From positions 80,052 through 144,051 of the forward strand of contig JAKSJP010000004.1 of NCBI GenBank assembly GCA_024398105.1: a DNA stretch of 64,000 bases, in the 5' to 3' direction. The notes under the pieces are model-generated. The model saw only the letters and a list, made by a program, of their open reading frames with translations, was not told where the DNA came from and made no database searches. The first letter of the stretch is position 1. Each line of letters starts with the position of its first letter. The translations under genes and the position numbers were made by a program. This document shows, piece after piece, positions 1-64,000 of the stretch. This DNA is from Bacteroidales bacterium (lineage in GTDB: Bacteria; Bacteroidota; Bacteroidia; Bacteroidales; UBA932).

Positions 1-987
1 GAAGAGCTGTTCCCTGATCCTCAGCTCAAGGTCTGTCGCCCTGTCCTTCAGGGAATTGATCTTCTGCCTTGTGCTTTCTCCTTTGCCTTTCTGGCTCTGC
101 AGGTCTCGTATGGCCTTGCGTATATTCCAGAGCTGGGGATAGTCCGGATGGTCGGAGAATAGATGCTCGTATGTGAATGACAGCATCTTGTCGTTGACAC
201 GTGTAGGGTTGCCTATGCGCAGTACGCTCAGTCCGGAGTCTACCAGCTTCTCGCTGATCCAGTCTACCGCCATGTTGCTCTGGGCACATACCATGATCTG
301 GCATTCGCGTCGCAGGGTCTCGTAGATGGCCTCGACCAGAGTTGTGGTCTTTCCGGTGCCCGGAGGCCCATGGACTACCATGACGTCCTTTGCGCGTAGC
401 ACTTCGTTGACCGCCTGTTCCTGAGTGGAATTCAGACCTGGGAAATGGATCGGTGTCAGGTTCAGCTTGCCCAGAGGGGAGTCCCCATATATGAGGTCAC
501 GCAGCTCCTTGAGGCGTCCCTTGTCGGCATTGATGACTTTGTTGAGGGACTCGAACATCAGACGGTAGGAAGTCTCGTCGAAGTATAGCTGTACTCCCAG
601 ATTCTCAGCGGCGGCTATCTCTGCGAAGCCTCGTCCCTGTGGCAGGGCGACTACCATGCGGTCATCGTCCACATAGCTTACAGTCGCGACATATTTCATG
701 AACTTGACTTCTGGCTCGCTGCTCTTCCATGTGAAGAACATCACTGGCTTGCCGTATTCGAAACCATGTTCTACGTCCTTGTCCTGAGTACGGTGCAGTT
801 CCACTACCTGCTGGTTCAGTGAGTTGTAGTAGCTCTGCCCGACATGTACAGGATACCAGCACATACCACGCCTGACCTTCCTGAGCACACCCATCTCCTG
901 GGTCTGCTTCAGAAAGGAATCCTTCTCAGCTTCATACTCCATCCGGAGCAGTGAGGCCTGGCGGCTGAGTTCCTGTATTGCGTTCAC
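1..987 (-). CDS. Superfamily I DNA/RNA helicase, N-terminal 329 residues (cut by window start)
   Basis: The reading frame runs off the left edge; only the N-terminal part of an Upf1/IGHMBP2-like SF1 helicase (AAA_11 type) is present. A Walker A motif GPPGTGKT is followed by a helicase Ia-like segment (CAQSNMAVDWI), which gives the family call. Before the ATPase lies a domain of roughly 200 residues with a beta-rich look. I chose the GTG at 987 because it overlaps the stop of the upstream cyclophilin gene (TAGTG), a translational-coupling arrangement; an ATG at 942 is the alternative. It is the third gene of a minus-strand run (dehydrogenase, cyclophilin, helicase). The DEAD-like Walker B and the C-terminal RecA domain lie outside the window, so integrity is unknown. 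Confidence 0.8.
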   Translation of the reverse strand, partial: MNAIQELSRQASLLRMEYEAEKDSFLKQTQEMGVLRKVRRGMCWYPVHVGQSYYNSLNQQVVELHRTQDKDVEHGFEYGKPVMFFTWKSSEPEVKFMKYVATVSYVDDDRMVVALPQGRGFAEIAAAENLGVQLYFDETSYRLMFESLNKVINADKGRLKELRDLIYGDSPLGKLNLTPIHFPGLNSTQEQAVNEVLRAKDVMVVHGPPGTGKTTTLVEAIYETLRRECQIMVCAQSNMAVDWISEKLVDSGLSVLRIGNPTRVNDKMLSFTYEHLFSDHPDYPQLWNIRKAIRDLQSQKGKGESTRQKINSLKDRATDLELRIREQLF

Positions 988-1727
988 TAGTCGATGACTT
1001 CCATCTTCATGCTGATGTCCTTGAGAGGACGGTCAGAACGGTCTGTAGTGACTTCCTGGATCTTCGCGACGATCTCGAGACCCTGCTCTACTTCTCCGAA
1101 GACAGTGTACTGGTCGTCAAGGAACGGTGTTCCGCCGAGGGTCGTGTATGCCTCCTTCTGCTCTGCAGAAAGCTGGCCGAGGTTCTGGTCCTTCACGATC
1201 TGCTGGGTCAGCTCGTTGAGCTCGTCCTGGAGCTTCTGGAGAGCGGCGTTGTCGCGGTTCCTTCTCATTGCCATGATGAGGTCCCTGCGGTCAGAGCAGA
1301 GCTGGTTGAATACAGACTGCATAGCCTGCATCTTCATCTGCTTCTCAAGCTGGCCGAGCTGGCCCTCCTTATAGGTCTGGCCCCATACGATGTAGAACTG
1401 GCAGCCGCTGCTGCGTCTTTCAGGGTTGACGTTGTCACCCTGGCGTGCTGCCGCAAGCGCACCTCTCTTGTGGAAGAGTCCTGTCTTGAACTCTGCAGGA
1501 AGGGTGTATCCTGCGTCTCCGCTTCCGAGCTGCTTGCCCTTTGTAGCGCCCTTGCTCTCAGGGTCTCCGCCCTGGATCATGAAATCCTTGATTACTCTGT
1601 GGAAGAGTGTTCCGTCATAGAAACCTTCCTTCGCGAGCTTGATGAAGTTGTCGCGGTGGAGGGGAGTCTCGTCGTAGAGCTTCACTACGATGTCTCCGAG
1701 ATCTGTGATTATCTTTACTTTGCTCAT
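987..1727 (-). CDS. Cyclophilin-type peptidyl-prolyl cis-trans isomerase with helical insert
   Basis: Catalyses proline cis-trans isomerisation during protein folding. There is no signal peptide, so it is probably cytoplasmic. The cyclophilin signature FHRVIKDFMIQGGD lies at about residues 42-54, and the substrate-pocket strand GCQFYIV at about 108-114. Between that strand and the final PFLDDQYTVFGEV segment sits a charged, helix-prone insert of about 80 residues (roughly 117-198), making the protein 246 residues rather than the usual 160-200. The gene lies 15 nt downstream of a short-chain dehydrogenase and its stop overlaps the helicase start, so the three are probably co-transcribed. The family call is secure; the role of the insert is unknown. 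Confidence 0.9.
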   Translation of the reverse strand: MSKVKIITDLGDIVVKLYDETPLHRDNFIKLAKEGFYDGTLFHRVIKDFMIQGGDPESKGATKGKQLGSGDAGYTLPAEFKTGLFHKRGALAAARQGDNVNPERRSSGCQFYIVWGQTYKEGQLGQLEKQMKMQAMQSVFNQLCSDRRDLIMAMRRNRDNAALQKLQDELNELTQQIVKDQNLGQLSAEQKEAYTTLGGTPFLDDQYTVFGEVEQGLEIVAKIQEVTTDRSDRPLKDISMKMEVID

Positions 1728-1742
1728 ATTCTTATGTGTTGA

Positions 1743-2504
1743 TTACTGTTCCCTGTATACTACGCTTCCGCTGCCCTGATGGGTCGCCAGGATGAGGACC
1801 TCGGCGATCTGGACATGGGCTGGAGCCGATGCAGCATAGAACGCCACGTCGGCGATGTCATCTCCTGTGAGAGGCTTGATTCCCTGATAGACCTTGTCTG
1901 CACGTGCATCATCACCATGGAAACGTACATTCGAGAAATTGGTCTCGACGAGGCCTGGCTTGAGGTTGGTCACGCGTACGGCCGATGGTGCGACGTCGAT
2001 CCTGAGACCGTCAGAGATGGTCTTGACCGCAGCCTTGGTCGCGCAGTAGACGTTTCCTCCGGCATATGCTGCATCACCTGCGACGCTGCCGATGTTGATT
2101 ATATGACCATGGTTCCTTGAAATCATGCCTGGCACGATGTATCTGGTCATGTTGAGCAATCCTTTGATATTGGTGTCGATCATCTGGTCCCAGTCGTCGA
2201 AGTCTCCTTCGTACTCCGGTTCAAGTCCGCGGGCGAGACCTGCGTTGTTGATCAGTACGTCGATGTCCTGCCACTCCTGAGGAATGCTTTCTACGGCAGC
2301 CTTCACGGCCTCTCTGTCGCGTACGTCATATGGAAGGACGAGTACTTTTGCACCATACTGCTCAAGCTCTGTCCTGAGGCTCTCGAGGAGCTCTCCGCGA
2401 CGTCCTGTGATTATTGTATCATAGCCTCCCTGGGCGAATTTACGTGCGCAAGCTTCACCGATTCCACTGGTCGCACCTGTGATGAGAACGATTTTTCTGT
2501 CCAT
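1743..2504 (-). CDS. Short-chain dehydrogenase/reductase (YdfG-like)
   Basis: NAD(P)-dependent oxidoreductase of the classical SDR family, 253 residues. The cofactor motif TGATSGIG is at residues 9-16, NNAG follows the fourth strand, and the catalytic Ser (NIGSVAG) and YxxxK (YCATK) are present. The closest named relatives by pattern are the YdfG/serine 3-dehydrogenase-like enzymes that act on 3-hydroxy acids; the substrate is not readable here. The frame stays open to 2612, but the ATG at 2504 starts exactly at the Rossmann strand and leaves a promoter-sized gap to the divergent gene at 2578. First gene of the minus-strand run ending in the helicase. Confidence 0.85.
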   Translation of the reverse strand: MDRKIVLITGATSGIGEACARKFAQGGYDTIITGRRGELLESLRTELEQYGAKVLVLPYDVRDREAVKAAVESIPQEWQDIDVLINNAGLARGLEPEYEGDFDDWDQMIDTNIKGLLNMTRYIVPGMISRNHGHIINIGSVAGDAAYAGGNVYCATKAAVKTISDGLRIDVAPSAVRVTNLKPGLVETNFSNVRFHGDDARADKVYQGIKPLTGDDIADVAFYAASAPAHVQIAEVLILATHQGSGSVVYREQ

Positions 2505-2577
2505 TTTGTCAAGATTACCCTGCAAAGATGGCGAAATATCCTGACATTTCTTAAATTTACACGATAAGAAACTGGAT

Positions 2578-3147
2578 ATGAATATGAGAAAGGTTCTTAT
2601 AGCTGTGCTCATCGCGTCTTTCGCGGCATCCTGCGGAACTTCACGTTCTGCAGCGGTTGCGGTGTCGGGAGGTGACGAGCTGGCTGTGCGTGGTTCACAG
2701 GAACGTAGTGAGATAGTATCTGACGGATATCAGAGGATAGATTCCAGGAAAAACGCCAGCTCAATAAGCCGTGTGGATATCAAGGACGAGGAGCTTGGGT
2801 CGTACAATACTATATTCGAATACCTTAGAGGCCGTGTGCCTGGTGTGCAGATAGGCTATGCCGGTCCTGGCGGGACCCCTTCGGTCACGATACGCGGCGA
2901 GAACTCTTTCAATGCCGGTACCCAACCGCTTTTCGTCGTTGACGGCGCAGTCGTAAGCGACATCGCCTCCATCAACCCTAACGATGTGGCGAGTGTGAAT
3001 GTGCTGAAGGATTCTTCCACCTCCATCTATGGCTCAAGAGGCGCCGGAGGTGTCATTGTCATCAAGACAAAATCCGCCCAGGAGGCTGCCGCAAGGGCTG
3101 TAGCGGAGAAGAAAGCCGCGAAGGCTGCCAGACGCTCCGGAAAATAG
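2578..3147 (+). CDS. Lipoprotein consisting of a stand-alone TonB-receptor plug domain
   Basis: 189 residues. A lipoprotein signal peptide ends in the lipobox AASC (Cys19, or Cys17 if the ATG at 2584 is used). Residues about 55-165 look like the plug domain of SusC-type TonB-dependent receptors: FEYLRGRVPGVQI, SVTIRG, FVVDGAVV and the closing GSRGAGGVIVIKTK are all typical. No beta-barrel follows; the C-terminus is a short Ala/Lys-rich tail. The next gene is an unrelated lipoprotein with its own start, so this is not obviously a frameshifted receptor. It may be a free plug that partners with TonB or a barrel protein, or a remnant; the sequence cannot separate these. Confidence 0.75.
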   Translation: MNMRKVLIAVLIASFAASCGTSRSAAVAVSGGDELAVRGSQERSEIVSDGYQRIDSRKNASSISRVDIKDEELGSYNTIFEYLRGRVPGVQIGYAGPGGTPSVTIRGENSFNAGTQPLFVVDGAVVSDIASINPNDVASVNVLKDSSTSIYGSRGAGGVIVIKTKSAQEAAARAVAEKKAAKAARRSGK

Positions 3148-3183
3148 CAGTATATCCCGAAAGACTATTAGACCGATAATTAT

Positions 3184-4068
3184 ATGACCATGAAGAAATA
3201 TCTATTTGCTGCAGCTGCGATGCTGTTCTTGCTCGTAGGCTGCGAACCTAAGCAGAAAGTTTCAAGTGAGACTGAGATAGCTGCATACTCGGATTCGACC
3301 GCGTTGCTGATGTTCAATGTCGATGTCGAGCTTCCGATAGCTGCTGACGAGGTCAATGCCAACGTCCGTCGTGACCTCTTGGATGTCGTTGTTGAGAATT
3401 TCAGCAAGTTCGGATATGAGGAATCGGTCATCGGCCACATCGAAGGCGTTTCGCCTGAGCTGGATATCCAGACACTTGTCGACAAGCTCGGATCAGAGGT
3501 CTTCGTGTCTCTTGGTAAGCTGGCTGAGGCAGACTATGAGGACAGGATGAGGTCCGGCGCTGGAAGGGAGTTCGCGCTTGAATTCGACTTCGACGAGCAC
3601 TATGATTTCCAGTGGGAGTGCATGAGCACCCTTTCCCGTATCCTCGATGCAGATAAGTACTGGGTATACCTTTCTGAGGACTATGTCTACATGGGAGGAG
3701 CCCATGGCGGTATCGGAGGCGCCGGCTACCTTACCTACAGCAAGGAGGACGGCAGCAGGATCACTGGTTTCCTTGATCCGTCCAAGCTTGACGAGATCCA
3801 GCCTATACTCCGCCAGGGTATCGTGAGATTCTTTGACGAGTCAGGCGAAGACATCTCTGAGGATGAGGTGATCGACTATCTCTTCATCGAAGACGGCATA
3901 ATCCCGTTCCCTGCCTATGAGCCATACCCGACAGAGGACGGTCTCAACTTCATCTACCAGCAGTACGAGATCGCACCATATGCGATGGGCATGCCTTCAT
4001 TCACCGTACCGTTCTCCGAAATCAAGCCATTCCTTTCAGAATCAGCCAGAAAGGCCCTCGGCCTTTAA
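3184..4068 (+). CDS. Lipoprotein with RsiV-like DUF4163/DUF3298 domains
   Basis: 294 residues with an N-terminal signal peptide and lipobox LVGC (Cys20). The C-terminal half contains the GGAHG turn followed by a strand reading LTYSKEDGSRI and a helix starting LDEIQPILRQGI, the pattern of the DUF3298 domain found in RsiV, the lysozyme-binding anti-sigma factor. There is no anti-sigma domain or transmembrane segment here, so it is a surface or periplasmic lipoprotein of unknown ligand. It follows the plug-only lipoprotein by 36 nt and probably shares its transcript. A strong hairpin terminator lies after it. An ATG two codons downstream (3190) is an equally good start. Confidence 0.75.
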   Translation: MTMKKYLFAAAAMLFLLVGCEPKQKVSSETEIAAYSDSTALLMFNVDVELPIAADEVNANVRRDLLDVVVENFSKFGYEESVIGHIEGVSPELDIQTLVDKLGSEVFVSLGKLAEADYEDRMRSGAGREFALEFDFDEHYDFQWECMSTLSRILDADKYWVYLSEDYVYMGGAHGGIGGAGYLTYSKEDGSRITGFLDPSKLDEIQPILRQGIVRFFDESGEDISEDEVIDYLFIEDGIIPFPAYEPYPTEDGLNFIYQQYEIAPYAMGMPSFTVPFSEIKPFLSESARKALGL

Positions 4069-4108
4069 TATGCTGAATAGTGTAACTGTTTGAATAGCAG
4101 TCTATTAA

Positions 4109-4144
4109 AAAATTACTTTCGGCCTTTTGACCGAAAGTAATTTT
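4109..4144. terminator. Bidirectional hairpin terminator between convergent genes
   Basis: Perfect 14-bp inverted repeat (arms 4109-4122 and 4131-4144, arm core TTACTTTCGG) with an 8-nt loop, A-rich on the left and T-rich on the right. It sits between the convergent genes ending at 4068 and 4194 and should work on both strands. Confidence 0.9.
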
Positions 4145-4193
4145 GTATATTGCTGATTATCAGTTGATTGTGTTGTTTGCGATTGTGCGTCTG

Positions 4194-5069
4194 CTACTTG
4201 CGGACGGTGTCGTTGAGCCATCTCTCGAGCTCGCCGACGAACTCACGCTTGAAGTTTTTCTCAGACCAGCCCCAGCCGTGACCGCCTGTAGGCCAGATGT
4301 GCATTGAAGCGCTGACCTTGTTTGCTACGAGGGCCTCGTAGTATCTGAGGCTGTTCGCAACCGGTACGAGGTAGTCGTCAGATGAGAGGAGGATGAGTGC
4401 AGGAGGAGTCTGCGGAGTGACGTGCTTGTCATTTGAGTAAAGGTCTACGATCTCCTGTGACGGGTTCTCGCCAAGGAGTCCGTCGTATGAGCCTTTGTGG
4501 GTGATGGCGAGGTCCATGGTTGTCACAGGGTAGAAGAGGATCTGGAACTCAGGACGGTTCTCGTCGCTTGTGAAATGGGTAGCAGCTGTCGAAGCGAGGT
4601 GACCACCTGCAGAACATCCCATGACACCTACATGCTCGATGCCGAGGTCCTTGCGGCCCTTCATGATCCTGATTGCTTCCTGAAGGTCGCTGAGTGGAAC
4701 GTCATGGTGTCCTCTTGGAAGACGGTACTCGAGGAGTACGAAGGTGTATCCCTGAGCGTTGAACCAATCCTTGAAGTCGCGTCCCTCATGTGTGTCGGAC
4801 ATCACGGCGTAACCGCCGCCCGGGCATGAGATGATGCAGTATCCGTTAGGCTCCCTTGCAGGGTAGATCTCCATATATGCCTCTGTGTATTTTGTGCCTT
4901 CAGGGGTCTCGAAGGCGTTAGGTGCACCGTTTGGCCAGATCTGTACGGTCTCCATTCTTGGGCCGAAGCTGAAGCCTCTTGGAGCGCGCTGCTGTCCTGC
5001 TCCAGGTCCCTGGGCGAGGAGCACTGTTGAAATCGCCGCGAGGGCGATGGTAAGAAAGATCTTTTTCAT
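4194..5069 (-). CDS. Secreted alpha/beta hydrolase, acetyl-xylan-esterase-like
   Basis: 291 residues with a type I signal peptide ending near LLAQ (residue 20). The fold is alpha/beta hydrolase: an oxyanion-hole strand ISCPGGGY at about 80-87, nucleophile elbow GCSAGG with Ser153, an acidic residue in SSDDYLVP, and the His in GGHGWGW. This pattern is that of esterases removing acetyl or similar groups from hemicellulose or acting on short acyl esters; the substrate is inferred only. The frame is open to a TTG at 5090, but the ATG at 5069 begins the signal peptide directly. It is convergent with the RsiV-like lipoprotein and divergent from nhaD. Confidence 0.8.
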   Translation of the reverse strand: MKKIFLTIALAAISTVLLAQGPGAGQQRAPRGFSFGPRMETVQIWPNGAPNAFETPEGTKYTEAYMEIYPAREPNGYCIISCPGGGYAVMSDTHEGRDFKDWFNAQGYTFVLLEYRLPRGHHDVPLSDLQEAIRIMKGRKDLGIEHVGVMGCSAGGHLASTAATHFTSDENRPEFQILFYPVTTMDLAITHKGSYDGLLGENPSQEIVDLYSNDKHVTPQTPPALILLSSDDYLVPVANSLRYYEALVANKVSASMHIWPTGGHGWGWSEKNFKREFVGELERWLNDTVRK

Positions 5070-5087
5070 GTGATTAGTTATTTTTTT

Positions 5088-5095
5088 CAAAAATA
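5088..5095 (-). promoter_or_regulatory. Bacteroidota promoter -7 box for the esterase gene
   Basis: TATTTTTG on the minus strand, matching the TAnnTTTG -7 consensus, 18 nt before the esterase ATG at 5069. Confidence 0.5.
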
Positions 5096-5118
5096 AGCAA
5101 AAATGTAAAAAAACGGGA

Positions 5119-5126
5119 TATCTTTG
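5119..5126 (+). promoter_or_regulatory. Bacteroidota promoter -7 box for nhaD
   Basis: TATCTTTG matches TAnnTTTG and stands 28 nt before the nhaD ATG. No clear -33 TTTG at the usual distance. Confidence 0.6.
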
Positions 5127-5154
5127 CGACCTGTTTCTTAGTTAGTGTGCAAAT

Positions 5155-6462
5155 ATGACTACCACCATTGTCCTGATATTCTTGATAGGATATCTTTTTA
5201 TCGCCGTTGAAAGCTTCACGAAAGTGGACAAGGCGGCCATCTCACTTCTGATGTGCGTCCTGTGCTGGACCGTCTTCGCCTTGGGCGGAGGGGCTGACGG
5301 AAATCTCTCTCATGTACTCGAATCAAGCCTGGGAGAAGCAGGTACGACAATCTTCTTCCTCATGGGAGCCATGGCCATCGTCGAGCTCGTCGATACCTAC
5401 GGAGGCTTCAATTTCGTCCGTAAGCTTCTCATGACGACTTCAAAGCGAAGTCTCTTCTGGAGAATGGCTGTTATGACCGCGGTCATGAGTGCAATCCTCG
5501 ACAACCTTACAACTACCATCGTAATGATGATGATACTGGGCAAGCTCGTGGACAACCATAAGGACGCCCTCATATACACTGCCATGATCGTAATCTCCGC
5601 GAACGCGGGAGGTGCATTCTCTCCGATCGGAGACGTCACGACCATCATGCTCTGGAACGGCAGCATGCTGTCGGCCGTCGGAGTCATCTCACACGTCTTC
5701 CTCCCAGCAGTCGTCAGCTTCGTCGTGCCGGGGCTCATCCTGCAGCATAAGCTTCAGGGCACGCTTGATCCTGTCACCAACTTCAAGCCGATCAAGGTCC
5801 ATGGTGAGGTGTCAAGACGTGACCGCGCCGAAGTGTTCGCCATCGGAGTCGGCGGTCTGTGCAGCGTACCTCTCTTCCATAGTCTTACAGGACTTCCTCC
5901 ATTCATGGGAATACTCATCGTGCTTGCAGTCCTCTGGGTGTTCACCGACATCCTCCACTTCTTCGTCAAGAAGAGTTCTGCAAGCGTGCAGTCAGTGCTC
6001 GGAAAGATCGACATGGAGACAATCCTTTTCTTCCTTGGAATCCTCATGTCAGTCAGCGTGCTTTCTGAGACAGGCGTACTTACAGACTTCGGAAAGATGC
6101 TTTCTGAGAATGTGAAGAGCGATTACCTTCAGACAGGTCTTATCGGAATCCTCTCCAGCGTCGTGGACAACGTACCGCTTGTGGCGGCGTCAATGAAGAT
6201 GTACCCAGTAGCGGATGTGGCAATGGTTGCCGCTGATCCTGCCATGGCATCTCTTGTCCAGGACGGCATATTCTGGCAGCTTCTTGCCTATTGTGCAGGT
6301 ACGGGCGGATCGCTCCTGATCATCGGCTCAGCGGCCGGAGTAGTTGCGATGGGACTTCAGAATGTCTCATTCGGCTGGTACCTCAAGAACATAACATGGA
6401 TAGCGCTTGTAGGCTATGTCGCAGGAATCGCGACCTACGCGCTTCAGAGTCTTGTCTTCTGA
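5155..6462 (+). CDS. nhaD: NhaD-family sodium:proton antiporter
   Basis: 435-residue inner-membrane protein with about eleven or twelve hydrophobic segments. It exchanges Na+ (or Li+) for protons across the inner membrane and supports pH and salt homeostasis. Family features visible are the first helix followed by SFTKVDKAAISLLMC, the polar intramembrane stretch AILDNLTTTIVMMMILG, the conserved ANAGGAFSPIGDVTTIMLW loop, and the late VVDNVPLVAAS motif with its paired partner GTGGSLLIIGSAAGV. Length matches the family. It has its own promoter and is convergent with the AraC-like gene, leaving only 19 nt between the two stops. Confidence 0.9.
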   Translation: MTTTIVLIFLIGYLFIAVESFTKVDKAAISLLMCVLCWTVFALGGGADGNLSHVLESSLGEAGTTIFFLMGAMAIVELVDTYGGFNFVRKLLMTTSKRSLFWRMAVMTAVMSAILDNLTTTIVMMMILGKLVDNHKDALIYTAMIVISANAGGAFSPIGDVTTIMLWNGSMLSAVGVISHVFLPAVVSFVVPGLILQHKLQGTLDPVTNFKPIKVHGEVSRRDRAEVFAIGVGGLCSVPLFHSLTGLPPFMGILIVLAVLWVFTDILHFFVKKSSASVQSVLGKIDMETILFFLGILMSVSVLSETGVLTDFGKMLSENVKSDYLQTGLIGILSSVVDNVPLVAASMKMYPVADVAMVAADPAMASLVQDGIFWQLLAYCAGTGGSLLIIGSAAGVVAMGLQNVSFGWYLKNITWIALVGYVAGIATYALQSLVF

Positions 6463-6481
6463 TATCTGGCTAACGTCCTGA

Positions 6482-7081
6482 TTATCTGATCTTCTTGAGC
6501 TGGTGGAGCAGCTCGATGATTCCGATGCCGATGATGCGCTTGCACGCATTGTTCAGGGCACGGCGGTTAGCGAAACCGCAGTCGGTCGCGATCTGAGCGA
6601 TCCATGCGTCAAGCTCGCCGTCGTTCAGGTCGTTCTTGAACATCTCGATCGCCTCGTTGAGCCTGATGGAATCCATGAAGTCGTTCAATGTGTCGGTAGG
6701 GGATGCCTCCTTGAACATGATGTCGAAACTGCTCTTGTCGAGCCCTACCAGCTCTGCAAGGTCAGCTGCGCTTACCTTGGCGTTCTTATAGATCTTGGTC
6801 TGCTTGATCTGGTTCTCGAGATTCCTGAATACACGTCTATGGTCGTGGATGCCGGCTACGTCCTCGGCATTGAGATGATATGAGTCGAGGAGACTCTCGT
6901 ACATATCGGCTTTCTTTCTCTCCATGCGGAGTTCCTCGTACCTCTTGTAGAGCATAGCATTCCTCTTCTTGAGCTTGCTGCCGACGATTATGAGTCGGAT
7001 TATCCATGCTATCCAGCAGACTAGGAAGACAACAGCGGATACAATGATGATTATATCCAGAGCATTTATATTGTCTGTCAT
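6482..7081 (-). CDS. Membrane-anchored protein with AraC-like helix-turn-helix region
   Basis: 199 residues. One transmembrane segment (about 8-34) is followed by a basic, coiled-coil-like linker (about 35-75). The C-terminal half resembles an AraC-type DNA-binding domain: a helix with VSAADLAELVGLDKSSFDIMFKE, then LNDFMDSIRLNEAIEMF and IAQIATDCGFANRRALNNACKRIIG, which match the two HTH units. The usual PxxY/R segment is poorly kept. A tethered regulator lacking a large periplasmic sensor is implied; its targets are unknown. It is divergent from the 7218 operon and could regulate it, but nothing in the sequence proves that. Confidence 0.7.
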   Translation of the reverse strand: MTDNINALDIIIIVSAVVFLVCWIAWIIRLIIVGSKLKKRNAMLYKRYEELRMERKKADMYESLLDSYHLNAEDVAGIHDHRRVFRNLENQIKQTKIYKNAKVSAADLAELVGLDKSSFDIMFKEASPTDTLNDFMDSIRLNEAIEMFKNDLNDGELDAWIAQIATDCGFANRRALNNACKRIIGIGIIELLHQLKKIR

Positions 7082-7205
7082 ATCGGTCAGGTTCTAGTGT
7101 CTTTTCTTTACGTGTATGCGTCGGGGCTTAATCCCGATTATCAGCAAATATATAAATAAAATCGTTGTTGAAAGAAGGTTATCGCAGTGATTTTTGAAAA
7201 ATGCA

Positions 7206-7213
7206 TATATTTG
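7206..7213 (+). promoter_or_regulatory. Promoter -7 box abutting a start codon
   Basis: TATATTTG lies only 4 nt before the ATG at 7218. If used, transcription would begin at about the start codon, giving a leaderless or near-leaderless message. It also argues against a start at 7194, upstream of the box. Confidence 0.5.
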
Positions 7214-7217
7214 TATC

Positions 7218-8542
7218 ATGCGATACTCAAAGGGCATAACGGCTTTTCTCCTGACATTCCTTGCTTTATCATGCAGGCCTGGAAATATGTGTCAGGTCGA
7301 TTCCTATCCTGAGATTTTTCCTGACTATATCGGCGTCACCGTCCCGGAGAGTATGGCAGGACTCCGTTTCTCAATGGCTGACGGCCGCAGGTCCAATGTG
7401 GAGACCCGAAAGGAAGGAGATGTGATATGGTATAAGGTATCGGCGTGGAACAGGGGAGCAAAGTCAGGTGAGAGCTATAAGGAATTCCCGGTCTACATCA
7501 GCCATGATCCTATCGACCCTTATGTCGCATACCGTCTGATCGAGCCGGCCTATGAAAGCTGGCATGACATGGGCATCTACCAGAGGGAGCTCTCGTCATA
7601 TAAGGAGACGGCGGTCGTGACGAACAGGATCAACGACCGTGGCTGCGTCAACTGCCATACCTTCCCGTCAGGGGATCCGTCCAGGATGCTTTTCCATGCC
7701 AGGGGACGCAACGGTGGAACCGTGTTCGTCGACGGCGGCAAGGCGACCAAGGTCGACCTCTCGAAGGTGGGTCCTATGATGCAGGGAACCTATCCTGCAT
7801 GGAACCCCGACGGACGCTATGTCGTCTTCTCATCCAATTCCACGAACCAGAGCTTCTACACCGCCGCTCATCAGCAGATCGAGGTCTACGACAAGGTGTC
7901 GGACATGATGCTGATGGACCTCCAGACAGGGCAGGTGAGTGTCGTGGCGCAGACTGAAGGCCTTCTCGAGACCTTCCCGAGCTGGTCCGAGGATGGAAAG
8001 ACCCTCTATTACTGCGTCTCTGACAACCCTGGAAACCTTCCGTTCTCCCGCGAGGAGACTCATTATGTGCTGAAGTCTCTCGCTTTCGATGGCGGCAGTT
8101 TCGTCGGCGGACCGCAGACTGTCCTCGATGTGGACAGCCTCTCCGTGTCCTTTCCGCGCGTCAAGGGTGACAAGCTGATATTCACTGCTTCCGCCTACGG
8201 AACTTTCCCTATATGGCACAAGGAGGCGGACCTCTGGATGCTTGATCTGACCGACGGCTCGCTAAGGCCTCTTGATGAGCTCAACAGCGACGACACCGAA
8301 AGCTACCACAGCTGGTCAAGCAACGGCAAGTGGCTGATATTCAGCAGCCGAAGGATAGACGGCCGATACACAAGACTCTTCATCTCGCACTACGGTGAGG
8401 ACGGTAAGTTCTCCAAGCCTTTCCTGCTCCCGCAGCGCGACCCTATGCACAATACCCTGAGACTCAAGTCCTACAACATACCTGAATTCGTGACGGGACC
8501 TGTGGGCGGTCTCGAGAAAGAAACCAAGAAGCTTTTCCAGCC

Positions 8543-8546
<4 letters not shown>
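7218..8546 (+). CDS. TolB/PD40-like lipoprotein with a CxxCH haem-binding motif
   Basis: 442 residues from the ATG at 7218, which begins a lipoprotein signal peptide with lipobox LALSC (Cys19). A single CVNCH motif at residues 143-147 would bind c-type haem if matured. From about residue 185 come repeated strands typical of TolB/PD40 beta-propeller blades (YPAWNPDGRYVVFSSN, FPSWSEDGKTLYYCV, YHSWSSNGKWLIFSSR). The usual reading is a periplasmic or surface-anchored propeller with an added haem site; a redox role is inference. Its stop overlaps the next start (ATGA at 8543-8546), so it is translationally coupled to the membrane protein downstream. Confidence 0.75.
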
Positions 8547-11034
<2,488 letters not shown>

Positions 11035-11100
11035 TAGTTGCCGCAGGACTGTCAAGACTGGCGAGGAATTTGCAGACAGGTCTGGAAAACAATCTACACT

Positions 11101-11790
11101 ATGAAAAAAGCATTGATAATCGGAGCGGCAATGGTCATCGCAGCGGCGATGCTTCCGCTTTCAGTCGCGAAACTGAAGTCATACGACAGGACGGTCGACG
11201 TAAAAGGCCTCTGTGAAAAAGAAGTCAAGGCTGACAAGGTCATCTGGCCTATCACCTATAAGGAAATGAGTGACGATCTCTCTGCTCTTCTCAAGCAGAC
11301 TGACGCAAACAATGCCCGTATCGTCGAGTTCCTCAAGAGCGGCGGTCTGAATGACAGCGAGATAACAGTAGGAACCCCTAAAGTCTCAGACAAGTTCGCC
11401 AGCGAGTACGGAAACAATGACAGGCTCTTCAGATATCTCAGCACAAACGTTGTCACAGTATGTACTTCGAACGTGGATGCTGTCCTCGCTCTCCAGGCAA
11501 GGCAGTCGGAGCTGATGAAAAAGGGCCTTACTCTTTCAGAGAATGACTGGGAGAATCCTCTCCAGTTCAAGTTCGAGGCTCTGAACGACATCAAGCCTGA
11601 GATGATCGAGGAAGCTACAGCCAACGCACGTGAGGCTGCAGAGAAATTTGCAAAGGATTCTGGCAGCAGGATCGGAAAGATCAAGACAGCGACCCAAGGC
11701 ACGTTCAGCATCGAGAACAGAGACAGCAACACTCCTCATCTCAAGAGAGTGCGTGTCGTCACATACGTGACATATTACCTCAGGCACTAG
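11101..11790 (+). CDS. SIMPL-domain (DUF541) exported protein
   Basis: 229 residues. A hydrophobic N-terminus (about 4-23) acts as signal peptide or anchor. The rest fits the SIMPL/DUF541 family (relatives BP26/OMP28 and YggE): VDVKGLCEKEVKADKVIWPITY at the start, the middle LLKQTDANNARIVEFLKSGGLNDSEITV, and the end ANAREAAEKFAKDSGSRIGKI. Such proteins form periplasmic ring oligomers of uncertain function. The start is the ATG at 11101; the longer open frame from 11038 has no signal-like start. It follows the esterase by 66 nt on the same strand and is convergent, 8 nt away, with the methyltransferase. Confidence 0.85.
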   Translation: MKKALIIGAAMVIAAAMLPLSVAKLKSYDRTVDVKGLCEKEVKADKVIWPITYKEMSDDLSALLKQTDANNARIVEFLKSGGLNDSEITVGTPKVSDKFASEYGNNDRLFRYLSTNVVTVCTSNVDAVLALQARQSELMKKGLTLSENDWENPLQFKFEALNDIKPEMIEEATANAREAAEKFAKDSGSRIGKIKTATQGTFSIENRDSNTPHLKRVRVVTYVTYYLRH

Positions 11791-11798
11791 GCTTGAAG

Positions 11799-12551
11799 CT
11801 ATTTGCTTGAAAGTTGGATTTTCGCAAGATAGTCGTAGTGGTCGCCCTCTGCGACTATCTCGCTTTTAAGGCCACACTTGCCGCAGGCTGTGGCAAGGAG
11901 TGAGTAGTCGGCATAGAGCCAGTCGAATGGCTTTCCCTTGACATTGCGATAGACCATACGGTAGTCGACTTCGCCGTAGTAGGCGCCGCAGAGGTCTATG
12001 TCGAACGAGCCGTCCTCATTGAGATAGAGATACTGGAGGTCACTGGAATCGATGAGGATGCATCCGTCGGGCGTCAGAAGTTCTGACACTTTCCTCAGCA
12101 TCGGCTTCAGACCTTCGGCTTTGCCGGCGATGCCTGTACCGTTCATCAGCATCAGGATGGTGTCGAAGCTGTGGTACCATGGTCCTTCGCCCTCGTCGCT
12201 CAGTATGTCCATGCAGCGTACATCGCGCAGGCCGCGCATCTTCATCGCCTCGCAGCTGAGTGGTGAGATGTCGACGGCGGTGACCTCAAGTCCGCGCTCC
12301 TGGAGGATGATTGAATGGCAACCAGCCCCGGCTCCGATGTCGAGGACGCGGCCGCGTGCCATTGACAGTGCCGTTTTCTCAAGCTCTGGCATGTCTTCCT
12401 CGCTGCGGAACAGATGGGCCACAGGGATCTCGTCTTCCTCAAACTGACTTGACAGTACCCTCAGCTTGGCCGCCTTCCCGGTCTTCTGATATTCAAGGAT
12501 GGCACTTCCCATCGGGTCGTGCAGTGCGGAGATGTGTGTGCCCTTGGCCAT
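11799..12551 (-). CDS. Class I SAM-dependent methyltransferase
   Basis: 250 residues. Motif I VLDIGAGAGCHS (about residues 70-81), motif II acidic end VTAVDIS and motif IV-like FDTILMLMNGTG mark a Rossmann-fold SAM methyltransferase. The C-terminal part has strands typical of small-molecule or protein methyltransferases; the substrate is unknown. It lies 61 nt downstream of the TonB-dependent receptor on the same strand and could be read through from the FMN-riboswitch transcript, although a weak TACCTTTA box in the gap could also serve it. Confidence 0.85.
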   Translation of the reverse strand: MAKGTHISALHDPMGSAILEYQKTGKAAKLRVLSSQFEEDEIPVAHLFRSEEDMPELEKTALSMARGRVLDIGAGAGCHSIILQERGLEVTAVDISPLSCEAMKMRGLRDVRCMDILSDEGEGPWYHSFDTILMLMNGTGIAGKAEGLKPMLRKVSELLTPDGCILIDSSDLQYLYLNEDGSFDIDLCGAYYGEVDYRMVYRNVKGKPFDWLYADYSLLATACGKCGLKSEIVAEGDHYDYLAKIQLSSK

Positions 12552-12612
12552 AGTTACGTCTTGGATTGTTTGCTTAAAGGTAATTATTCTGCCTTTTTTC
12601 TTCCATTTTGAA

Positions 12613-14988
12613 TTACAGTGTCAGGCGGATGCCGAAGTTGACGTTGCGGCCGTTGCCCCAGTATCCGGTGAAACCGTCCTTGTCGTGCCTGGCCCCGTCC
12701 TTGCTTCGTTCAATGTAGAACGCGTCGGTAAGGTTGCCGCCGTTGCAATAGATGGTGACATCGCTTCCGAAGATCCTTCCGCTCCAGCTGATGCTGGCGT
12801 TGATAAGCGAGTAAGAAGGAATCCTGTACGAGTCACCTCTGTCCTCAGGACTGGTCCTGGTGACAGGATCGAAGTCTGCCCAGAGGCGGTCGTTCCAGCT
12901 GTATTCAACCTTTGCGACGAAACCTTTGAGGAACTTTGCCCCCGCAGAGATGCCGAGCTGGGTCTGAGGAGCGTCTCCGACATGGAGACCGTCGGCATAG
13001 ACCTTTACCTGTCCCATCTCAAGCATAGTGTCAGGATCGTAGATTATCGCCTCGACGTCGTTCTTCCATTTCCACTGTCCGATCGATGCGAATCCGTCGA
13101 AATCGAGCCATCTGACAGGTCTGTAGCCAGCCTCGGCCTCGAATCCGAAATGCTGGGCGTCAAGTCCCTTGACCATATACTTGTAAGGGTCGACGTCTAC
13201 TGTCTTGTAGGACGCGCTCATCAAGGTCTTGTCCTGCCAGTATGCGTAATATGCAGTCACCTCGAAGCTGTATCTCTGGCCGCTGCGTCTGAATCCGGCC
13301 TCGGCGAGATAGTTCTTCTCGTTGGTGATGTCCTTTGCGACCTCGTTGCTTCCGCTTGAGAAGAAGACATTTGAATATGGTGCCCTTGAATATACGGCCG
13401 CATTGGCGTAGAGGCTTGTCGACTTGCCGAACTTATGAAGCCATCCAGTCTTGACGCTCGCACCAGGCTTGCCTGCCCACTTGCTCCTGACGTCGTCGCC
13501 TACATAGTTGTAGGCGTCCCATTTCCTGAGGACGGTTCCGCTGGCAGAGACTCCGAACGTGAGGATGTCGGACGCATTCTTCCATGTTCCGATTGCGTAG
13601 AGGGTGCCGTAGTGCTGGTCCCTTCCGCTGTCGGTCCTGACAAAGTCACCGACATGCTTGATGCTCTCTCTCCCAGCTTGTCCGGCGAGGGACTTGCTGT
13701 AGTCCTCGTACCAGTAGTCAGCTCCGAGAAGATCGGTGATCTGCTCCCTTTCCCATGTGCTGTAGAGCTGGTAGTGTATGCCGCCTTCGATCTGGAAGCG
13801 GTCGCTGAGATCCTTGGTCACGCTTGACTTCACACCTGCCTGGGTATGTCCTGCCTGGTAGTCAGACATTATGTTGACCGCAGCGCCGCCGTTGGACTTG
13901 TTGAGTGCGACAGCTGCATCCCAGTCGATCTGCCCGTTCTCGTCCATGAACGATGCGATCCTCTTTCCCTTGCTTTCAGTGTAATAGCCACCTCCGTTGG
14001 CCAACGCGAGATAAGCGGTCGTGCTTACTCTGATGTCGTCGCTGTGGTAAGAGTGGGTGAGTGTGAAGTATGGCTTGAAGTAATTGTTCCTTGAAAGGGT
14101 CCTGGCGGTGCGCTTCCCGTTCTCGTCGGTGTACCATCCCCAGTTCTTGTTGTAGTTCCTTCCGTACTTCTCGACCTCGGCATAGGTCAGCCTCTGCGAC
14201 CTTTGCTCGTGCTGCTCAGGGGAACCGAGGGCGGTAAGATTGAGAGAATGCCTGTCATTGAACTTCTTGGTGACGGCCAGCTGGTACGACCAAGTGCTGA
14301 GATTTGTCATGTCCGCATAGCTGCTTCCCCAGTTGTGTGAGCCCATGAGGCTTACTGCCCATCCTTTCCTGATGCCGGAATCGACGCTGAGGCTCATTCC
14401 GTTGGTGCCATAGCCGGTATGGTAATAGCTTGCTGACGCATGGGCGTCCTTCGACGGCTGTGTTGTGACAATGTCTATGGTACCTCCGACCGAATTGTCC
14501 GAGAGCATCGAGTTTCCGATACCTTTCTGGACCTGGATCGATGATGCGGCATCCGCCATGCCCATCCAGTTGTTCCAGTACATGCTGCCAGAGGTAAGAC
14601 CAGAGATAGGCACTCCGTTGAGAAGGACGGAGATGTTCTCCTGCTTGAAGCCACGGATGTTGATCTTGGCGTCACCGAAGCTTCCGGTCTCGGCTGTCGC
14701 GTAGACTCCCGGAACATTGTGGATCAGCTCAGGGAAGGTCTTGCCGGCTGCCTGCGTGCGGATCTTGTCCTGGGTGATGTCAGTAAGTCTCAGAGGGGAT
14801 GAGTTCCTGTCTGCGATGCTTGCTGAGATAGTGATCTCGTCGAGGATGATGTGGGATGTTGTGTCCTGGACGGACGATGAGGCCCCGTCGGGGCGTGTGA
14901 CAGGCGTTGTGCCTGCACCTGCGGCGATGACGGGCATGTTCAGCCCAAACATCACTGCCGCGATTGCTGGTAGTGATTTGAATGACAT
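12613..14988 (-). CDS. TonB-dependent outer-membrane receptor under FMN riboswitch control
   Basis: 791 residues: signal peptide (about 1-24), plug domain (about 50-185, with FPELIHNVPGVY, INIRGFKQENISVLLNGVPI, VGGTIDIVTT) and a 22-strand type barrel ending in an aromatic-poor but beta-typical NVNFGIRLTL. It uses TonB energy to import a ligand across the outer membrane. The barrel resembles FecA-like receptors rather than SusC (no N-terminal carboxypeptidase-D-like domain is evident). Ten nucleotides upstream of the start is a complete FMN riboswitch, so the likely cargo is riboflavin, FMN or a related flavin; this is inference from regulation. No inner-membrane flavin transporter lies nearby in the window. 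Confidence 0.88.
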   Translation of the reverse strand: MSFKSLPAIAAVMFGLNMPVIAAGAGTTPVTRPDGASSSVQDTTSHIILDEITISASIADRNSSPLRLTDITQDKIRTQAAGKTFPELIHNVPGVYATAETGSFGDAKINIRGFKQENISVLLNGVPISGLTSGSMYWNNWMGMADAASSIQVQKGIGNSMLSDNSVGGTIDIVTTQPSKDAHASASYYHTGYGTNGMSLSVDSGIRKGWAVSLMGSHNWGSSYADMTNLSTWSYQLAVTKKFNDRHSLNLTALGSPEQHEQRSQRLTYAEVEKYGRNYNKNWGWYTDENGKRTARTLSRNNYFKPYFTLTHSYHSDDIRVSTTAYLALANGGGYYTESKGKRIASFMDENGQIDWDAAVALNKSNGGAAVNIMSDYQAGHTQAGVKSSVTKDLSDRFQIEGGIHYQLYSTWEREQITDLLGADYWYEDYSKSLAGQAGRESIKHVGDFVRTDSGRDQHYGTLYAIGTWKNASDILTFGVSASGTVLRKWDAYNYVGDDVRSKWAGKPGASVKTGWLHKFGKSTSLYANAAVYSRAPYSNVFFSSGSNEVAKDITNEKNYLAEAGFRRSGQRYSFEVTAYYAYWQDKTLMSASYKTVDVDPYKYMVKGLDAQHFGFEAEAGYRPVRWLDFDGFASIGQWKWKNDVEAIIYDPDTMLEMGQVKVYADGLHVGDAPQTQLGISAGAKFLKGFVAKVEYSWNDRLWADFDPVTRTSPEDRGDSYRIPSYSLINASISWSGRIFGSDVTIYCNGGNLTDAFYIERSKDGARHDKDGFTGYWGNGRNVNFGIRLTL

Positions 14989-14997
14989 AATATAATA

Positions 14998-15117
14998 CTT
15001 CTTCCATCCGGACTTTACCGTCGGTGCCGTAGTTTCAACGGCTCAACCCTTGTGGAAGAACGCCACAGAGGGCTCGCGGACTATACCGCCGGTTGGGAAT
15101 TGCACCCGACCCTGAAG
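14998..15117 (-). promoter_or_regulatory. FMN riboswitch (RFN element)
   Basis: Read on the minus strand, the segment matches the RFN consensus throughout: the P1 arm CTTCAGGG, then GGGTGCAATTCCC, ACCGGCGGTATAGTCC, GCGAGCC, a variable stem, GAGCCGTTGAAACTACGG, CCGACGGTAAAGTCCGG and ATGGAAGAAG closing P1. It senses FMN and switches off downstream genes when flavin is plentiful. The closing purine-rich P1 strand (14998-15005) ends 9 nt before the receptor ATG, so it probably doubles as the ribosome-entry region and control is likely at translation initiation. No terminator hairpin lies between the aptamer and the gene. Confidence 0.95.
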
Positions 15118-15149
15118 TTTATTGTTTTGCAGATTAATGATCTGCGCTG

Positions 15150-15157
15150 CAAAGATA
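15150..15157 (-). promoter_or_regulatory. Promoter -7 box for the riboswitch-receptor transcript
   Basis: TATCTTTG on the minus strand, about 33 nt before the first riboswitch base, so the entire aptamer would be transcribed. Confidence 0.65.
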
Positions 15158-15186
15158 TATTATTTTTTCACTGTTTTCAAAATGAT

Positions 15187-15194
15187 TACCTTTG
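15187..15194 (+). promoter_or_regulatory. Promoter -7 box for the GH97 gene
   Basis: TACCTTTG, 21 nt before the ATG at 15216. It overlaps the TTG at which the frame opens, supporting the ATG as the true start. Confidence 0.6.
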
Positions 15195-15215
15195 TGTCAC
15201 TATCATTATTTTACC

Positions 15216-17228
15216 ATGAAAGTATTCCATCTTATCTCATTGGGCGCAGCAGCCCTTTTCTCGGTAGCATGTGGGAGCAATACTCTCCAGTCGCCCGACA
15301 AGTCGATCAAGGCAGTCATTGACGGTCAGTCAATTGCCGTCTATTATGGCGTATCGCAGGTCATATCTGACCTTCATGTCGGAATCATCACACAGTCGCA
15401 GAATCTTGACTCGGCTCTTGTGCTGAGCTCACAGTCCGGCAGGAAACTTATCAAGGAAGAGTATGACATGCCTGCTGGAAAGCGTCTGCATTGCAGCAAT
15501 TCCGCAAATGAGAAGATTCTTACGTATAAGAATCCTTCTGGCGAGGAACTTCAGGTCGTACTTCGCCTCTATAATGACGGTGTCGCCCTCCGTTATGTGA
15601 CCGCTGAAGGTACCATGGTCATGGAGGACCGTACTTCGTACAGCGTCGCAGACGGCGTCAACAGATGGATTGCAAACTATGACGCGTCGAATGAGCAGCC
15701 GTTCCCGCTTTCGACTGACGGATCTGTAGGAACCAGCAAGTATGGCAGGGCTGCAAAGAACAGCAAGTGGAGCTATCCTGCCCTCGTAGAACCGGTTCCA
15801 GGAATCTTTGCCCTTATCTCTGAGGCGGACATCCGTGTCGGAGACAGCGGTTCATATCTTGTGAACGAGAAGGACAAGGAAGTCTATGAGGTCACCCTCG
15901 AGGGCCCGAACGCCTATAACGAGGGAATGTCTCCTTGGCGCTGTGCGATCATCGGAGAGCTCTCTGACATCGCTGAGTCTACTCTCATCACAGACCTCGC
16001 TTCTCCAAGCGAGATCGCCGATCCTTCGTGGATCCAGCCAGGAGTCAGCTCATGGATCTATTGGGCATATAACCATGGTTCAAAGGATTTCGAGCTTTGC
16101 AAGACCTTCATCGACCTTGCAGCACAGATGGGATGGCCGTATTGCCTTGTCGACTGGGAATGGCCGGAAATGACAGGAGGCTATGACCTGAACGATGTCA
16201 TGGCATATGCTCGTGAGAAAGGTGTCAAGATCAATCTCTGGTACAATTCAGGAACCTCCTGGATCGGTCCTGGCGCACCTCAGCCACAGGACCGTCTCAA
16301 TACCCCTGAGAGCCGTGAACGCGAGATGCAGTGGCTTGAGGAGATCGGCGTAAGCGGTATCAAGGTCGACTTCTTCTCTCCTCTCAACGACGAGATGGCT
16401 AAGTACTATATCGACATCCTCAAGGATGCTGCGCGTCACCATCTTCTCGTAGATTTCCACGGCTGTACGATCCCTAACGGATGGCAGCGTACATGGCCGA
16501 ACATGATGAGCATGGAGGCTATCTATGGAGCTGAGTGGTACAACAACGGTCCGTTCTTCGGGCCGACCGCAGCTGTCCACAATGCCACGGTTCCGTTCAC
16601 ACGTAATGTCGTCGGTCCTATGGACTATACTCCTGGCTCATTCAGCGACAGCCAGTATGCACATCTCACGACCAATGCCCATGAGCTTGCGCTTCCTGTC
16701 CTCTTCGAATCAGGAATCCAGCATATGGCTGACCGTCCTGCAGGCTATTTCGGAGATGAGGCAGCAAAGAATGTATATGATCCGGACAAGCAGGCAAGGA
16801 TCGAGCGTGCTGCAGCCATGGCATCAAGACCTTCCGGCGGTCCAGGTCCTAGAGGAGGATTCGGCAACGTTCAGGTCGCAATCCCTACAGAAGAATGCCC
16901 AGGTATTCCACAGGAGGCTCTTGACGTATATTCAGGGCTTCCTTCAATCTGGGATGACACCAAGCTCCTTGCTGGATATCCAGGTGAATTTGTGGTGATG
17001 GCACGTCGCTCAGGCAGCAAGTGGTATATCGCTGGAATCAATGGCAAGTCTGAGCCTGTTGACATCGCATTCTCGCTTGAACGTCTCGGAGTCAGTGCAT
17101 CTTCCAACATTCTTTTCTGCGATGGTCCTCAGGACAGGATCATTGATGTGAAGACCCTCGAACTCAATGGCGACAGTGCATCAGTCCCATGTCGTGCCCG
17201 TGGAGGCTTCCTTGTTGTAATCGACTGA
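15216..17228 (+). CDS. GH97 glycoside hydrolase, probable retaining alpha-galactosidase
   Basis: 670-residue lipoprotein (lipobox SVAC, Cys19). An N-terminal beta-sandwich (about 25-260), a TIM barrel (about 270-560) and a C-terminal beta domain match family GH97. Catalytic-region motifs are SSWIYWAYNHGSKDF, PYCLVDWEWPEM, GVKINLWYNSGTSW, GIKVDFFS and GAEWYNN. Asp385 in IKVDFF occupies the nucleophile position of the retaining GH97 alpha-galactosidases, and Glu440 lies 55 residues downstream, the same spacing as the nucleophile-acid/base pair of the Bacteroides retaining enzyme. The inverting SusB type lacks that Asp. It should release galactose or similar sugars at the cell surface or periplasm. 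It is followed by a CE15 esterase. Confidence 0.85.
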   Translation: MKVFHLISLGAAALFSVACGSNTLQSPDKSIKAVIDGQSIAVYYGVSQVISDLHVGIITQSQNLDSALVLSSQSGRKLIKEEYDMPAGKRLHCSNSANEKILTYKNPSGEELQVVLRLYNDGVALRYVTAEGTMVMEDRTSYSVADGVNRWIANYDASNEQPFPLSTDGSVGTSKYGRAAKNSKWSYPALVEPVPGIFALISEADIRVGDSGSYLVNEKDKEVYEVTLEGPNAYNEGMSPWRCAIIGELSDIAESTLITDLASPSEIADPSWIQPGVSSWIYWAYNHGSKDFELCKTFIDLAAQMGWPYCLVDWEWPEMTGGYDLNDVMAYAREKGVKINLWYNSGTSWIGPGAPQPQDRLNTPESREREMQWLEEIGVSGIKVDFFSPLNDEMAKYYIDILKDAARHHLLVDFHGCTIPNGWQRTWPNMMSMEAIYGAEWYNNGPFFGPTAAVHNATVPFTRNVVGPMDYTPGSFSDSQYAHLTTNAHELALPVLFESGIQHMADRPAGYFGDEAAKNVYDPDKQARIERAAAMASRPSGGPGPRGGFGNVQVAIPTEECPGIPQEALDVYSGLPSIWDDTKLLAGYPGEFVVMARRSGSKWYIAGINGKSEPVDIAFSLERLGVSASSNILFCDGPQDRIIDVKTLELNGDSASVPCRARGGFLVVID

Positions 17229-17291
17229 TATATCGTTTGCTATATATGATTATTATGGCCGGTCTTTATTTTATTTGAGCAAGAATTTATA

Positions 17292-17299
17292 TATATTCG
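17292..17299 (+). promoter_or_regulatory. Promoter -7 box for the CE15 gene
   Basis: TATATTCG, one base off TAnnTTTG, 23 nt before the ATG at 17323. Confidence 0.45.
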
Positions 17300-17322
17300 C
17301 ACTACTATAATACTAATATACC

Positions 17323-18840
17323 ATGAAGAAGAGTATTTCACTTGCAATCGCAATGATGCTGTGCGTCCCTATGTTTGCACAGAGTCCTGTAACCTTCACA
17401 GCGCAGGAGGACTTCCAGAACATGCTCGACCAGCTTGGAATCAAGTCCGTAAGACGTGGATTCGATTCAGACCAGAGCAGTCCTTATGCAGCTAACTATG
17501 ATGAGTCAAAGGCTAATCCTTACCCTGTCATCCCTGACCTTATGACGACCAATAAAGGCAAGAAGGTGAAGACCGCGAAGGATTGGTGGGAAGTGCGTCG
17601 TCCGGAAATCAAGGAAGGCTTCGAGAGCGAGGTCTATGGACGCGTTCCTGCAAATGTCCCTGACGTCACCTGGACAGTCGTATGTGAAGAAATCGAAAGA
17701 GTCGGTATGATCTCAGCAAAGGCAAAGCAGCTTGTCGGCCATGTCGACAACTCATCTTGTCCTGAGATCAACGTAGATATCAAGATGGTCGTAGTGACCC
17801 CTGCTGATGCCAAGGGACCTGTTCCACTCCTTATGATGTTCGGTGGTGCTACACTCCCTAATCCTGTGACACCTGCAAGAGGTGACATGGAAATCATCAA
17901 CAAGGCTCTCCGCCAGATGCTCGAGGCTAATCCTGAGACAGCAGATCTCATGAAGAAGTATCCTGCATGGCAGCCGTTCGAGGCAGCTAATCCTTTCGCA
18001 GGCTTCGGCAGACAGCAGCTTGCACCAGGCCAGGATCCACCTTCAAACCAGCAGCTTCTCGCAGCAGGCTGGGGCTATGCTATGATCGATCCATCAAGCA
18101 TCCAGGCAGACAACGGCGCTGGTCTTACCCGCGGTATCATCGGTCTTGTGAACCATGGTCAGCCACGCAAACCGGACGACTGGGGCTCGCTCAGAGCATG
18201 GGCATGGGGCGCTGCACGTGGACTTGACTACCTTGAGACAGACCCTGACGTCGACGCTAAGCACGTAGGCATCGAAGGCGTTTCACGTTACGGAAAGGCA
18301 GCTCTCGTTACACTCGCATTCGAGGACAGGTTTGCTATGGGTCTCATCGGTTCATCAGGAAAGGGTGGCGCGACACTCCACAGAAGAATCTTCGGTGAAG
18401 GTCTTGAGAACCTTGCAACCAGCGGCGAGTACCACTGGATGGCCGGTAACTATATCAAGTACAACGCTGTAGAGGGAAAGAACGGTGCAGGTACAGCAGA
18501 CATGCTCCCTGTAGACTCACACGAGCTTATCGCAATGTGTGCACCTCGCCTCGTGTTCATCAGCTATGGTATTCCTGAGCAGGGCGATGCCCAGTGGCTC
18601 GACCAGTACGGCAGCTGGCAGGCTACAATCGCAGCAGGTGAGGCATTCACCCTCCTCGGCTCGACTGACCTCGGTCTCGGTCACGACTATCGCTCAGTTC
18701 CAATGCCTGCAGTAAACCAGGACGTCCTTGACGGCAACCTTGCATGGCGTCAGCATGACGGTGGCCACACCGATGCTCCTAACATGAAGCATTTCATCAA
18801 GTGGGCTACGGAAAAGATCGGATACGTCTATAAGAGATAA
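17323..18840 (+). CDS. CE15 glucuronoyl esterase-like protein
   Basis: 505 residues with a signal peptide ending near MFAQ (residue 19). The nucleophile motif GVSRYGK with Ser321 matches the CE15 pattern GxSRxGK, and the C-terminal HDGGHTDAPNMKHF supplies the catalytic His. Other family marks are WGSLRAWAWGAARGLDYLE before the nucleophile and an SSGKGGATLHRR loop after it. CE15 enzymes cut ester links between glucuronoxylan and lignin alcohols, freeing hemicellulose. It lies 94 nt after GH97 with its own promoter, and a strong terminator follows. The Val in place of the fungal Cys before Ser is common in bacterial members. Confidence 0.85.
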   Translation: MKKSISLAIAMMLCVPMFAQSPVTFTAQEDFQNMLDQLGIKSVRRGFDSDQSSPYAANYDESKANPYPVIPDLMTTNKGKKVKTAKDWWEVRRPEIKEGFESEVYGRVPANVPDVTWTVVCEEIERVGMISAKAKQLVGHVDNSSCPEINVDIKMVVVTPADAKGPVPLLMMFGGATLPNPVTPARGDMEIINKALRQMLEANPETADLMKKYPAWQPFEAANPFAGFGRQQLAPGQDPPSNQQLLAAGWGYAMIDPSSIQADNGAGLTRGIIGLVNHGQPRKPDDWGSLRAWAWGAARGLDYLETDPDVDAKHVGIEGVSRYGKAALVTLAFEDRFAMGLIGSSGKGGATLHRRIFGEGLENLATSGEYHWMAGNYIKYNAVEGKNGAGTADMLPVDSHELIAMCAPRLVFISYGIPEQGDAQWLDQYGSWQATIAAGEAFTLLGSTDLGLGHDYRSVPMPAVNQDVLDGNLAWRQHDGGHTDAPNMKHFIKWATEKIGYVYKR

Positions 18841-18859
18841 TCATCTGTCGAAGATATGA

Positions 18860-18891
18860 AAAAAGGCTGGTCCCTGAGGGCCAGCCTTTTT
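18860..18891. terminator. Bidirectional terminator between the CE15 gene and ssrA
   Basis: Inverted repeat AAAAAGGCTGG / CCAGCCTTTTT with an inner CCC-TGA-GGG, ending in T runs on both strands. It ends 4 nt from the 3' end of tmRNA, so it serves both convergent transcripts. Confidence 0.9.
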
Positions 18892-18895
18892 CAGG

Positions 18896-19290
18896 TGGAG
18901 ATGGGCGGACTCGAACCGCCGTCCAAACAACGCACCAAACAGCTTTCTACACGCTTATCCTGTCTTTGGTTGTCGGCGCATGGCTGCCGATAGGAAGGCT
19001 ACCATGAGCTTATCAGTTGAATCTTAGCAGACCTTAACTGAGTCTGGTCTGAGCATCCTGCTTGGATGATACCCCGTGCTCGGCGCATAGCAGGCTTAAA
19101 GTCCGCGGGATACTCGTCGGCGCTGCAGCCTTGGCAGCGCGGATTAAGCTAATGGACTTGGTCGATTAGGCAGCGAGTGCATAGTTGTTGTTGCCAACTG
19201 AATTTTTGAGGATCGGGATTAACGGGCCGGCCCACAGCGCCCGACGTGCTTACTGTCCGACATCGATGCTGTCAAAACCAAAACATCCCC
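18896..19290 (-). ncRNA. ssrA: Transfer-messenger RNA (tmRNA)
   Basis: About 395 nt. The 5' end GGGGATGTTTTGGTTTTGACAG pairs through GGGGATG with CATCTCC at the 3' end (one G-U pair), and the T arm reads GGCGGTTCGAGTCCGCC. The tag frame (19195 down to 19166) encodes GNNNYALAA and a TAA stop, a typical Bacteroidota tag with Gly as resume codon. The 3' CCA is not encoded in full, so it must be added after transcription. It rescues stalled ribosomes and marks the incomplete protein for ClpXP, whose genes are at 55544-57438. End points rest on acceptor-stem pairing. Confidence 0.96.
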
Positions 19291-19302
19291 GTAACAGTTC
19301 TG

Positions 19303-19310
19303 CAAAGATA
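19303..19310 (-). promoter_or_regulatory. Promoter -7 box for ssrA
   Basis: TATCTTTG on the minus strand, 12 nt before the mature tmRNA 5' end. Confidence 0.6.
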
Positions 19311-19372
19311 TGAAAGATTCTACTATTATCATTCACAGTCAAAGAAAAATTAGGTTATTCAATAAATATGTC

Positions 19373-19380
19373 TATATTTG
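19373..19380 (+). promoter_or_regulatory. Promoter -7 box for the 19450 dehydrogenase
   Basis: TATATTTG, 69 nt before the ATG, leaving an A/T-rich leader of about 60 nt. Confidence 0.6.
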
Positions 19381-19449
19381 TAAATGGGGTCTAGCCCTTT
19401 CATAAATTGAATTATATTAATTACTTATATAAAACTAATTAACAGAATT

Positions 19450-20223
19450 ATGAGCAAGAATTATTTCGACCTTACAGGTAGAGTAGCTGTCGTTACAGGT
19501 GCTTCTACAGGTCTTGGTCTCCAGATGGCAGAGGCTTTCGCAAGCCAGGGTGCCAATGTTGTTCTTATGGCAAGAAGACTCAACCTCCTCGAGGACAACT
19601 GCAAGGCCATCGTCGAGAAGTTTGGTGTTGAGGCGCTTCCTATCGCATGCGATATCACAGATACAGAGAAGGTAAAGGCAGCTGTCGCTGAGGTCATGGC
19701 TAAGTTCGGCCGCGTTGACATCCTCGTGAACAACGCCGGTACTGGCGGTATCACTCCAGCTGAGGACGTTCCAGATGAGATGTTCGAGAAGGAGTTCCAG
19801 ATCGACCTCTTCGGTACATTCAAGTGTGCACGTGAGTTCGGTAAGGAGATGATCAAGGCTGGTTATGGCCGTATCATCAACATCGCTTCTATGTACGGTC
19901 TCGTAGGTAACATGGCTGCTCCATCTTCACCTTACCATGCAGCAAAGGGTGGCGTTGTCAACCTTACACGTGCTCTCGCAGCTGAGTGGGGTAAGTATGG
20001 CATCACTGTAAACGCAATCTGCCCAGGTTACTTCATGACTCCTCTTACAAAGTCAACTCTTGAGACAGACTGGTTCGCAGCTTACGCTAAGGGCGCTATT
20101 CCTGTAGGCCGTTACGGTAAGGAGGGTGAGCTTGACACAGTTGCTCTCTTCCTCGCTTCACCTGCTTCTACCTACGTAAATGGTCAGAACATCGCAGTTG
20201 ACGGCGGTTACACTGCAATCTAA
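19450..20223 (+). CDS. SDR dehydrogenase, gluconate 5-dehydrogenase-like
   Basis: 257-residue classical SDR. TGASTGLG at residues 16-23, NNAGTGG, catalytic Ser in IASMYG, YHAAK as YxxxK, and the C-terminal VNGQNIAVDGGYTAI shared by gluconate 5-dehydrogenase, KduD and FabG-like enzymes. It probably interconverts a keto-sugar acid and its alcohol using NAD(P)H in the cytosol; the exact substrate cannot be read. Codon use is strongly biased to a few preferred codons, similar to the housekeeping genes here, which suggests high expression. It has its own promoter and a terminator shared with the convergent phosphatase. Confidence 0.85.
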   Translation: MSKNYFDLTGRVAVVTGASTGLGLQMAEAFASQGANVVLMARRLNLLEDNCKAIVEKFGVEALPIACDITDTEKVKAAVAEVMAKFGRVDILVNNAGTGGITPAEDVPDEMFEKEFQIDLFGTFKCAREFGKEMIKAGYGRIINIASMYGLVGNMAAPSSPYHAAKGGVVNLTRALAAEWGKYGITVNAICPGYFMTPLTKSTLETDWFAAYAKGAIPVGRYGKEGELDTVALFLASPASTYVNGQNIAVDGGYTAI

Positions 20224-20246
20224 TCTTCAACAGATACAGAAAACAT

Positions 20247-20275
20247 AAAGGGCTCGGAGGAATCCGGGCCCTTGT
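20247..20275. terminator. Hairpin terminator between convergent genes
   Basis: Imperfect inverted repeat AAGGGCTCGG / CCGGGCCCTT around a 6-nt loop, between the stops at 20223 and 20277. Confidence 0.7.
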
Positions 20276-20276
20276 T

Positions 20277-21071
20277 CTATATATGCTTCTGCACTACCTC
20301 CAGCAGCCTCCGGTGGTTGGCAGGGGAGTTGGCGGCGACGATTATTCCCGCTTTCCTGAGCGAAGGCTCGCAGCCGTCAATACCGCTCATTACACCTCCA
20401 GCTTCAGTCAGGATGAGCTTGGCGGCCGCAAAGTCCCATGGCAGGAGCCTGTATTCGAAGTAGAGTTCGATGCGTCCGCAGGCAAGGAAACAGATCTCGA
20501 GAGCCGCGGCACCGAATCTGCGTACGTCGTTACACTGCATATAGGTCTCCATGATTATGTCTGAGCAGGCCTGGGCGTGCTCCTTGCGGTAGAGACAGAG
20601 TGCCGAGCATAGGATGCCGTTCTCGAACGAGCGGCCGGAAACCTTGATGGGAATGCCGTTGCACAAGGCACCATGGTCCTTTTCGGCGCAGTAGAGCTCG
20701 TCTCTCATAGGACTGTAGACGACGCCTGCGACGACTTCGCCGTGACGGGAAAGCGCGACCGAGATGCAGCAGTGGTCGATTCCGCGGGAATAGTTCGCCG
20801 TGCCGTCGATAGGGTCGATGATCCAGACATATTCCGGGACTATGGTACCTTCGCCTCCGTCGCCGTTGCCGTCATGTCCGAGGTCCTCCTCTTCGCAGAA
20901 AAAGCCGCTGCCGGGAATCAACTCGGAAAGCTTTTCACAAAGGAAGTGCTGTACGGCCAGGTCTGAGCTGGTCACGATGTTGGTGAAACCCTCCTTCTGG
21001 TTCACGACGAAACCTTCCGTCACCATCAGGCCGGCTGCCTGACGTACTATGTCGATTATCTTCTGCAGCAT
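20277..21071 (-). CDS. Inositol monophosphatase family phosphatase
   Basis: 264 residues. The metal-binding signatures of the family are complete: acidic CEEEDLG at about 59-65, WIIDPIDGTANYSRG with Asp86 and Asp89 at about 83-97, and the late LPWDFAAAKLILTEAGG. Members hydrolyse inositol phosphates, 3'-phosphoadenosine 5'-phosphate or sugar bisphosphates with Mg2+ in the cytosol. Which of these it uses is not clear; the Gly/Asp-rich HDGNGDGGEG loop (about 66-75) is an insertion near the active site. It is divergent from the membrane sensor-like gene. Confidence 0.85.
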   Translation of the reverse strand: MLQKIIDIVRQAAGLMVTEGFVVNQKEGFTNIVTSSDLAVQHFLCEKLSELIPGSGFFCEEEDLGHDGNGDGGEGTIVPEYVWIIDPIDGTANYSRGIDHCCISVALSRHGEVVAGVVYSPMRDELYCAEKDHGALCNGIPIKVSGRSFENGILCSALCLYRKEHAQACSDIIMETYMQCNDVRRFGAAALEICFLACGRIELYFEYRLLPWDFAAAKLILTEAGGVMSGIDGCEPSLRKAGIIVAANSPANHRRLLEVVQKHI

Positions 21072-21146
21072 ATTGTCGTTCTGAATTAATGGTAGTATTC
21101 GCAGATATCCTGGGCGTAAAGATACTATTATCTTTGAGAAATTGAC

Positions 21147-21154
21147 TATATTTG
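21147..21154 (+). promoter_or_regulatory. Promoter -7 box for the sensor-like/trkH/helicase operon
   Basis: TATATTTG, 29 nt before the ATG at 21184. Confidence 0.6.
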
Positions 21155-21183
21155 CCTGACAAGCTATCTGTCATTTGCTGGAC

Positions 21184-22017
21184 ATGGGAAAGAAACTAAG
21201 GAAATACCTGAAGGAATTCAGGCTCTCGATGAGGATGAAGGCTGTGCTCGCCCTTGGCGCCATAGCAGTCACTCTTCTCGTCAGCAGTATTCTTTCCGTC
21301 ATGGAGTATACCAGAATGAGTGACTATGTCTCTGAGCTGATCGGTGAGAACATCCGCAGTATCAATGTCGCACAGAGGCTTGCAAATGTCAGCAACGAGT
21401 ACAATCTCGAGATCCTCACCATCATCGGCGACTCGACCAAGACGACCCTTCCTCCTTTTGACGAGGAAGAGTTCATGCGCCACTGCGACGACCTGAGGAC
21501 TTCTCTCGAGACCCGCAACCTTTCAAATCTCGCCGATTCCGTAGAGTATTCATTCTCTGCGTACATGCTTACTTCGCTTGAGCTTCCATCTGTCCTTCAG
21601 TCTGATTTCATCGATACCAGGACATGGTACTTCGACCGCCTCCAGCCGGTCTATGGAAGGCTCAGAGGCGATATCGAGAATCTCTCCGTGTCTACCTACC
21701 AGGATCTCCAGAAGAACTCAGAGACCTTCGAGAGAGGATTCTACCGAAGTGTCATCCCAGGAGCGGTCGCCGTAGCTGTCGGCCTTATGCTCGTGCTGAT
21801 GCTGCTCTTCTTCATCCTCAGCTATTTCGTCAATCCTGTCTATAAGATGAACGAGGCCTTTGACGAATATAAGGCGTTCAACAAGAAGTATAGCTATACC
21901 TTCGACGGGGACGATGAGCTTTCTGACCTGAACAGGAACATCACCGAACTTGCGGACGAGAACGCTCAGCTGCGTAAGAGACTCAGGGTGCTACGAGATG
22001 CCATGAACCAGAAATAG
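21184..22017 (+). CDS. Two-TM sensor-like membrane protein without output domain
   Basis: 277 residues from the ATG at 21184. One transmembrane segment at about 18-40, a helical extracytoplasmic domain of about 145 residues resembling four-helix-bundle ligand sensors (4HB_MCP type), a second membrane segment at about 188-213, then a short HAMP-like and coiled-coil tail. A sensor kinase or chemoreceptor would continue into a catalytic or signalling domain; here the protein simply ends. It is followed 21 nt later by trkH, so it may tune potassium uptake or be a partner for another protein. I cannot name a function. Confidence 0.65.
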   Translation: MGKKLRKYLKEFRLSMRMKAVLALGAIAVTLLVSSILSVMEYTRMSDYVSELIGENIRSINVAQRLANVSNEYNLEILTIIGDSTKTTLPPFDEEEFMRHCDDLRTSLETRNLSNLADSVEYSFSAYMLTSLELPSVLQSDFIDTRTWYFDRLQPVYGRLRGDIENLSVSTYQDLQKNSETFERGFYRSVIPGAVAVAVGLMLVLMLLFFILSYFVNPVYKMNEAFDEYKAFNKKYSYTFDGDDELSDLNRNITELADENAQLRKRLRVLRDAMNQK

Positions 22018-22038
22018 TCCTGAAAACCCCTCGCGACT

Positions 22039-23493
22039 ATGAACCTGAAAGTAATACTGAGAAATGTAGGACTTGCGCTGCTCGTCAGTGCATTGTTCAT
22101 GTTCCTGTCCATCCTGGTCTCGGTGTCTGAGGGCAATGACAGTGCGCTAGCAGCCCTGATGATCAGTTTCGTCATCACTTTCAGCGTGGGCGCTTTCCCT
22201 TTCATCTTCGTACGTAAGACCACTGCTATCAACCTCAAGGAAGGCTATATGATCATCGTCATATCCTGGGTCCTGTCCTTCCTTTTCGGTATGATGCCAT
22301 ATCTCCTCTGGGGAGGTCCGTTCACCGTCGCCAATGCATGGTTCGAGAGCGTCTCGGGATTTACGACCACAGGAGCCACGATCCTCGATGATGTGGAGGC
22401 TTTGCCAAGAAGCCTGTTGTTCTGGAGGTCATCGACACACTTCATCGGTGGATTGGGAGTCGCGGTCTTCCTGCTGCTCATCATCCCTCAGTCGTCTCCT
22501 ATGCGTCTGCGCCTGTCGTCGATGGAACTTTCGTCACTCTCCAAGGGCAGCTATGGCACGCGTACAAACAAGACTGTGTATGTGTTCACATACGTCTATC
22601 TCGCTTTCTTCGCTGCAGCTGTCGTGCTATATATGCTGGGCGGAATGCCTGCGTTTGACGCGGTCACCCATGCGTTCACGATCTGTTCGACCGGTGGATT
22701 CAGCCCTAGGACCCTGTCCATGGGATATTATGGCTCGAACTATTTCAATATCGTCACTACGGTCCTGATGGTGCTGGCTTCCTGCCACTATGCATTCTTC
22801 TATCTTGCAGTGGTCAATAGAAGCCTCAAGCCGTTCAACAATCCTATACTCAAGTACTATCTCAGCATCCTTGCCGTGGCGGCTTTCCTCGTTACGGTAT
22901 CCATGAAGACAAGCGGGATTGAACCGACCTGGGGAAAGGCATTGATGACCGCGTCGTTCAACGTCGCTGCCTATTCATCTACGACCGGACTTTCGATTAC
23001 TGACAACACGGGCTGGAACCCGTTCATCGTGTTCATCCTGCTGTTCCTGAGCCTGCAGTGCGGTATGGCCGGATCGACTTCAGGAGGACTCAAGGCTGAC
23101 CGTGGCTTCCTCCTTTTCAAGGCGGTGCGTGACAGCGTCAAGAAGACTATCAATCCATACAAGATCACAGACGTCCGGGTCGGCTCGAAGATCGTAAGAC
23201 AGGAGGAGATATATCCGCATCTGGTATATCTTACCTTGTTCTTCTTCATGTTCATGCTGTCTGTCGGACTCTGCTATGCACTCGGTAACGGGCAGCATTC
23301 GGTGACAGCCTCCATCGCGTCTCTCTCGAACGTGGGCCTCTCCTTCGATGCGATTGGCAGCAGCGGAAGCTACGGCTGGATGAATTCTCCGACTAAGTTC
23401 ATCCTGACTGTCGATATGTTGATGGGCCGTCTTGAGATCTATCCTGTCCTGGCCATATTCTATATTCTTCTGAACAGAAAAGAACTTAAGTAG
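22039..23493 (+). CDS. trkH: TrkH-family potassium uptake channel subunit
   Basis: 484-residue inner-membrane protein with the four-fold repeated pore architecture of the TrkH/KtrB family. Filter-like loops are recognisable as VSGFTTTGATIL, FTICSTGGFSPR, AAYSSTTGLSI and ASLSNVGLSF, each with the conserved Gly. It admits K+ together with a cytosolic NAD-binding regulator (TrkA), which is not in this window. It begins 21 nt after the sensor-like gene, and its stop is directly followed by the helicase ATG, so the three genes form one transcript. Confidence 0.9.
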   Translation: MNLKVILRNVGLALLVSALFMFLSILVSVSEGNDSALAALMISFVITFSVGAFPFIFVRKTTAINLKEGYMIIVISWVLSFLFGMMPYLLWGGPFTVANAWFESVSGFTTTGATILDDVEALPRSLLFWRSSTHFIGGLGVAVFLLLIIPQSSPMRLRLSSMELSSLSKGSYGTRTNKTVYVFTYVYLAFFAAAVVLYMLGGMPAFDAVTHAFTICSTGGFSPRTLSMGYYGSNYFNIVTTVLMVLASCHYAFFYLAVVNRSLKPFNNPILKYYLSILAVAAFLVTVSMKTSGIEPTWGKALMTASFNVAAYSSTTGLSITDNTGWNPFIVFILLFLSLQCGMAGSTSGGLKADRGFLLFKAVRDSVKKTINPYKITDVRVGSKIVRQEEIYPHLVYLTLFFFMFMLSVGLCYALGNGQHSVTASIASLSNVGLSFDAIGSSGSYGWMNSPTKFILTVDMLMGRLEIYPVLAIFYILLNRKELK

Positions 23494-24936
23494 ATGGGCA
23501 GGGCTGATTTCCTATACGACAGTTTCTGCTCGAGGCTGCCTTTTGAACCTACATCCTGTCAGGATTCGCTTTTCCGCGACATCGCTGATTTCATCACTGG
23601 CGATGACGGGGACATTCTCGTCGTGAACGGTTATGCCGGCACAGGAAAGACATCCGCGCTGGCTTCCGTCGTCTCTACGATGAAGGAACTTGAAGTACCT
23701 TGCATACTCCTTGCTCCCACCGGACGTGCCGCAAAGGTCCTTTCCTCATACACGCATTCTCCTGCATACACTATCCATAAGCATATCTACCGTCAGAAGA
23801 ACGTAGGTGACGACGGCTTCGGCGAATTCTCGCTCTTCATGAACAAGGCGAAGAATGCTCTTTTCATCGTCGATGAGGTATCGCTTATCGGAATCGACAA
23901 TGCAGGGGAGGGCCGCAGCGCCCAGTTCGGTACAGGCAACCTGCTCGAGGACCTGATAAACTTCGTCCGAAGCGGTTCAGACTGCCGTCTGATCATGGTA
24001 GGAGATTCGGCCCAGCTACCTCCGGTCGGGCTTGACAAGAGTCCGGCTCTTTCCGAGGAATACATGTCCATGGCAGGTGGAGTACGCTTTGCCACCCTTA
24101 CCACAGTCGTCCGTCAGCAGGAGGAATCAGGTATCCTGCATAACGCTACCCACATCCGTGAGATTCTCTCGGAAGAAGATTTCTTCGGCATCGAGGCTGA
24201 TGAGCTTGGGCTGGAAGTCGACGGTTTCCCTGATATAGAACGCATATCGGGAGGAGAACTGATCGACGCTCTCTCGGAGGCTTATTCCAGGTACGGCGAA
24301 GACGAGACCGTCGTCCTCTGCCGTTCTAACAAGAGGGCGATACGCTACAATGCCGGCATACGTGCCCAGGTCCAGTATCGTGAGGAAAGGCTTGTGCGAG
24401 GCGACAACCTGATGATTGTGAAGAACTGCTATCAGTTCGTCGATGATGTGGAGAATATGGACTACATCGCCAACGGTGACATGGCGAAGCTTGAGAAGAT
24501 TTCCCGTTTTGAGGAGCGTTATGGCCTTCATTTCGCAGAGGCCCGCCTCCGTTTCCCGGACTATGACGACCAGGAGATCTTAGCGAAGGTCTGCCTTGAC
24601 ACGCTTGAGTCAGAATCAGCCTCTCTTACCTACGAGCAGCAGAACAGGCTCTATCAGGGAGTCCTGGAAGACTATTCGCATCTGACGACGAAGAAAAAGC
24701 GTTACGATGCCGTCAGGGAAGATCCTTTCTACAATGCATTGCAGCTCAAGTATGCCGATGCGATAACCTGCCATAAATCCCAGGGCGGACAGTGGCAATG
24801 CGTGTTCATAGACAATCCGTTCTGGCAGGACGAACTTGTGGAAGATGACCTGAAGTGGCTCTACACGGCGATCACTCGAGCTGTGGACAAAGTATATCTC
24901 GTAAACTTCAAAGACAATCTATTTACTAAACAATAA
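23494..24936 (+). CDS. RecD-like SF1 helicase (AAA_30 / UvrD_C_2)
   Basis: 480 residues. Walker A GYAGTGKT at 46-53, motif Ia LLAPTGRAAK, Walker B FIVDEVSLIG, motif III IMVGDSAQLPPVG, motif IV-like VVRQQEESG, and C-terminal TCHKSQGGQWQCVFID and WLYTAITRAVDKVYLV (UvrD_C_2). This is the arrangement of RecD2-like 5'-3' helicases but without a long N-terminal region, as in the stand-alone ATP-dependent RecD-like proteins of Bacteroidota. Probable role in DNA repair or replication. Starts immediately after the trkH stop with no gap; the unrelated partner suggests the operon is a matter of arrangement rather than pathway. Confidence 0.88.
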   Translation: MGRADFLYDSFCSRLPFEPTSCQDSLFRDIADFITGDDGDILVVNGYAGTGKTSALASVVSTMKELEVPCILLAPTGRAAKVLSSYTHSPAYTIHKHIYRQKNVGDDGFGEFSLFMNKAKNALFIVDEVSLIGIDNAGEGRSAQFGTGNLLEDLINFVRSGSDCRLIMVGDSAQLPPVGLDKSPALSEEYMSMAGGVRFATLTTVVRQQEESGILHNATHIREILSEEDFFGIEADELGLEVDGFPDIERISGGELIDALSEAYSRYGEDETVVLCRSNKRAIRYNAGIRAQVQYREERLVRGDNLMIVKNCYQFVDDVENMDYIANGDMAKLEKISRFEERYGLHFAEARLRFPDYDDQEILAKVCLDTLESESASLTYEQQNRLYQGVLEDYSHLTTKKKRYDAVREDPFYNALQLKYADAITCHKSQGGQWQCVFIDNPFWQDELVEDDLKWLYTAITRAVDKVYLVNFKDNLFTKQ

Positions 24937-24941
24937 TAACA

Positions 24942-26018
24942 ATGAACACAAAAAAGATTCTCGCATTTGCTGCTGCAGTCGCAGTGTCATGTGCACTGTG
25001 CTCAGCGCAGACAACTCAGGTCCAGGTCATCGAGAACGGTGGTACCGGTCCTTACAAGTCAGTCGCTGTCGGAGACGAAAGTCTTCCTACACACATCATC
25101 TATCGTCCTCAGAACCTTGAGGCAGCCGTGGCACAGAACGGAGGAAAGCTTCCTGTCATCGTCTATGCAAACGGTGCATGTGTGAACAACAGCCTTGAGA
25201 TGAGCCGCCTCCTCAGCGAGGTCGCTTCATACGGCTATGTCATCCTCGCCATCGGACCTTACGAGGAGTATTCAGACGAGAAATTCTACAACCAGTGGAA
25301 GGGTGTCGTAAAGGGTTCATATCCTTCGACAAAGGAAGTGCTCGTAATGGGTAACGGAGAGAGAGTCTTCGCCTATACAGCCGAGGAGAGAGAGGCTCAG
25401 AGATTGGAAAGAGAGGCAGCACGTGCTGCTGCAGCCGCTGCGGCAAAGAAGGCTCCTAAGAAGAACGCCGCTCCTGCACCTGCTCCATTCCGCACATATC
25501 CTAAGCAGATGCTCGAGGCTATCGACTGGATCACTGACCAGGCTGCTACAAAGACCAGCGAGTACTACCACATGGTAGATCTCGACAAGATTGCTGCCAT
25601 GGGCCAGTCTTGCGGTGGCGCACAGACCCTCGCAGTCGCTCATGACCCAAGAATCAAGACCTGCGTCATGCTCAACACCGGTATCGGTGAAAACTCCATG
25701 CAGGGCGTAGACAAGAACTGCCTTGAGAGCCTCCATACTCCTATGTTCTATATGATCGGCGGTCCTGTGGACATCGCTTACAAGAACGCGCAGGGTGACT
25801 ATGACAACATCAAGGACCTTCCTATCGTCATGGCTAACTCCCTCGACGGCCACTCAGGTACCTACTACGAGAAGAACGGCGGTCCTTACGCTGTCGCTGC
25901 CCGCAAGTGGCTCGACTGGCAGCTCAAGGGCAAGGTGGGAGAGTCTGCAATGTTCCTCGACGACGAGTACGAGGCTAAGTTCTACCCGGCTTGGACCTTC
26001 GTAAGGAAGAACTGGTAA
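24942..26018 (+). CDS. Secreted alpha/beta hydrolase with Ala/Lys/Pro-rich insert
   Basis: 358 residues; signal peptide ending near CSAQ (residue 23). The fold is that of cutinase/dienelactone-hydrolase-like enzymes: strand LPVIVYANGACVNN, nucleophile elbow GQSCGG with Ser223, and His in LDGHSGTYY. Between the first strands and the nucleophile, residues about 145-180 form a charged helix that turns into an alanine run and a Lys/Pro/Ala stretch, a low-complexity linker not expected inside a compact hydrolase. Substrate unknown; an esterase acting outside the cytoplasm is the safe call. It starts 5 nt after the helicase stop and ends just before a palindromic element. Confidence 0.75.
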   Translation: MNTKKILAFAAAVAVSCALCSAQTTQVQVIENGGTGPYKSVAVGDESLPTHIIYRPQNLEAAVAQNGGKLPVIVYANGACVNNSLEMSRLLSEVASYGYVILAIGPYEEYSDEKFYNQWKGVVKGSYPSTKEVLVMGNGERVFAYTAEEREAQRLEREAARAAAAAAAKKAPKKNAAPAPAPFRTYPKQMLEAIDWITDQAATKTSEYYHMVDLDKIAAMGQSCGGAQTLAVAHDPRIKTCVMLNTGIGENSMQGVDKNCLESLHTPMFYMIGGPVDIAYKNAQGDYDNIKDLPIVMANSLDGHSGTYYEKNGGPYAVAARKWLDWQLKGKVGESAMFLDDEYEAKFYPAWTFVRKNW

Positions 26019-26043
26019 GCTTCTGACAGACAGAAAAGCTAGC

Positions 26044-26162
26044 GACCTAGGTCGGCTGAAAATGCCGTGACCTAGGTCGCTTTGTTTTTGTAATAAACTG
26101 TATATCAGTATGTTCTGTATTCTGGGTGACCTAGGTCGGGCACGTTTCGTCTGACCTAGGTC
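26044..26162. repeat. 119-bp palindromic element, copy 1
   Basis: Four copies of the 10-bp palindrome GACCTAGGTC at 26044, 26069, 26128 and 26153, with gaps of exactly 15, 49 and 15 bp. The two 15-bp loops are related as inverted copies (GAAAATGCC in the first; its counterpart in the second). It fills the space between convergent genes and could fold into two hairpins. A second element with identical geometry is at 41143-41261. Both are preceded by GCTAGC. Confidence 0.9.
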
Positions 26163-26173
26163 GCGCACAGAAT

Positions 26174-27439
26174 TTAGAGAATCGTGCAGGCGTGAGGAGC
26201 GAGGGTCGCTGAAAGCTCTGTGCCCGGGACGGTGATTGTCTGCTCTTCCTCGCCGATGTTGAAGAGAGCATGGTAGGTCTTGCCCTCGACTGTAGAAGCG
26301 ACGATGAGCTGACCGTTCTCGTTGAGCACCTGGTGTACGTTCTCGCCGTACTTGTTGAGCTTGAGAAGGGTCTCGTCGGTGAGAAGAGAGAGGGTGAAGT
26401 CATCCATTGAAGGGAGGTCGCCTCCGTACATGAGAGGTGAGCGGAAGATGCAGAAGAAGGTCATGAGTGACTTCTGCTCGTCCGGGGTAAGTCTGGTAGG
26501 ACGGTCCTCGCCACGCTCGCCGCGGATTGAAAGACGGCCGAGAGGAATCATGTCGCAGTCTGGCCATGTGCCGCCTCCGATATAGTCATACCAGCCCTGG
26601 GCAACTCTCATGAGGTTTGTGACATCTCCCCAGATATCCCATACGTCGTTGACCATTCTCCACATGTTTGCATGATTCTCAAGATGGTCCGCAAACTGAA
26701 CCGGGGTTGGGCCAGGGGATGTGCTGAGCACGATAGGGCGGCCGCACTGGTCGATAGCACGACGGATGAGTCCGATCTCCTCGAGATGGTATGGAGATGA
26801 AAGGTCGTCGATCTTCACATAGTCGACACCCCATGAAGCATAGAGGTCGAAAAGCGAGTTATAATACTCCTGCGCACCTGGCTGAGAAGCATCTACTGAC
26901 TTGTTGTCTCTGAGCCATCTGCAGAGTCTGTCATTGCTATAGATCATATCTGCTGTGATTCCATTGGTGCCCTTGATAGGCATCTTGTTCTCTACAGCGA
27001 CATTTGAGATACCTCTCATGAGGTGGATACCGAACTTGAGGCCCTTGCCATGGATATAGTCAGCGAGCGGCTTGAATCCCTTGCCGCCTGCAGCTGAAGG
27101 GAACCTGTTCTCTGCAGGGATGTAGCGGCCCCACTCGTCGAGTGAGTAGATAGGGTCGGTCTGGTTGTATCCGCCTGCCTTGTCGTTGGCTACGAACCAG
27201 CGGATGTCGACGATTACATACTCCCATCCGTACTTGAGAAGGTTCTCGGCCATGTAGTCGGCATTGGCCTTCACTTCTGATTCAACAACTGTAGGACCAT
27301 AGCAGTCCCAGCTGTTCCAACCCATAGGTGGGGTAGGAGCCCAGTCGCGGAAGTCCCCAGAGGAGCTCTGCTTTCCGCCACCGCACGATGTGAGCACGCC
27401 CATCACCGCGATTGCTGCAATAATTAAGGATCTTTTCAT
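26174..27439 (-). CDS. GH27 glycoside hydrolase, Asp-Ile variant
   Basis: 421-residue lipoprotein (lipobox LTSC, Cys19). GH27 barrel motifs: PPMGWNSWDCYG at 37-48, YVIVDIRWF at 74-82, FGIHLMRG, YVKIDDL with the presumed nucleophile Asp212, and WRMVNDVWD with the presumed acid/base Asp266. The C-terminal part is the usual antiparallel beta domain. Alpha-galactosidases carry Asp-Asp in the YxxxDDxW motif; here it is Asp78-Ile79. In the Streptomyces beta-L-arabinopyranosidase of GH27 an Ile replaces the same Asp, so arabinopyranosides may be preferred. That is inference from one residue. Acts at the surface or in the periplasm. Confidence 0.8.
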   Translation of the reverse strand: MKRSLIIAAIAVMGVLTSCGGGKQSSSGDFRDWAPTPPMGWNSWDCYGPTVVESEVKANADYMAENLLKYGWEYVIVDIRWFVANDKAGGYNQTDPIYSLDEWGRYIPAENRFPSAAGGKGFKPLADYIHGKGLKFGIHLMRGISNVAVENKMPIKGTNGITADMIYSNDRLCRWLRDNKSVDASQPGAQEYYNSLFDLYASWGVDYVKIDDLSSPYHLEEIGLIRRAIDQCGRPIVLSTSPGPTPVQFADHLENHANMWRMVNDVWDIWGDVTNLMRVAQGWYDYIGGGTWPDCDMIPLGRLSIRGERGEDRPTRLTPDEQKSLMTFFCIFRSPLMYGGDLPSMDDFTLSLLTDETLLKLNKYGENVHQVLNENGQLIVASTVEGKTYHALFNIGEEEQTITVPGTELSATLAPHACTIL

Positions 27440-27489
27440 CTTGAATTGATATTAGTTGGTTTGTAATTATCTGTTTCGCTATGAGTGGA

Positions 27490-28806
27490 TCAAGTCCTGG
27501 GACGTGTCACCAGCAACAGGTTCTCCGATGCGGAATCCTTCCAGTCTACCTTGATTCCGAAAACATGCGGTACAACTTCATGTCCTTCAGTCTTCTTCGC
27601 TTTCTTTGGCGAAAGACCCATCTTCTTGCCCAGTTCCTCACTTGTCAGAGGAATGTTCCTTGCCGTTACGTCTGCCCATCCCAGCTTGTCGCCGACTGAC
27701 TTGATGGACCTTTTGTCGAGAGTATGGACCTCGTCGATCTGGAAGGTCTTTCCGAAAGGCATGATGCTTTCCGCCGTTCCGGGACCATGGTACCCTGCAT
27801 TGCCGTCTTCCCCTGCCAGGTAGAGATTGGTGAATCGTCCTAGCTTCACAAGATTGAACCTGTCACACAGGCTGTTCGGTACGCCAGCCTTGCCGAGCGC
27901 CTTCCCGGGCTCGAAGAGGGTCATCCCGACAAGCCCGCCGGTGCCCCCTGGCAATCCGGCACCGTCCTCAGGTGCTCCAATGGCTTTCCTAGGGAGAACG
28001 GCCGACGCACGGCGTTCCTCCTCAGGGTCGAACTCAATCGTATTTCCCGAGTCATGCACGAATAGCCTGTATGGCTCGCCACGGCTTTCCCTGTCCATCA
28101 GTATCAGCAGCTCCTTGCATTCACCTCCGGTCGCAACTGTGTGGACCTCAGTGACATTGCCCAGCCTTTCCACAGCCATCGTGATGTCTGCCATCGGCGA
28201 GAGCTTGAGGAATATCCAGCGGCAGATCGCGAAGATCTCGTCCTTCAGTCCTAGCACGTCCGGCTGGCAGTCCTCGATCAGGAAAACCTTCTTCCCGGAC
28301 TCAGACCTTCGGGCGGGATCCATGAACACGACGTCCGGTCCGAAACCGTCAAGGACCTCACTGACATTGCCCGGCTCTACCATCATGGATCTGGTCTTTA
28401 TGTTCATGGTACCTAGCGCGGCGAAGTTTTCCCGCACGCTTTCGGAAAGGAGCCCGTCGGCCTCGTTGTGGAGCACGGCTTCGGACCTTCGGGCAAGGTA
28501 CCATGAATCTACTCCCAGCCCGCCGGTCAGGTCGGCTATCCTTTTCCATCCCATCCTTTCGGCTATTGACGCCTTATATGCGGCCGTGGCGGCAGAACTG
28601 CACTGTTCGGTACAGAGGCGGGTAGGGTAGAGCAGGTCGCTCCTCGAACCCCATTCAGGGACTTTCGCGACGATCCTTCGGCGTCCTTCTATAGTGTTGA
28701 CAGCCAGGTCGATGTCGATTGAAGGCCACTTCCTGCGTGAAAGAAGCAGCTTGGTCGTGTCGTCGTCCTGGTGCTCGGTTATGAATTGTCGGAGGATGTG
28801 GTCCAT
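27490..28806 (-). CDS. SAM methyltransferase with THUMP-like C-terminal domain (PG_1098-like)
   Basis: 438 residues. A Rossmann methyltransferase core has motif I IADLTGGLGVDS (about 89-100) and motif IV-like FMDPARRS, followed by a ferredoxin-like region and a C-terminal THUMP-like domain ending in HVFGIKVDWKDS. This is the architecture of the Bacteroidota family around PG_1098, thought to modify RNA. The DPARR motif resembles the DPPY/NPPY site of nucleic acid amino-methyltransferases. Target unknown. A Gly/Pro-rich loop (about 272-288) interrupts the C-terminal half. Divergent from the phosphosugar mutase gene, with its own -7 box. Confidence 0.82.
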   Translation of the reverse strand: MDHILRQFITEHQDDDTTKLLLSRRKWPSIDIDLAVNTIEGRRRIVAKVPEWGSRSDLLYPTRLCTEQCSSAATAAYKASIAERMGWKRIADLTGGLGVDSWYLARRSEAVLHNEADGLLSESVRENFAALGTMNIKTRSMMVEPGNVSEVLDGFGPDVVFMDPARRSESGKKVFLIEDCQPDVLGLKDEIFAICRWIFLKLSPMADITMAVERLGNVTEVHTVATGGECKELLILMDRESRGEPYRLFVHDSGNTIEFDPEEERRASAVLPRKAIGAPEDGAGLPGGTGGLVGMTLFEPGKALGKAGVPNSLCDRFNLVKLGRFTNLYLAGEDGNAGYHGPGTAESIMPFGKTFQIDEVHTLDKRSIKSVGDKLGWADVTARNIPLTSEELGKKMGLSPKKAKKTEGHEVVPHVFGIKVDWKDSASENLLLVTRPRT

Positions 28807-28837
28807 TGATTGTCGGAAGCTTACCCTATTTGCTTTA

Positions 28838-28845
28838 CAAAAATA
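28838..28845 (-). promoter_or_regulatory. Promoter -7 box for the THUMP-like methyltransferase gene
   Basis: TATTTTTG on the minus strand, 31 nt before the ATG at 28806. Confidence 0.55.
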
Positions 28846-28867
28846 GCCATAATATGAATTATTTTCA

Positions 28868-28875
28868 TATATTTG
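28868..28875 (+). promoter_or_regulatory. Promoter -7 box for the phosphosugar mutase gene
   Basis: TATATTTG, 41 nt before the ATG at 28917, followed by an A-rich leader. Confidence 0.6.
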
Positions 28876-28916
28876 TTATCTGGTAAAATACTAAAACTCT
28901 AAAAAATAATCATCAT

Positions 28917-30584
28917 ATGGCACAGGATTACATGGAAGTTGTAAAACAGTGGCTCGAGGGTGACTTCGACCAGGAAACAAAAATGAAGGTTCTCGAACTC
29001 CGCAATAACGATCCGGTAGGTCTGGAGGATGCGTTCTACCGTAACCTCGAATTCGGTACAGGCGGTCTTCGCGGTATCATGGGCGTAGGTACCAACAGAA
29101 TGAACAAGTACACTGTCGGTATGGCTACCCAGGGCCTCGCAAACTATATCAAGGCTCACGTACAGGGTGACGACATCCGCGTCGCTATCTCTTTCGACAG
29201 CCGTAACAACAGCAAGCTTTTCGCCAAGATCACAGCTGACGTTCTTTGCGCAAACGGCCTTCATGTATTCCTCTTCGACAACATCCGTCCTACACCTGAG
29301 CTCAGCTACGCTATCCGCAAGGTCGGCGCTACTGCCGGTGTGATGGTCACTGCCTCGCACAACCCTAAGGAGTACAACGGCTACAAGGTATTCTGGGCAG
29401 ACGGCGGTCAGATCACCTCTCCAGTCGATACAGAGGTAGTCGCTGAGGTTGCCAAGATCACCGATCCTTCAATGGTGAAGTTCGTACCAGGTGAGGATGC
29501 CGGCAAGATCGACGTGATGGGCAAGGAAATCGATGAGGCTTATGTAAATGACCTCCTCTCACTCTGCCTCAGCCCTGAGTCAGTAGCAAGACACGCCGAT
29601 GAGATCAAGCTCGTCTATACTCCACTCCACGGCTGCGGTGTGAGACTCGTGCCTGAGTGCCTCAGAAGAATGGGCTTCAAGAATATCTACAACATCCCGG
29701 AGCAGGATGTCAGCGACGGTGATTTCCCTACAGTAGTTTCTCCTAACCCTGAGGAGCCTGCAGCAATGAAGATGGCCATTGACCTCGCAAACAAGGTTGG
29801 TGCTGACATCGTCCTCGCAACAGACCCTGACGCAGACCGTATGGGTATCGCAGTACGCGACAATGACGGAAACATCGTACAGTTCAACGGTAACCAGACC
29901 GCTGCTGTCATGACATATTACATCCTCAACCGCTGGAAGGATCTCGGTAAGCTTGACGGAACAAAGTACATCGTCAAGACCATCGTTACCACAGAGCTTC
30001 TCCGTGAGATCGCTGCCGGATTCGGTGTGAAGTGCTACGACGTGCTCACAGGCTTCAAGTACATCGCTGAGGTTGTCAAGAAGAACGAGGCTACAGGTGA
30101 GTTCATCTGCGGTGGTGAGGAGAGCTTCGGCTTCAACGTAGGCCAGTATGTACGTGACAAGGATGGCCAGGTTGCTGCCATGATGGTCGCTGAGGCTGCT
30201 GCATGGGCTGCAGACCAGGGTCTTACAATCTACCAGCTCCTCCAGAAGATCTACAAGGAGTATGGCTACCGCAAGGAAGGCCTTACCTCTATCGTCCGCA
30301 AGGGCAAGAGCGGTGCTGAGGAGATCCAGCAGATGATGGTTGACTTCCGTCAGAACCCTCCTAAGGACCTTCTAGGTTCTCCTGTCACAAAGGTCATCGA
30401 TTATCTCGAACCTGAGAAGACAGGCCAGCCTAAGTCTAACGTCCTCCAGTTCTTCGATGAGGCAGGTGACGTCGTGTCTATCCGTCCTTCAGGTACCGAG
30501 CCTAAGATCAAGTTCTACTTCGGTGCAAAGGGCGCAGACGCAGACCAGAAGCTCGTAGACCTCAAGGCTCAGCTCATCAAGTAG
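28917..30584 (+). CDS. Phosphoglucomutase/phosphomannomutase (alpha-D-phosphohexomutase)
   Basis: 555 residues. Interconverts hexose 1- and 6-phosphates through a phosphoserine enzyme. The phosphoserine loop VTASHNPKEYNGYK has Ser147; the Mg2+ loop reads DPDADRMGI; the sugar-binding loop GGEESFGF and the C-terminal phosphate-binding loop RPSGTEPKIKFY are all intact. Length and motifs match the PgcA/PGM2-like group rather than GlmM, which is encoded separately at 60273. Strong codon bias implies high expression. The gene stands alone between its promoter and a repeat array. Confidence 0.9.
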   Translation: MAQDYMEVVKQWLEGDFDQETKMKVLELRNNDPVGLEDAFYRNLEFGTGGLRGIMGVGTNRMNKYTVGMATQGLANYIKAHVQGDDIRVAISFDSRNNSKLFAKITADVLCANGLHVFLFDNIRPTPELSYAIRKVGATAGVMVTASHNPKEYNGYKVFWADGGQITSPVDTEVVAEVAKITDPSMVKFVPGEDAGKIDVMGKEIDEAYVNDLLSLCLSPESVARHADEIKLVYTPLHGCGVRLVPECLRRMGFKNIYNIPEQDVSDGDFPTVVSPNPEEPAAMKMAIDLANKVGADIVLATDPDADRMGIAVRDNDGNIVQFNGNQTAAVMTYYILNRWKDLGKLDGTKYIVKTIVTTELLREIAAGFGVKCYDVLTGFKYIAEVVKKNEATGEFICGGEESFGFNVGQYVRDKDGQVAAMMVAEAAAWAADQGLTIYQLLQKIYKEYGYRKEGLTSIVRKGKSGAEEIQQMMVDFRQNPPKDLLGSPVTKVIDYLEPEKTGQPKSNVLQFFDEAGDVVSIRPSGTEPKIKFYFGAKGADADQKLVDLKAQLIK

Positions 30585-30646
30585 CTTATACTACGGCGTA
30601 TATGCATTTCAGTTCGGCATCTACGCCGAATAATGCTGAATAAATA

Positions 30647-30720
30647 ACAAAGAGGCCAGATGGCCAGGGCTCCCAAAAGAGTTTGGGAATAGGTCGCCCT
30701 GATCCACCTGGTCTCTTTGT
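30647..30720 (-). repeat. Structured hairpin element E1 at the left edge of the 73-bp array
   Basis: Imperfect inverted repeat (arms 30647-30663 and 30704-30720, 16 of 17 positions pair with one G-U) enclosing nested hairpins AGGGC/GCCCT and CCCAAA/TTTGGG. On the minus strand the core reads AGGGCGACC, then TTCCCAA, then TTGGGAGCCC. The same core occurs in the opposite orientation at 31119-31192. It may also terminate the mutase transcript. Confidence 0.75.
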
Positions 30721-30732
30721 ATGTTCCTGTCT

Positions 30733-31093
30733 GCAAATGCCGAGACCTGGTGCGCTGCTGCGCCGCCGGTGCTGTCAGGAAGGCTGTTGTTGCACCAGGT
30801 GTCAATGAAATGCCGAGACCTGGTGCGCTGCTGCGCCGCCGGTGCTGTCAGGAAGGCTGTTGTTGCACCAGGTGTCAATGAAATGCCGAGACCTGGTGCG
30901 CTGCTGCGCCGCCGGTGCTGTTAGGAAGGCTGTTGTTGCACCAGGTGTCAGTGGAATGCCGAGACCTGGTGCGCTGCTGCGCCGCCGGTGCTGTCAGGGA
31001 GGCTGTTGTTGCACCAGGTGTCAATGAAATGCCGAGACCTGGTGCGCTGCTGCACCGCCGGTGCTGTCAGGAAGGCTGTTGTTGCACCAGGTC
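30733..31093. repeat. Tandem array, five units of exactly 73 bp, with inverted 10-bp arms
   Basis: GACCTGGTGC occurs at 30744, 30817, 30890, 30963 and 31036. Its partner GCACCAGGTG occurs at 30792, 30865, 30938 and 31011, with a final GCACCAGGTC at 31084. Arms are separated alternately by 38 bp (GC-rich) and 15 bp (containing GAAATGCC). Units differ by only one to three bases. The array runs between the convergent mutase and greA genes. It opens with one arm orientation and closes with the other. Spacers are near-identical, so it is not CRISPR. Confidence 0.95.
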
Positions 31094-31118
31094 TCTGACA
31101 TGAACGCCTCAGCCACCG

Positions 31119-31192
31119 ACAGACAGGTCTCAAAAGTAAGGGCGACCATTTTCCCAAGTTCCTTGGGAGCCCGTCTTTTGAGACCTGTCTGT
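31119..31192 (+). repeat. Structured hairpin element E2 at the right edge of the 73-bp array
   Basis: Perfect 18-bp inverted repeat (arms 31119-31136 and 31175-31192, arm core GACAGGTCTCAAAA) enclosing GGGC/GCCC and CCCAAG/CTTGGG. The core AGGGCGACC ... TTCCCAA ... TTGGGAGCCC matches E1 in reverse orientation, while the outer stems differ. Confidence 0.8.
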
Positions 31193-31234
31193 TGCTAACA
31201 GTAGTTCTGTCTGTTGCTAACAGTAGTTCTGTCT
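31185..31234 (+). repeat. Short 22-bp tandem duplication next to E2
   Basis: CTGTCTGTTGCTAACAGTAG plus TT is present at 31185-31206 and 31207-31228, with the first six bases again at 31229. Each unit holds a small hairpin CTGTT-GCT-AACAG. It overlaps the right arm of E2 and lies just before the greA stop. Confidence 0.85.
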
Positions 31235-31247
31235 GCGAGAGATCTGG

Positions 31248-31718
31248 CTACCCCTCGAGCGAGACACTGTCGATCCTGAGGCGCAGCGTCGCCGCTGGAA
31301 CCTTCACCTCGACGATATCACCAGCCTTCTTTCCCATCAATGCGCTGCCGATAGGGGACTTAAGTGAAATCTTACCTTCCTGGAGATTCATCTCGTGAGG
31401 ACTGACTATAGTGTAGGTCATCCTGGCACCCGTATCGAGATTGGTGAATTCTACCTTGCTCAGAAGACATACCTCGTCCTTGGGAAGAAGCTTCGTGTCA
31501 ATGACTCTGGAATACTTGAGTACTTTCTGAAGGAAGCGGATTCTGCTTATGCATTTAGCCTGGGCCCTTCTGGCGGCACGGTAACCGAAATTCTCGCTCA
31601 GGTCTCCCTGGGCGCGGGCCTCTGAGAGATCGTCCTTGATCTTCGGATATGTGACGTCGATGAGCTCCTCAAGCTCGGCGACGATCTTGTCATGAGCTTC
31701 CTGTGAAAGATATTCCAT
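31248..31718 (-). CDS. greA: Transcription elongation factor GreA
   Basis: 156 residues. GreA enters the RNA polymerase secondary channel and stimulates cleavage of backtracked RNA. The N-terminal coiled coil carries the tip EARAQGDLSENFGY with acidic Asp39 and Glu42 in the expected places, and the C-terminal FKBP-like domain contains SPIGSALMGKKAGDIVEV. Length is as for the family. The tip loop ends FGYRAARRAQ rather than the enterobacterial AEYHAAKE, common in Bacteroidota. It is convergent with the mutase gene across the 73-bp array. Confidence 0.93.
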   Translation of the reverse strand: MEYLSQEAHDKIVAELEELIDVTYPKIKDDLSEARAQGDLSENFGYRAARRAQAKCISRIRFLQKVLKYSRVIDTKLLPKDEVCLLSKVEFTNLDTGARMTYTIVSPHEMNLQEGKISLKSPIGSALMGKKAGDIVEVKVPAATLRLRIDSVSLEG

Positions 31719-31760
31719 ATCTGTGGCTTTTTTGCAAAGATAAACACTATATTCGGTGAT

Positions 31761-31850
31761 ATGAAGAAAGTAATAGCAATCACAATGGCGGCTACAATAC
31801 TGCTGACCGCATGTGGAGACAAAGATATAATAGTTATCCCTTCGGCATAA
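31761..31850 (+). CDS. Tiny 29-residue lipoprotein
   Basis: A 29-codon frame encodes a full lipoprotein signal peptide (MKKVIAITMAATILLTAC, lipobox LTAC, Cys18) followed by only eleven residues, GDKDIIVIPSA. A short A/T-rich gap to greA (divergent) allows a promoter. The last codons lie in the left arm of a perfect hairpin, so gene end and terminator are fused. It could be a genuine micro-lipoprotein like entericidin or Lpp-type peptides, or the surviving head of a truncated lipoprotein gene. The intact lipobox and the terminator favour expression. Too short to recognise a family. Confidence 0.5.
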   Translation: MKKVIAITMAATILLTACGDKDIIVIPSA

Positions 31851-31868
31851 TCACCGAAGGGATAACTA
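31829..31868. terminator. Hairpin terminator overlapping the micro-lipoprotein end
   Basis: Perfect 16-bp inverted repeat with arms ATAGTTATCCCTTCGG and its complement around an 8-nt loop, between the small lipoprotein and the convergent peptidase ending at 31905. Confidence 0.85.
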
Positions 31869-31904
31869 TTAAGAGTCTGTCGGTCAGGTGTTTATGACCG
31901 ATCC

Positions 31905-33932
31905 TTATTTCACGATACGGTCGATGGCGTTGAGGATAGGCTGTGTCGAAACGTCTGAACCTACAGCCTCGTTCATCCATGCGTTTGGAGTAAGGCGGCC
32001 GATTCTCCAGATGCGGTCGATCTCAGGAGCGATATGGTTCGGATTGTAGAGATTTGAGAAATGCTCTTCAATCTGGTACTCGATGATGTGTCCGTATGGA
32101 TAGTTCGGAAGGTACATCGGCGAGTTGACCATATGTGAGTAGACAGCGAGGATGGTTGAATCGTGCGTTCCGAGTACAGGCTCGTAATACTTGTTCCACA
32201 CTTCCTTTGCAATACGGATGCAGTTGTCGCGCAGGTCCTCGGCGGTGGCATCAGGGTTGTCATATAGCCAACGCCAGGTATACATGTCCACGAGAGACAC
32301 TCCCATGATCTCGTACATGCCCCAGAATATGTCGAGGGTGGTGTTGTCGTCGATTACACTCTTGTAGCCGAGAAGACGGAGGTCGCGCTTCTGGAATACG
32401 AACGCGAGAGTCTCGGTGAAACCGGTGTTCGGAACGCCGGAAAGGCTGTAGTAGTCGATGTCGTAGGTGTCGAGGGTCTGCTCGACATTGTGACCGAACT
32501 CATGGACAGCGATGTTGTAGCCCTTGTAGTCCATTCCCTCTGCACCGATGCGGGTCCTGAGGAAAGACTTGTAGCCCTTGCCCTGGGTTCCCCATGCGTG
32601 ACCTGAACCGCGTGCGCCTTCAACGGCGATCTTGTCAGCGATATATGTGGATCTCTCGCGGCTGAAGCCAAGGTTCTGAAGCATCTTAGGCATTCCTGCC
32701 TGGAAAGCGTCAGGATCAGGGTAGAGCTTGCGTGTCTGAGCTGTGAGGACATCTTCAGGCATAGTCGAGCGGCTCTTGAATCCGTCGTACCAGATGTCGT
32801 ATGGACGAAGGTCTCTGCCAAGACGTTCCCTGATGAGCGCACCTACCTTCTTTACCTGTTCCGACGACACAAGGTCCACAAACAGTCTCTCGATCTCGTC
32901 TGCTGAGACCTCCATGCTGCCTTCAAAGTTCCTGATGATGCCTGTAGGCATTCCTGGGTTGTACTTGTCAACCAACAGGTCGGCATGGTACTCGTCAAGT
33001 ATACGCTGGTAGCGGACGGCTCCTTCGGCCTTGAGGGAGACTTCCTTGCCATCCTTCCATGTCTTGTTGGAATATGGTGCCCAGTCATAGCCAGGGTTGT
33101 TGACGACAGCGGCCGGGATGTCCTGGGAGATGATCCTTTCCATGATCTTGTAGATCATTTCCTGCTTTTCGTTAGCATTCGGAACATCGGCGTAGTTGGA
33201 CTTGAGCTCGTCACGCAGGTTCCAATGTGAGAGAAGGACCATGTCCTCCGGGAAGAGTTTGCGGCCGTCGTCGGTAAGGACGTGTCCCATCATGATATTG
33301 TAGCTGGCGATATAGTTCTCAGCGTCGCTGTAAGCCTTGCTGCCGACTTTGCTGACCTCCGCAGGGACGCGTGAGGTATAGCTGTCGCCCATCCTGGCGT
33401 ACGCCCATTCGAGACGGCTCCAGTCCTTGCCCAGCTCGTTCTTTTCCGCAAGGGTATAGAACGGGAAGTTGAGCATGGTGATGAAAGCGAGCTTGTTCTG
33501 GAACATATCGTCCGACATGTGGGAGTAAGGACTGTATTCACTCAGGATATAGTCCACGTTGTCAGGCTCTGGTCCGGCGAGGATCGTCGGCTTCTGCAGG
33601 TCTATGGTTACCTGATTGTATGCTCCTGCGAGGATTTCATTCGCCCTTGCGAGCTTGTCGTAGAGTTCCTTCTTCCTGTCGGGGTCCGCTACGTAGTTCT
33701 CCTTTACGAACGCGATGAACTCGTCGGTCGTTCCGTCCTCGCTGGTCCACAGGGAGGCAGCCTGGCGTATTCCTCTTTCGAGAAGAGCCTTGTCAGGAGA
33801 ATCTATCTCAGCAACCAGTTTGGTGATGTAGCTTTCGCTGATATCTGCATATGCAGTCTCTTCGCTTTTCTTATTCTCTGTACATGCGACAGCGCACAGC
33901 AGCGCCAGCATTCCGATAAGTCTTTTCTTCAT
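31905..33932 (-). CDS. Zinc metallopeptidase lipoprotein (HEXXH, gluzincin type)
   Basis: 675 residues with lipobox AVAC (Cys17). The zinc motif HEFGH is at residues 477-481, and GFTETLAF, about 30 residues later, supplies the probable third ligand Glu. The largely helical sequence and motif placement recall M3-type oligopeptidases, but I cannot assign a MEROPS family firmly. It is likely anchored in the periplasm or on the surface and degrades peptides. It follows the M28 peptidase gene by 19 nt on the same strand, making a two-gene secreted peptidase operon. Confidence 0.75.
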   Translation of the reverse strand: MKKRLIGMLALLCAVACTENKKSEETAYADISESYITKLVAEIDSPDKALLERGIRQAASLWTSEDGTTDEFIAFVKENYVADPDRKKELYDKLARANEILAGAYNQVTIDLQKPTILAGPEPDNVDYILSEYSPYSHMSDDMFQNKLAFITMLNFPFYTLAEKNELGKDWSRLEWAYARMGDSYTSRVPAEVSKVGSKAYSDAENYIASYNIMMGHVLTDDGRKLFPEDMVLLSHWNLRDELKSNYADVPNANEKQEMIYKIMERIISQDIPAAVVNNPGYDWAPYSNKTWKDGKEVSLKAEGAVRYQRILDEYHADLLVDKYNPGMPTGIIRNFEGSMEVSADEIERLFVDLVSSEQVKKVGALIRERLGRDLRPYDIWYDGFKSRSTMPEDVLTAQTRKLYPDPDAFQAGMPKMLQNLGFSRERSTYIADKIAVEGARGSGHAWGTQGKGYKSFLRTRIGAEGMDYKGYNIAVHEFGHNVEQTLDTYDIDYYSLSGVPNTGFTETLAFVFQKRDLRLLGYKSVIDDNTTLDIFWGMYEIMGVSLVDMYTWRWLYDNPDATAEDLRDNCIRIAKEVWNKYYEPVLGTHDSTILAVYSHMVNSPMYLPNYPYGHIIEYQIEEHFSNLYNPNHIAPEIDRIWRIGRLTPNAWMNEAVGSDVSTQPILNAIDRIVK

Positions 33933-33951
33933 GATTATAGGTATTATCCGT

Positions 33952-35478
33952 TTATTTCAATACATCAGGTTTCACTGGTATTCTTCCTGGGTCTTCCGCT
34001 GCGCAGAGGACCAGCCATGCTGTGATGCATGCGTCGATCCTGAGGTCCTCGAGAGACAGACGCTCGAAGGTGTCCATGATCGTGTGGTAGGTCCTGTCGT
34101 ACTCAAGCTCATCCTGGATGAACTGATATGCAGGCAGGCCCAGTCGATCGAAGGTGACATGGTCAGTAGAACCTGTGGTCCTAGGACTGAGGACGTTGAA
34201 TCCGAGAGATTCTACAGGTCCCATCCATGCCTTGAAGAACGGAACTGCCATGTCGTTCCTCTCAAGATGGATGCCACGGAAACGGCCTGAACCGTTGTCC
34301 ATGTTGAGGTAGAGCGCGAACTTGTCATAGCCTGGGAGCTTCTGCTTGTCGGCCTTCCTGTAGAGGTTGTTCTCAGCATATCCTGCTGATCCGTAGAGTC
34401 CCTGCTCCTCACCGCCCCAGAGAGCGAGACGGATGGTACGCTTCGGCTGGTAGCCGATGGCCTTGAGGATACGCATAGCCTCCATCATTACTATACATCC
34501 CGATGCGTTGTCTGCACCGCCGGTACCTCCATGCCATGAATCCAGATGTGCTCCGATCATGACGATCTCATCCTTGAGCTGAGGATCGGTACCTGGAATC
34601 TCTGCCATGACATTGTTGATCTTCTGGTTGTCAGTGAACCTGTTCTTCAGCTCGACCTCCATCCTGACCTTTTCGCCTCTCTCGATAAGGCGGACCATAC
34701 GTCCATGGTCCTCGATAGGCATGATGATCTCAGGAATCGGCTCCGGGTCTCCGGCCTTATATGACACGCCTGTGGCAGAAGGAACGTTGAACGAACCGCG
34801 TCCCGTCACTACGCATATAGGCTTCTCATTCTTGATGAACTCAGCCATCGCTCTCTGGAGAGCCTGGCTTGGTCCGGTCCTGCGGTAGGTCGACCTAGGT
34901 CGGATCTCGGCACGGCTGTCCGTCGCATATCTTTCAAGCTCCTCGTCGGTAAGCCTGCTGGCCAAAGGCTCGAAGCTCATGGTATATGTCTGGGTCTCAG
35001 GCATGAGGACTATCTTCCCCTTGAGCTTGCCCTTGTATTCCTTCAGGTCGCTCTCCTCGAGCGGGTCGAACAGCACACATTCAGCTTCCTGCAGGCCCTT
35101 GGTGCTTCCTGACCACGCCTTCGGATTGACAGAGAATGCACAGTAGTATGGTGCTGTCATGGCGGCGTAGGTCTTCTCAACGTCCCATCCACCCTTTGCG
35201 AAGTCGCATGCGTATTCAGCGCGTGGGTCGGACAGACCGAATTCCTCGAGCTTGCTGATCACGAGGCCCTCGGCACGAAGCTTCATCTGAGATGCGGCGA
35301 GACGCGATCCGAGAAGGTCTGTCATGAACCTTGAGAGGTCGTAGATCTGGGAATTGTTGAAAGCTTCCTGCTTGACTTTGTAGGCCAGTTCTTCACTTGG
35401 ACATACCTGTGCGCTGAGGCTGGTCGCGAAGAATGCTGCCATTGCGGCGGAGATAATGGTTCTTCTTGTATTCATCAT
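33952..35478 (-). CDS. Secreted M28-family aminopeptidase/carboxypeptidase
   Basis: 508 residues with a signal peptide ending near SLSAQ (about 24). The zinc ligands of M28 peptidases are all visible: GAHLDSWH, GGADNASG, WGGEEQGLYGS, LNMDNGSG and TYHTIMDTFE. A PA-like insertion domain (about 125-265) lies before the catalytic domain, as in the PGCP/Q-type carboxypeptidases. It cleaves single residues from peptides outside the cytoplasm. First gene of the two-peptidase operon. The coding sequence contains one GACCTAGGTC palindrome at 34892-34901, the same word that makes up the intergenic elements. Confidence 0.85.
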   Translation of the reverse strand: MMNTRRTIISAAMAAFFATSLSAQVCPSEELAYKVKQEAFNNSQIYDLSRFMTDLLGSRLAASQMKLRAEGLVISKLEEFGLSDPRAEYACDFAKGGWDVEKTYAAMTAPYYCAFSVNPKAWSGSTKGLQEAECVLFDPLEESDLKEYKGKLKGKIVLMPETQTYTMSFEPLASRLTDEELERYATDSRAEIRPRSTYRRTGPSQALQRAMAEFIKNEKPICVVTGRGSFNVPSATGVSYKAGDPEPIPEIIMPIEDHGRMVRLIERGEKVRMEVELKNRFTDNQKINNVMAEIPGTDPQLKDEIVMIGAHLDSWHGGTGGADNASGCIVMMEAMRILKAIGYQPKRTIRLALWGGEEQGLYGSAGYAENNLYRKADKQKLPGYDKFALYLNMDNGSGRFRGIHLERNDMAVPFFKAWMGPVESLGFNVLSPRTTGSTDHVTFDRLGLPAYQFIQDELEYDRTYHTIMDTFERLSLEDLRIDACITAWLVLCAAEDPGRIPVKPDVLK

Positions 35479-35495
35479 GGGATTGTCTTTGTTCC

Positions 35496-35503
35496 TAAAG
35501 ATA
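35496..35503 (-). promoter_or_regulatory. Promoter -7 box for the peptidase operon
   Basis: TATCTTTA on the minus strand, one base off consensus, 17 nt before the ATG at 35478. Confidence 0.4.
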
Positions 35504-35514
35504 GAAATAATTGT

Positions 35515-35522
35515 TATTTTTG
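35515..35522 (+). promoter_or_regulatory. Promoter -7 box for the Pif1-like helicase gene
   Basis: TATTTTTG, 14 nt before the ATG at 35537, so the leader would be very short. Confidence 0.6.
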
Positions 35523-35536
35523 ACTAATTATTATCA

Positions 35537-37468
35537 ATGAAAATGGCGATAGAGAAAGACAGAAGCTTCAGATTAGCGGAGAGATATGTGCAGGAGACCG
35601 GAGCATCCGTGTTTCTGACAGGAAAGGCTGGAACAGGAAAGACTACTTTCCTGAAGACCATCGTGGCGGACAGCATGAAGCGTTGTGCGGTCGTCGCCCC
35701 TACCGGAGTGGCCGCGATCAATGCAGGAGGAGTCACCATCCATTCATTTTTCCAGCTCCCTCTCTGCCCTTATCTTCCAGATGTCAAGGAACTCATAACC
35801 GAATATCAGCTCCCGGAAAAGATGAATACTCTCCGCAAGGAAAGGATAAAGATCCTGAGGACCCTCGATCTGCTGATCATCGATGAGATATCCATGGTCC
35901 GCGCTGACATAATGGATGCAATAGACATGGTCCTTCGCAGATTTCGAAGGAACGACCGCCCTTTCGGAGGCGTCCAGCTCCTGATGATCGGCGACGTCCA
36001 GCAGCTGCCGCCTGTGATCAAGGAGGCCGAACGCAAGTATTTCGACCAGGTCTATCAATCGCCGTTCTTCTTCAATTCCAAGGCTTTGCAGAGACTTCCA
36101 TTCCTGACGATCGAGCTTGAGAAGATCCATCGCCAGAGCGACGCCGAGTTCATGGCGATACTGAACAGCGTCCGTGCCGGGAATCCGGGAGGCGAAGTCC
36201 TGTCAAGGCTGAATTCACGTCTTGATCCTTCGTTCGATCCGCCGAAGGACGAAAGCTGGATCCGTCTCACTACCCATAATGCGCAGGCTGATGCCGTCAA
36301 TTCGGCAAAGATGTCTGAGCTGCAAGGAAAGGAGTCTGTATATAAGGCCGACATTGAAGGCAACTTCCCGGAAAGCGCATATCCTGCCGATACGGAGCTG
36401 CGTCTCAAAGTCGGCGCTCAGGTCATGTTCATCAGGAACGACTCGTCCGGTGAGGCGCGCTACTATAACGGCAAGATCGGTACTGTGACAAGCATTTCCC
36501 CTCAGCTGGTGGTGACTGACGAGGACGGGAATGCTATAGAGGTCGAGAGGGTAGTGTGGGAGAACATCAAGTATGAACTCGACGCTGAGACCAAGGAGAT
36601 CGTCGGAAACTGTGACGGCGTCTTTTCCCAGTATCCGCTGCGCCTTGCATGGGCGATAACTATCCATAAGAGCCAGGGACTGACCTTCGACAGGGTCGTC
36701 ATCGACGCAGGTTCGGCATTCTCGTCCGGTCAGGTCTATGTCGCCCTGTCCCGCTGCCGTAGCCTTGAGGGCATAGTACTTTCGACTCCGATCACCCGAC
36801 GCTGCACTTTCGGAAACGAGGAGGTCAACTCCTTCGAGAGCTCCTACACCTCGTTCGATTCGGCTGAATCGTCCCTTGTCCTGTTCCAGCAGGATTATTA
36901 TGTGAAGACTTTGTGCGAGGCTTTTGACCTCCATGAACTCAGGTTCCTCTATAACAGGCTGAACCGGGTATATCAGGTGGATCTGTCCAACAAGTACCGC
37001 GAATCGGCTGAGGCGTTCAAGGCTGTTGCCGAGGCTCCGGTCCCTCAGCTTCTAAAGGAGGAACAGAAGGACAGGGCTGGAATACGTGCTCTGGTGGATA
37101 CGTCAGACAAGTTCCAGAACCAGATAAGAAGAATCGTACTGACTGAAAAGGAAGGGTATAAATCTGACCTTCTGGATGAGAGAGTACACAAGGCGGCTGC
37201 ATACTACAAGGATCAGCTTGCCAGGACAGCGAAGGAAATCCTTCCTCTGATTGACCTGGAAATAGGGGACAAGGCGGTGAAGAAGGTATTCAAGGATGCC
37301 TCGGTCGCTTTCCTGAAGGAACTGGGATTCAAGCTTCAGATGATGGGGATGTTCTCCCGCAACGGCTTCCTGATGAAGGCGTACCAGAAGGTCCGTCTGG
37401 ACCTTGAGCTCTCGGGCGACAGTACCTTGAAGGCTGCCGTCAAGAACGTAAAGGGATTCCTGGCATAG
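35537..37468 (+). CDS. Pif1-like SF1B helicase
   Basis: 643 residues. Walker A GKAGTGKT at 29-36, motif Ia VVAPTGVAAINAGG, Walker B LLIIDEISMV, motif III LMIGDVQQLPPV, ELEKIHRQ, and the C-terminal TIHKSQGLTFDRVVID and QVYVALSRCRS. This set defines Pif1-like 5'-3' helicases, which unwind G4 DNA and R-loops in known members. After the core (about residue 430) come 200 helical, charged residues with no clear family, perhaps a DNA-binding domain. Distinct from the RecD-like helicase at 23494. Convergent with the EamA gene. Confidence 0.88.
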   Translation: MKMAIEKDRSFRLAERYVQETGASVFLTGKAGTGKTTFLKTIVADSMKRCAVVAPTGVAAINAGGVTIHSFFQLPLCPYLPDVKELITEYQLPEKMNTLRKERIKILRTLDLLIIDEISMVRADIMDAIDMVLRRFRRNDRPFGGVQLLMIGDVQQLPPVIKEAERKYFDQVYQSPFFFNSKALQRLPFLTIELEKIHRQSDAEFMAILNSVRAGNPGGEVLSRLNSRLDPSFDPPKDESWIRLTTHNAQADAVNSAKMSELQGKESVYKADIEGNFPESAYPADTELRLKVGAQVMFIRNDSSGEARYYNGKIGTVTSISPQLVVTDEDGNAIEVERVVWENIKYELDAETKEIVGNCDGVFSQYPLRLAWAITIHKSQGLTFDRVVIDAGSAFSSGQVYVALSRCRSLEGIVLSTPITRRCTFGNEEVNSFESSYTSFDSAESSLVLFQQDYYVKTLCEAFDLHELRFLYNRLNRVYQVDLSNKYRESAEAFKAVAEAPVPQLLKEEQKDRAGIRALVDTSDKFQNQIRRIVLTEKEGYKSDLLDERVHKAAAYYKDQLARTAKEILPLIDLEIGDKAVKKVFKDASVAFLKELGFKLQMMGMFSRNGFLMKAYQKVRLDLELSGDSTLKAAVKNVKGFLA

Positions 37469-37472
37469 GCCC

Positions 37473-37494
37473 TGGATCATGGTACCATGGTCCA
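37473..37494. terminator. Near-perfect 22-bp palindrome between convergent genes
   Basis: Centred on GGTACC with arms TGGATCATGG and CCATGGTCCA (one G-U pair), 5 nt after the Pif1-like stop and 16 nt from the EamA stop. It lacks a clear T-tract, so a termination role is only probable. Confidence 0.45.
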
Positions 37495-37510
37495 AGGCTT
37501 TCCCGTCTGG

Positions 37511-38422
37511 CTATAAGGTTCCGATCAGGAGCATGCCCATGCTCAGCAGCACGAAAAGCAGATCGAGCACCTTGCCCTTGAGGTTCTTCTCGTGGAATAC
37601 GATTGCTCCGAAGATGAACGATACGACCACGCTTGAGCGTCTTGCCATCGATACGACGGCTATCATCGCGCCTGGACGGCTGAGGGCGGTCAGGTAGAAC
37701 AGGTCGGCGGCCGAAAGGAAAAGCGAGATGAATACGATCGACCATCTCCATTCGAATTTCTCCGGATGCTTCTTCTGGGCAGGCAGCCAGATAGTGAGAA
37801 GGATGATACCCATGATGATAGACTGGTAGAAGTTGTACCAGCCCTGCGCGAACAGCCTGTCGAAATGCTGGCCGTCAGCTGCCATCAGGTATTTATCGTA
37901 CAGACCGGAAATCGCACCTGTGAATGCTGCGAAGAACAGCAGGAATATCCACTTGTCATGCTTGAAGTCGATGCCTTCCTTCTTGCCGCTACGGCTGAGC
38001 ATGAAGACTGCGAATATCGCTGTCAGGACACCAGCCCACTGCCATGCGTTGAGTTTCTCCCCGAAGATCACGAGAGCTCCGATCAGGGCCATGATGGGCC
38101 TTGTGGCGTTGACTGGTCCCACTATGGTGATAGGGAGATGCTTGATCGCGAAATATCCTGATATCCAGGAAGAAAGGACGATCGCTGCCTTGAGGACTAT
38201 CCATCTGTGACGCTCCCAGTCTCCGTGAGGAACGAAGAGTACGCTGCCTTCATGGATGAGCCCGAATTCCGAGCCCAGGATGCAAGGCATGAAGATACAG
38301 CTGCAGATTATCGTGTTGATCAGCAGTACCGGGATTACGGCGTTGTCCTTCAGGGATTTCTTCTTGAATACATCATAGAAGCCCAGAAGGCAGGCGGACG
38401 CCAGCGCAAGAAGGATCCACAT
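37511..38422 (-). CDS. EamA/DMT-family transporter
   Basis: 303 residues with ten hydrophobic segments arranged as two repeats, the drug/metabolite transporter architecture. The first repeat ends around VGPVNATRPIMALIGALVIFGEKL and the second around FLSAADLFYLTALSRPGAM and VVVSFIFGAIVFHEKNL, the paired EamA signatures. It moves an unknown small molecule across the inner membrane. It lies 18 nt downstream of yicC on the same strand, so the two are probably co-transcribed. Confidence 0.85.
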   Translation of the reverse strand: MWILLALASACLLGFYDVFKKKSLKDNAVIPVLLINTIICSCIFMPCILGSEFGLIHEGSVLFVPHGDWERHRWIVLKAAIVLSSWISGYFAIKHLPITIVGPVNATRPIMALIGALVIFGEKLNAWQWAGVLTAIFAVFMLSRSGKKEGIDFKHDKWIFLLFFAAFTGAISGLYDKYLMAADGQHFDRLFAQGWYNFYQSIIMGIILLTIWLPAQKKHPEKFEWRWSIVFISLFLSAADLFYLTALSRPGAMIAVVSMARRSSVVVSFIFGAIVFHEKNLKGKVLDLLFVLLSMGMLLIGTL

Positions 38423-38440
38423 TGTTCAGCGGGTGGGGGA

Positions 38441-39334
38441 TTAGAGGATGTTGAGGCTCTGCTCGCGTACTTTCTCGAGTTCGTCCTTCATCCTTACGAC
38501 AGCCTTCTGGATGTCGGCATGGTTGGCCTTCGATCCGGTTGTGTTGATCTCTCGGCCCATCTCCTGGATGATGAATCCGAGCTTCTTTCCCGGATACTCC
38601 TCACCGTCGATTGTGTCCATGAAATATTTGCAGTGCTGGCGGAGACGGACTTTCTCCTCATTGATGTCGAGCTTCTCGAGATAGAAGATCATCTCCTGCT
38701 CGAAACGGCTCTGGTCGAACTTCTGCTGAAGGTCCTCAAGGTTCTTGAGTATCCTTGCCTTGATGGTCTCGACTCTCTCTCCCTCAAAGCTCTCGACCTC
38801 GTCGTAGATGCTGAGGATCTTGGCTACTCTTGAGGTGACGTCCTTGTAGAGGACTGCACCTTCCTTGGAGCGGAAATCGTTGACGGCTGCGAGTGCGTCG
38901 TCGATCGCCTTGTCCACGAGAGGCCAGTTCTCTTCTGTGATGATGTCGGCTTTCTTTGAATCGATGACGTCAGGAAGCCTCATGATGCTGTTCATGAGCG
39001 CTGCAAGGCCTTCCGGTTTCATCAGGATGTTCGGACATCCGGCTTCGGATGCGATCTCTGCAGCCTGCCTGAGATAGCTGGCTGCTACTTCCTTGTTGAT
39101 CTGCTTCGCGCTTTCAGCGGCGTTCGGCTCCCAGGTTACGAAAAAGTCCATGGTACCTCTCTGGAGCTGAGCAGCTATCTTCTGTCTGATGCCGATCTCC
39201 TTGTCCTTAGGGATGAGGGAGGTCTTCAGGTTGATGTCTGCGTTCTTTCCGTTGAGGGTGCGGATCTCGATGGTGATCTTTCCGTTCTCGAGTATTGCTT
39301 CGGCTTTTCCGTAGCCGGTCATTGATTTAATCAT
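38441..39334 (-). CDS. yicC: YicC-family endoribonuclease
   Basis: 297 residues. The N-terminal YicC domain begins MIKSMTGYGKAEA and continues IEIRTLNGKNADINLKT; the C-terminal DUF1732 domain contains DINEEKVRLRQHCKYFMDTIDGEEYPGKKLGFIIQEMGREINTTGSKAN, the most conserved block in the family. Members are endoribonucleases involved in RNA turnover. First gene of a two-gene unit with the EamA transporter and divergent from glnS. Confidence 0.92.
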   Translation of the reverse strand: MIKSMTGYGKAEAILENGKITIEIRTLNGKNADINLKTSLIPKDKEIGIRQKIAAQLQRGTMDFFVTWEPNAAESAKQINKEVAASYLRQAAEIASEAGCPNILMKPEGLAALMNSIMRLPDVIDSKKADIITEENWPLVDKAIDDALAAVNDFRSKEGAVLYKDVTSRVAKILSIYDEVESFEGERVETIKARILKNLEDLQQKFDQSRFEQEMIFYLEKLDINEEKVRLRQHCKYFMDTIDGEEYPGKKLGFIIQEMGREINTTGSKANHADIQKAVVRMKDELEKVREQSLNIL

Positions 39335-39355
39335 GTCAGATTCAAATTAGCGGGG

Positions 39356-39363
39356 CAAATTTA
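39356..39363 (-). promoter_or_regulatory. Promoter -7 box for yicC
   Basis: TAAATTTG on the minus strand, 21 nt before the ATG at 39334. Confidence 0.55.
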
Positions 39364-39385
39364 GCAATAAAATGTCAAAATGTGT

Positions 39386-39393
39386 TATCTTTG
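39386..39393 (+). promoter_or_regulatory. Promoter -7 box for glnS
   Basis: TATCTTTG, 36 nt before the ATG at 39430. Confidence 0.6.
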
Positions 39394-39429
39394 GACCTTT
39401 CGTAAGAAATTTGATTCGTTAAGAACTTT

Positions 39430-41106
39430 ATGATGGAAGAGAACAACAGCAACATCCAGGAGCCAAGGAAGCTCAATTTCCTTGAGGAGATCATCGAGGC
39501 AGACCTTGCAGAGGGCAAGGTTGACAGCGTAATGACCCGTTTCCCTCCTGAGCCGAACGGATATCTGCATCTTGGACATGCCAAGAGCATCTGTATAAAT
39601 TTCGGCCTTGCCCAGAAATACGGCGGCAAGACCAACCTTCGCTTTGACGACACCAACCCTACCAAGGAGGACACCGAGTATGTAGACTCTATCAAGGAGG
39701 ACATCAAGTGGCTCGGCTTCGACTGGGAGAACGAGTTCTATGCATCTGACTATTTCGACCAGCTCTATGACTGGGCGGAGCAGATGATCAAGGAGGGACT
39801 CGCATATGTCGATGACCAGACCCAGGAGGAGATCAGCAAGGGACGTGGTTCAGTCGACAAGCCAGGTGTCGAGAGTCCTTACAGGAACCGCAGCGTGGAG
39901 GAGAACCTCCAGCTCTTCCGTGACATGAAAGCCGGCAAGTATGCCGACGGTGAGAAGGTACTCCGCGCCAAGATCGACATGGCACATCCTAACATGATGT
40001 TCCGTGACCCTCTCCTTTACCGTATCAAGCATGCGAACCACCATCGTACCGGTGACAAGTGGTGCATCTATCCGATGTACGACTACACCCATGGCCAGTG
40101 CGACTCCATCGAGCATATCACCCACTCTATCTGTACTCTCGAGTTCGACGTCCACAGACCTCTCTACGACTGGTTCATCAAGACTCTCCGCATCTACCCA
40201 AGCCATCAGTATGAGTTCGCGAGACTCAACCTTACATACACTCTCATGTCTAAGCGCAAGCTCCTCGAGCTCGTGCAGAAGAACTACGTAAGCGGCTGGG
40301 ACGACCCTCGTATGCCTACGCTCTGCGGTGTCCGCAGAAGAGGTTATCCTGCAGCTGCGCTCAGGATGTTCTGCGAGAAGATCGGCGTCTCAAAGCGTGA
40401 CCAGCTGATGGACATCCAGCTCCTCGAGTGGTGCGTACGCCAGGAGCTCAACGCGAAGTCAAACCGCTACATGGTAGTCCAGGATCCGATCAAGGTGACC
40501 CTCACCAACTGGGAGCCAGGAAAGGTAGAATGGTTCGACTGCCCGCTCAACCCGGCTGAGCCGGAGGGTGCAACCAGAAAGGTTCCATTCACAGGTGAGC
40601 TTCTCATCGACAGGGCTGACTTCATGGAGGATGCTCCTAAGAAGTTCTTCCGCCTCAAGCCGGACGGAGAGGTGCGTCTCAAGTACACCTACATCATCAA
40701 GTGCAACGAGGTGATCAAGGATGCCGAGGGCAACGTGGTTGAGCTCAAGTGTACCTATGATCCATCAACTCACCCTGTTACAGGTGAGTGGCGTTCAGTC
40801 AAGGGTACCATCCATTGGGTATCGACCGAGCATGCAAAGCCTATCGAGCTCAGGAACTACGACCGTCTCTTCACCGAGGCTGACATGAACTCCATCCCTG
40901 CCGACAGGGACTACAAGGAGTTCCTCAACCCTGAGTCGCTCGTCGTCTCTACAGCATATGCTGAGCCAGCTCTCATCGAGGACAAGAGCGGCATCGCCGT
41001 TCAGTTCGAGAGAACCGGTTACTACATCATCGACAAGGACAGCACCGCCGAGAAGGTCGTCTTCAACAAGACCACCTCGCTCAAGGACTCTTACAGACCG
41101 GAATAA
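39430..41106 (+). CDS. glnS: Glutamine--tRNA ligase
   Basis: 558 residues, the usual length for bacterial GlnRS. It charges tRNA-Gln with glutamine in the cytosol. The class I signatures are intact: HLGH at 47-50 within RFPPEPNGYLHLGHAKS, and MSKRK at about 273-277. The catalytic domain is followed by the two beta-barrel anticodon-binding domains (from about 345), with VKWE/KGTIHWVS-type strands. Two ATG codons stand in tandem at the start; either is possible. It is a single-gene unit ending before the second palindromic element. Confidence 0.95.
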   Translation: MMEENNSNIQEPRKLNFLEEIIEADLAEGKVDSVMTRFPPEPNGYLHLGHAKSICINFGLAQKYGGKTNLRFDDTNPTKEDTEYVDSIKEDIKWLGFDWENEFYASDYFDQLYDWAEQMIKEGLAYVDDQTQEEISKGRGSVDKPGVESPYRNRSVEENLQLFRDMKAGKYADGEKVLRAKIDMAHPNMMFRDPLLYRIKHANHHRTGDKWCIYPMYDYTHGQCDSIEHITHSICTLEFDVHRPLYDWFIKTLRIYPSHQYEFARLNLTYTLMSKRKLLELVQKNYVSGWDDPRMPTLCGVRRRGYPAAALRMFCEKIGVSKRDQLMDIQLLEWCVRQELNAKSNRYMVVQDPIKVTLTNWEPGKVEWFDCPLNPAEPEGATRKVPFTGELLIDRADFMEDAPKKFFRLKPDGEVRLKYTYIIKCNEVIKDAEGNVVELKCTYDPSTHPVTGEWRSVKGTIHWVSTEHAKPIELRNYDRLFTEADMNSIPADRDYKEFLNPESLVVSTAYAEPALIEDKSGIAVQFERTGYYIIDKDSTAEKVVFNKTTSLKDSYRPE

Positions 41107-41142
41107 TCATATACTTCGGGAAATCTGCTGATATATGCTAGC

Positions 41143-41261
41143 GACCTAGGTCACCTGAAAAGGCCCCGACCTAGGTCACTTTCTTTTGGTATGTATCTGA
41201 AATTCAAGCAGATAAAAAATCTGCATGACCTAGGTCACCCATCTTTCGTCCGACCTAGGTC
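41143..41261. repeat. 119-bp palindromic element, copy 2
   Basis: GACCTAGGTC at 41143, 41168, 41227 and 41252, gaps 15, 49 and 15 bp, identical geometry to 26044-26162. The first loop shares CTGAAAA and GCC with copy 1, the second shares TTTCGTC. The 49-bp centres are unrelated in sequence. It lies between the convergent glnS and nth genes. Confidence 0.9.
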
Positions 41262-41490
41262 ACCGGACGGTTCCCCGAAGGGACCGAAGACATAAGGGGC
41301 GACCTCAGCCGCAGCAGACAAGTCATGAGCGTAGCGAATGACGCAGGATGCGAGAATGGACGAGCCCCGTTGCCTTCAGCCCCTTCGGTAGGGGGCGTCG
41401 GGCGGCTGTCCCTCTGGGGGACGACGACCGCCTGTCAGGCTTTGGGCGTCTGGCGGTCTGTTCCTCTGGGGGACGTCGGTCGACGGCCTG
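41262..41490. other. GC-rich non-coding stretch with a 51-bp imperfect duplication
   Basis: No credible gene. Units starting GGGCGTC at 41393 and 41444 are 51 bp apart and share CTCTGGGGGAC and CCTGTCAG; the second unit runs into the last codons of nth. The rest is GC-rich with small inverted repeats such as TTCCCCGAAGGGA. I see no promoter or RNA structure that I can name. Confidence 0.5.
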
Positions 41491-42135
41491 TCAGACCTTC
41501 ACGTGTGTGGCGAGATACTCGCGGCAGAAGTCGGCGAGGCCGCAGGCGTCGCATTTCGGATTTCGGGCGGTGCAGGTGTAGCGGCCGTGGAGGATGAGCC
41601 AGTGGTGGCCGATGGCACGGTCCTCTTCGCTGATGTATTTCTCAAGCTCTTTCTGGACGGCGACGGGTGTCTTGCCGTCGGACAGTCCGATGCGGTGCGA
41701 TACCCTGAAGACATGGGTGTCTACGGCGATCACTGGCTTGTCGTAGACGACTGCCGCTATGACGTTGGCGGTCTTGATGCCTACACCCGGCAATCTGACG
41801 AGATCATCTATGTCCGAAGGTACCATGGAACCGAAATCCTCGACCAGCATCTTTGCCATGGCGATCAGGTGTCTGGCCTTGTTGTTAGGATATGAGATGC
41901 TCCTGACGTAGCCGAAGACTTCCTCGAAGTCGGCGGCAGCAAGTGATTCCGGGGTCGGATATGCCTTGAAAAGCGGGGGAGAGACGATGTTGACCCTCCG
42001 GTCGGTGCACTGTGCGGACAGGATGACGGCGATCAGGAGGTGGAAAGGATTGTCGTAATGGAGCTCTGTCTCCGCGACGGGGACGTTCTCCTTGAACCAT
42101 CCTATCACTGACGCATATCTGTCTTTCTTCCTCAT
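41491..42135 (-). CDS. nth: Endonuclease III
   Basis: 214 residues. DNA glycosylase/AP lyase removing oxidised pyrimidines. The helix-hairpin-helix LPGVGIKTANVI carries the catalytic Lys and VDTHVFRVSHRIGL the catalytic Asp. The 4Fe-4S cluster loop is complete with spacing C-x6-C-x2-C-x5-C near the C-terminus (CTARNPKCDACGLADFC). Length is typical. It is downstream of ftsE on the same strand, 48 nt away. Confidence 0.95.
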   Translation of the reverse strand: MRKKDRYASVIGWFKENVPVAETELHYDNPFHLLIAVILSAQCTDRRVNIVSPPLFKAYPTPESLAAADFEEVFGYVRSISYPNNKARHLIAMAKMLVEDFGSMVPSDIDDLVRLPGVGIKTANVIAAVVYDKPVIAVDTHVFRVSHRIGLSDGKTPVAVQKELEKYISEEDRAIGHHWLILHGRYTCTARNPKCDACGLADFCREYLATHVKV

Positions 42136-42183
42136 TCCTGGCTGTCTTTGAAAATGCGGTAGTCCTGGGTCTCGGAGACCGGA

Positions 42184-42888
42184 CTAGATGTTGAGCGCGA
42201 GGTCGATGACCTCGTCCTCTTTCTGCTCGGTGCACTTCTCGCCCTGACAGACCATGACACGGCCGCGGTAGGTCTCGAAGATGCTTCGGTTGTGGGTCAC
42301 CATGACGATGGCTGTACCTTCCTTGTTGATCTCTGAGAGGAGGTTCATGATGCCGGAAGCGGTCTCGTTGTCGAGGTTTCCGGTCGGCTCGTCGGCGATG
42401 ATGACCTCAGGCTTGTTGAGCAGGGCCCTTGCAATCGCGATGCGTTGCTGCTCTCCGCCGGAAAGCTGGTGAGGCATCTTGTGGGACTTGCTCTTCATTC
42501 CGACGTCCTCGAGGACCTCGTGGATCCTCTTCTCGATCAGGCCGTTTTCCTTCCAGCCTGTCGCCCTGAGCACGAATTCAAGATTGTCGTGGACGGTCCT
42601 GTCCATGAGAAGCTGGAAATCCTGGAACACCACGCCGAGCTTCCTGCGAAGGAAAGGAATTTCCTTCTCTTTGATGCTCTGGAGCTTGAAGCCGCAGACT
42701 TCGGCCTCACCTTTGCATAGCTTGTTCTCGGCTATCATGGTCCTGATGATGGATGTCTTACCGGTTCCGACCTTGCCTACGATGTAGACGAAATCGCCAG
42801 GGAAAACCTCCATGTCAAGGCCATATATAACTACATTTTCGCCGTTCATGATATCGGCGTTCCTGAATGTGATCACAGCTTGTTCCAT
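42184..42888 (-). CDS. ftsE: FtsE-like cell-division ABC ATPase
   Basis: 234 residues. Walker [10 protein letters not shown] at about 38-46, Q-loop VFQDFQLL, signature LSGGEQQR, Walker [13 protein letters not shown] and H-loop THN are all present. FtsE energises FtsX to activate septal peptidoglycan hydrolases. The identification as FtsE rather than a LolD/MacB-type ATPase rests on overall similarity ([25 protein letters not shown]); no FtsX lies in the window. The ATG is only 5 nt from a -7 promoter box, suggesting an almost leaderless message. nth follows in the same direction. Confidence 0.85.
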
Positions 42889-42893
42889 AGTAG

Positions 42894-42901
42894 CAAATAT
42901 A
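42894..42901 (-). promoter_or_regulatory. Promoter -7 box abutting the ftsE start codon
   Basis: TATATTTG on the minus strand ends 5 nt before the ATG at 42888; the predicted transcription start falls on or beside the start codon. Confidence 0.55.
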
Positions 42902-42935
42902 TGGAATTTTAGGCAATCGGAAATGGAATTTTTAT

Positions 42936-42943
42936 TATATTTG
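42936..42943 (+). promoter_or_regulatory. Promoter -7 box for the TPR/barrel operon
   Basis: TATATTTG, 13 nt before the ATG at 42957, divergent from the ftsE promoter 34 nt away. Confidence 0.6.
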
Positions 42944-42956
42944 TATAAATATAGAT

Positions 42957-45917
42957 ATGCGTATGAATATGAAAAGAATGGCGGTCGCTCTGGCTGCTTT
43001 CATGATATCCTCTTCGGCTTTCACAGCCTTCGCCGACAGCGTCGACAAACGCTTCAAGGAGGCTCTCTCGCTATATGAAAACGGCATGTATGCCCAGGCC
43101 AGGACGATATTCGACTCGATCGGAGATGATCCTCAGGCCATAGGCTGGTCAGTGCTCTGCTCCGTCAACCTCCAGGAGGTCGGATATGAGAACAGGCTGA
43201 ACAACTTCATAGCCGACTATCCGTACTCCGGCCTGCTTCCAAAGGTCTACTGGCAGCACGCCCTCAATCTCTTCGACCAGGAGGCGTATGAGGATGCGCG
43301 TTTCTATTTCGACCAGCTCACGGAGAAGAAGGTATCAAAGAAGGACAAGGCTGAGTATCTGTACAAGGTCGCATACTGTGACTTCGCGAACGGCGAGTCA
43401 TCAAGCGCAGAGAAGATATTCCGTCAGGTCGAGGCCCTTCCGATAAACGACTATACAGCCCCTGCACGTTATGCTCTCGGCTACATCAACTACGAGGACC
43501 AGGACTTCAAGGAGGCTCTTTCGTGGTTCGAGCAGTCCGTCAAGGACCGCCGCTTCGAGGAAGTGTCGAACTACTACATCATGGAATGCCATTTTATGGA
43601 CAAGGACTACAAGTATGTCACTGACCATGGTGCCGAGATCTACGAGTCCGTACCTGAAGAGCGTCGTCCGCATCTTGCAAGGATCATTTCCGAGTCCTAT
43701 CTCGTGCGTGGAAATGCCGACAAGGCAAAGGAATTCTACGACAGGATCGGAAATCTCAGCGGAAAGAGCAGGGGAGACCTGTTCTACGCAGGAACTCTTC
43801 TCTACACCACACAGGACTACAAGGGCGCGATCGAGAACTATGGCAAGATGACAGACAGGACTGACTCCATCGGTCAGATCGCAAACTACAACATGGGCTA
43901 CAGCTACATCCAGACCCGCAACAAGGTCGAGGCTCTTGAGAGCTTCAAGGCTGCATCTGAAGTCAACCATGATCCTAAGCTTACCGAAGACGCGTTCTAC
44001 AACTATGCAAAGCTCGCGTTCGACCTGAACAGCGACAATTCGGTCTTCAACAAGTATCTCGCAAAGTATTCCGACAAGGTCAAGGGTAACGCAATATATG
44101 CATATCAGGCGGTTTCTGCTCTCTATGACAGGAACTACGCCGCTGCGGTAGAAGCCTATGACAAGATCGATGACCTTGAGGATGATATGGTGGCTAACTA
44201 TATGAAAGCCAACTATCTGAGGGCTGAGCAGCTTATCGGAAACGGCTCATACAGGAATGCGGTTCCTTGTCTCAAGGCTGCTTCGTACTATTCTGACAAG
44301 CGTTCTTTCTTCAACCAGCTTTCACGCTACTGGCTTGCAGAGTCATATTTCAGGAATGACCAGTTCGACCTTGCAAAGGAACTCTATACAGACCTTTACA
44401 ACAACTCGGCCCTTGACGGAAAGGACGAGGGCAAGATGATTCCTTACGACCTCGCGTACTGCTACTTCAAGGAAGGCAATTATGAGACTGCGATAAAGTG
44501 GTTTGACCAGTATCTCCAGAACGGCAGCCTCTCTCGACGCAACGATGCGCAGACCCGCAGGGCCGACTGCTTCTATGCCCAGAAGAACTACAGCCTCGCT
44601 GCTGCCGCATACGGCGAAGCATCGAAGGGCGCTCCTGACCTCTATCCTGCATATCAGTCAGGTATCTCATACGGACTCTCCGGCAACAATGCCAAGAAGA
44701 TAGATGCCCTCAAGGCAGCGCTCAGCGCTGATCCTAAGAAGGCATACTTCAACGAGGCCTGCTATGAGCTCGGCAGGACATATCTCGCCTCAGGCGACTC
44801 CAAGTCTGCGTCAGACTGCTTCAGCGCGATCATCGAAAAGAGCTCGGACAAGACATACATCGCACGTGCACTCCTTGACAAGGGTACCGTGCTTCGCAAT
44901 GCGAGGGACTATGACAAGGCTCTTGAAAGCTACAAGAGGGTTGTCTCAGACATGCCTGGAACTGAATATGCGAACGAGGCTCTCAGCGCTATCGAGCTCG
45001 TTTATCAGGCAAAGCAGGATCCTGAGGCCTACGTCGCATATGTGGACAGCATCGGCGACTCAGCTGTTACAGTCGACATCGACAGGGAGCAGCTCGTGTT
45101 CAATGCGGCTGAGCAGATCTATCTCTCAGGCAACTGGCAGAAGGCTGTGACCTCGTTTGAGAACTACAAGAGCAGCTATCCTACCGGAAGACGCATCGCT
45201 CAGGCTGACTTCTATCTTGCTGAGTCATACCGTGGCCTCGGACGTAAGGAGCAGGCTGTCGATTCATATTCGAAAGTGCTCGACAGCGACGACGACAGCT
45301 TCAAGGAGGTGTCGGCTCTTACCGCTGCAAGGCTTTCGTTCGAGATAGAGAACTACGCAGATGCACTCGATTATTTCAGAGGACTTGCGAAGATCGCGAA
45401 GCTTGACCAGAACAAGCACGTGGCAAACCTCGGTATGATGGAGTCTGCATACCATGCAAAGGACTATGAGGCTGCTATCGAGGCTGCAGACATCGTGCGT
45501 GACGACAAGGCAAGCACCGATGACGAAGTGCTCCAGGCTGTCTATGTCAAGGCCAAGTCAAATCTGGCTTCCAGCGACCGAACAGCTGCCATGAACCTGT
45601 TCAGGTCCATCTCGTCAAAGACGTCTACCCCTCAGGGTGCCGAGGCTGCGTACATGCTTGCACAGGACAGCTTCGACAAGGGTGATTTCGACGATGTCGA
45701 GACCAAGGTGTTCGCTCTTGCCGAGTCTGGCTCGAACCAGAACTACTGGCTTGCCAAGTCTTTCATCCTTCTAGGTGATTCATATGTCGAGAGAGGTGAT
45801 TACAGGCAGGCAAAGGCTACATTCGAGAGCGTCAGGGACGGCTATGGCACAAAGGATGACGATGTACTTGACAATGTCGCAGTGAGACTCGCGAAGATCG
45901 CGGAAATGGGTAAGTAG
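42957..45917 (+). CDS. Periplasmic tetratricopeptide-repeat protein
   Basis: 986 residues. A signal peptide ends near AFTAFA (about residue 26; ATGs at 42957, 42963 and 42969 are all possible starts). The remainder is a long solenoid of TPR units of about 34-37 residues, for example FKEALSWFEQSVKDRRFEE, YETAIKWFDQYLQNG, YDKALESYKRVVSDMPGTEYANEAL and GDYRQAKATFESVRDGYG. TPR solenoids scaffold protein complexes; here it would be periplasmic. The next gene, 24 nt on, encodes an outer-membrane barrel, so the pair may form an envelope assembly or transport complex. No named family is recognised. Confidence 0.8.
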   Translation: MRMNMKRMAVALAAFMISSSAFTAFADSVDKRFKEALSLYENGMYAQARTIFDSIGDDPQAIGWSVLCSVNLQEVGYENRLNNFIADYPYSGLLPKVYWQHALNLFDQEAYEDARFYFDQLTEKKVSKKDKAEYLYKVAYCDFANGESSSAEKIFRQVEALPINDYTAPARYALGYINYEDQDFKEALSWFEQSVKDRRFEEVSNYYIMECHFMDKDYKYVTDHGAEIYESVPEERRPHLARIISESYLVRGNADKAKEFYDRIGNLSGKSRGDLFYAGTLLYTTQDYKGAIENYGKMTDRTDSIGQIANYNMGYSYIQTRNKVEALESFKAASEVNHDPKLTEDAFYNYAKLAFDLNSDNSVFNKYLAKYSDKVKGNAIYAYQAVSALYDRNYAAAVEAYDKIDDLEDDMVANYMKANYLRAEQLIGNGSYRNAVPCLKAASYYSDKRSFFNQLSRYWLAESYFRNDQFDLAKELYTDLYNNSALDGKDEGKMIPYDLAYCYFKEGNYETAIKWFDQYLQNGSLSRRNDAQTRRADCFYAQKNYSLAAAAYGEASKGAPDLYPAYQSGISYGLSGNNAKKIDALKAALSADPKKAYFNEACYELGRTYLASGDSKSASDCFSAIIEKSSDKTYIARALLDKGTVLRNARDYDKALESYKRVVSDMPGTEYANEALSAIELVYQAKQDPEAYVAYVDSIGDSAVTVDIDREQLVFNAAEQIYLSGNWQKAVTSFENYKSSYPTGRRIAQADFYLAESYRGLGRKEQAVDSYSKVLDSDDDSFKEVSALTAARLSFEIENYADALDYFRGLAKIAKLDQNKHVANLGMMESAYHAKDYEAAIEAADIVRDDKASTDDEVLQAVYVKAKSNLASSDRTAAMNLFRSISSKTSTPQGAEAAYMLAQDSFDKGDFDDVETKVFALAESGSNQNYWLAKSFILLGDSYVERGDYRQAKATFESVRDGYGTKDDDVLDNVAVRLAKIAEMGK

Positions 45918-45941
45918 GGCGTTTAAAAGAAGGATCCGATT

Positions 45942-47885
45942 ATGAAAAAGAATATATTCCTTACCGCAGCTGCGGTGACATTTGCAATATCTGCCTCAGC
46001 GCAGAATCTCAATCCTACGGTCGAGGTGACCAATGACTTCCTGACCAGGTCTGTGGATGCGTCCAAGCCTATGGGAAAGATGGAGGTTCCGGATTCTGTC
46101 ATGAAGTTCGACCTGGACTTCGATTATTCTGTGCTCAGCAACCCTTATAAGGGCGGCTATGACTTCGCCCCGTATCTTCTTGAGATGAAGCCGGGTGGAG
46201 ACGGAAACAAGGGCGGAAAGTTCTATCTCAGGGCAGGTGCAGGCTATACTCTCAATCCTGAATTCGACCTTGTATGGTCTCCTAGGCTCAAGAACCAGGC
46301 TCTGCATCTGAATGTCTACGCGAAGAACAGGTCGTATGTGGGGGATTATATGCAGATACATCCTGAAGTCCGTATGTCGGAGGACGGGACTGCTGTCGAG
46401 TCATATGATTTCGTTCCTTTCTCACCTGAGTCTGTGGATGATGAGTACGCGTCCATCTATCCGACCAGGAACTCCGGATATGATATCCATACGACAGCTG
46501 GAGTCAATGGAAAGTACGATTTCGCCAGGTCGTTCCTCGATTTTGCTCTGTCATACGAGGGCATCCATCATAAGAATTTCATCACAGATTACAATTCGGG
46601 CAGTTGTTTTTCTGCCCTTATGAGGGGTAATTACAATGCTGTAGAGGCAAAGGCGGGCCTTCATTCGACCGATGACGGGAACCGCACGTTCAAGTACGAT
46701 GCTGACCTGTCGTATAGGTATTCGCTTTCGGATGAACTGGGTTTCGACGAATGGTTGAGGGGCGTTGCTTCCAACGATGTTGCCCTGAAAGCTGAGCTCG
46801 GCCCTGTATTGAACGAGACCCATGCTGTCCTTGTGGGAGTAGGCATGTTCGTTTCTGCGTATACGGCTCCGCTTTCATATCGTATCTGGATCGACAGGCC
46901 AACCGAAGAACTGATGCATTCGCAGGCTGGTCATCTCTATGTTGCGCCTCATTATGTGCTTTCATCGTACAGGATGAAGCTTTCTGCTGGTCTTAAGCTT
47001 GATATGGCTGTCGCTTCCAAGAATGAGTTCATAGGCGGCCTGCCGATCAACCAGAACAAGGGACAGCTGATATATCCTGATGTGAGGTTCGACTATCAGC
47101 TTATCCGTGAGCATCTGGATGCATATGCCTCTGTGACAGGTGGAGTGGACCATAATCCATACACGTCCTTGATACAGAATGACCATTTCTACCAGGCTAT
47201 TTCAAACAGCGCTTTCCTGAATCCGGTATCGATGAATACGATAGAGAGGTTCAATGCAAGACTCGGATTAAGAGGTAATATCGCATCTGTCTTCAGATAC
47301 GACATATCTGGAGGATACGCTTCGTATGACGGTTACAGGCATAGTGTCGTAGGTTATGATGCAAGCACCCTCGGCAATTCATGGTATGTGGATCACAGAC
47401 CGGTCCTCAAGGCCGGTACGGGTACATTCTACGGATATGACGCTGCAAAAGTCGCATATGCTGAACTTAAGGCAGCGCTTGAACTTGGCTCTTTCCTCAT
47501 GGACGGTGACCTGATATATACCCATACCAATCTTCTCAAGAACGCGGTACCGGGATTCTCGCCTTCTCCTCTTGTCGGAAATATCTCAGTATCATACAAC
47601 TGGAAGGACAGGATCATGGCTGGTGTCCATGCGGACGGTGCGGTAAGACGTGAAGGCGTGTGGGGCTACAGTGTAGACTACAATCCAGCTCTTGTCAGTA
47701 TCTGGACAGGACACGCTAGCATGCCTGGCTTCCTCAATCTTGGCTTCGATGCATCGTATGCTTTCAACAGGAAACTTTCGTTCTGGCTAAAGGGTGACAA
47801 CCTCCTTTGCCAGACCATCCAGAGAACTCCTTTATACGCTGAAAAAGGCATCAAGTTTACTGCTGGAATTTGCTTAAATCTGTAA
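45942..47885 (+). CDS. TonB-receptor-like outer-membrane beta-barrel lacking a plug
   Basis: 647 residues with a signal peptide ending near SASAQ (residue 21). The mature part is made of alternating amphipathic strands with tyrosine-rich turns (LRAGAGYTLNPEFDLVWSP, YSLSDELGFDEWL, LRGNIASVFRYDISGGY) and ends in FTAGICLNL, typical of TonB-dependent receptor barrels. No plug domain is seen at the N-terminus, which instead has about 60 residues resembling a proline-containing lead-in. It probably forms a large outer-membrane pore or docking barrel and lies immediately after the periplasmic TPR protein. Confidence 0.72.
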   Translation: MKKNIFLTAAAVTFAISASAQNLNPTVEVTNDFLTRSVDASKPMGKMEVPDSVMKFDLDFDYSVLSNPYKGGYDFAPYLLEMKPGGDGNKGGKFYLRAGAGYTLNPEFDLVWSPRLKNQALHLNVYAKNRSYVGDYMQIHPEVRMSEDGTAVESYDFVPFSPESVDDEYASIYPTRNSGYDIHTTAGVNGKYDFARSFLDFALSYEGIHHKNFITDYNSGSCFSALMRGNYNAVEAKAGLHSTDDGNRTFKYDADLSYRYSLSDELGFDEWLRGVASNDVALKAELGPVLNETHAVLVGVGMFVSAYTAPLSYRIWIDRPTEELMHSQAGHLYVAPHYVLSSYRMKLSAGLKLDMAVASKNEFIGGLPINQNKGQLIYPDVRFDYQLIREHLDAYASVTGGVDHNPYTSLIQNDHFYQAISNSAFLNPVSMNTIERFNARLGLRGNIASVFRYDISGGYASYDGYRHSVVGYDASTLGNSWYVDHRPVLKAGTGTFYGYDAAKVAYAELKAALELGSFLMDGDLIYTHTNLLKNAVPGFSPSPLVGNISVSYNWKDRIMAGVHADGAVRREGVWGYSVDYNPALVSIWTGHASMPGFLNLGFDASYAFNRKLSFWLKGDNLLCQTIQRTPLYAEKGIKFTAGICLNL

Positions 47886-47894
47886 TTTTTTTCG

Positions 47895-47902
47895 TATTTT
47901 TG
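47895..47902 (+). promoter_or_regulatory. Promoter -7 box for gyrB
   Basis: TATTTTTG, 42 nt before the gyrB ATG. Confidence 0.55.
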
Positions 47903-47944
47903 TATGTTTATATATCATACGGAAAACGATAAAAATTCAGATAG

Positions 47945-49951
<2,007 letters not shown>

Positions 49952-49991
49952 CGCTTTAAATTGACGTATAAATAAAATTAACAATATCATT

Positions 49992-51263
49992 ATGTTAGAC
50001 ATTTTTGACAGAATTGAAAGGGACTCAGGTGGTCCAATCGGTCAGTATTTCGACCAGGCATTCGGTTACTATATGTACCCACGTCTCGAGGGAGAACTCG
50101 GTCCACATATGACCTTCAACGGTACACCGGTCCTCAACTGGAGTCTTAACAACTATCTCGGTCTTGCAAACCATCCAGAGGTCCGCAAGGCAGATGCTGA
50201 GGCAGCAGCTCAGTGGGGTCTTGCTTACCCTATGGGTGCCCGTATGATGTCAGGTCATACAAAGTATCACGAGAAGCTTGAGAGAATGTTCGCTGAGTTC
50301 GAGAAGAAGGAGGATGCATTCCTCTACAACTTCGGATACCAGGGAATCGTCTCTACCATCGACGCTCTTACAGGCCGTCACGATGTCATCGTCTACGATG
50401 CTGAGTGCCACGCTTGTCTGCTCGACGGTATCCGTCTCCACATCGGTAGCAAGTATAAGTATCGCCACAATAACATCGTTGACTGTGAGAAGGTTCTTGC
50501 AAGAGCTTGCAAGGAGGCTGACGAGAACGGCGGTGGTGTGCTCCTCATCACAGAGGGTGTATACGGTATGACAGGTGCCATGGGTATCCTCGACCAGATC
50601 GCAGCTCTCAAGGAGAAGTACAACTTCCGTATCATGATCGACGATGCACACGGTTTCGGTCTCCTCGGTGAGCACGGCCGCGGTACATCGGAGCAGCTCC
50701 ATTGCATGGATGCAATCGACCTCTATATCGGTGCATTCGCAAAGTCAATGGCATCAATCGGTGGTTTCGTTGCCGGTCCTAAGAAGATCATCAACTATCT
50801 CCGCGCCAACATGCGTTCACAGATGTACGCCAAGTCTCTTCCTATGCCGCTCGTTATCGGTAACATCAAGCGTCTCGAGATCATCATGTCTCCAGAAGGC
50901 GACGAGCTCCGTAAGAAGTGCTGGGCTATCACCAACGCTATCCAGGAGGGCTTCAAGAAGGAAGGCTTCGACATCGGTGAGGCTGAGGCTTGCGTTACCC
51001 CTGTACACATCAAGGGTGGTGTCGCTCAGGCTACAAAGATGGCCAAGGATCTCCGCGAGAACTACAGGATCTTCTGCTCAGTTGTCGTTTACCCTGTAAT
51101 CCCTAAGGGAATGGTTATCTTCCGTATCGTCTGCACCGCAGCACATACAATGGAGGATGTTGAGTACACACTCAACGCATTCAAGGAGATCAAGGCTAAG
51201 CTTGATGCAGGTTACTACGATGGCGACGATGTCGCTGCAATGACAGTGATGTCAGCTGAATAG
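49992..51263 (+). CDS. Alpha-oxoamine synthase, probable serine palmitoyltransferase
   Basis: 423 residues. PLP-dependent enzyme joining an amino acid to an acyl-CoA. The class pattern is clear: LNWSLNNYLGLANHPEV, MMSGHTKYHEKLE, FGYQGIVSTIDAL, the DDAHGFGLLGEHGRG cofactor segment and the PLP Lys251 in GAFAKSMASIGGF. It is longer at the N-terminus than KBL (2-amino-3-ketobutyrate ligase), as in Bacteroides serine palmitoyltransferase, which starts sphingolipid synthesis from serine and acyl-CoA. KBL and BioF remain alternatives. The neighbouring SDR gene, 20 nt downstream, supports the sphingolipid reading, since the product is reduced in the next step. Confidence 0.8.
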   Translation: MLDIFDRIERDSGGPIGQYFDQAFGYYMYPRLEGELGPHMTFNGTPVLNWSLNNYLGLANHPEVRKADAEAAAQWGLAYPMGARMMSGHTKYHEKLERMFAEFEKKEDAFLYNFGYQGIVSTIDALTGRHDVIVYDAECHACLLDGIRLHIGSKYKYRHNNIVDCEKVLARACKEADENGGGVLLITEGVYGMTGAMGILDQIAALKEKYNFRIMIDDAHGFGLLGEHGRGTSEQLHCMDAIDLYIGAFAKSMASIGGFVAGPKKIINYLRANMRSQMYAKSLPMPLVIGNIKRLEIIMSPEGDELRKKCWAITNAIQEGFKKEGFDIGEAEACVTPVHIKGGVAQATKMAKDLRENYRIFCSVVVYPVIPKGMVIFRIVCTAAHTMEDVEYTLNAFKEIKAKLDAGYYDGDDVAAMTVMSAE

Positions 51264-51283
51264 TTGAAAATCAATCTTTTACT

Positions 51284-52105
51284 ATGCGTCCAGAATACTT
51301 CAGGGACAAGGTAGTGATAATCACAGGAGCCAGCTCGGGTATCGGGTTGGCTTCTGCAAGATTATTAGGAAGTTACGGTGCCAAGATGGTGATTGCTGCC
51401 AGGAGCATCGGAACTCTGTATCAGGTCGCCCCTACAATTTCTACCGATCCTTCGAAAGTGCTTTGCGTACAGACCGACGTCTCTGTCGAGGAAGAATGCA
51501 AGGCTTTGATAGATGCTGCAGTCGAGAGATTCGGTCGCATCGACATCCTTGTGAACAACGCGGGTATCTCCATGCGCGCGATGTTCAAGGATCTTGACCT
51601 TAAGGTCATCAAGAGACTGATGGACGTCAATTTCTGGGGAACGGTGTACTGCACTAAGTACGCTCTTCCTCATCTTCTAAAGACAAAGGGTTCTGTAGTG
51701 GGTGTGATTTCCGTCGCCGGATATACCGCACTCCCTGCAAGGACCGGATATTCTTCATCCAAGTACGCAATCCGTGGCTTCCTTGACACTATCAGGATCG
51801 AACACATGCATGAGGGACTCCATGTGCTCGTATTCGCTCCTGGATACACAAGCTCGAACGTGCGTAATGCGGCTTTGACCGCGGATGGCTCTGCACAGGG
51901 TGAGACTCCGCTCGCAGAGGATAAGCTGATGAGCGCTGAAAGAGTAGCGAAATACATGGCCAAGGCACTGTACAAGCGCAAGAAGACCATGGTGCTTACT
52001 ACTCTCGGCAAGGCTTCTGTCGTTGCCCACAACATCGCTCCAAATTTCATGGACTGGGTTACCTATAAATATATATCAAGGGAAGCCGACAGTCCTTTCA
52101 AATAG
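51284..52105 (+). CDS. SDR reductase, possible 3-ketosphinganine reductase
   Basis: 273 residues. TGASSGIG at 14-21, NNAG, catalytic Ser in ISVAGY, YSSSK as YxxxK. The C-terminus RKKTMVLTTLGKASVVAHNIAPNFMDWVTYKYI is longer and more hydrophobic than in soluble SDRs and is seen in membrane-associated SDRs. Placed right after the serine palmitoyltransferase-like gene, it could reduce 3-ketosphinganine to sphinganine; this is inference from context, not from sequence alone. The next gene (7TM-HD) begins 9 nt later, so all belong to one unit. Confidence 0.7.
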   Translation: MRPEYFRDKVVIITGASSGIGLASARLLGSYGAKMVIAARSIGTLYQVAPTISTDPSKVLCVQTDVSVEEECKALIDAAVERFGRIDILVNNAGISMRAMFKDLDLKVIKRLMDVNFWGTVYCTKYALPHLLKTKGSVVGVISVAGYTALPARTGYSSSKYAIRGFLDTIRIEHMHEGLHVLVFAPGYTSSNVRNAALTADGSAQGETPLAEDKLMSAERVAKYMAKALYKRKKTMVLTTLGKASVVAHNIAPNFMDWVTYKYISREADSPFK

Positions 52106-52114
52106 GATTGACAA

Positions 52115-54139
52115 ATGCAAAGATCGACTCTGCCTAAGGCATCATGGATATATTTCACCTTGGCGGTGCTATGGGTTGTCCTGATGCTGACCATGCCTAG
52201 GACCGGTAAGTTCAGCTATGACTACCGTAAAGGCTCGCCATGGACATATGAAACCCTTGTGGCGCAGTTCGATTTTCCAATCCTTAAGACGCAGGAACAG
52301 ATTCTCGAGGAAAGCGAGAATGCCGGTTCCAGCGTGATTCCATACTACAAGTATTCGAACGAGATAGCTCAGTCGAGCCTTGCTGCCGCAGGTTCTCTCC
52401 CTCTTGACGGTCAGAACAATCTCAGGCAGATGGTCGTGACCTCCCTCAACGAAATCTATTCGAAGGGAATCGTCTCTGACTATACACCGGAAGGCAGTCA
52501 GGGATCCATAATCTTTGTGCAGAGGGACAAGAGGACTGCAAAGACTCTCTATTCCGAAGTCTTTACTCTTCCGACTGCAAAGGCAAGCATGCTTGCTGCT
52601 GCCGCCAAGGCATTCCCTGGGACAAATGTGGATTCCGTGCTTGTCGAGAACCATATCTATGACCTTCTCGTCCCGAACCTTCTGTATGACCAGGAAACTA
52701 CAGAACTTGTCCATGCTGAGAATGTGGACTATATCTCACCTACGATGGGCTTCGTCAATTCAGGCCAGCTTATCGTGTCAAAGGGTGAACTCGTGACTGC
52801 CGAGATATGCCAGATGCTTGATTCCTATAAGGAGGAATATGAGAACAGCCTTGGCTACAGCGGTCCGGTGGCGGTGCTTATCGCTGGAAACGCGATACTT
52901 GCACTTGCGATCGTACTGATCCTTTTCTTCGTGATCCTCTATACGAGTCCGGGCGTGTATGCGTCCGCCAGACACTTCTTCTATATGGTCTTTGTCTTCC
53001 TTCTTGCCTCGGTAGGTGCCATGGTCATGGAAAAGACAAATCCTAATGCGTTGTGTATGATACCGTTCACGCTGACGGCACTGTATCTTATAACGTTCTT
53101 CAGGAAGAGGGTAGTGCTTCCGGTATATGTCATCTCCCTGATTCCGCTGCTTGTGTTCTCGCACAACGGTGTGGCTCTCTTCGTGATGTTCGTATCTGCC
53201 GGAGTGATTACGATCTATGTATATCAGTTCCTGAACAAGGGATGGCGTCAGTTCGTGATGGCATTCATCTCCTTCGTCGTCCTGTCTGTAGTATATGCCG
53301 GATTCTGCATGATCAAGGGTACGAACGTGTTCGCTGACATGAGCACTATCGCATATATTGCCCTCGGTTCTCTGCTGTCAGTCGCCGGATATCCTCTGAC
53401 TTTCCTTTTCGAGAAAGTCTTCTCTCTTGTGTCGGTCAACAGGCTTCTTGAACTTTGCGACACAAGCAACAACAAGCTTATCAAGGACCTTTCACAGAAG
53501 GCGCCTGGTACATTCCAGCATTGTCTTCAGGTCATGAACATGGTAGAATCAGTGGCGACTGAGATCGGTGCTGATTCAGTGCTTGCAAAGACGGGTGCGC
53601 TCTACCATGATATCGGAAAGATGAACAACCCTCTCTGTTTCATCGAGAACGAGAAGGCCGGCTTCTCTTATCATGCAGGCCTTTCCAATAAGGAAAGCGC
53701 AAGGGATATCACGAAGCACGTGACGGACGGTGTAGACATCGCGATAGAGAATTCACTTCCGGAGGTCGTGATAAACTTCATCTTAAGCCACCATGGTACC
53801 TCTTCTACGGGATTCTTCTATAACAAGTATCTCAATGAAGGCGGAGATCCGGATGATGTCAAGGATTTCTTCTACCAGGGACGCAAGCCTCAGACCAAGG
53901 AAGAGGCGATAGTCATGCTCTGTGATACCATAGAGGCAGCTTCGCGCACGCTCAAGGACAATAGGCCTGAGACGTTCAGCAGTTTCGTCGACGGTATCGT
54001 GGCTTCCAAGATGAAGGATGGGCAGCTCTCTGAGTCAGAGCTTACGCTTAAGGAACTCGAGGTTGTCAAGACCAAGCTCAAGTCCTACCTGGAGCAGCTT
54101 TACCATGATCGTATCGCATATCCTAAGAGGAACGCTTAG
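52115..54139 (+). CDS. 7TM-HD membrane phosphodiesterase (PgpH/YqfF-like)
   Basis: 674 residues. An N-terminal transmembrane segment, an extracytoplasmic domain (about 45-245), a block of seven hydrophobic helices (about 250-450), then a cytoplasmic HD domain. The HD site reads LYHDIGKMNNP (His near residue 498), with ILSHHGT and DTIEAASR as further metal ligands. Members such as PgpH hydrolyse cyclic di-AMP to pApA. The length matches the family. It is the last gene of the unit starting at 49992 and is followed by the tig promoter. Confidence 0.88.
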   Translation: MQRSTLPKASWIYFTLAVLWVVLMLTMPRTGKFSYDYRKGSPWTYETLVAQFDFPILKTQEQILEESENAGSSVIPYYKYSNEIAQSSLAAAGSLPLDGQNNLRQMVVTSLNEIYSKGIVSDYTPEGSQGSIIFVQRDKRTAKTLYSEVFTLPTAKASMLAAAAKAFPGTNVDSVLVENHIYDLLVPNLLYDQETTELVHAENVDYISPTMGFVNSGQLIVSKGELVTAEICQMLDSYKEEYENSLGYSGPVAVLIAGNAILALAIVLILFFVILYTSPGVYASARHFFYMVFVFLLASVGAMVMEKTNPNALCMIPFTLTALYLITFFRKRVVLPVYVISLIPLLVFSHNGVALFVMFVSAGVITIYVYQFLNKGWRQFVMAFISFVVLSVVYAGFCMIKGTNVFADMSTIAYIALGSLLSVAGYPLTFLFEKVFSLVSVNRLLELCDTSNNKLIKDLSQKAPGTFQHCLQVMNMVESVATEIGADSVLAKTGALYHDIGKMNNPLCFIENEKAGFSYHAGLSNKESARDITKHVTDGVDIAIENSLPEVVINFILSHHGTSSTGFFYNKYLNEGGDPDDVKDFFYQGRKPQTKEEAIVMLCDTIEAASRTLKDNRPETFSSFVDGIVASKMKDGQLSESELTLKELEVVKTKLKSYLEQLYHDRIAYPKRNA

Positions 54140-54143
54140 CGAA

Positions 54144-54174
54144 TTGGTATTTAGAGGAATATTTGCTATATTTG
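54144..54174 (+). promoter_or_regulatory. Promoter of tig-clpP-clpX with -33 and -7 boxes
   Basis: TTG at 54144-54146 and TATATTTG at 54167-54174, 20 bp apart, matching the Bacteroidota -33/-7 arrangement; the tig ATG is 50 nt further on. Confidence 0.7.
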
Positions 54175-54223
54175 TAGGCTATTCCGCCGAATTGCAATTA
54201 GAATATAAAATTTAAGATAACAT

Positions 54224-55540
54224 ATGAATACAATTAAGAACCAGATTGACGAGCTTAACTACCAGGTTACCCTCGAGATCTCAAAGGACGACTACGCTGC
54301 TGCAGAGAAGAAGAGACTCGCAGAGGTAAGAAGGAAAGCTGACTTCAAGGGCTTCAGAAAGGGAAATGTCCCTATGTCACTCATTCAGAGATACTATGGC
54401 GAGCAGGTGCTCGTAGAGGCTGTGAACGAGGTTATCTCAGAGGGCCTCAACAAGTTCGTCCAGGACGAGAAGATCCGTATGATCGGTGAGCCTCTCGCAA
54501 GCGAGGATCAGCCACAGATCGAGTGGAAGTCAGGCAATGACTTCACTTTCAAGTTCGATATCGCTCAGGGTCCTGAGCTTACATTCGTTCCTTCAGCTGA
54601 CGACAAGATCGTGAACTACAACATCACTTGCACAGCTGAGGCCAAGAAGGAGATGAAGGAGAACATGCTTCGTCAGCTTGGTGACCTCCAGGATGCTGAG
54701 GTTGCAGGTGCTGAGGACTTCGTGATCGTTGACTTCTCTAACGAGTCAAAGACTGTCGAGGATGCCTACGTCGCAGTACGCAGCGTGAACGGCGAGTCAC
54801 AGGCAAAGTTCATCGGTGCAAAGCCAGGTGACCAGTTCGAGATCAATGTCAACGAGGCATTCGTGAACGAGTCTGACCGTGCAGCCATGCTCAAGGTTAA
54901 GAAGGAGGAGCTCGCTTCTCTCGATCCTATGTTCCATGTCACTGTTGTCAACGTCAAGACTTTCGTTGCTGCAACAGAGAGCCAGGAGGCTTATGACAAG
55001 CTCTTCGGCGAGGACAAGGTACACAACTCAGAGGAGTTCGAGAAGGCAGTCGCTGAGAGACTTTCTGAGAACTACAAGCAGGAGTCTGACTACAGACTTT
55101 CAAAGGATATCAAGGACTATTTCCTCGCAAAGGCTGACATCAAGCTTCCTGAGGCATTCCTCAAGAGATGGCTTTACAGAATCAACGAGGGTAAGTTCAC
55201 CATGGAGCAGATCGAGGCTGAGTTCGACGCATTCCTCGTAGACTATCGTTGGCAGATGGTACGTGAGTACCTCATGGAGATGTACAAGCTCTCTGTCGAC
55301 GAGAAGGATATGCAGGAGGCTGCTGAGGCTTTCGTTACCTACCAGTACGCTATGTACGGCATGGGTGGCGTTCCTCAGGACATGATCAAGGAGGCAGCCA
55401 AGTCAGTTCTCGCTGACGAGCGCCAGTCACGCAACCTCTGGGAGAGCGTTCAGGACAACAAGGTCCTCACCGAGCTCAAGAAGGTCGTAAGTTACACTGC
55501 AAAGAAAATCTCTGTAGAGAAATTCCGCGAGCTTAAGTAA
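54224..55540 (+). CDS. tig: Trigger factor
   Basis: 438 residues. Ribosome-bound chaperone that receives nascent chains. The ribosome-binding signature GFRKGNVP is at residues 43-50, and the C-terminal helical arms fill about 250-438. The central PPIase domain is divergent (about 145-230), as in other Bacteroidota trigger factors, and may be inactive as an isomerase. First gene of the classic tig-clpP-clpX cluster, 3 nt before clpP. Strong codon bias suggests heavy expression. Confidence 0.92.
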   Translation: MNTIKNQIDELNYQVTLEISKDDYAAAEKKRLAEVRRKADFKGFRKGNVPMSLIQRYYGEQVLVEAVNEVISEGLNKFVQDEKIRMIGEPLASEDQPQIEWKSGNDFTFKFDIAQGPELTFVPSADDKIVNYNITCTAEAKKEMKENMLRQLGDLQDAEVAGAEDFVIVDFSNESKTVEDAYVAVRSVNGESQAKFIGAKPGDQFEINVNEAFVNESDRAAMLKVKKEELASLDPMFHVTVVNVKTFVAATESQEAYDKLFGEDKVHNSEEFEKAVAERLSENYKQESDYRLSKDIKDYFLAKADIKLPEAFLKRWLYRINEGKFTMEQIEAEFDAFLVDYRWQMVREYLMEMYKLSVDEKDMQEAAEAFVTYQYAMYGMGGVPQDMIKEAAKSVLADERQSRNLWESVQDNKVLTELKKVVSYTAKKISVEKFRELK

Positions 55541-55543
55541 AAT

Positions 55544-56214
55544 ATGAACAATAACGAATTCCAGAAATTCGCGAATCAGGGTCGTGGTATCAGCTCCATG
55601 ACCCTGCATCGTTATCAAACGGCTGTAGACAGCTACATCAACCCTACTATCATCGAGGAGAGGAAGCTCAATGTGGCTTCAATGGACGTGTTCAGCCGTC
55701 TGATGATGGACCGCATCATCTTCCTTGGCGTTCCTATCGACGACGATGTCGCAAACATCATCCAGGCTCAGCTCCTTTTCCTTTCATCGACTGATCCATC
55801 GGCTGATATCTCACTCTACCTCAACACTCCAGGCGGACAGGTGTCATCAGGTCTCGGTATCTATGACACTATGCAGCTTATCGAACCGGACGTCGCTACT
55901 ATCTGTACAGGTATGGCTGCTTCGATGGGTTCGGTACTTCTCTGCGCCGGCGCAAAGGGCAAGAGGTCAATCCTTCCTCATGCAAGGGTACTGATCCATC
56001 AGCCACTCGGTGGAGCGCAGGGACAGGCATCTGACATCCTTATCGCTGCAAAGGAGATCGAGAAGCTCAGAGTAGAGCTCTTCAATATCATCTCTGAACA
56101 TTCAGGACAGCCTTTCGACAAGGTCTTCGCCGACGGTGACAGAGACTATTGGATGACAGCTCAGGAGGCTCTTGAGTACGGTATGGTCGATGAAATCCTT
56201 TCAAAGAGAAAGTA

Positions 56215-56215
<1 letters not shown>
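55544..56215 (+). CDS. clpP: ATP-dependent Clp protease proteolytic subunit
   Basis: 223 residues. Serine protease that forms two stacked heptamers. The triad is visible: Ser127 in GMAASMGS, His152 in LIHQPLGG, and Asp in the GDRDYW segment near residue 200. The N-terminus is about 30 residues longer than the mature enterobacterial protein, consistent with a propeptide. It lies between tig and clpX; its stop overlaps the clpX start (TAATG), a tightly coupled arrangement. Degrades tmRNA-tagged proteins with ClpX. Confidence 0.96.
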
Positions 56216-57438
<1,223 letters not shown>

Positions 57439-57453
57439 GTAGTATCATTAAAT

Positions 57454-57552
57454 CAAGGCTGAAGCGCCATTGGCTGACCTTTGCGCCCGCGCAAGGAGCG
57501 GGAGGGGCCCACGAAGTGGGAGGGTCTGGAAGCCAATGGCGCTTTAGCCTTG
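57454..57552. terminator. Long inverted repeat between clpX and the DPP IV gene
   Basis: 22-bp arms (57454-57475 and 57531-57552, arm core AAGCGCCATTGGCT; one G-U pair) around a 55-nt loop that holds TTGCGC/GCGCAA and CCCAC/GTGGG hairpins. The right arm ends 11 nt before the DPP IV stop, so it probably terminates both convergent transcripts. The loop contains the GAGCGGGAGGGGCCCA word that recurs at 63548. Confidence 0.75.
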
Positions 57553-57563
57553 AATATTTCCTG

Positions 57564-59531
57564 CTACAGATAGTCGTTGAAGTAATTTGTTACCTTATCC
57601 ATAAGATGAACCCTGTCCTTGCCCTGGACATTGTGCTCGGCGCAAGGATAAGGGAAATAGTCGACCTGGACATTGTTGACGATGCACTCGCGTATGAAGC
57701 TGAGACTGTGCTCCCATACGACGGTGTTGTCGATCGCTCCCTGGCAGATGAGGAGCTTGCCCTTGAGGTCCTTGGCCTTGTTGATGAGGCTGGTCTTTGC
57801 GAAACCGTCAGGATTGAGCATTTCAGTATCCATGTAACGCTCGCCGTACATGATCTCGTACCACTTCCAGTCGATCACCGGACCGCCTGCTACACCAACC
57901 TTGAATACATCAGGATAGTTGGTGATGAGTGAGATGGTCATGAATCCACCGTAGCTCCAACCATGGACACCGATCCTGTCGGCGTCGACATATGGAAGGC
58001 TCTTGAGCATCTTGATGCCCTCCATCTGGTCTGCCATCTCGGCCTGTCCGCACTGGCGGTTGATGGCCTGCTCGTATTCGATGCCCTGGCAGTCGGTGCC
58101 GCGGTTGTCCTGGACGTATACGATGTAGCCGTGCTGGGCCATGTACATTTCCCACATGCGGATCTGGCCAAGCCATGAGTCATGCACCATCTGTGAGTGC
58201 GGGCCACCATAGACATAGACGATTACCGGGTATTTCTTCGACGGGTCGAAGTTGGTCGGCTTGTAGAGCCTGTACCAGTTGTCGAACTTGCCGTCGGCGC
58301 TCTTCACTGTGCCGAAATCTACCTCGCCGGTAGCGTAGTCCTTGAGCGGGTCCTCGCTTCGGAGGGTGAACCTGGTTGTCTTTAGGTCTGTTGATACGAC
58401 CTTCCTGACGAGTGGGGTGTTGAATGATGAGTAGCTGTCTATGAACCACTTGCCGTCGGTGCTGATGGCAACGCTGTGCCAGCCTCTGTCCATGGTAAGG
58501 CGTTCTGGCTTGCCTACCTTCGCATCAGCTGCAGAAAGGGCCTTCTTGCCCTTGCCGTCGGTGATCTTCACGCGGAAAAGGTGGCTCTCGGCAGGAGATA
58601 TCTCTGATGACATGTAGTAGAGATCCTCGCCGACTATGTCCGTGAACTCCACGTCAGCGTCGCAAGGGGTTACTCTTCTGACGGTTCCGAGTGTGTCGCA
58701 GAGATAGAGGTTGCGGTAGCCGTCACGGTTGTTCGTCCTGTAGATGAAATGGTAGTTGTCGCCGATGAAATAGAGCGGATCGAGCGGCTCTACCCAGTTG
58801 TCGTTGTCTTCTGTAAGGATGGTCTTCACGTATTCACCGGTCTGGGCGTCATACATGTTGAGCTTCATGTGCTCCTGGGTACGGTCGAGGACCTGGATGA
58901 ATATGTATTTTCCGTCAGGACCCCAGCTGATGTTGGTAAGGTATCTGTCCTGGCCGAAATCGTTGACTTTCATATAGACGGTCTTCATCGTCTTTGTGTC
59001 ATAGACACCAAGGGTGATGACTTCTGAGCTCATGCCGTTCATCGGATACTTGATGCTCCTGAGTGAGCCGGTCCTTGTGGTGATGTCAAGAAGCGGGAAT
59101 TCGGTTACCATGGACTCGTCCTTCCTGTAGAAGGCAAGCTTGGTCCTGTCGTCTGACCAGAAGGTGCCGCCGTTGATTCCGAACTCGTTTCGGCTTACGC
59201 TCTGTCCGTATGTGATCTGGCTGTTCTCGCTTCTGGCAACGAGGTATAGATTGCCCTCTGCGTCCTTGTAATAGAGGCTCTGACCCTTGAGGACTTCTGT
59301 GTTTCCCTCAGGTCTCTTGGAGAAGACTATGCCTTCTTCTGCGAGCTGGGCCATCTTCTCAGAGTACTCCTGAGGAACGGCAGGGGAGAGACTGCGGTTG
59401 AGGATTGCGTCCTCCATGGTCATGATCTTGCCATTGGCCGGACCTGCAGGATGTATGTCTTTGACTCCTGGCTGAGCATAAGCCGCAAGTGAGATAAGCG
59501 CGGCGGAAATTGAAATGAATATTCTGTTCAT
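57564..59531 (-). CDS. Secreted dipeptidyl peptidase IV-like S9 peptidase
   Basis: 655 residues with a signal peptide ending near LAAYAQ (about 20). An N-terminal beta-propeller (about 70-430) is followed by the alpha/beta hydrolase domain. Catalytic residues: Ser526 in GWSYGGFM, Asp in QGAIDNTVVWEHS and His in CAEHNVQG. DPP IV enzymes remove X-Pro or X-Ala dipeptides from oligopeptides; a specificity pocket cannot be verified here. The ATG at 59531 was preferred over an open frame reaching 59579, because it begins the signal peptide. It follows the 59551 membrane protein by 19 nt on the same strand. Confidence 0.9.
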   Translation of the reverse strand: MNRIFISISAALISLAAYAQPGVKDIHPAGPANGKIMTMEDAILNRSLSPAVPQEYSEKMAQLAEEGIVFSKRPEGNTEVLKGQSLYYKDAEGNLYLVARSENSQITYGQSVSRNEFGINGGTFWSDDRTKLAFYRKDESMVTEFPLLDITTRTGSLRSIKYPMNGMSSEVITLGVYDTKTMKTVYMKVNDFGQDRYLTNISWGPDGKYIFIQVLDRTQEHMKLNMYDAQTGEYVKTILTEDNDNWVEPLDPLYFIGDNYHFIYRTNNRDGYRNLYLCDTLGTVRRVTPCDADVEFTDIVGEDLYYMSSEISPAESHLFRVKITDGKGKKALSAADAKVGKPERLTMDRGWHSVAISTDGKWFIDSYSSFNTPLVRKVVSTDLKTTRFTLRSEDPLKDYATGEVDFGTVKSADGKFDNWYRLYKPTNFDPSKKYPVIVYVYGGPHSQMVHDSWLGQIRMWEMYMAQHGYIVYVQDNRGTDCQGIEYEQAINRQCGQAEMADQMEGIKMLKSLPYVDADRIGVHGWSYGGFMTISLITNYPDVFKVGVAGGPVIDWKWYEIMYGERYMDTEMLNPDGFAKTSLINKAKDLKGKLLICQGAIDNTVVWEHSLSFIRECIVNNVQVDYFPYPCAEHNVQGKDRVHLMDKVTNYFNDYL

Positions 59532-59550
59532 GGTACCTTGTTCTTGCTGA

Positions 59551-59982
59551 TTATCTGTTATTGATCTTTCCCAAGTCATCTATCTGGCTGCCGGATGGCT
59601 CAGTTGCGGAGATTATCTTGTCGACGATGTACTTTGTGTTGCCTCTCCAAGGAATGACGCCCTTGTACTGCTTGTAATGGACCTGGACAAGCTGTCCGCC
59701 AAGTCCCATGAGAGTCTCGGCGATCTCGGGATCCTTGACAGAGAACTCAAGGTTGTAGGACTCGATGAGCGCTCCGTTGGCTGCATTGCCTCCACGGATG
59801 CCCGCCTGGATGATCTTGCCCTCATATGTCTTGAACAGATAGCCTTTCAGCGCGAACTGGTTCAGCTCTCCGGCCTTTACGCCTTCTGCGAAGACGAAGT
59901 AATATTTGAAATAGGTAAATCCCGTTACGAACAGCAGAGCCAGCAGGATGCTGATAAGGGTGATCTTGGTTTTCGTTCTCAT
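59551..59982 (-). CDS. Small single-pass membrane protein of unknown function
   Basis: 143 residues from the ATG at 59982, which starts a basic N-terminus (MRTKTKITLIS) and one hydrophobic helix (about 7-27). The remainder is a small beta-rich domain (FKTYEGKIIQAGIRGG, LEFSVKDPEIAETLMGLGGQLVQVHYKQY, PWRGNTKYIVDKI) that would face the periplasm. Bacteroidales genomes carry similar proteins of unknown function, sometimes called 6-phosphogluconate dehydrogenase by error; there is no such motif here. First gene before DPP IV. Confidence 0.7.
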   Translation of the reverse strand: MRTKTKITLISILLALLFVTGFTYFKYYFVFAEGVKAGELNQFALKGYLFKTYEGKIIQAGIRGGNAANGALIESYNLEFSVKDPEIAETLMGLGGQLVQVHYKQYKGVIPWRGNTKYIVDKIISATEPSGSQIDDLGKINNR

Positions 59983-60109
59983 TATAAATGATTGATTAGG
60001 TATATGATGCAAAGATAGCAATCTTGGAGAAGTATCGGAACGTGACATAAAAGAAAAAAGCGACTGAAGATTCAGCCGCTCTGTTCATTAGGCAGTGTTT
60101 CCACCACCT

Positions 60110-60184
60110 TGGTACTGGGTAGGAGAATCGAACTCCTATTGCGAGATTGAGAATCTCGAGTACTAACCGTTATACGAACCCAGC
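60110..60184 (-). tRNA. tRNA-Glu (anticodon CUC)
   Basis: 75 nt with encoded CCA. The acceptor arm GCTGGGT pairs with ACCCAGT (first pair G-U), the anticodon arm is CGAGA-TTCTCAA-TCTCG with CTC at 60149-60151, and the T arm is AGGAG-TTCGATT-CTCCT. It reads GAG glutamate codons. The D arm contains GGTTAGTA. The first base pair being G-U is slightly unusual. Confidence 0.95.
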
Positions 60185-60206
60185 GTGTTAGTTGTTGATT
60201 GGATTG

Positions 60207-60236
60207 CAAAGATAGGCAAATTATATTACACTCCAA
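60207..60236 (-). promoter_or_regulatory. Promoter of tRNA-Glu
   Basis: On the minus strand TTTG (60233-60236) and TATCTTTG (60207-60214) are 18 bp apart; the tRNA starts 22 nt after the -7 box. Confidence 0.65.
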
Positions 60237-60246
60237 ATTTTTTTTG

Positions 60247-60254
60247 TATTTTTG
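60247..60254 (+). promoter_or_regulatory. Promoter -7 box for glmM
   Basis: TATTTTTG, 18 nt before the ATG at 60273, divergent from the tRNA-Glu promoter. Confidence 0.6.
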
Positions 60255-60272
60255 TAAAAATAATTGACAAAT

Positions 60273-61727
60273 ATGACCCTTATCAAATCTATTTCCGGAA
60301 TCCGTGGTACAATCGGAGGCAATCCAGGGGAGTCTCTTACCCCGATTGATGTAGTCAAGTTCACATACGCATATTGCGAAAAACTCCGCGAAAGAAGGCC
60401 TAAGGCCGAGGGCGAAAGATATAAGGTAGTAGTCGGAAAGGATGCAAGACTTTCAGGCGAGATGGTCGAGAACCTTGTAGTGGGTACTCTCATCTCATGC
60501 GGCGTCGATGTCGTCAAGGCTGGCTTCGCATCTACCCCAACCACAGAACTTGCAGTCACCTTCTGCGAGGCTGACGGCGGTATCATCCTTACCGCTTCCC
60601 ACAACCCACGCCAGTGGAATGCCCTCAAGCTTCTCAACGAGAAGGGTGAGTTCCTCAACGCAGAGGAAGGTCAGGCTATCCTCGACTGCGCTGAGGCAGA
60701 GAATTTCTGCTTCGCTTCAGTCGATGAGCTTGGTGTCATCGAGGAGAGGGATTTCACAGACGAGCACATCCAGTTAGTCCTTGATCTCGAGGCTGTGGAC
60801 GTAGAGGCGATCAAGACTGGAAAGTTCAAGGTCGTCCTTGATGCCATCAACTCCGTAGGCGGAATCATCATGCCACGTCTCCTCGACAAGCTTGGTGTTG
60901 AGTGCATCAAGATCAACTGCGAGCCTACAGGTGACTTCGCACATAATCCTGAACCGCTTCCAAAGAACCTCGTCGAGCTCAGCGAGACTGTCGTGAAGGA
61001 AGGCGCTGACTTCGGTATCTCAGTGGATCCGGATGTGGACCGTCTTGCATTCATCAGCGAGAACGGTGAGCCTTTCGTAGAGGAATATACACTCGTCAGC
61101 GTTGCAGACTACCTCTTCTCAAGGGCGGCTGCAAACGCTAAGGCGAAGGGCATCTCACTTGAAGAGGAGTGCGCACCATATAAGCCTGTGTCATGCTCTA
61201 ACCTTTCTTCTTCACGTGCGCTCAGAGACGTCACCGAGCAGTATGGCGGCCGATATGAGGCTGCTGCGGTAGGTGAGGTGAACGTGACTACAAAGATGCG
61301 TTCAGAGTGTGCGCTCATCGGTGGAGAGGGCAACGGAGGCGTAATCTATCCTGCAAGCCACTATGGCCGTGATGCCATGGTCGGTGTCGCTCTCTTCCTC
61401 AGCAACCTCGCTGCAAAGAAGATGAAGGTGTCAGAACTTAAGGCAACATATCCTCCATACTTCATCGCGAAGAACAAGATCGAGCTCTCAGACAAGGCGC
61501 TCATCGACAAGATCCTTGAGGAACTCAAGGTCGTATACGCGTCAGAGAACATCAATGACATCGACGGTGTAAAGATCAACTTCGAGGCTACGAAGCAGTG
61601 GGTTCATCTCCGCAAGTCAAATACCGAGCCTATCATCCGTATCTATGCTGAGGCACAGACTATGGAGGAGGCTGAGGCTCTTGCAGAGAAGGTCATCGCC
61701 GTTGCAAACAAGATAATCGGCAAGTAA
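60273..61727 (+). CDS. glmM: Phosphoglucosamine mutase
   Basis: 484 residues. Converts glucosamine-6-phosphate to glucosamine-1-phosphate, the route to UDP-GlcNAc and peptidoglycan. Phosphoserine loop LTASHNPRQWNALK (Ser109), Mg2+ loop DPDVDRLAF, and the C-terminal RKSNTEPIIRIYAEA are all present; GGEGNGGV marks the sugar-binding loop. GlmM-type is favoured over phosphomannomutase by the EGNGG loop and by the peptidoglycan-related neighbour. The ATG at 60273 was chosen over a TTG at 60264. The next gene starts 1 nt after the stop. Confidence 0.88.
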   Translation: MTLIKSISGIRGTIGGNPGESLTPIDVVKFTYAYCEKLRERRPKAEGERYKVVVGKDARLSGEMVENLVVGTLISCGVDVVKAGFASTPTTELAVTFCEADGGIILTASHNPRQWNALKLLNEKGEFLNAEEGQAILDCAEAENFCFASVDELGVIEERDFTDEHIQLVLDLEAVDVEAIKTGKFKVVLDAINSVGGIIMPRLLDKLGVECIKINCEPTGDFAHNPEPLPKNLVELSETVVKEGADFGISVDPDVDRLAFISENGEPFVEEYTLVSVADYLFSRAAANAKAKGISLEEECAPYKPVSCSNLSSSRALRDVTEQYGGRYEAAAVGEVNVTTKMRSECALIGGEGNGGVIYPASHYGRDAMVGVALFLSNLAAKKMKVSELKATYPPYFIAKNKIELSDKALIDKILEELKVVYASENINDIDGVKINFEATKQWVHLRKSNTEPIIRIYAEAQTMEEAEALAEKVIAVANKIIGK

Positions 61728-61728
61728 G

Positions 61729-62796
61729 ATGTTCTCTTTCAGGACGACTCCGCTCGAGGATCAGCTCGACAAGGCTCTGATGGACGGTAAGGTAGGGTGC
61801 TTCTGTACCCAGAACTGCTGGGATACCGGCAGGGACAGGTATATGTACCAGCTTTTTCAGGAAAGGGGCAACCTTGAGATCGTGCTTACACCCCGTGATG
61901 CTGAGCTTACTCCAGGCACCAACCATATCGAGTTCACCAAAGAACAGCTTGCGCCGCTTTCAGCTGTTGTCGTGGAGATCCAGGACGTCGGCTCACGTTA
62001 CTTCAACTACACTAAGGACGTGCTTCGTCTGATGTCCGTCATGGTGGAACTAGGCGACGAGGCTCCTGCTCTCTACATCGTCGACCACCTGAATCCGGCC
62101 GGTCGTCACGTGGAAGGGTCCATCCCTTCCGGGACCATGGAGGCATTCGTGCCGAAGGTCGCGCATAGACACGGCCTTACTCTTGGCGAACTCTGTAATC
62201 TCTATTACAGCGAGATCGGAGCGAAGTTCTCTCTCCATATCATCTCAGCTCTTGCATCGGACACTACCCATCAGCTCATGCCATGGACCATAGCCCCGGC
62301 TTCGGATATCCCGGGCATGTTCACGTGCTATATGTACAGCGGCGGCGGTCTCTGGAACAATACGAACATTACCCCTGCGATCGGAACGGCCCGTCCATAT
62401 GAGTATATCGGTGCTCCATTCGTGAAGGCGGTGATGGATGACGACCTGCCGGTTCCTGATGGCGTGATGATGCGTCCATGTTCTTTCACTCCGTCTGCCG
62501 GACAGTATGCAGGGGAGAGGTGCTATGGCTATCAGATCATGCTGCAGCCAGGCGCTGAGTATCATTCTCTTCTCCATACCCTCCAGCTGATGCGCTTCTT
62601 CAAAGAGAAGTATCCTCAGTTTGAGATCGGTCCGGAATTCTACCGTAAGCTTGCGGATCCGGTGCTCGCTGACTATCTCGCCGGAAAGATTTATTTCGCT
62701 GATGCGAGAGACCATGTGAAGGTAGAAGAGCAGAAGTGGATCAGGAAGGCCAAGAGATTTGCTTTATATGACGATCAGCCTGTCAGAATTAAGTAA
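61729..62796 (+). CDS. DUF1343 / GH171 NamZ-like exo-N-acetylmuramidase
   Basis: 355 residues. The DUF1343 core is recognisable: FTKEQLAPLSAVVVEIQDVGSRYFNYTKDVLRLM, VDHLNPAGRHVEGS, HGLTLGELCNLY and an IAPASDIPG segment, all typical of NamZ, which releases N-acetylmuramic acid from the non-reducing end of peptidoglycan fragments. There is no signal peptide, unlike exported NamZ proteins, so the enzyme may act on cytosolic muropeptides during recycling. Starts 1 nt after glmM, which makes the UDP-GlcNAc precursor, so synthesis and turnover of wall sugars appear linked in one unit. Activity is inferred from the family. Confidence 0.78.
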   Translation: MFSFRTTPLEDQLDKALMDGKVGCFCTQNCWDTGRDRYMYQLFQERGNLEIVLTPRDAELTPGTNHIEFTKEQLAPLSAVVVEIQDVGSRYFNYTKDVLRLMSVMVELGDEAPALYIVDHLNPAGRHVEGSIPSGTMEAFVPKVAHRHGLTLGELCNLYYSEIGAKFSLHIISALASDTTHQLMPWTIAPASDIPGMFTCYMYSGGGLWNNTNITPAIGTARPYEYIGAPFVKAVMDDDLPVPDGVMMRPCSFTPSAGQYAGERCYGYQIMLQPGAEYHSLLHTLQLMRFFKEKYPQFEIGPEFYRKLADPVLADYLAGKIYFADARDHVKVEEQKWIRKAKRFALYDDQPVRIK

Positions 62797-62803
62797 AATA
62801 TTC

Positions 62804-62833
62804 TTGTCGTTTCAGGAATTATTCGTAAATTTG
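62804..62833 (+). promoter_or_regulatory. Promoter of rpmE2 with -33 and -7 boxes
   Basis: TTG at 62804-62806 and TAAATTTG at 62826-62833 are 19 bp apart, a textbook Bacteroidota promoter; the rpmE2 ATG is at 62880. Confidence 0.75.
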
Positions 62834-62879
62834 TCGCTCCAATTGGAACTATAGTTAACAATACTTAATTAATTAAGAA

Positions 62880-63131
62880 ATGAAAAAAGGAATCCATCCC
62901 GAAACCTACCGTCTTGTAGCTTTCAAGGATATGTCAAACGACACAGTGTTCATCACACGTTCATGCGCTTCTACAAAGGAGACTCTCGAAGTTGACGGTG
63001 TTGAGTACCCTGTCGTAAAGGTCGAGATTTCCAACACTTCTCATCCTTTCTACACTGGTAAAGTCAAGCTCGTTGACACCGCCGGTCGTGTTGATAAATT
63101 CTACCAGAGATACAAGAGCCGTCAGAAGTAA
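62880..63131 (+). CDS. rpmE2: 50S ribosomal protein L31 type B
   Basis: 83 residues beginning [20 protein letters not shown], the signature of type B L31. The zinc-binding CxxC pairs of type A L31 are absent, so it does not need zinc, a form that many bacteria use or that is the only one in Bacteroidota. The C-terminal [24 protein letters not shown] is the conserved L31 block. It has its own promoter and a strong terminator. Confidence 0.95.
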
Positions 63132-63159
63132 TCATCGAATTACTTTTCGAAATAGGACA

Positions 63160-63194
63160 AAAGAAGCCAGTTCAAGGAACTGGCTTCTTTTTTT
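63160..63194 (+). terminator. Rho-independent terminator of rpmE2
   Basis: 14-bp perfect stem (AAAGAAGCCAGTTC / GAACTGGCTTCTTT) with a 3-nt loop, followed by a T run. Confidence 0.95.
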
Positions 63195-63257
63195 ATGTCA
63201 GCCCGAAGCTGGTTGCTCTCGTTGCCATATATTTGCCGTAAGGCGATGGTTCCTCAC

Positions 63258-63407
63258 TTTTGCAAATCGGAGTGCATGGAGAAACCTGATCTGTACGCTG
63301 AGTGGCGCATTGTCATGCGCTCCTGGCACTGTCTGGCCTATGAGTGCATAAGAAACACCATCCTGGGTGCTTAGAATTCTGGTCGGGATGCACTCCGATT
63401 TGCAAAA
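63258..63407. mobile_element. MITE-like element with 20-bp perfect terminal inverted repeats
   Basis: Arms 63258-63277 and 63388-63407 are perfect reverse complements (TGCAAATCGGAGTGCAT core) and enclose 110 bp. Inside is a hairpin GCGCAT-TGTC-ATGCGC. There is no open frame of note. The 150-bp size and perfect ends suggest a non-autonomous transposable element or a long foldback; I see no clear target-site duplication. Confidence 0.5.
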
Positions 63408-63666
63408 GGCCGGCCCGCTGATGCGGGCTTTCCTAATGTCTTGAGCGGTCGCCGAACTGCTATCTGTTCTTCGCCGAGCTGTTTGTCTGCTCTTCGGCGA
63501 GCTGGCGGATGTCTCCTCCGAGGACCCGTGGCCGCCCGCGGCCTCGTGAGCGGGAGGGGCCCAGCTTCAGCTGGGAGGGACGAGCGAAGCGAGGGTTTCG
63601 TTAGCACCACTGCACAACATCGCACCAGCACCACGTCGCGGGAGGGAGACAAGCTTCCCTGAAATG
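63408..63666. other. GC-rich non-coding stretch with hairpins
   Basis: No credible gene. It has a GCCCGC/GCGGGC hairpin near 63412-63428 and, at 63548-63579, GAGCGGGAGGGGCCCA followed by an AGCT-stem and TGGGAGGG, the same flanks as in the clpX terminator loop at 57496-57524 but with a different stem. Long open frames across it are by-products of high GC. Confidence 0.5.
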
Positions 63667-64000
63667 GACCTAGTGCGGGAAAGGACGTCTCTTGCTCTGG
63701 GTGGCTGATGTGTGCACCAGGTCCAGGCGTTTTGACGAGACCTGGTGCAGGGAAGGGTGTCTCTTGCTCTGTGTGGTTGATTCGTGCGCCAGGTCCAGGC
63801 TTTTTGACGAGACCTGGTGCAGGGAAAGGTGTCTCTTGCTCTGGGTGGTTGATTCGTGCACCAGGTCCAGGCGTTTTGGCGAGACCTGGTGCGAGGAAAG
63901 GTGTCTCTTGCTCTGTGTGGCTGATGTGTGCACCAGGTCCAGGCATTTTGACGAGACCTGGTGCAGGGAAGGGTGTCTCTTGCTCTGTGTGGCTGATTCG
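63667..64000. repeat. Tandem array of 72-bp units with inverted 10-bp arms (cut by window end)
   Basis: GACCTGGTGC at 63739, 63811, 63883 and 63955 (a GACCTAGTGC variant at 63667); partners GCACCAGGTC at 63714, 63858 and 63930 and GCGCCAGGTC at 63786. Gaps alternate between 37 bp and exactly 15 bp; the 15-bp loop reads close to CAGGCGTTTTGACGA. Units differ by a few bases. The array continues past 64000. Because 72 is a multiple of three, open frames with 24-residue repeats appear, but no start signals support them. Confidence 0.95.

Follow-up and report, generated by a model that had tools for sequence, protein, structure and literature searches.

Hairpin elements of 10-15-10 geometry in a Bacteroidales genome, probably dispersed by a cognate RAYT-like transposase

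The window analysed here is a 64-kb stretch of a Bacteroidales MAG (2.43 Mb), in which short hairpins were located at four loci. The hairpin elements and their neighbouring genes are as follows.

24942..26018, + strand: alpha/beta hydrolase-like gene (weak Pfam matches), left of element 1, convergent with the next gene
26044..26162, no strand: complete element 1, 119 bp; hairpins 26044-26078 and 26128-26162, 49-bp linker 26079-26127
26174..27439, - strand: melibiase-like gene, right of element 1
28917..30584, + strand: phosphoglucomutase/phosphomannomutase gene, left of the 73-bp array
30744..31093, no strand: tandem array, period 73; hairpins 30792-30826, 30865-30899, 30938-30972 and 31011-31045
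31248..31718, - strand: GreA/GreB gene, right of the 73-bp array
39430..41106, + strand: glutaminyl/glutamyl-tRNA synthetase gene, left of the element at 41143
41143..41261, no strand: second complete element, 119 bp; hairpins 41143-41177 and 41227-41261, 49-bp linker 41178-41226
41491..42135, - strand: endonuclease III-like gene, right of the element at 41143
63667..64000, no strand: tandem array, period 72; hairpins 63714-63748, 63786-63820, 63858-63892 and 63930-63964

Each complete element is composed of two hairpins lying 84 bp apart, all with 10-bp arms of GACCTAGGTC that enclose exactly 15 bp, and the four arms, as in the element at 26044..26162, are spaced 25-59-25 over the 119 bp. A T-rich stretch follows element 1. 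The tandem arrays are formed by a second arm type, GCACCAGGTC/GACCTGGTGC, where GCACCAGGT[CG] or GCGCCAGGTC is paired with GACCTGGTGC, and their repeats are direct, not inverted. The 73-bp-period array is bounded by a lone right arm (30744-30753) and a lone left arm (31084-31093), and the 72-bp-period array starts with a lone right arm (63667-63676) and reaches the contig end. A preliminary description of this DNA had placed 10-15-10 hairpins at 26044, 30744, 41143 and 63667; hairpins were present at all four loci, but 30744 and 63667 are the lone right arms that open the arrays. Its proposed loop core, GAAA(A)TGCC, was retained in part: loops commonly carry an A or T tract close to their centre, while TGCC is not general.

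Inspection of the core AGGT[CG]-N(L)-[CG]ACCT in the window revealed at least 4/5 outer bases to be complementary in 12 of 12 cases with L = 15, compared with 0 of 27 for all other L between 5 and 40. When five window hairpins were folded as single-stranded DNA, including 10 nt of flank per side, four outperformed 199 or more of 200 shuffles; the hairpin at 30792 was unremarkable, with 8 of 200 shuffles folding as well. Rfam gave no match for the window elements or for nine further loci.

Across the MAG, GACCTAGGTC occurs 72 times versus 8 for the reversed control, and the pattern GACCTAGGTC-N(10-40)-GACCTAGGTC was found 33 times versus 0 for the control, with gaps of 15 bp in 28 pairs, 18 bp in four and 23 bp in one. 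The 10-15-10 hairpins are real, occur throughout the genome and greatly exceed chance expectation. Neither outcome that the preliminary description had named as refuting occurred: copies exist elsewhere in the genome, and the spacing does not vary freely, although a few pairs have gaps of 16, 18 or 23 bp. With up to three mismatches allowed, 69 places were found, corresponding to a copy number of tens, not hundreds. One recent 160-bp copy was seen, in which 119 bp plus about 20 bp on each side are identical in two otherwise different contexts. Among 15 elements of this genome, the loops were inverted relative to each other in 8, which is not a clear preference.

Convergent genes flank all three window loci for which both neighbours are known, as had been described for the complete loci. 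From this genome, 19 elements or arrays were considered, of which 7 with an unknown neighbour were left out and 12 counted. Nine of the 12 have convergent neighbours, compared with 11 of 45 gene pairs of the window (p = 3e-4), or 6 of 14 when the gap is at least 100 bp (p = 0.025); the remaining 3 of 12 are in tandem or divergent placement.

A search for a REP-associated transposase, as advised in the preliminary description, yielded 10 Y1/RAYT-like (REP-associated, HUH/Y1) genes, one of which (G000:C23:116840-117799) has a direct copy of the GACCTAGGTC element on either side, the flanking repeats being 178 nt long and 94% identical. A 24-bp direct repeat (L039, 2966 and 4918), at distances of 58 and 111 bp outward from the repeats of this unit, was weighed as a possible target duplication. 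Directly upstream of the C23 RAYT is a conserved 117-aa gene, and such a companion often precedes transposases of the same clade. A second RAYT (C12) is flanked on both sides by AGGTG-N15-CACCT arrays, and the genome also contains RAYTs next to quite different repeats. No RAYT flanked by the GCACCAGGTC arm type was found, leaving the GCACCAGGTC arrays unassignable to a particular RAYT. The ten genes are divergent; in an alignment of seven, the first shares 17-31% identity with the other six.

RAYTs of the C23 type are about 305 aa long, with a large C-terminal part and the Y motif YI[PL]RNA, and H68, H70 and Y128 (H-x-H and Y) are invariant in 35 of 35 aligned rows, in which the own sequence is counted twice. 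Matches of the protein to known models are weak: PF01797 matched 14 of 19 members and NCBIfam REP_Tyr_transpos 6 of 19 at E<=0.01, in both cases with the own member below the (curated) cut-off. Profile comparison gave a probability of 99.7 to a set including clear PF01797 members. The RAYT assignment names genes that fall below curated cut-offs. With the RAYT profile, a sequence search of the PDB returned seven chains (E 0.28-0.51), no transposase among them; the companion profile had one sub-significant hit (1r4v, E=0.087). The C23 clade was not detected in 293 sampled genomes outside the genus, and no relatives were found for the RAYT profile in viral contigs, for one RAYT in phages or for the companion in plasmids.

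The hairpins were followed into the genus by scanning 69 RAYT loci of other genomes for perfect inverted repeats with no sequence assumed. Loops of 15 (n=47) and, with the same centre, 17 (n=36) predominated, loops of 12, 14, 16 and 18 were found 1, 0, 3 and 0 times, and a control of similar size gave at most 4 at any loop length. AGGT was loop-proximal in 77 of these 83 hairpins. Selection by the inner core yielded 110 hairpins in 53 of the 69 loci, the other 16 having no inner core; at least 4/5 outer bases were complementary in 105 of them and 3/5 in the other five. Covariation was assessed on 56 hairpins, namely one for each of the 53 loci and three from the window; the AGGT/ACCT columns of this set are fixed by the selection, and their constancy was judged from the sequence-free scan (77/83). 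Paired cells amounted to 96.2%, double changes numbered 75 versus 19.6 after shuffling, and 6 of 6 variable pairs covaried; the innermost pair was unpaired in 11 of 55 hairpins. The suggestion of selection for shape is supported by this geometry, which is kept while the arms covary over 53 loci of other genomes.

Hairpins adjoin 65 of 70 RAYTs, on both sides at 33. An arm label, which 8 of the 70 did not receive, required 27 changes on the RAYT tree versus 43.9 when shuffled, with 0 of 200 shuffles as low; in this tree the branch of the own RAYT is long (1.57), and near-copies add to the clustering of labels. Several changes are required even for the commoner arm types (8 for GGGCA, 6 for GGGGA). 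Within 51 doublets of the RAYT loci, loop similarity was greater in inverted than in direct orientation for 39 and smaller for 6. The pattern GGGGAAGGTS-N(5-35)-SACCTTCCCC was present in 33 of 400 genus genomes and its reversed control in 5, with a loop of 15 in 72 of the 75 places listed (75 of 168). A close RAYT, defined by our own cut-off of E<=1e-45, was found in 22 of the 33 genomes versus 94 of the 367 others (p=3e-6), and in 11 of the 33 there was none. An element confined to one species had been considered, as the exact arms were found in 0 of 100 other genus genomes, but the free-arm search detected hairpins in relatives. In the 23 glnS loci of relatives inspected (L047-L069, out of 80), neither GACCTAGGTC nor a recurrent 10-15-10 hairpin was present, and therefore no empty site is readable there. 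Neither excision nor cleavage was seen in the data, nor was any empty site. In related gut bacteria, size and spacing are kept, and the stem sequence changes in step with the transposase.

In the explanation that we propose, these hairpin elements resemble REPINs and BIMEs, are non-autonomous and owe their dispersal to a cognate RAYT; we assign it a probability of about 0.85. Mobilisation by a REP-associated transposase, already considered in the preliminary description, is supported by the RAYT association, the arm type on the RAYT tree and one recent copy; from the association and that copy we infer RAYT cleavage and element mobility. The enzyme would bind the folded single strand, comprising the 10-bp stem, the 15-nt loop and loop-proximal AGGT/ACCT, would probably engage two hairpins at once, and would nick beside a hairpin via its tyrosine and join the strand elsewhere. 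The geometry would be the fixed frame required by the enzyme and the outer arm a specificity code drifting with the RAYT. Insertions between convergent genes would disrupt little, which would explain why most surviving copies are found there. The GCACCAGGTC arrays have core, loop length and pitch in common with the GACCTAGGTC elements, and it is probably the same RAYT, or a sister of it, that acts on them.

Hairpin pitch clusters at 51, 62-63, 72-75, 84 and 94 bp, with a best period of 10.8 bp (Monte Carlo p=0.0016 for seven states chosen as roughly independent, 0.039 for five distinct states), which is suggestive of inter-hairpin distances about one helical turn apart. Together with the palindromic arms and the A/T tract, this periodicity would also suit an array of helically phased duplex sites for a nucleoid or regulatory protein, or for gyrase as in BIMEs. 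The pitch classes, however, represent few independent events, because there are only 4 changes on the tree, and one own pitch, 98, is off the ladder. Two arms covarying over a constant loop fit a folded strand and not separate duplex sites, and the free sequence of the outer arms and the RAYT association likewise make a duplex-site array very unlikely.

Bidirectional intrinsic terminators, which would stop transcription from both sides and keep the geometry for that purpose, would agree with the mostly convergent placement (9/12) and the T-rich stretch, but termination needs neither an exact 15-nt loop and near-constant AGGT/ACCT nor a RAYT between two copies and arms that track the RAYT tree, and 3 of 12 placements are tandem or divergent; we regard this explanation as highly improbable. 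A terminator scan, which covers loops of 3-8 and thus parts of these hairpins at most, gave 1, 1 and 2 sites at three loci versus 0.4, 0.4 and 0.6 in shuffled sequence, with one site on a hairpin arm. Also highly improbable is that the hairpins are old MITEs belonging to a conventional DD(E/D) insertion sequence and lie near RAYT genes by coincidence. Inverted-repeat ends, dispersed copies and small size are what such MITEs would show, but the hairpins occur beside the same RAYT clade at 65 of 70 loci, the arm type tracks that RAYT, and target duplication was not evident at the one recent copy.

The preferred reading of REPIN-like elements moved by a RAYT was compared with known systems. The REP/RAYT hallmarks found here are the HUH motif with a single tyrosine, a gene flanked by a dispersed repeat and repeat-transposase co-evolution, and the REPIN unit of two inverted REPs and a spacer is seen at RAYT loci (39/51 doublets). 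The GT[AG]G 5' of the foot of canonical REPs is lacking: it was found within 6 nt of 1 of 310 feet (background 254/14000) and at 1 of 30 own outer feet. With the REPIN/RAYT systems of Pseudomonas (GI-GIII REPINs; PMC3116915), the elements share inverted doublets of short hairpin repeats, intergenic dispersal, a cognate Y1 transposase, and conserved ends and length with a freer spacer. Spacing is likewise comparable, commonly 71 and 110 bp in Pseudomonas and mostly 62-84 bp here. They differ by the absence of GTAG, by a 10-bp stem with a 15-nt loop and a near-constant loop-proximal tetranucleotide (AGGT/ACCT), and by several discrete pitch classes and a companion gene. The E. coli BIMEs/TnpA_REP (PMC8266576) likewise form mosaic and tandem hairpin arrays, and in both the likely mechanism is that an HUH enzyme recognises single-stranded DNA; E. 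coli REPs require GTAG and a stem bulge, whereas the present elements lack the foot motif and most copies have 10-bp arms paired throughout. The Bacteroidetes TnpA_Y1 subclass 2.6, described with 'atypical secondary structures' (Quentin et al. 2018, PMC6006769), resembles the present system in phylum and in having non-canonical structures on the flanks of a Y1 gene and further copies of them in the genome, but has a median of 179 aa and YIH[QN]NP instead of about 305 aa and YI[PL]RNA. IS200/IS605 share the HUH/Y1 core and hairpins adjoining the gene; they are multicopy, near-identical and of about 150 aa, unlike the ten divergent genes and about 305 aa here. Part of that family has a tnpB partner; the own RAYT has the 117-aa gene as its upstream neighbour. 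A RAYT system without a GT[AG]G foot, with loop-proximal AGGT/ACCT and a 15-nt loop, is a variant of known REP/RAYT systems, and it was not found in searches of the open-access full-text literature.

A further-reaching proposal, which we consider rather doubtful, is that this genus-restricted RAYT lineage and its 117-aa partner constitute a two-protein machine reading hairpin pairs at whole helical turns, with the outer stem half as rewritable address code and loop length and helical phase as fixed frame; if true, the RAYT system would carry a ruler, and its enzyme-hairpin pairs would form a natural orthogonal series. RAYT recognition and the spread of REPs are still open, and the experiments consulted concern GTAG-type REPs of Proteobacteria. 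One genus here offers dozens of transposases and their matched hairpins, the latter differing chiefly in the compensated stem half, and recognition determinants, specificity switches and the roles of loop length and phase are therefore directly testable by cognate/non-cognate swaps. Finally, contig C34 ends at the last base of the window, inside the 72-bp-period array, and hairpin arrays of this kind may explain breaks of the assembly at such arrays.

The two 10-bp arms proposed in the preliminary description to enclose exactly 15 bp at four loci of the window did so at each locus, and this constant geometry was found to be correct from the arm positions and a core scan; positions 30744 and 63667, in turn, proved to be lone right arms. 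When AGGT[CG]-N(L)-[CG]ACCT was used as core, at least four of the five outer bases were complementary in 12/12 cases in the window at L = 15 versus 0/27 at any other L from 5 to 40. Two architectures were present, listed here with the Rfam features of the window:

26044, 26069, 26128, 26153: GACCTAGGTC arms of a complete element, spacing 25-59-25
41143, 41168, 41227, 41252: GACCTAGGTC arms of a complete element, spacing 25-59-25
30744-31093: tandem array of GCACCAGGT[CG]/GACCTGGTGC hairpins, period 73
63667-64000: tandem array of GCACCAGGT[CG]/GACCTGGTGC hairpins, period 72
14992-15123, minus strand: FMN riboswitch (Rfam)
18893-19290, minus strand: tmRNA (Rfam)
60113-60184, minus strand: tRNA (Rfam)

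A ninth exact GACCTAGGTC copy at 34892 is solitary and lies within open reading frames.

The window corresponds to C34:80052-144051 of a Bacteroidales MAG. This source MAG (2.43 Mb, 48 contigs, completeness 91.8%; closest glnS relatives of the lineage are MAGs from rumen and gut) contained 72 GACCTAGGTC copies (reversed control, 8). The expected recurrence of the pattern elsewhere in the genome was borne out, with a gap of 15 in 28 of the 33 neighbouring pairs within 40 bp (18 in four, 23 in one). Thirteen complete elements had every arm exact and two further ones a single degenerate arm; the middle measured 49 bp in all 15, with a median identity of 22/49 over all pairs of the 15 in both orientations. 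Once a recent copy and the two copies flanking a transposase gene are set aside, the best pair reaches 37/49. When as many as 3 mismatches were tolerated, the genome gave 69 hairpins of 15-bp loop versus 2 in the control. The arms are modular in that half-sites GACCT/AGGTC and GCACC/GGTGC combine, both kinds being mixed within one chain on contig C5 (locus L032). None of 100 other genomes of the genus held the exact arm pair. The one recent copy, in inverted orientation, is identical over 119 bp; the match extends for a further 21 bp on the left, with one mismatch, and 20 bp on the right, beyond which the surroundings differ. Of 19 elements and arrays, 12 had both neighbours known (seven were left out), and 9/12 lay between convergent genes, the background in the window being 11/45 gene pairs, or 6/14 with gaps of at least 100 bp; this placement is most simply explained by tolerance of insertion.

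A search for the REP-associated Y1 transposase (RAYT) gene envisaged earlier yielded ten RAYT-like genes in this genome, four of which pass the Y1 Pfam search and one of which lies between two GACCTAGGTC element copies. The latter (C23:116840-117799) is flanked by two direct repeats of 178 nt, 94% alike, each holding a complete GACCTAGGTC element and, at steps of 28 bp, two additional arms. The catalytic residues H68, H70 and Y128 were invariant in 35/35 aligned rows, with this protein entered twice. Identical 24-bp direct repeats stand outside the C23 unit (locus L039, 2966-2989 and 4918-4941), one overlapping the upstream gene's stop codon. A second RAYT, on contig C12, has 51-bp arrays with AGGTG-N15-CACCT cores on both sides in inverted orientation (locus L037, 2585-2838 and 4254-4436). 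Further RAYTs of this genome have flanking structured repeats of a very different kind (129-252 nt), with inverted arms spaced 109 nt recurring in L163, L178 and L179:

L163, 2596-2756 and 4060-4220: RAYT flanking repeats
L179, 1120-1271 and 2426-2577: RAYT flanking repeats
L128, 784-912 and 2010-2138: RAYT flanking repeats
L178, 1014-1409 and 2524-2775: RAYT flanking repeats

Homologues of the C23 RAYT were present in 303/400 genus genomes (E ≤ 1e-10), and 69 of the strongest loci from other genomes (29 from the search, 40 fetched; some genomes contributing two or three) were scanned, irrespective of sequence, for perfect inverted repeats from 1300 bp upstream to 900 bp downstream. Loop lengths of 15 (47 repeats) and 17 (36 repeats, centred alike) dominated over 11 (10), 13 (7) and 12/14/16/18 (1, 0, 3, 0). 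In 23 glnS control loci, comparable in total length, no loop length exceeded 4 cases. A second rise at 38-41 (17, 10, 11, 6) we take as arms pairing across the spacer. The 83 loop-15/17 repeats were distributed over 47/69 loci, and AGGT adjoined the loop in 77/83 (47/47 and 30/36, respectively). Picking by the AGGT core gave 110 hairpins in 53/69 loci, with at least 4/5 outer bases complementary in 105/110 and 3 in the remainder. In a set of one hairpin per locus plus three from the window, whose selection by core holds the four AGGT/ACCT pairs constant, 96.2% of cells were paired, double changes numbered 75 versus 19.6 after shuffling, and all six variable stem pairs covaried; the innermost pair was unpaired in 11/55. 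Because the arms near RAYTs are paired and covary, it is the folded strand that is under selection.

Hairpins adjoin 65/70 RAYTs, own included, and both sides at 33. The 23 arm types assigned at 62/70 loci required 27 changes on the RAYT tree (minimum possible 22; the two commonest types, 8 and 6) versus 43.9 for shuffled labels, with 0/200 shuffles as low, a clustering to which close copies in the tree contribute. GGGGA-type hairpins occurred in 33/400 genus genomes (reversed control, 5), at 168 places, with loop 15 in 72 of the 75 places listed when 5-35 was allowed. A close RAYT (E ≤ 1e-45, our own cut; genomes counted by eye) was present in 22/33 of these genomes versus 94/367 others (p = 3e-6), an association of hairpins with cognate RAYTs. 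A sample of 295 genomes from 183 genera of the order gave just two RAYT matches at E ≤ 1e-15, both within this genus, and none in the 293 genomes outside it, of which two among those listed belong to the same family.

Hairpins and RAYT probably work like a REPIN/RAYT system, and they show both its association and its co-evolution. By analogy with the TnpA_REP/REPIN work (PMC8266576, PMC3116915), the RAYT would recognise folded single strands, its tyrosine would cut and then re-join the strand, and the hairpin doublet would be the unit. Within this kind the system is set apart, because the GT[AG]G foot defining canonical REPs is as good as absent (1/310 feet), the loop has 15 nt versus 2-5 nt in short REPs (PMC6006769), and the C23 protein scores under curated cut-offs. 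The system may overlap Bacteroidetes subclass 2.6, to which PMC6006769 ascribes 'atypical secondary structures'; protein length (179 aa there, about 305 aa here) and Y motif are different.

Hairpin pitch in RAYT loci was 62 (6), 63 (5), 72 (1), 73 (4), 74 (3), 75 (26), 84 (5) or 94 bp (1), with no other value between 36 and 130 bp; in the own genome it was 51 (6), 72 (6), 73 (5), 84 (14) or 98 bp (1). A ladder of about one helical turn (Monte Carlo, p = 0.0016 with seven states we judged independent; 0.039 with five distinct states) is suggestive, because four class changes suffice on the RAYT tree. An imperfect inverted repeat (consensus AAtnTGCC...GGCcgaTT), bulged by two bases on its 3' side, is common to the 26 spacers, each 40 nt long, of the 75-bp class in RAYT loci.

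Directly upstream of the C23 RAYT lies a 117-aa gene (L039, 3284-3637) with no convincing match to known families. A 116-117-aa gene immediately precedes the RAYT in 13/29 first loci, and a homologue occurs in 29/70 loci, own counted, its position having been checked in the first loci. The sub-significant profile match (E = 0.087) to 1r4v, named there a hypothetical protein and presumably histone-fold-like, may serve as a lead only.

Larger structured repeats stand on either side of the 73-bp array (window 30667-30700 and 31119-31192); 30667-30700 and 31139-31172 are mutually inverted copies (76%), the latter within perfect inverted arms of 18 nt, and a 22-bp tandem repeat in two exact copies (31185-31228) adjoins the array. 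The end of the window's contig C34 (63667-64000) and the start of contig C6 (1-480) both lie inside like 72-bp arrays, and the two contigs may be adjacent, the assembly having broken within the array.
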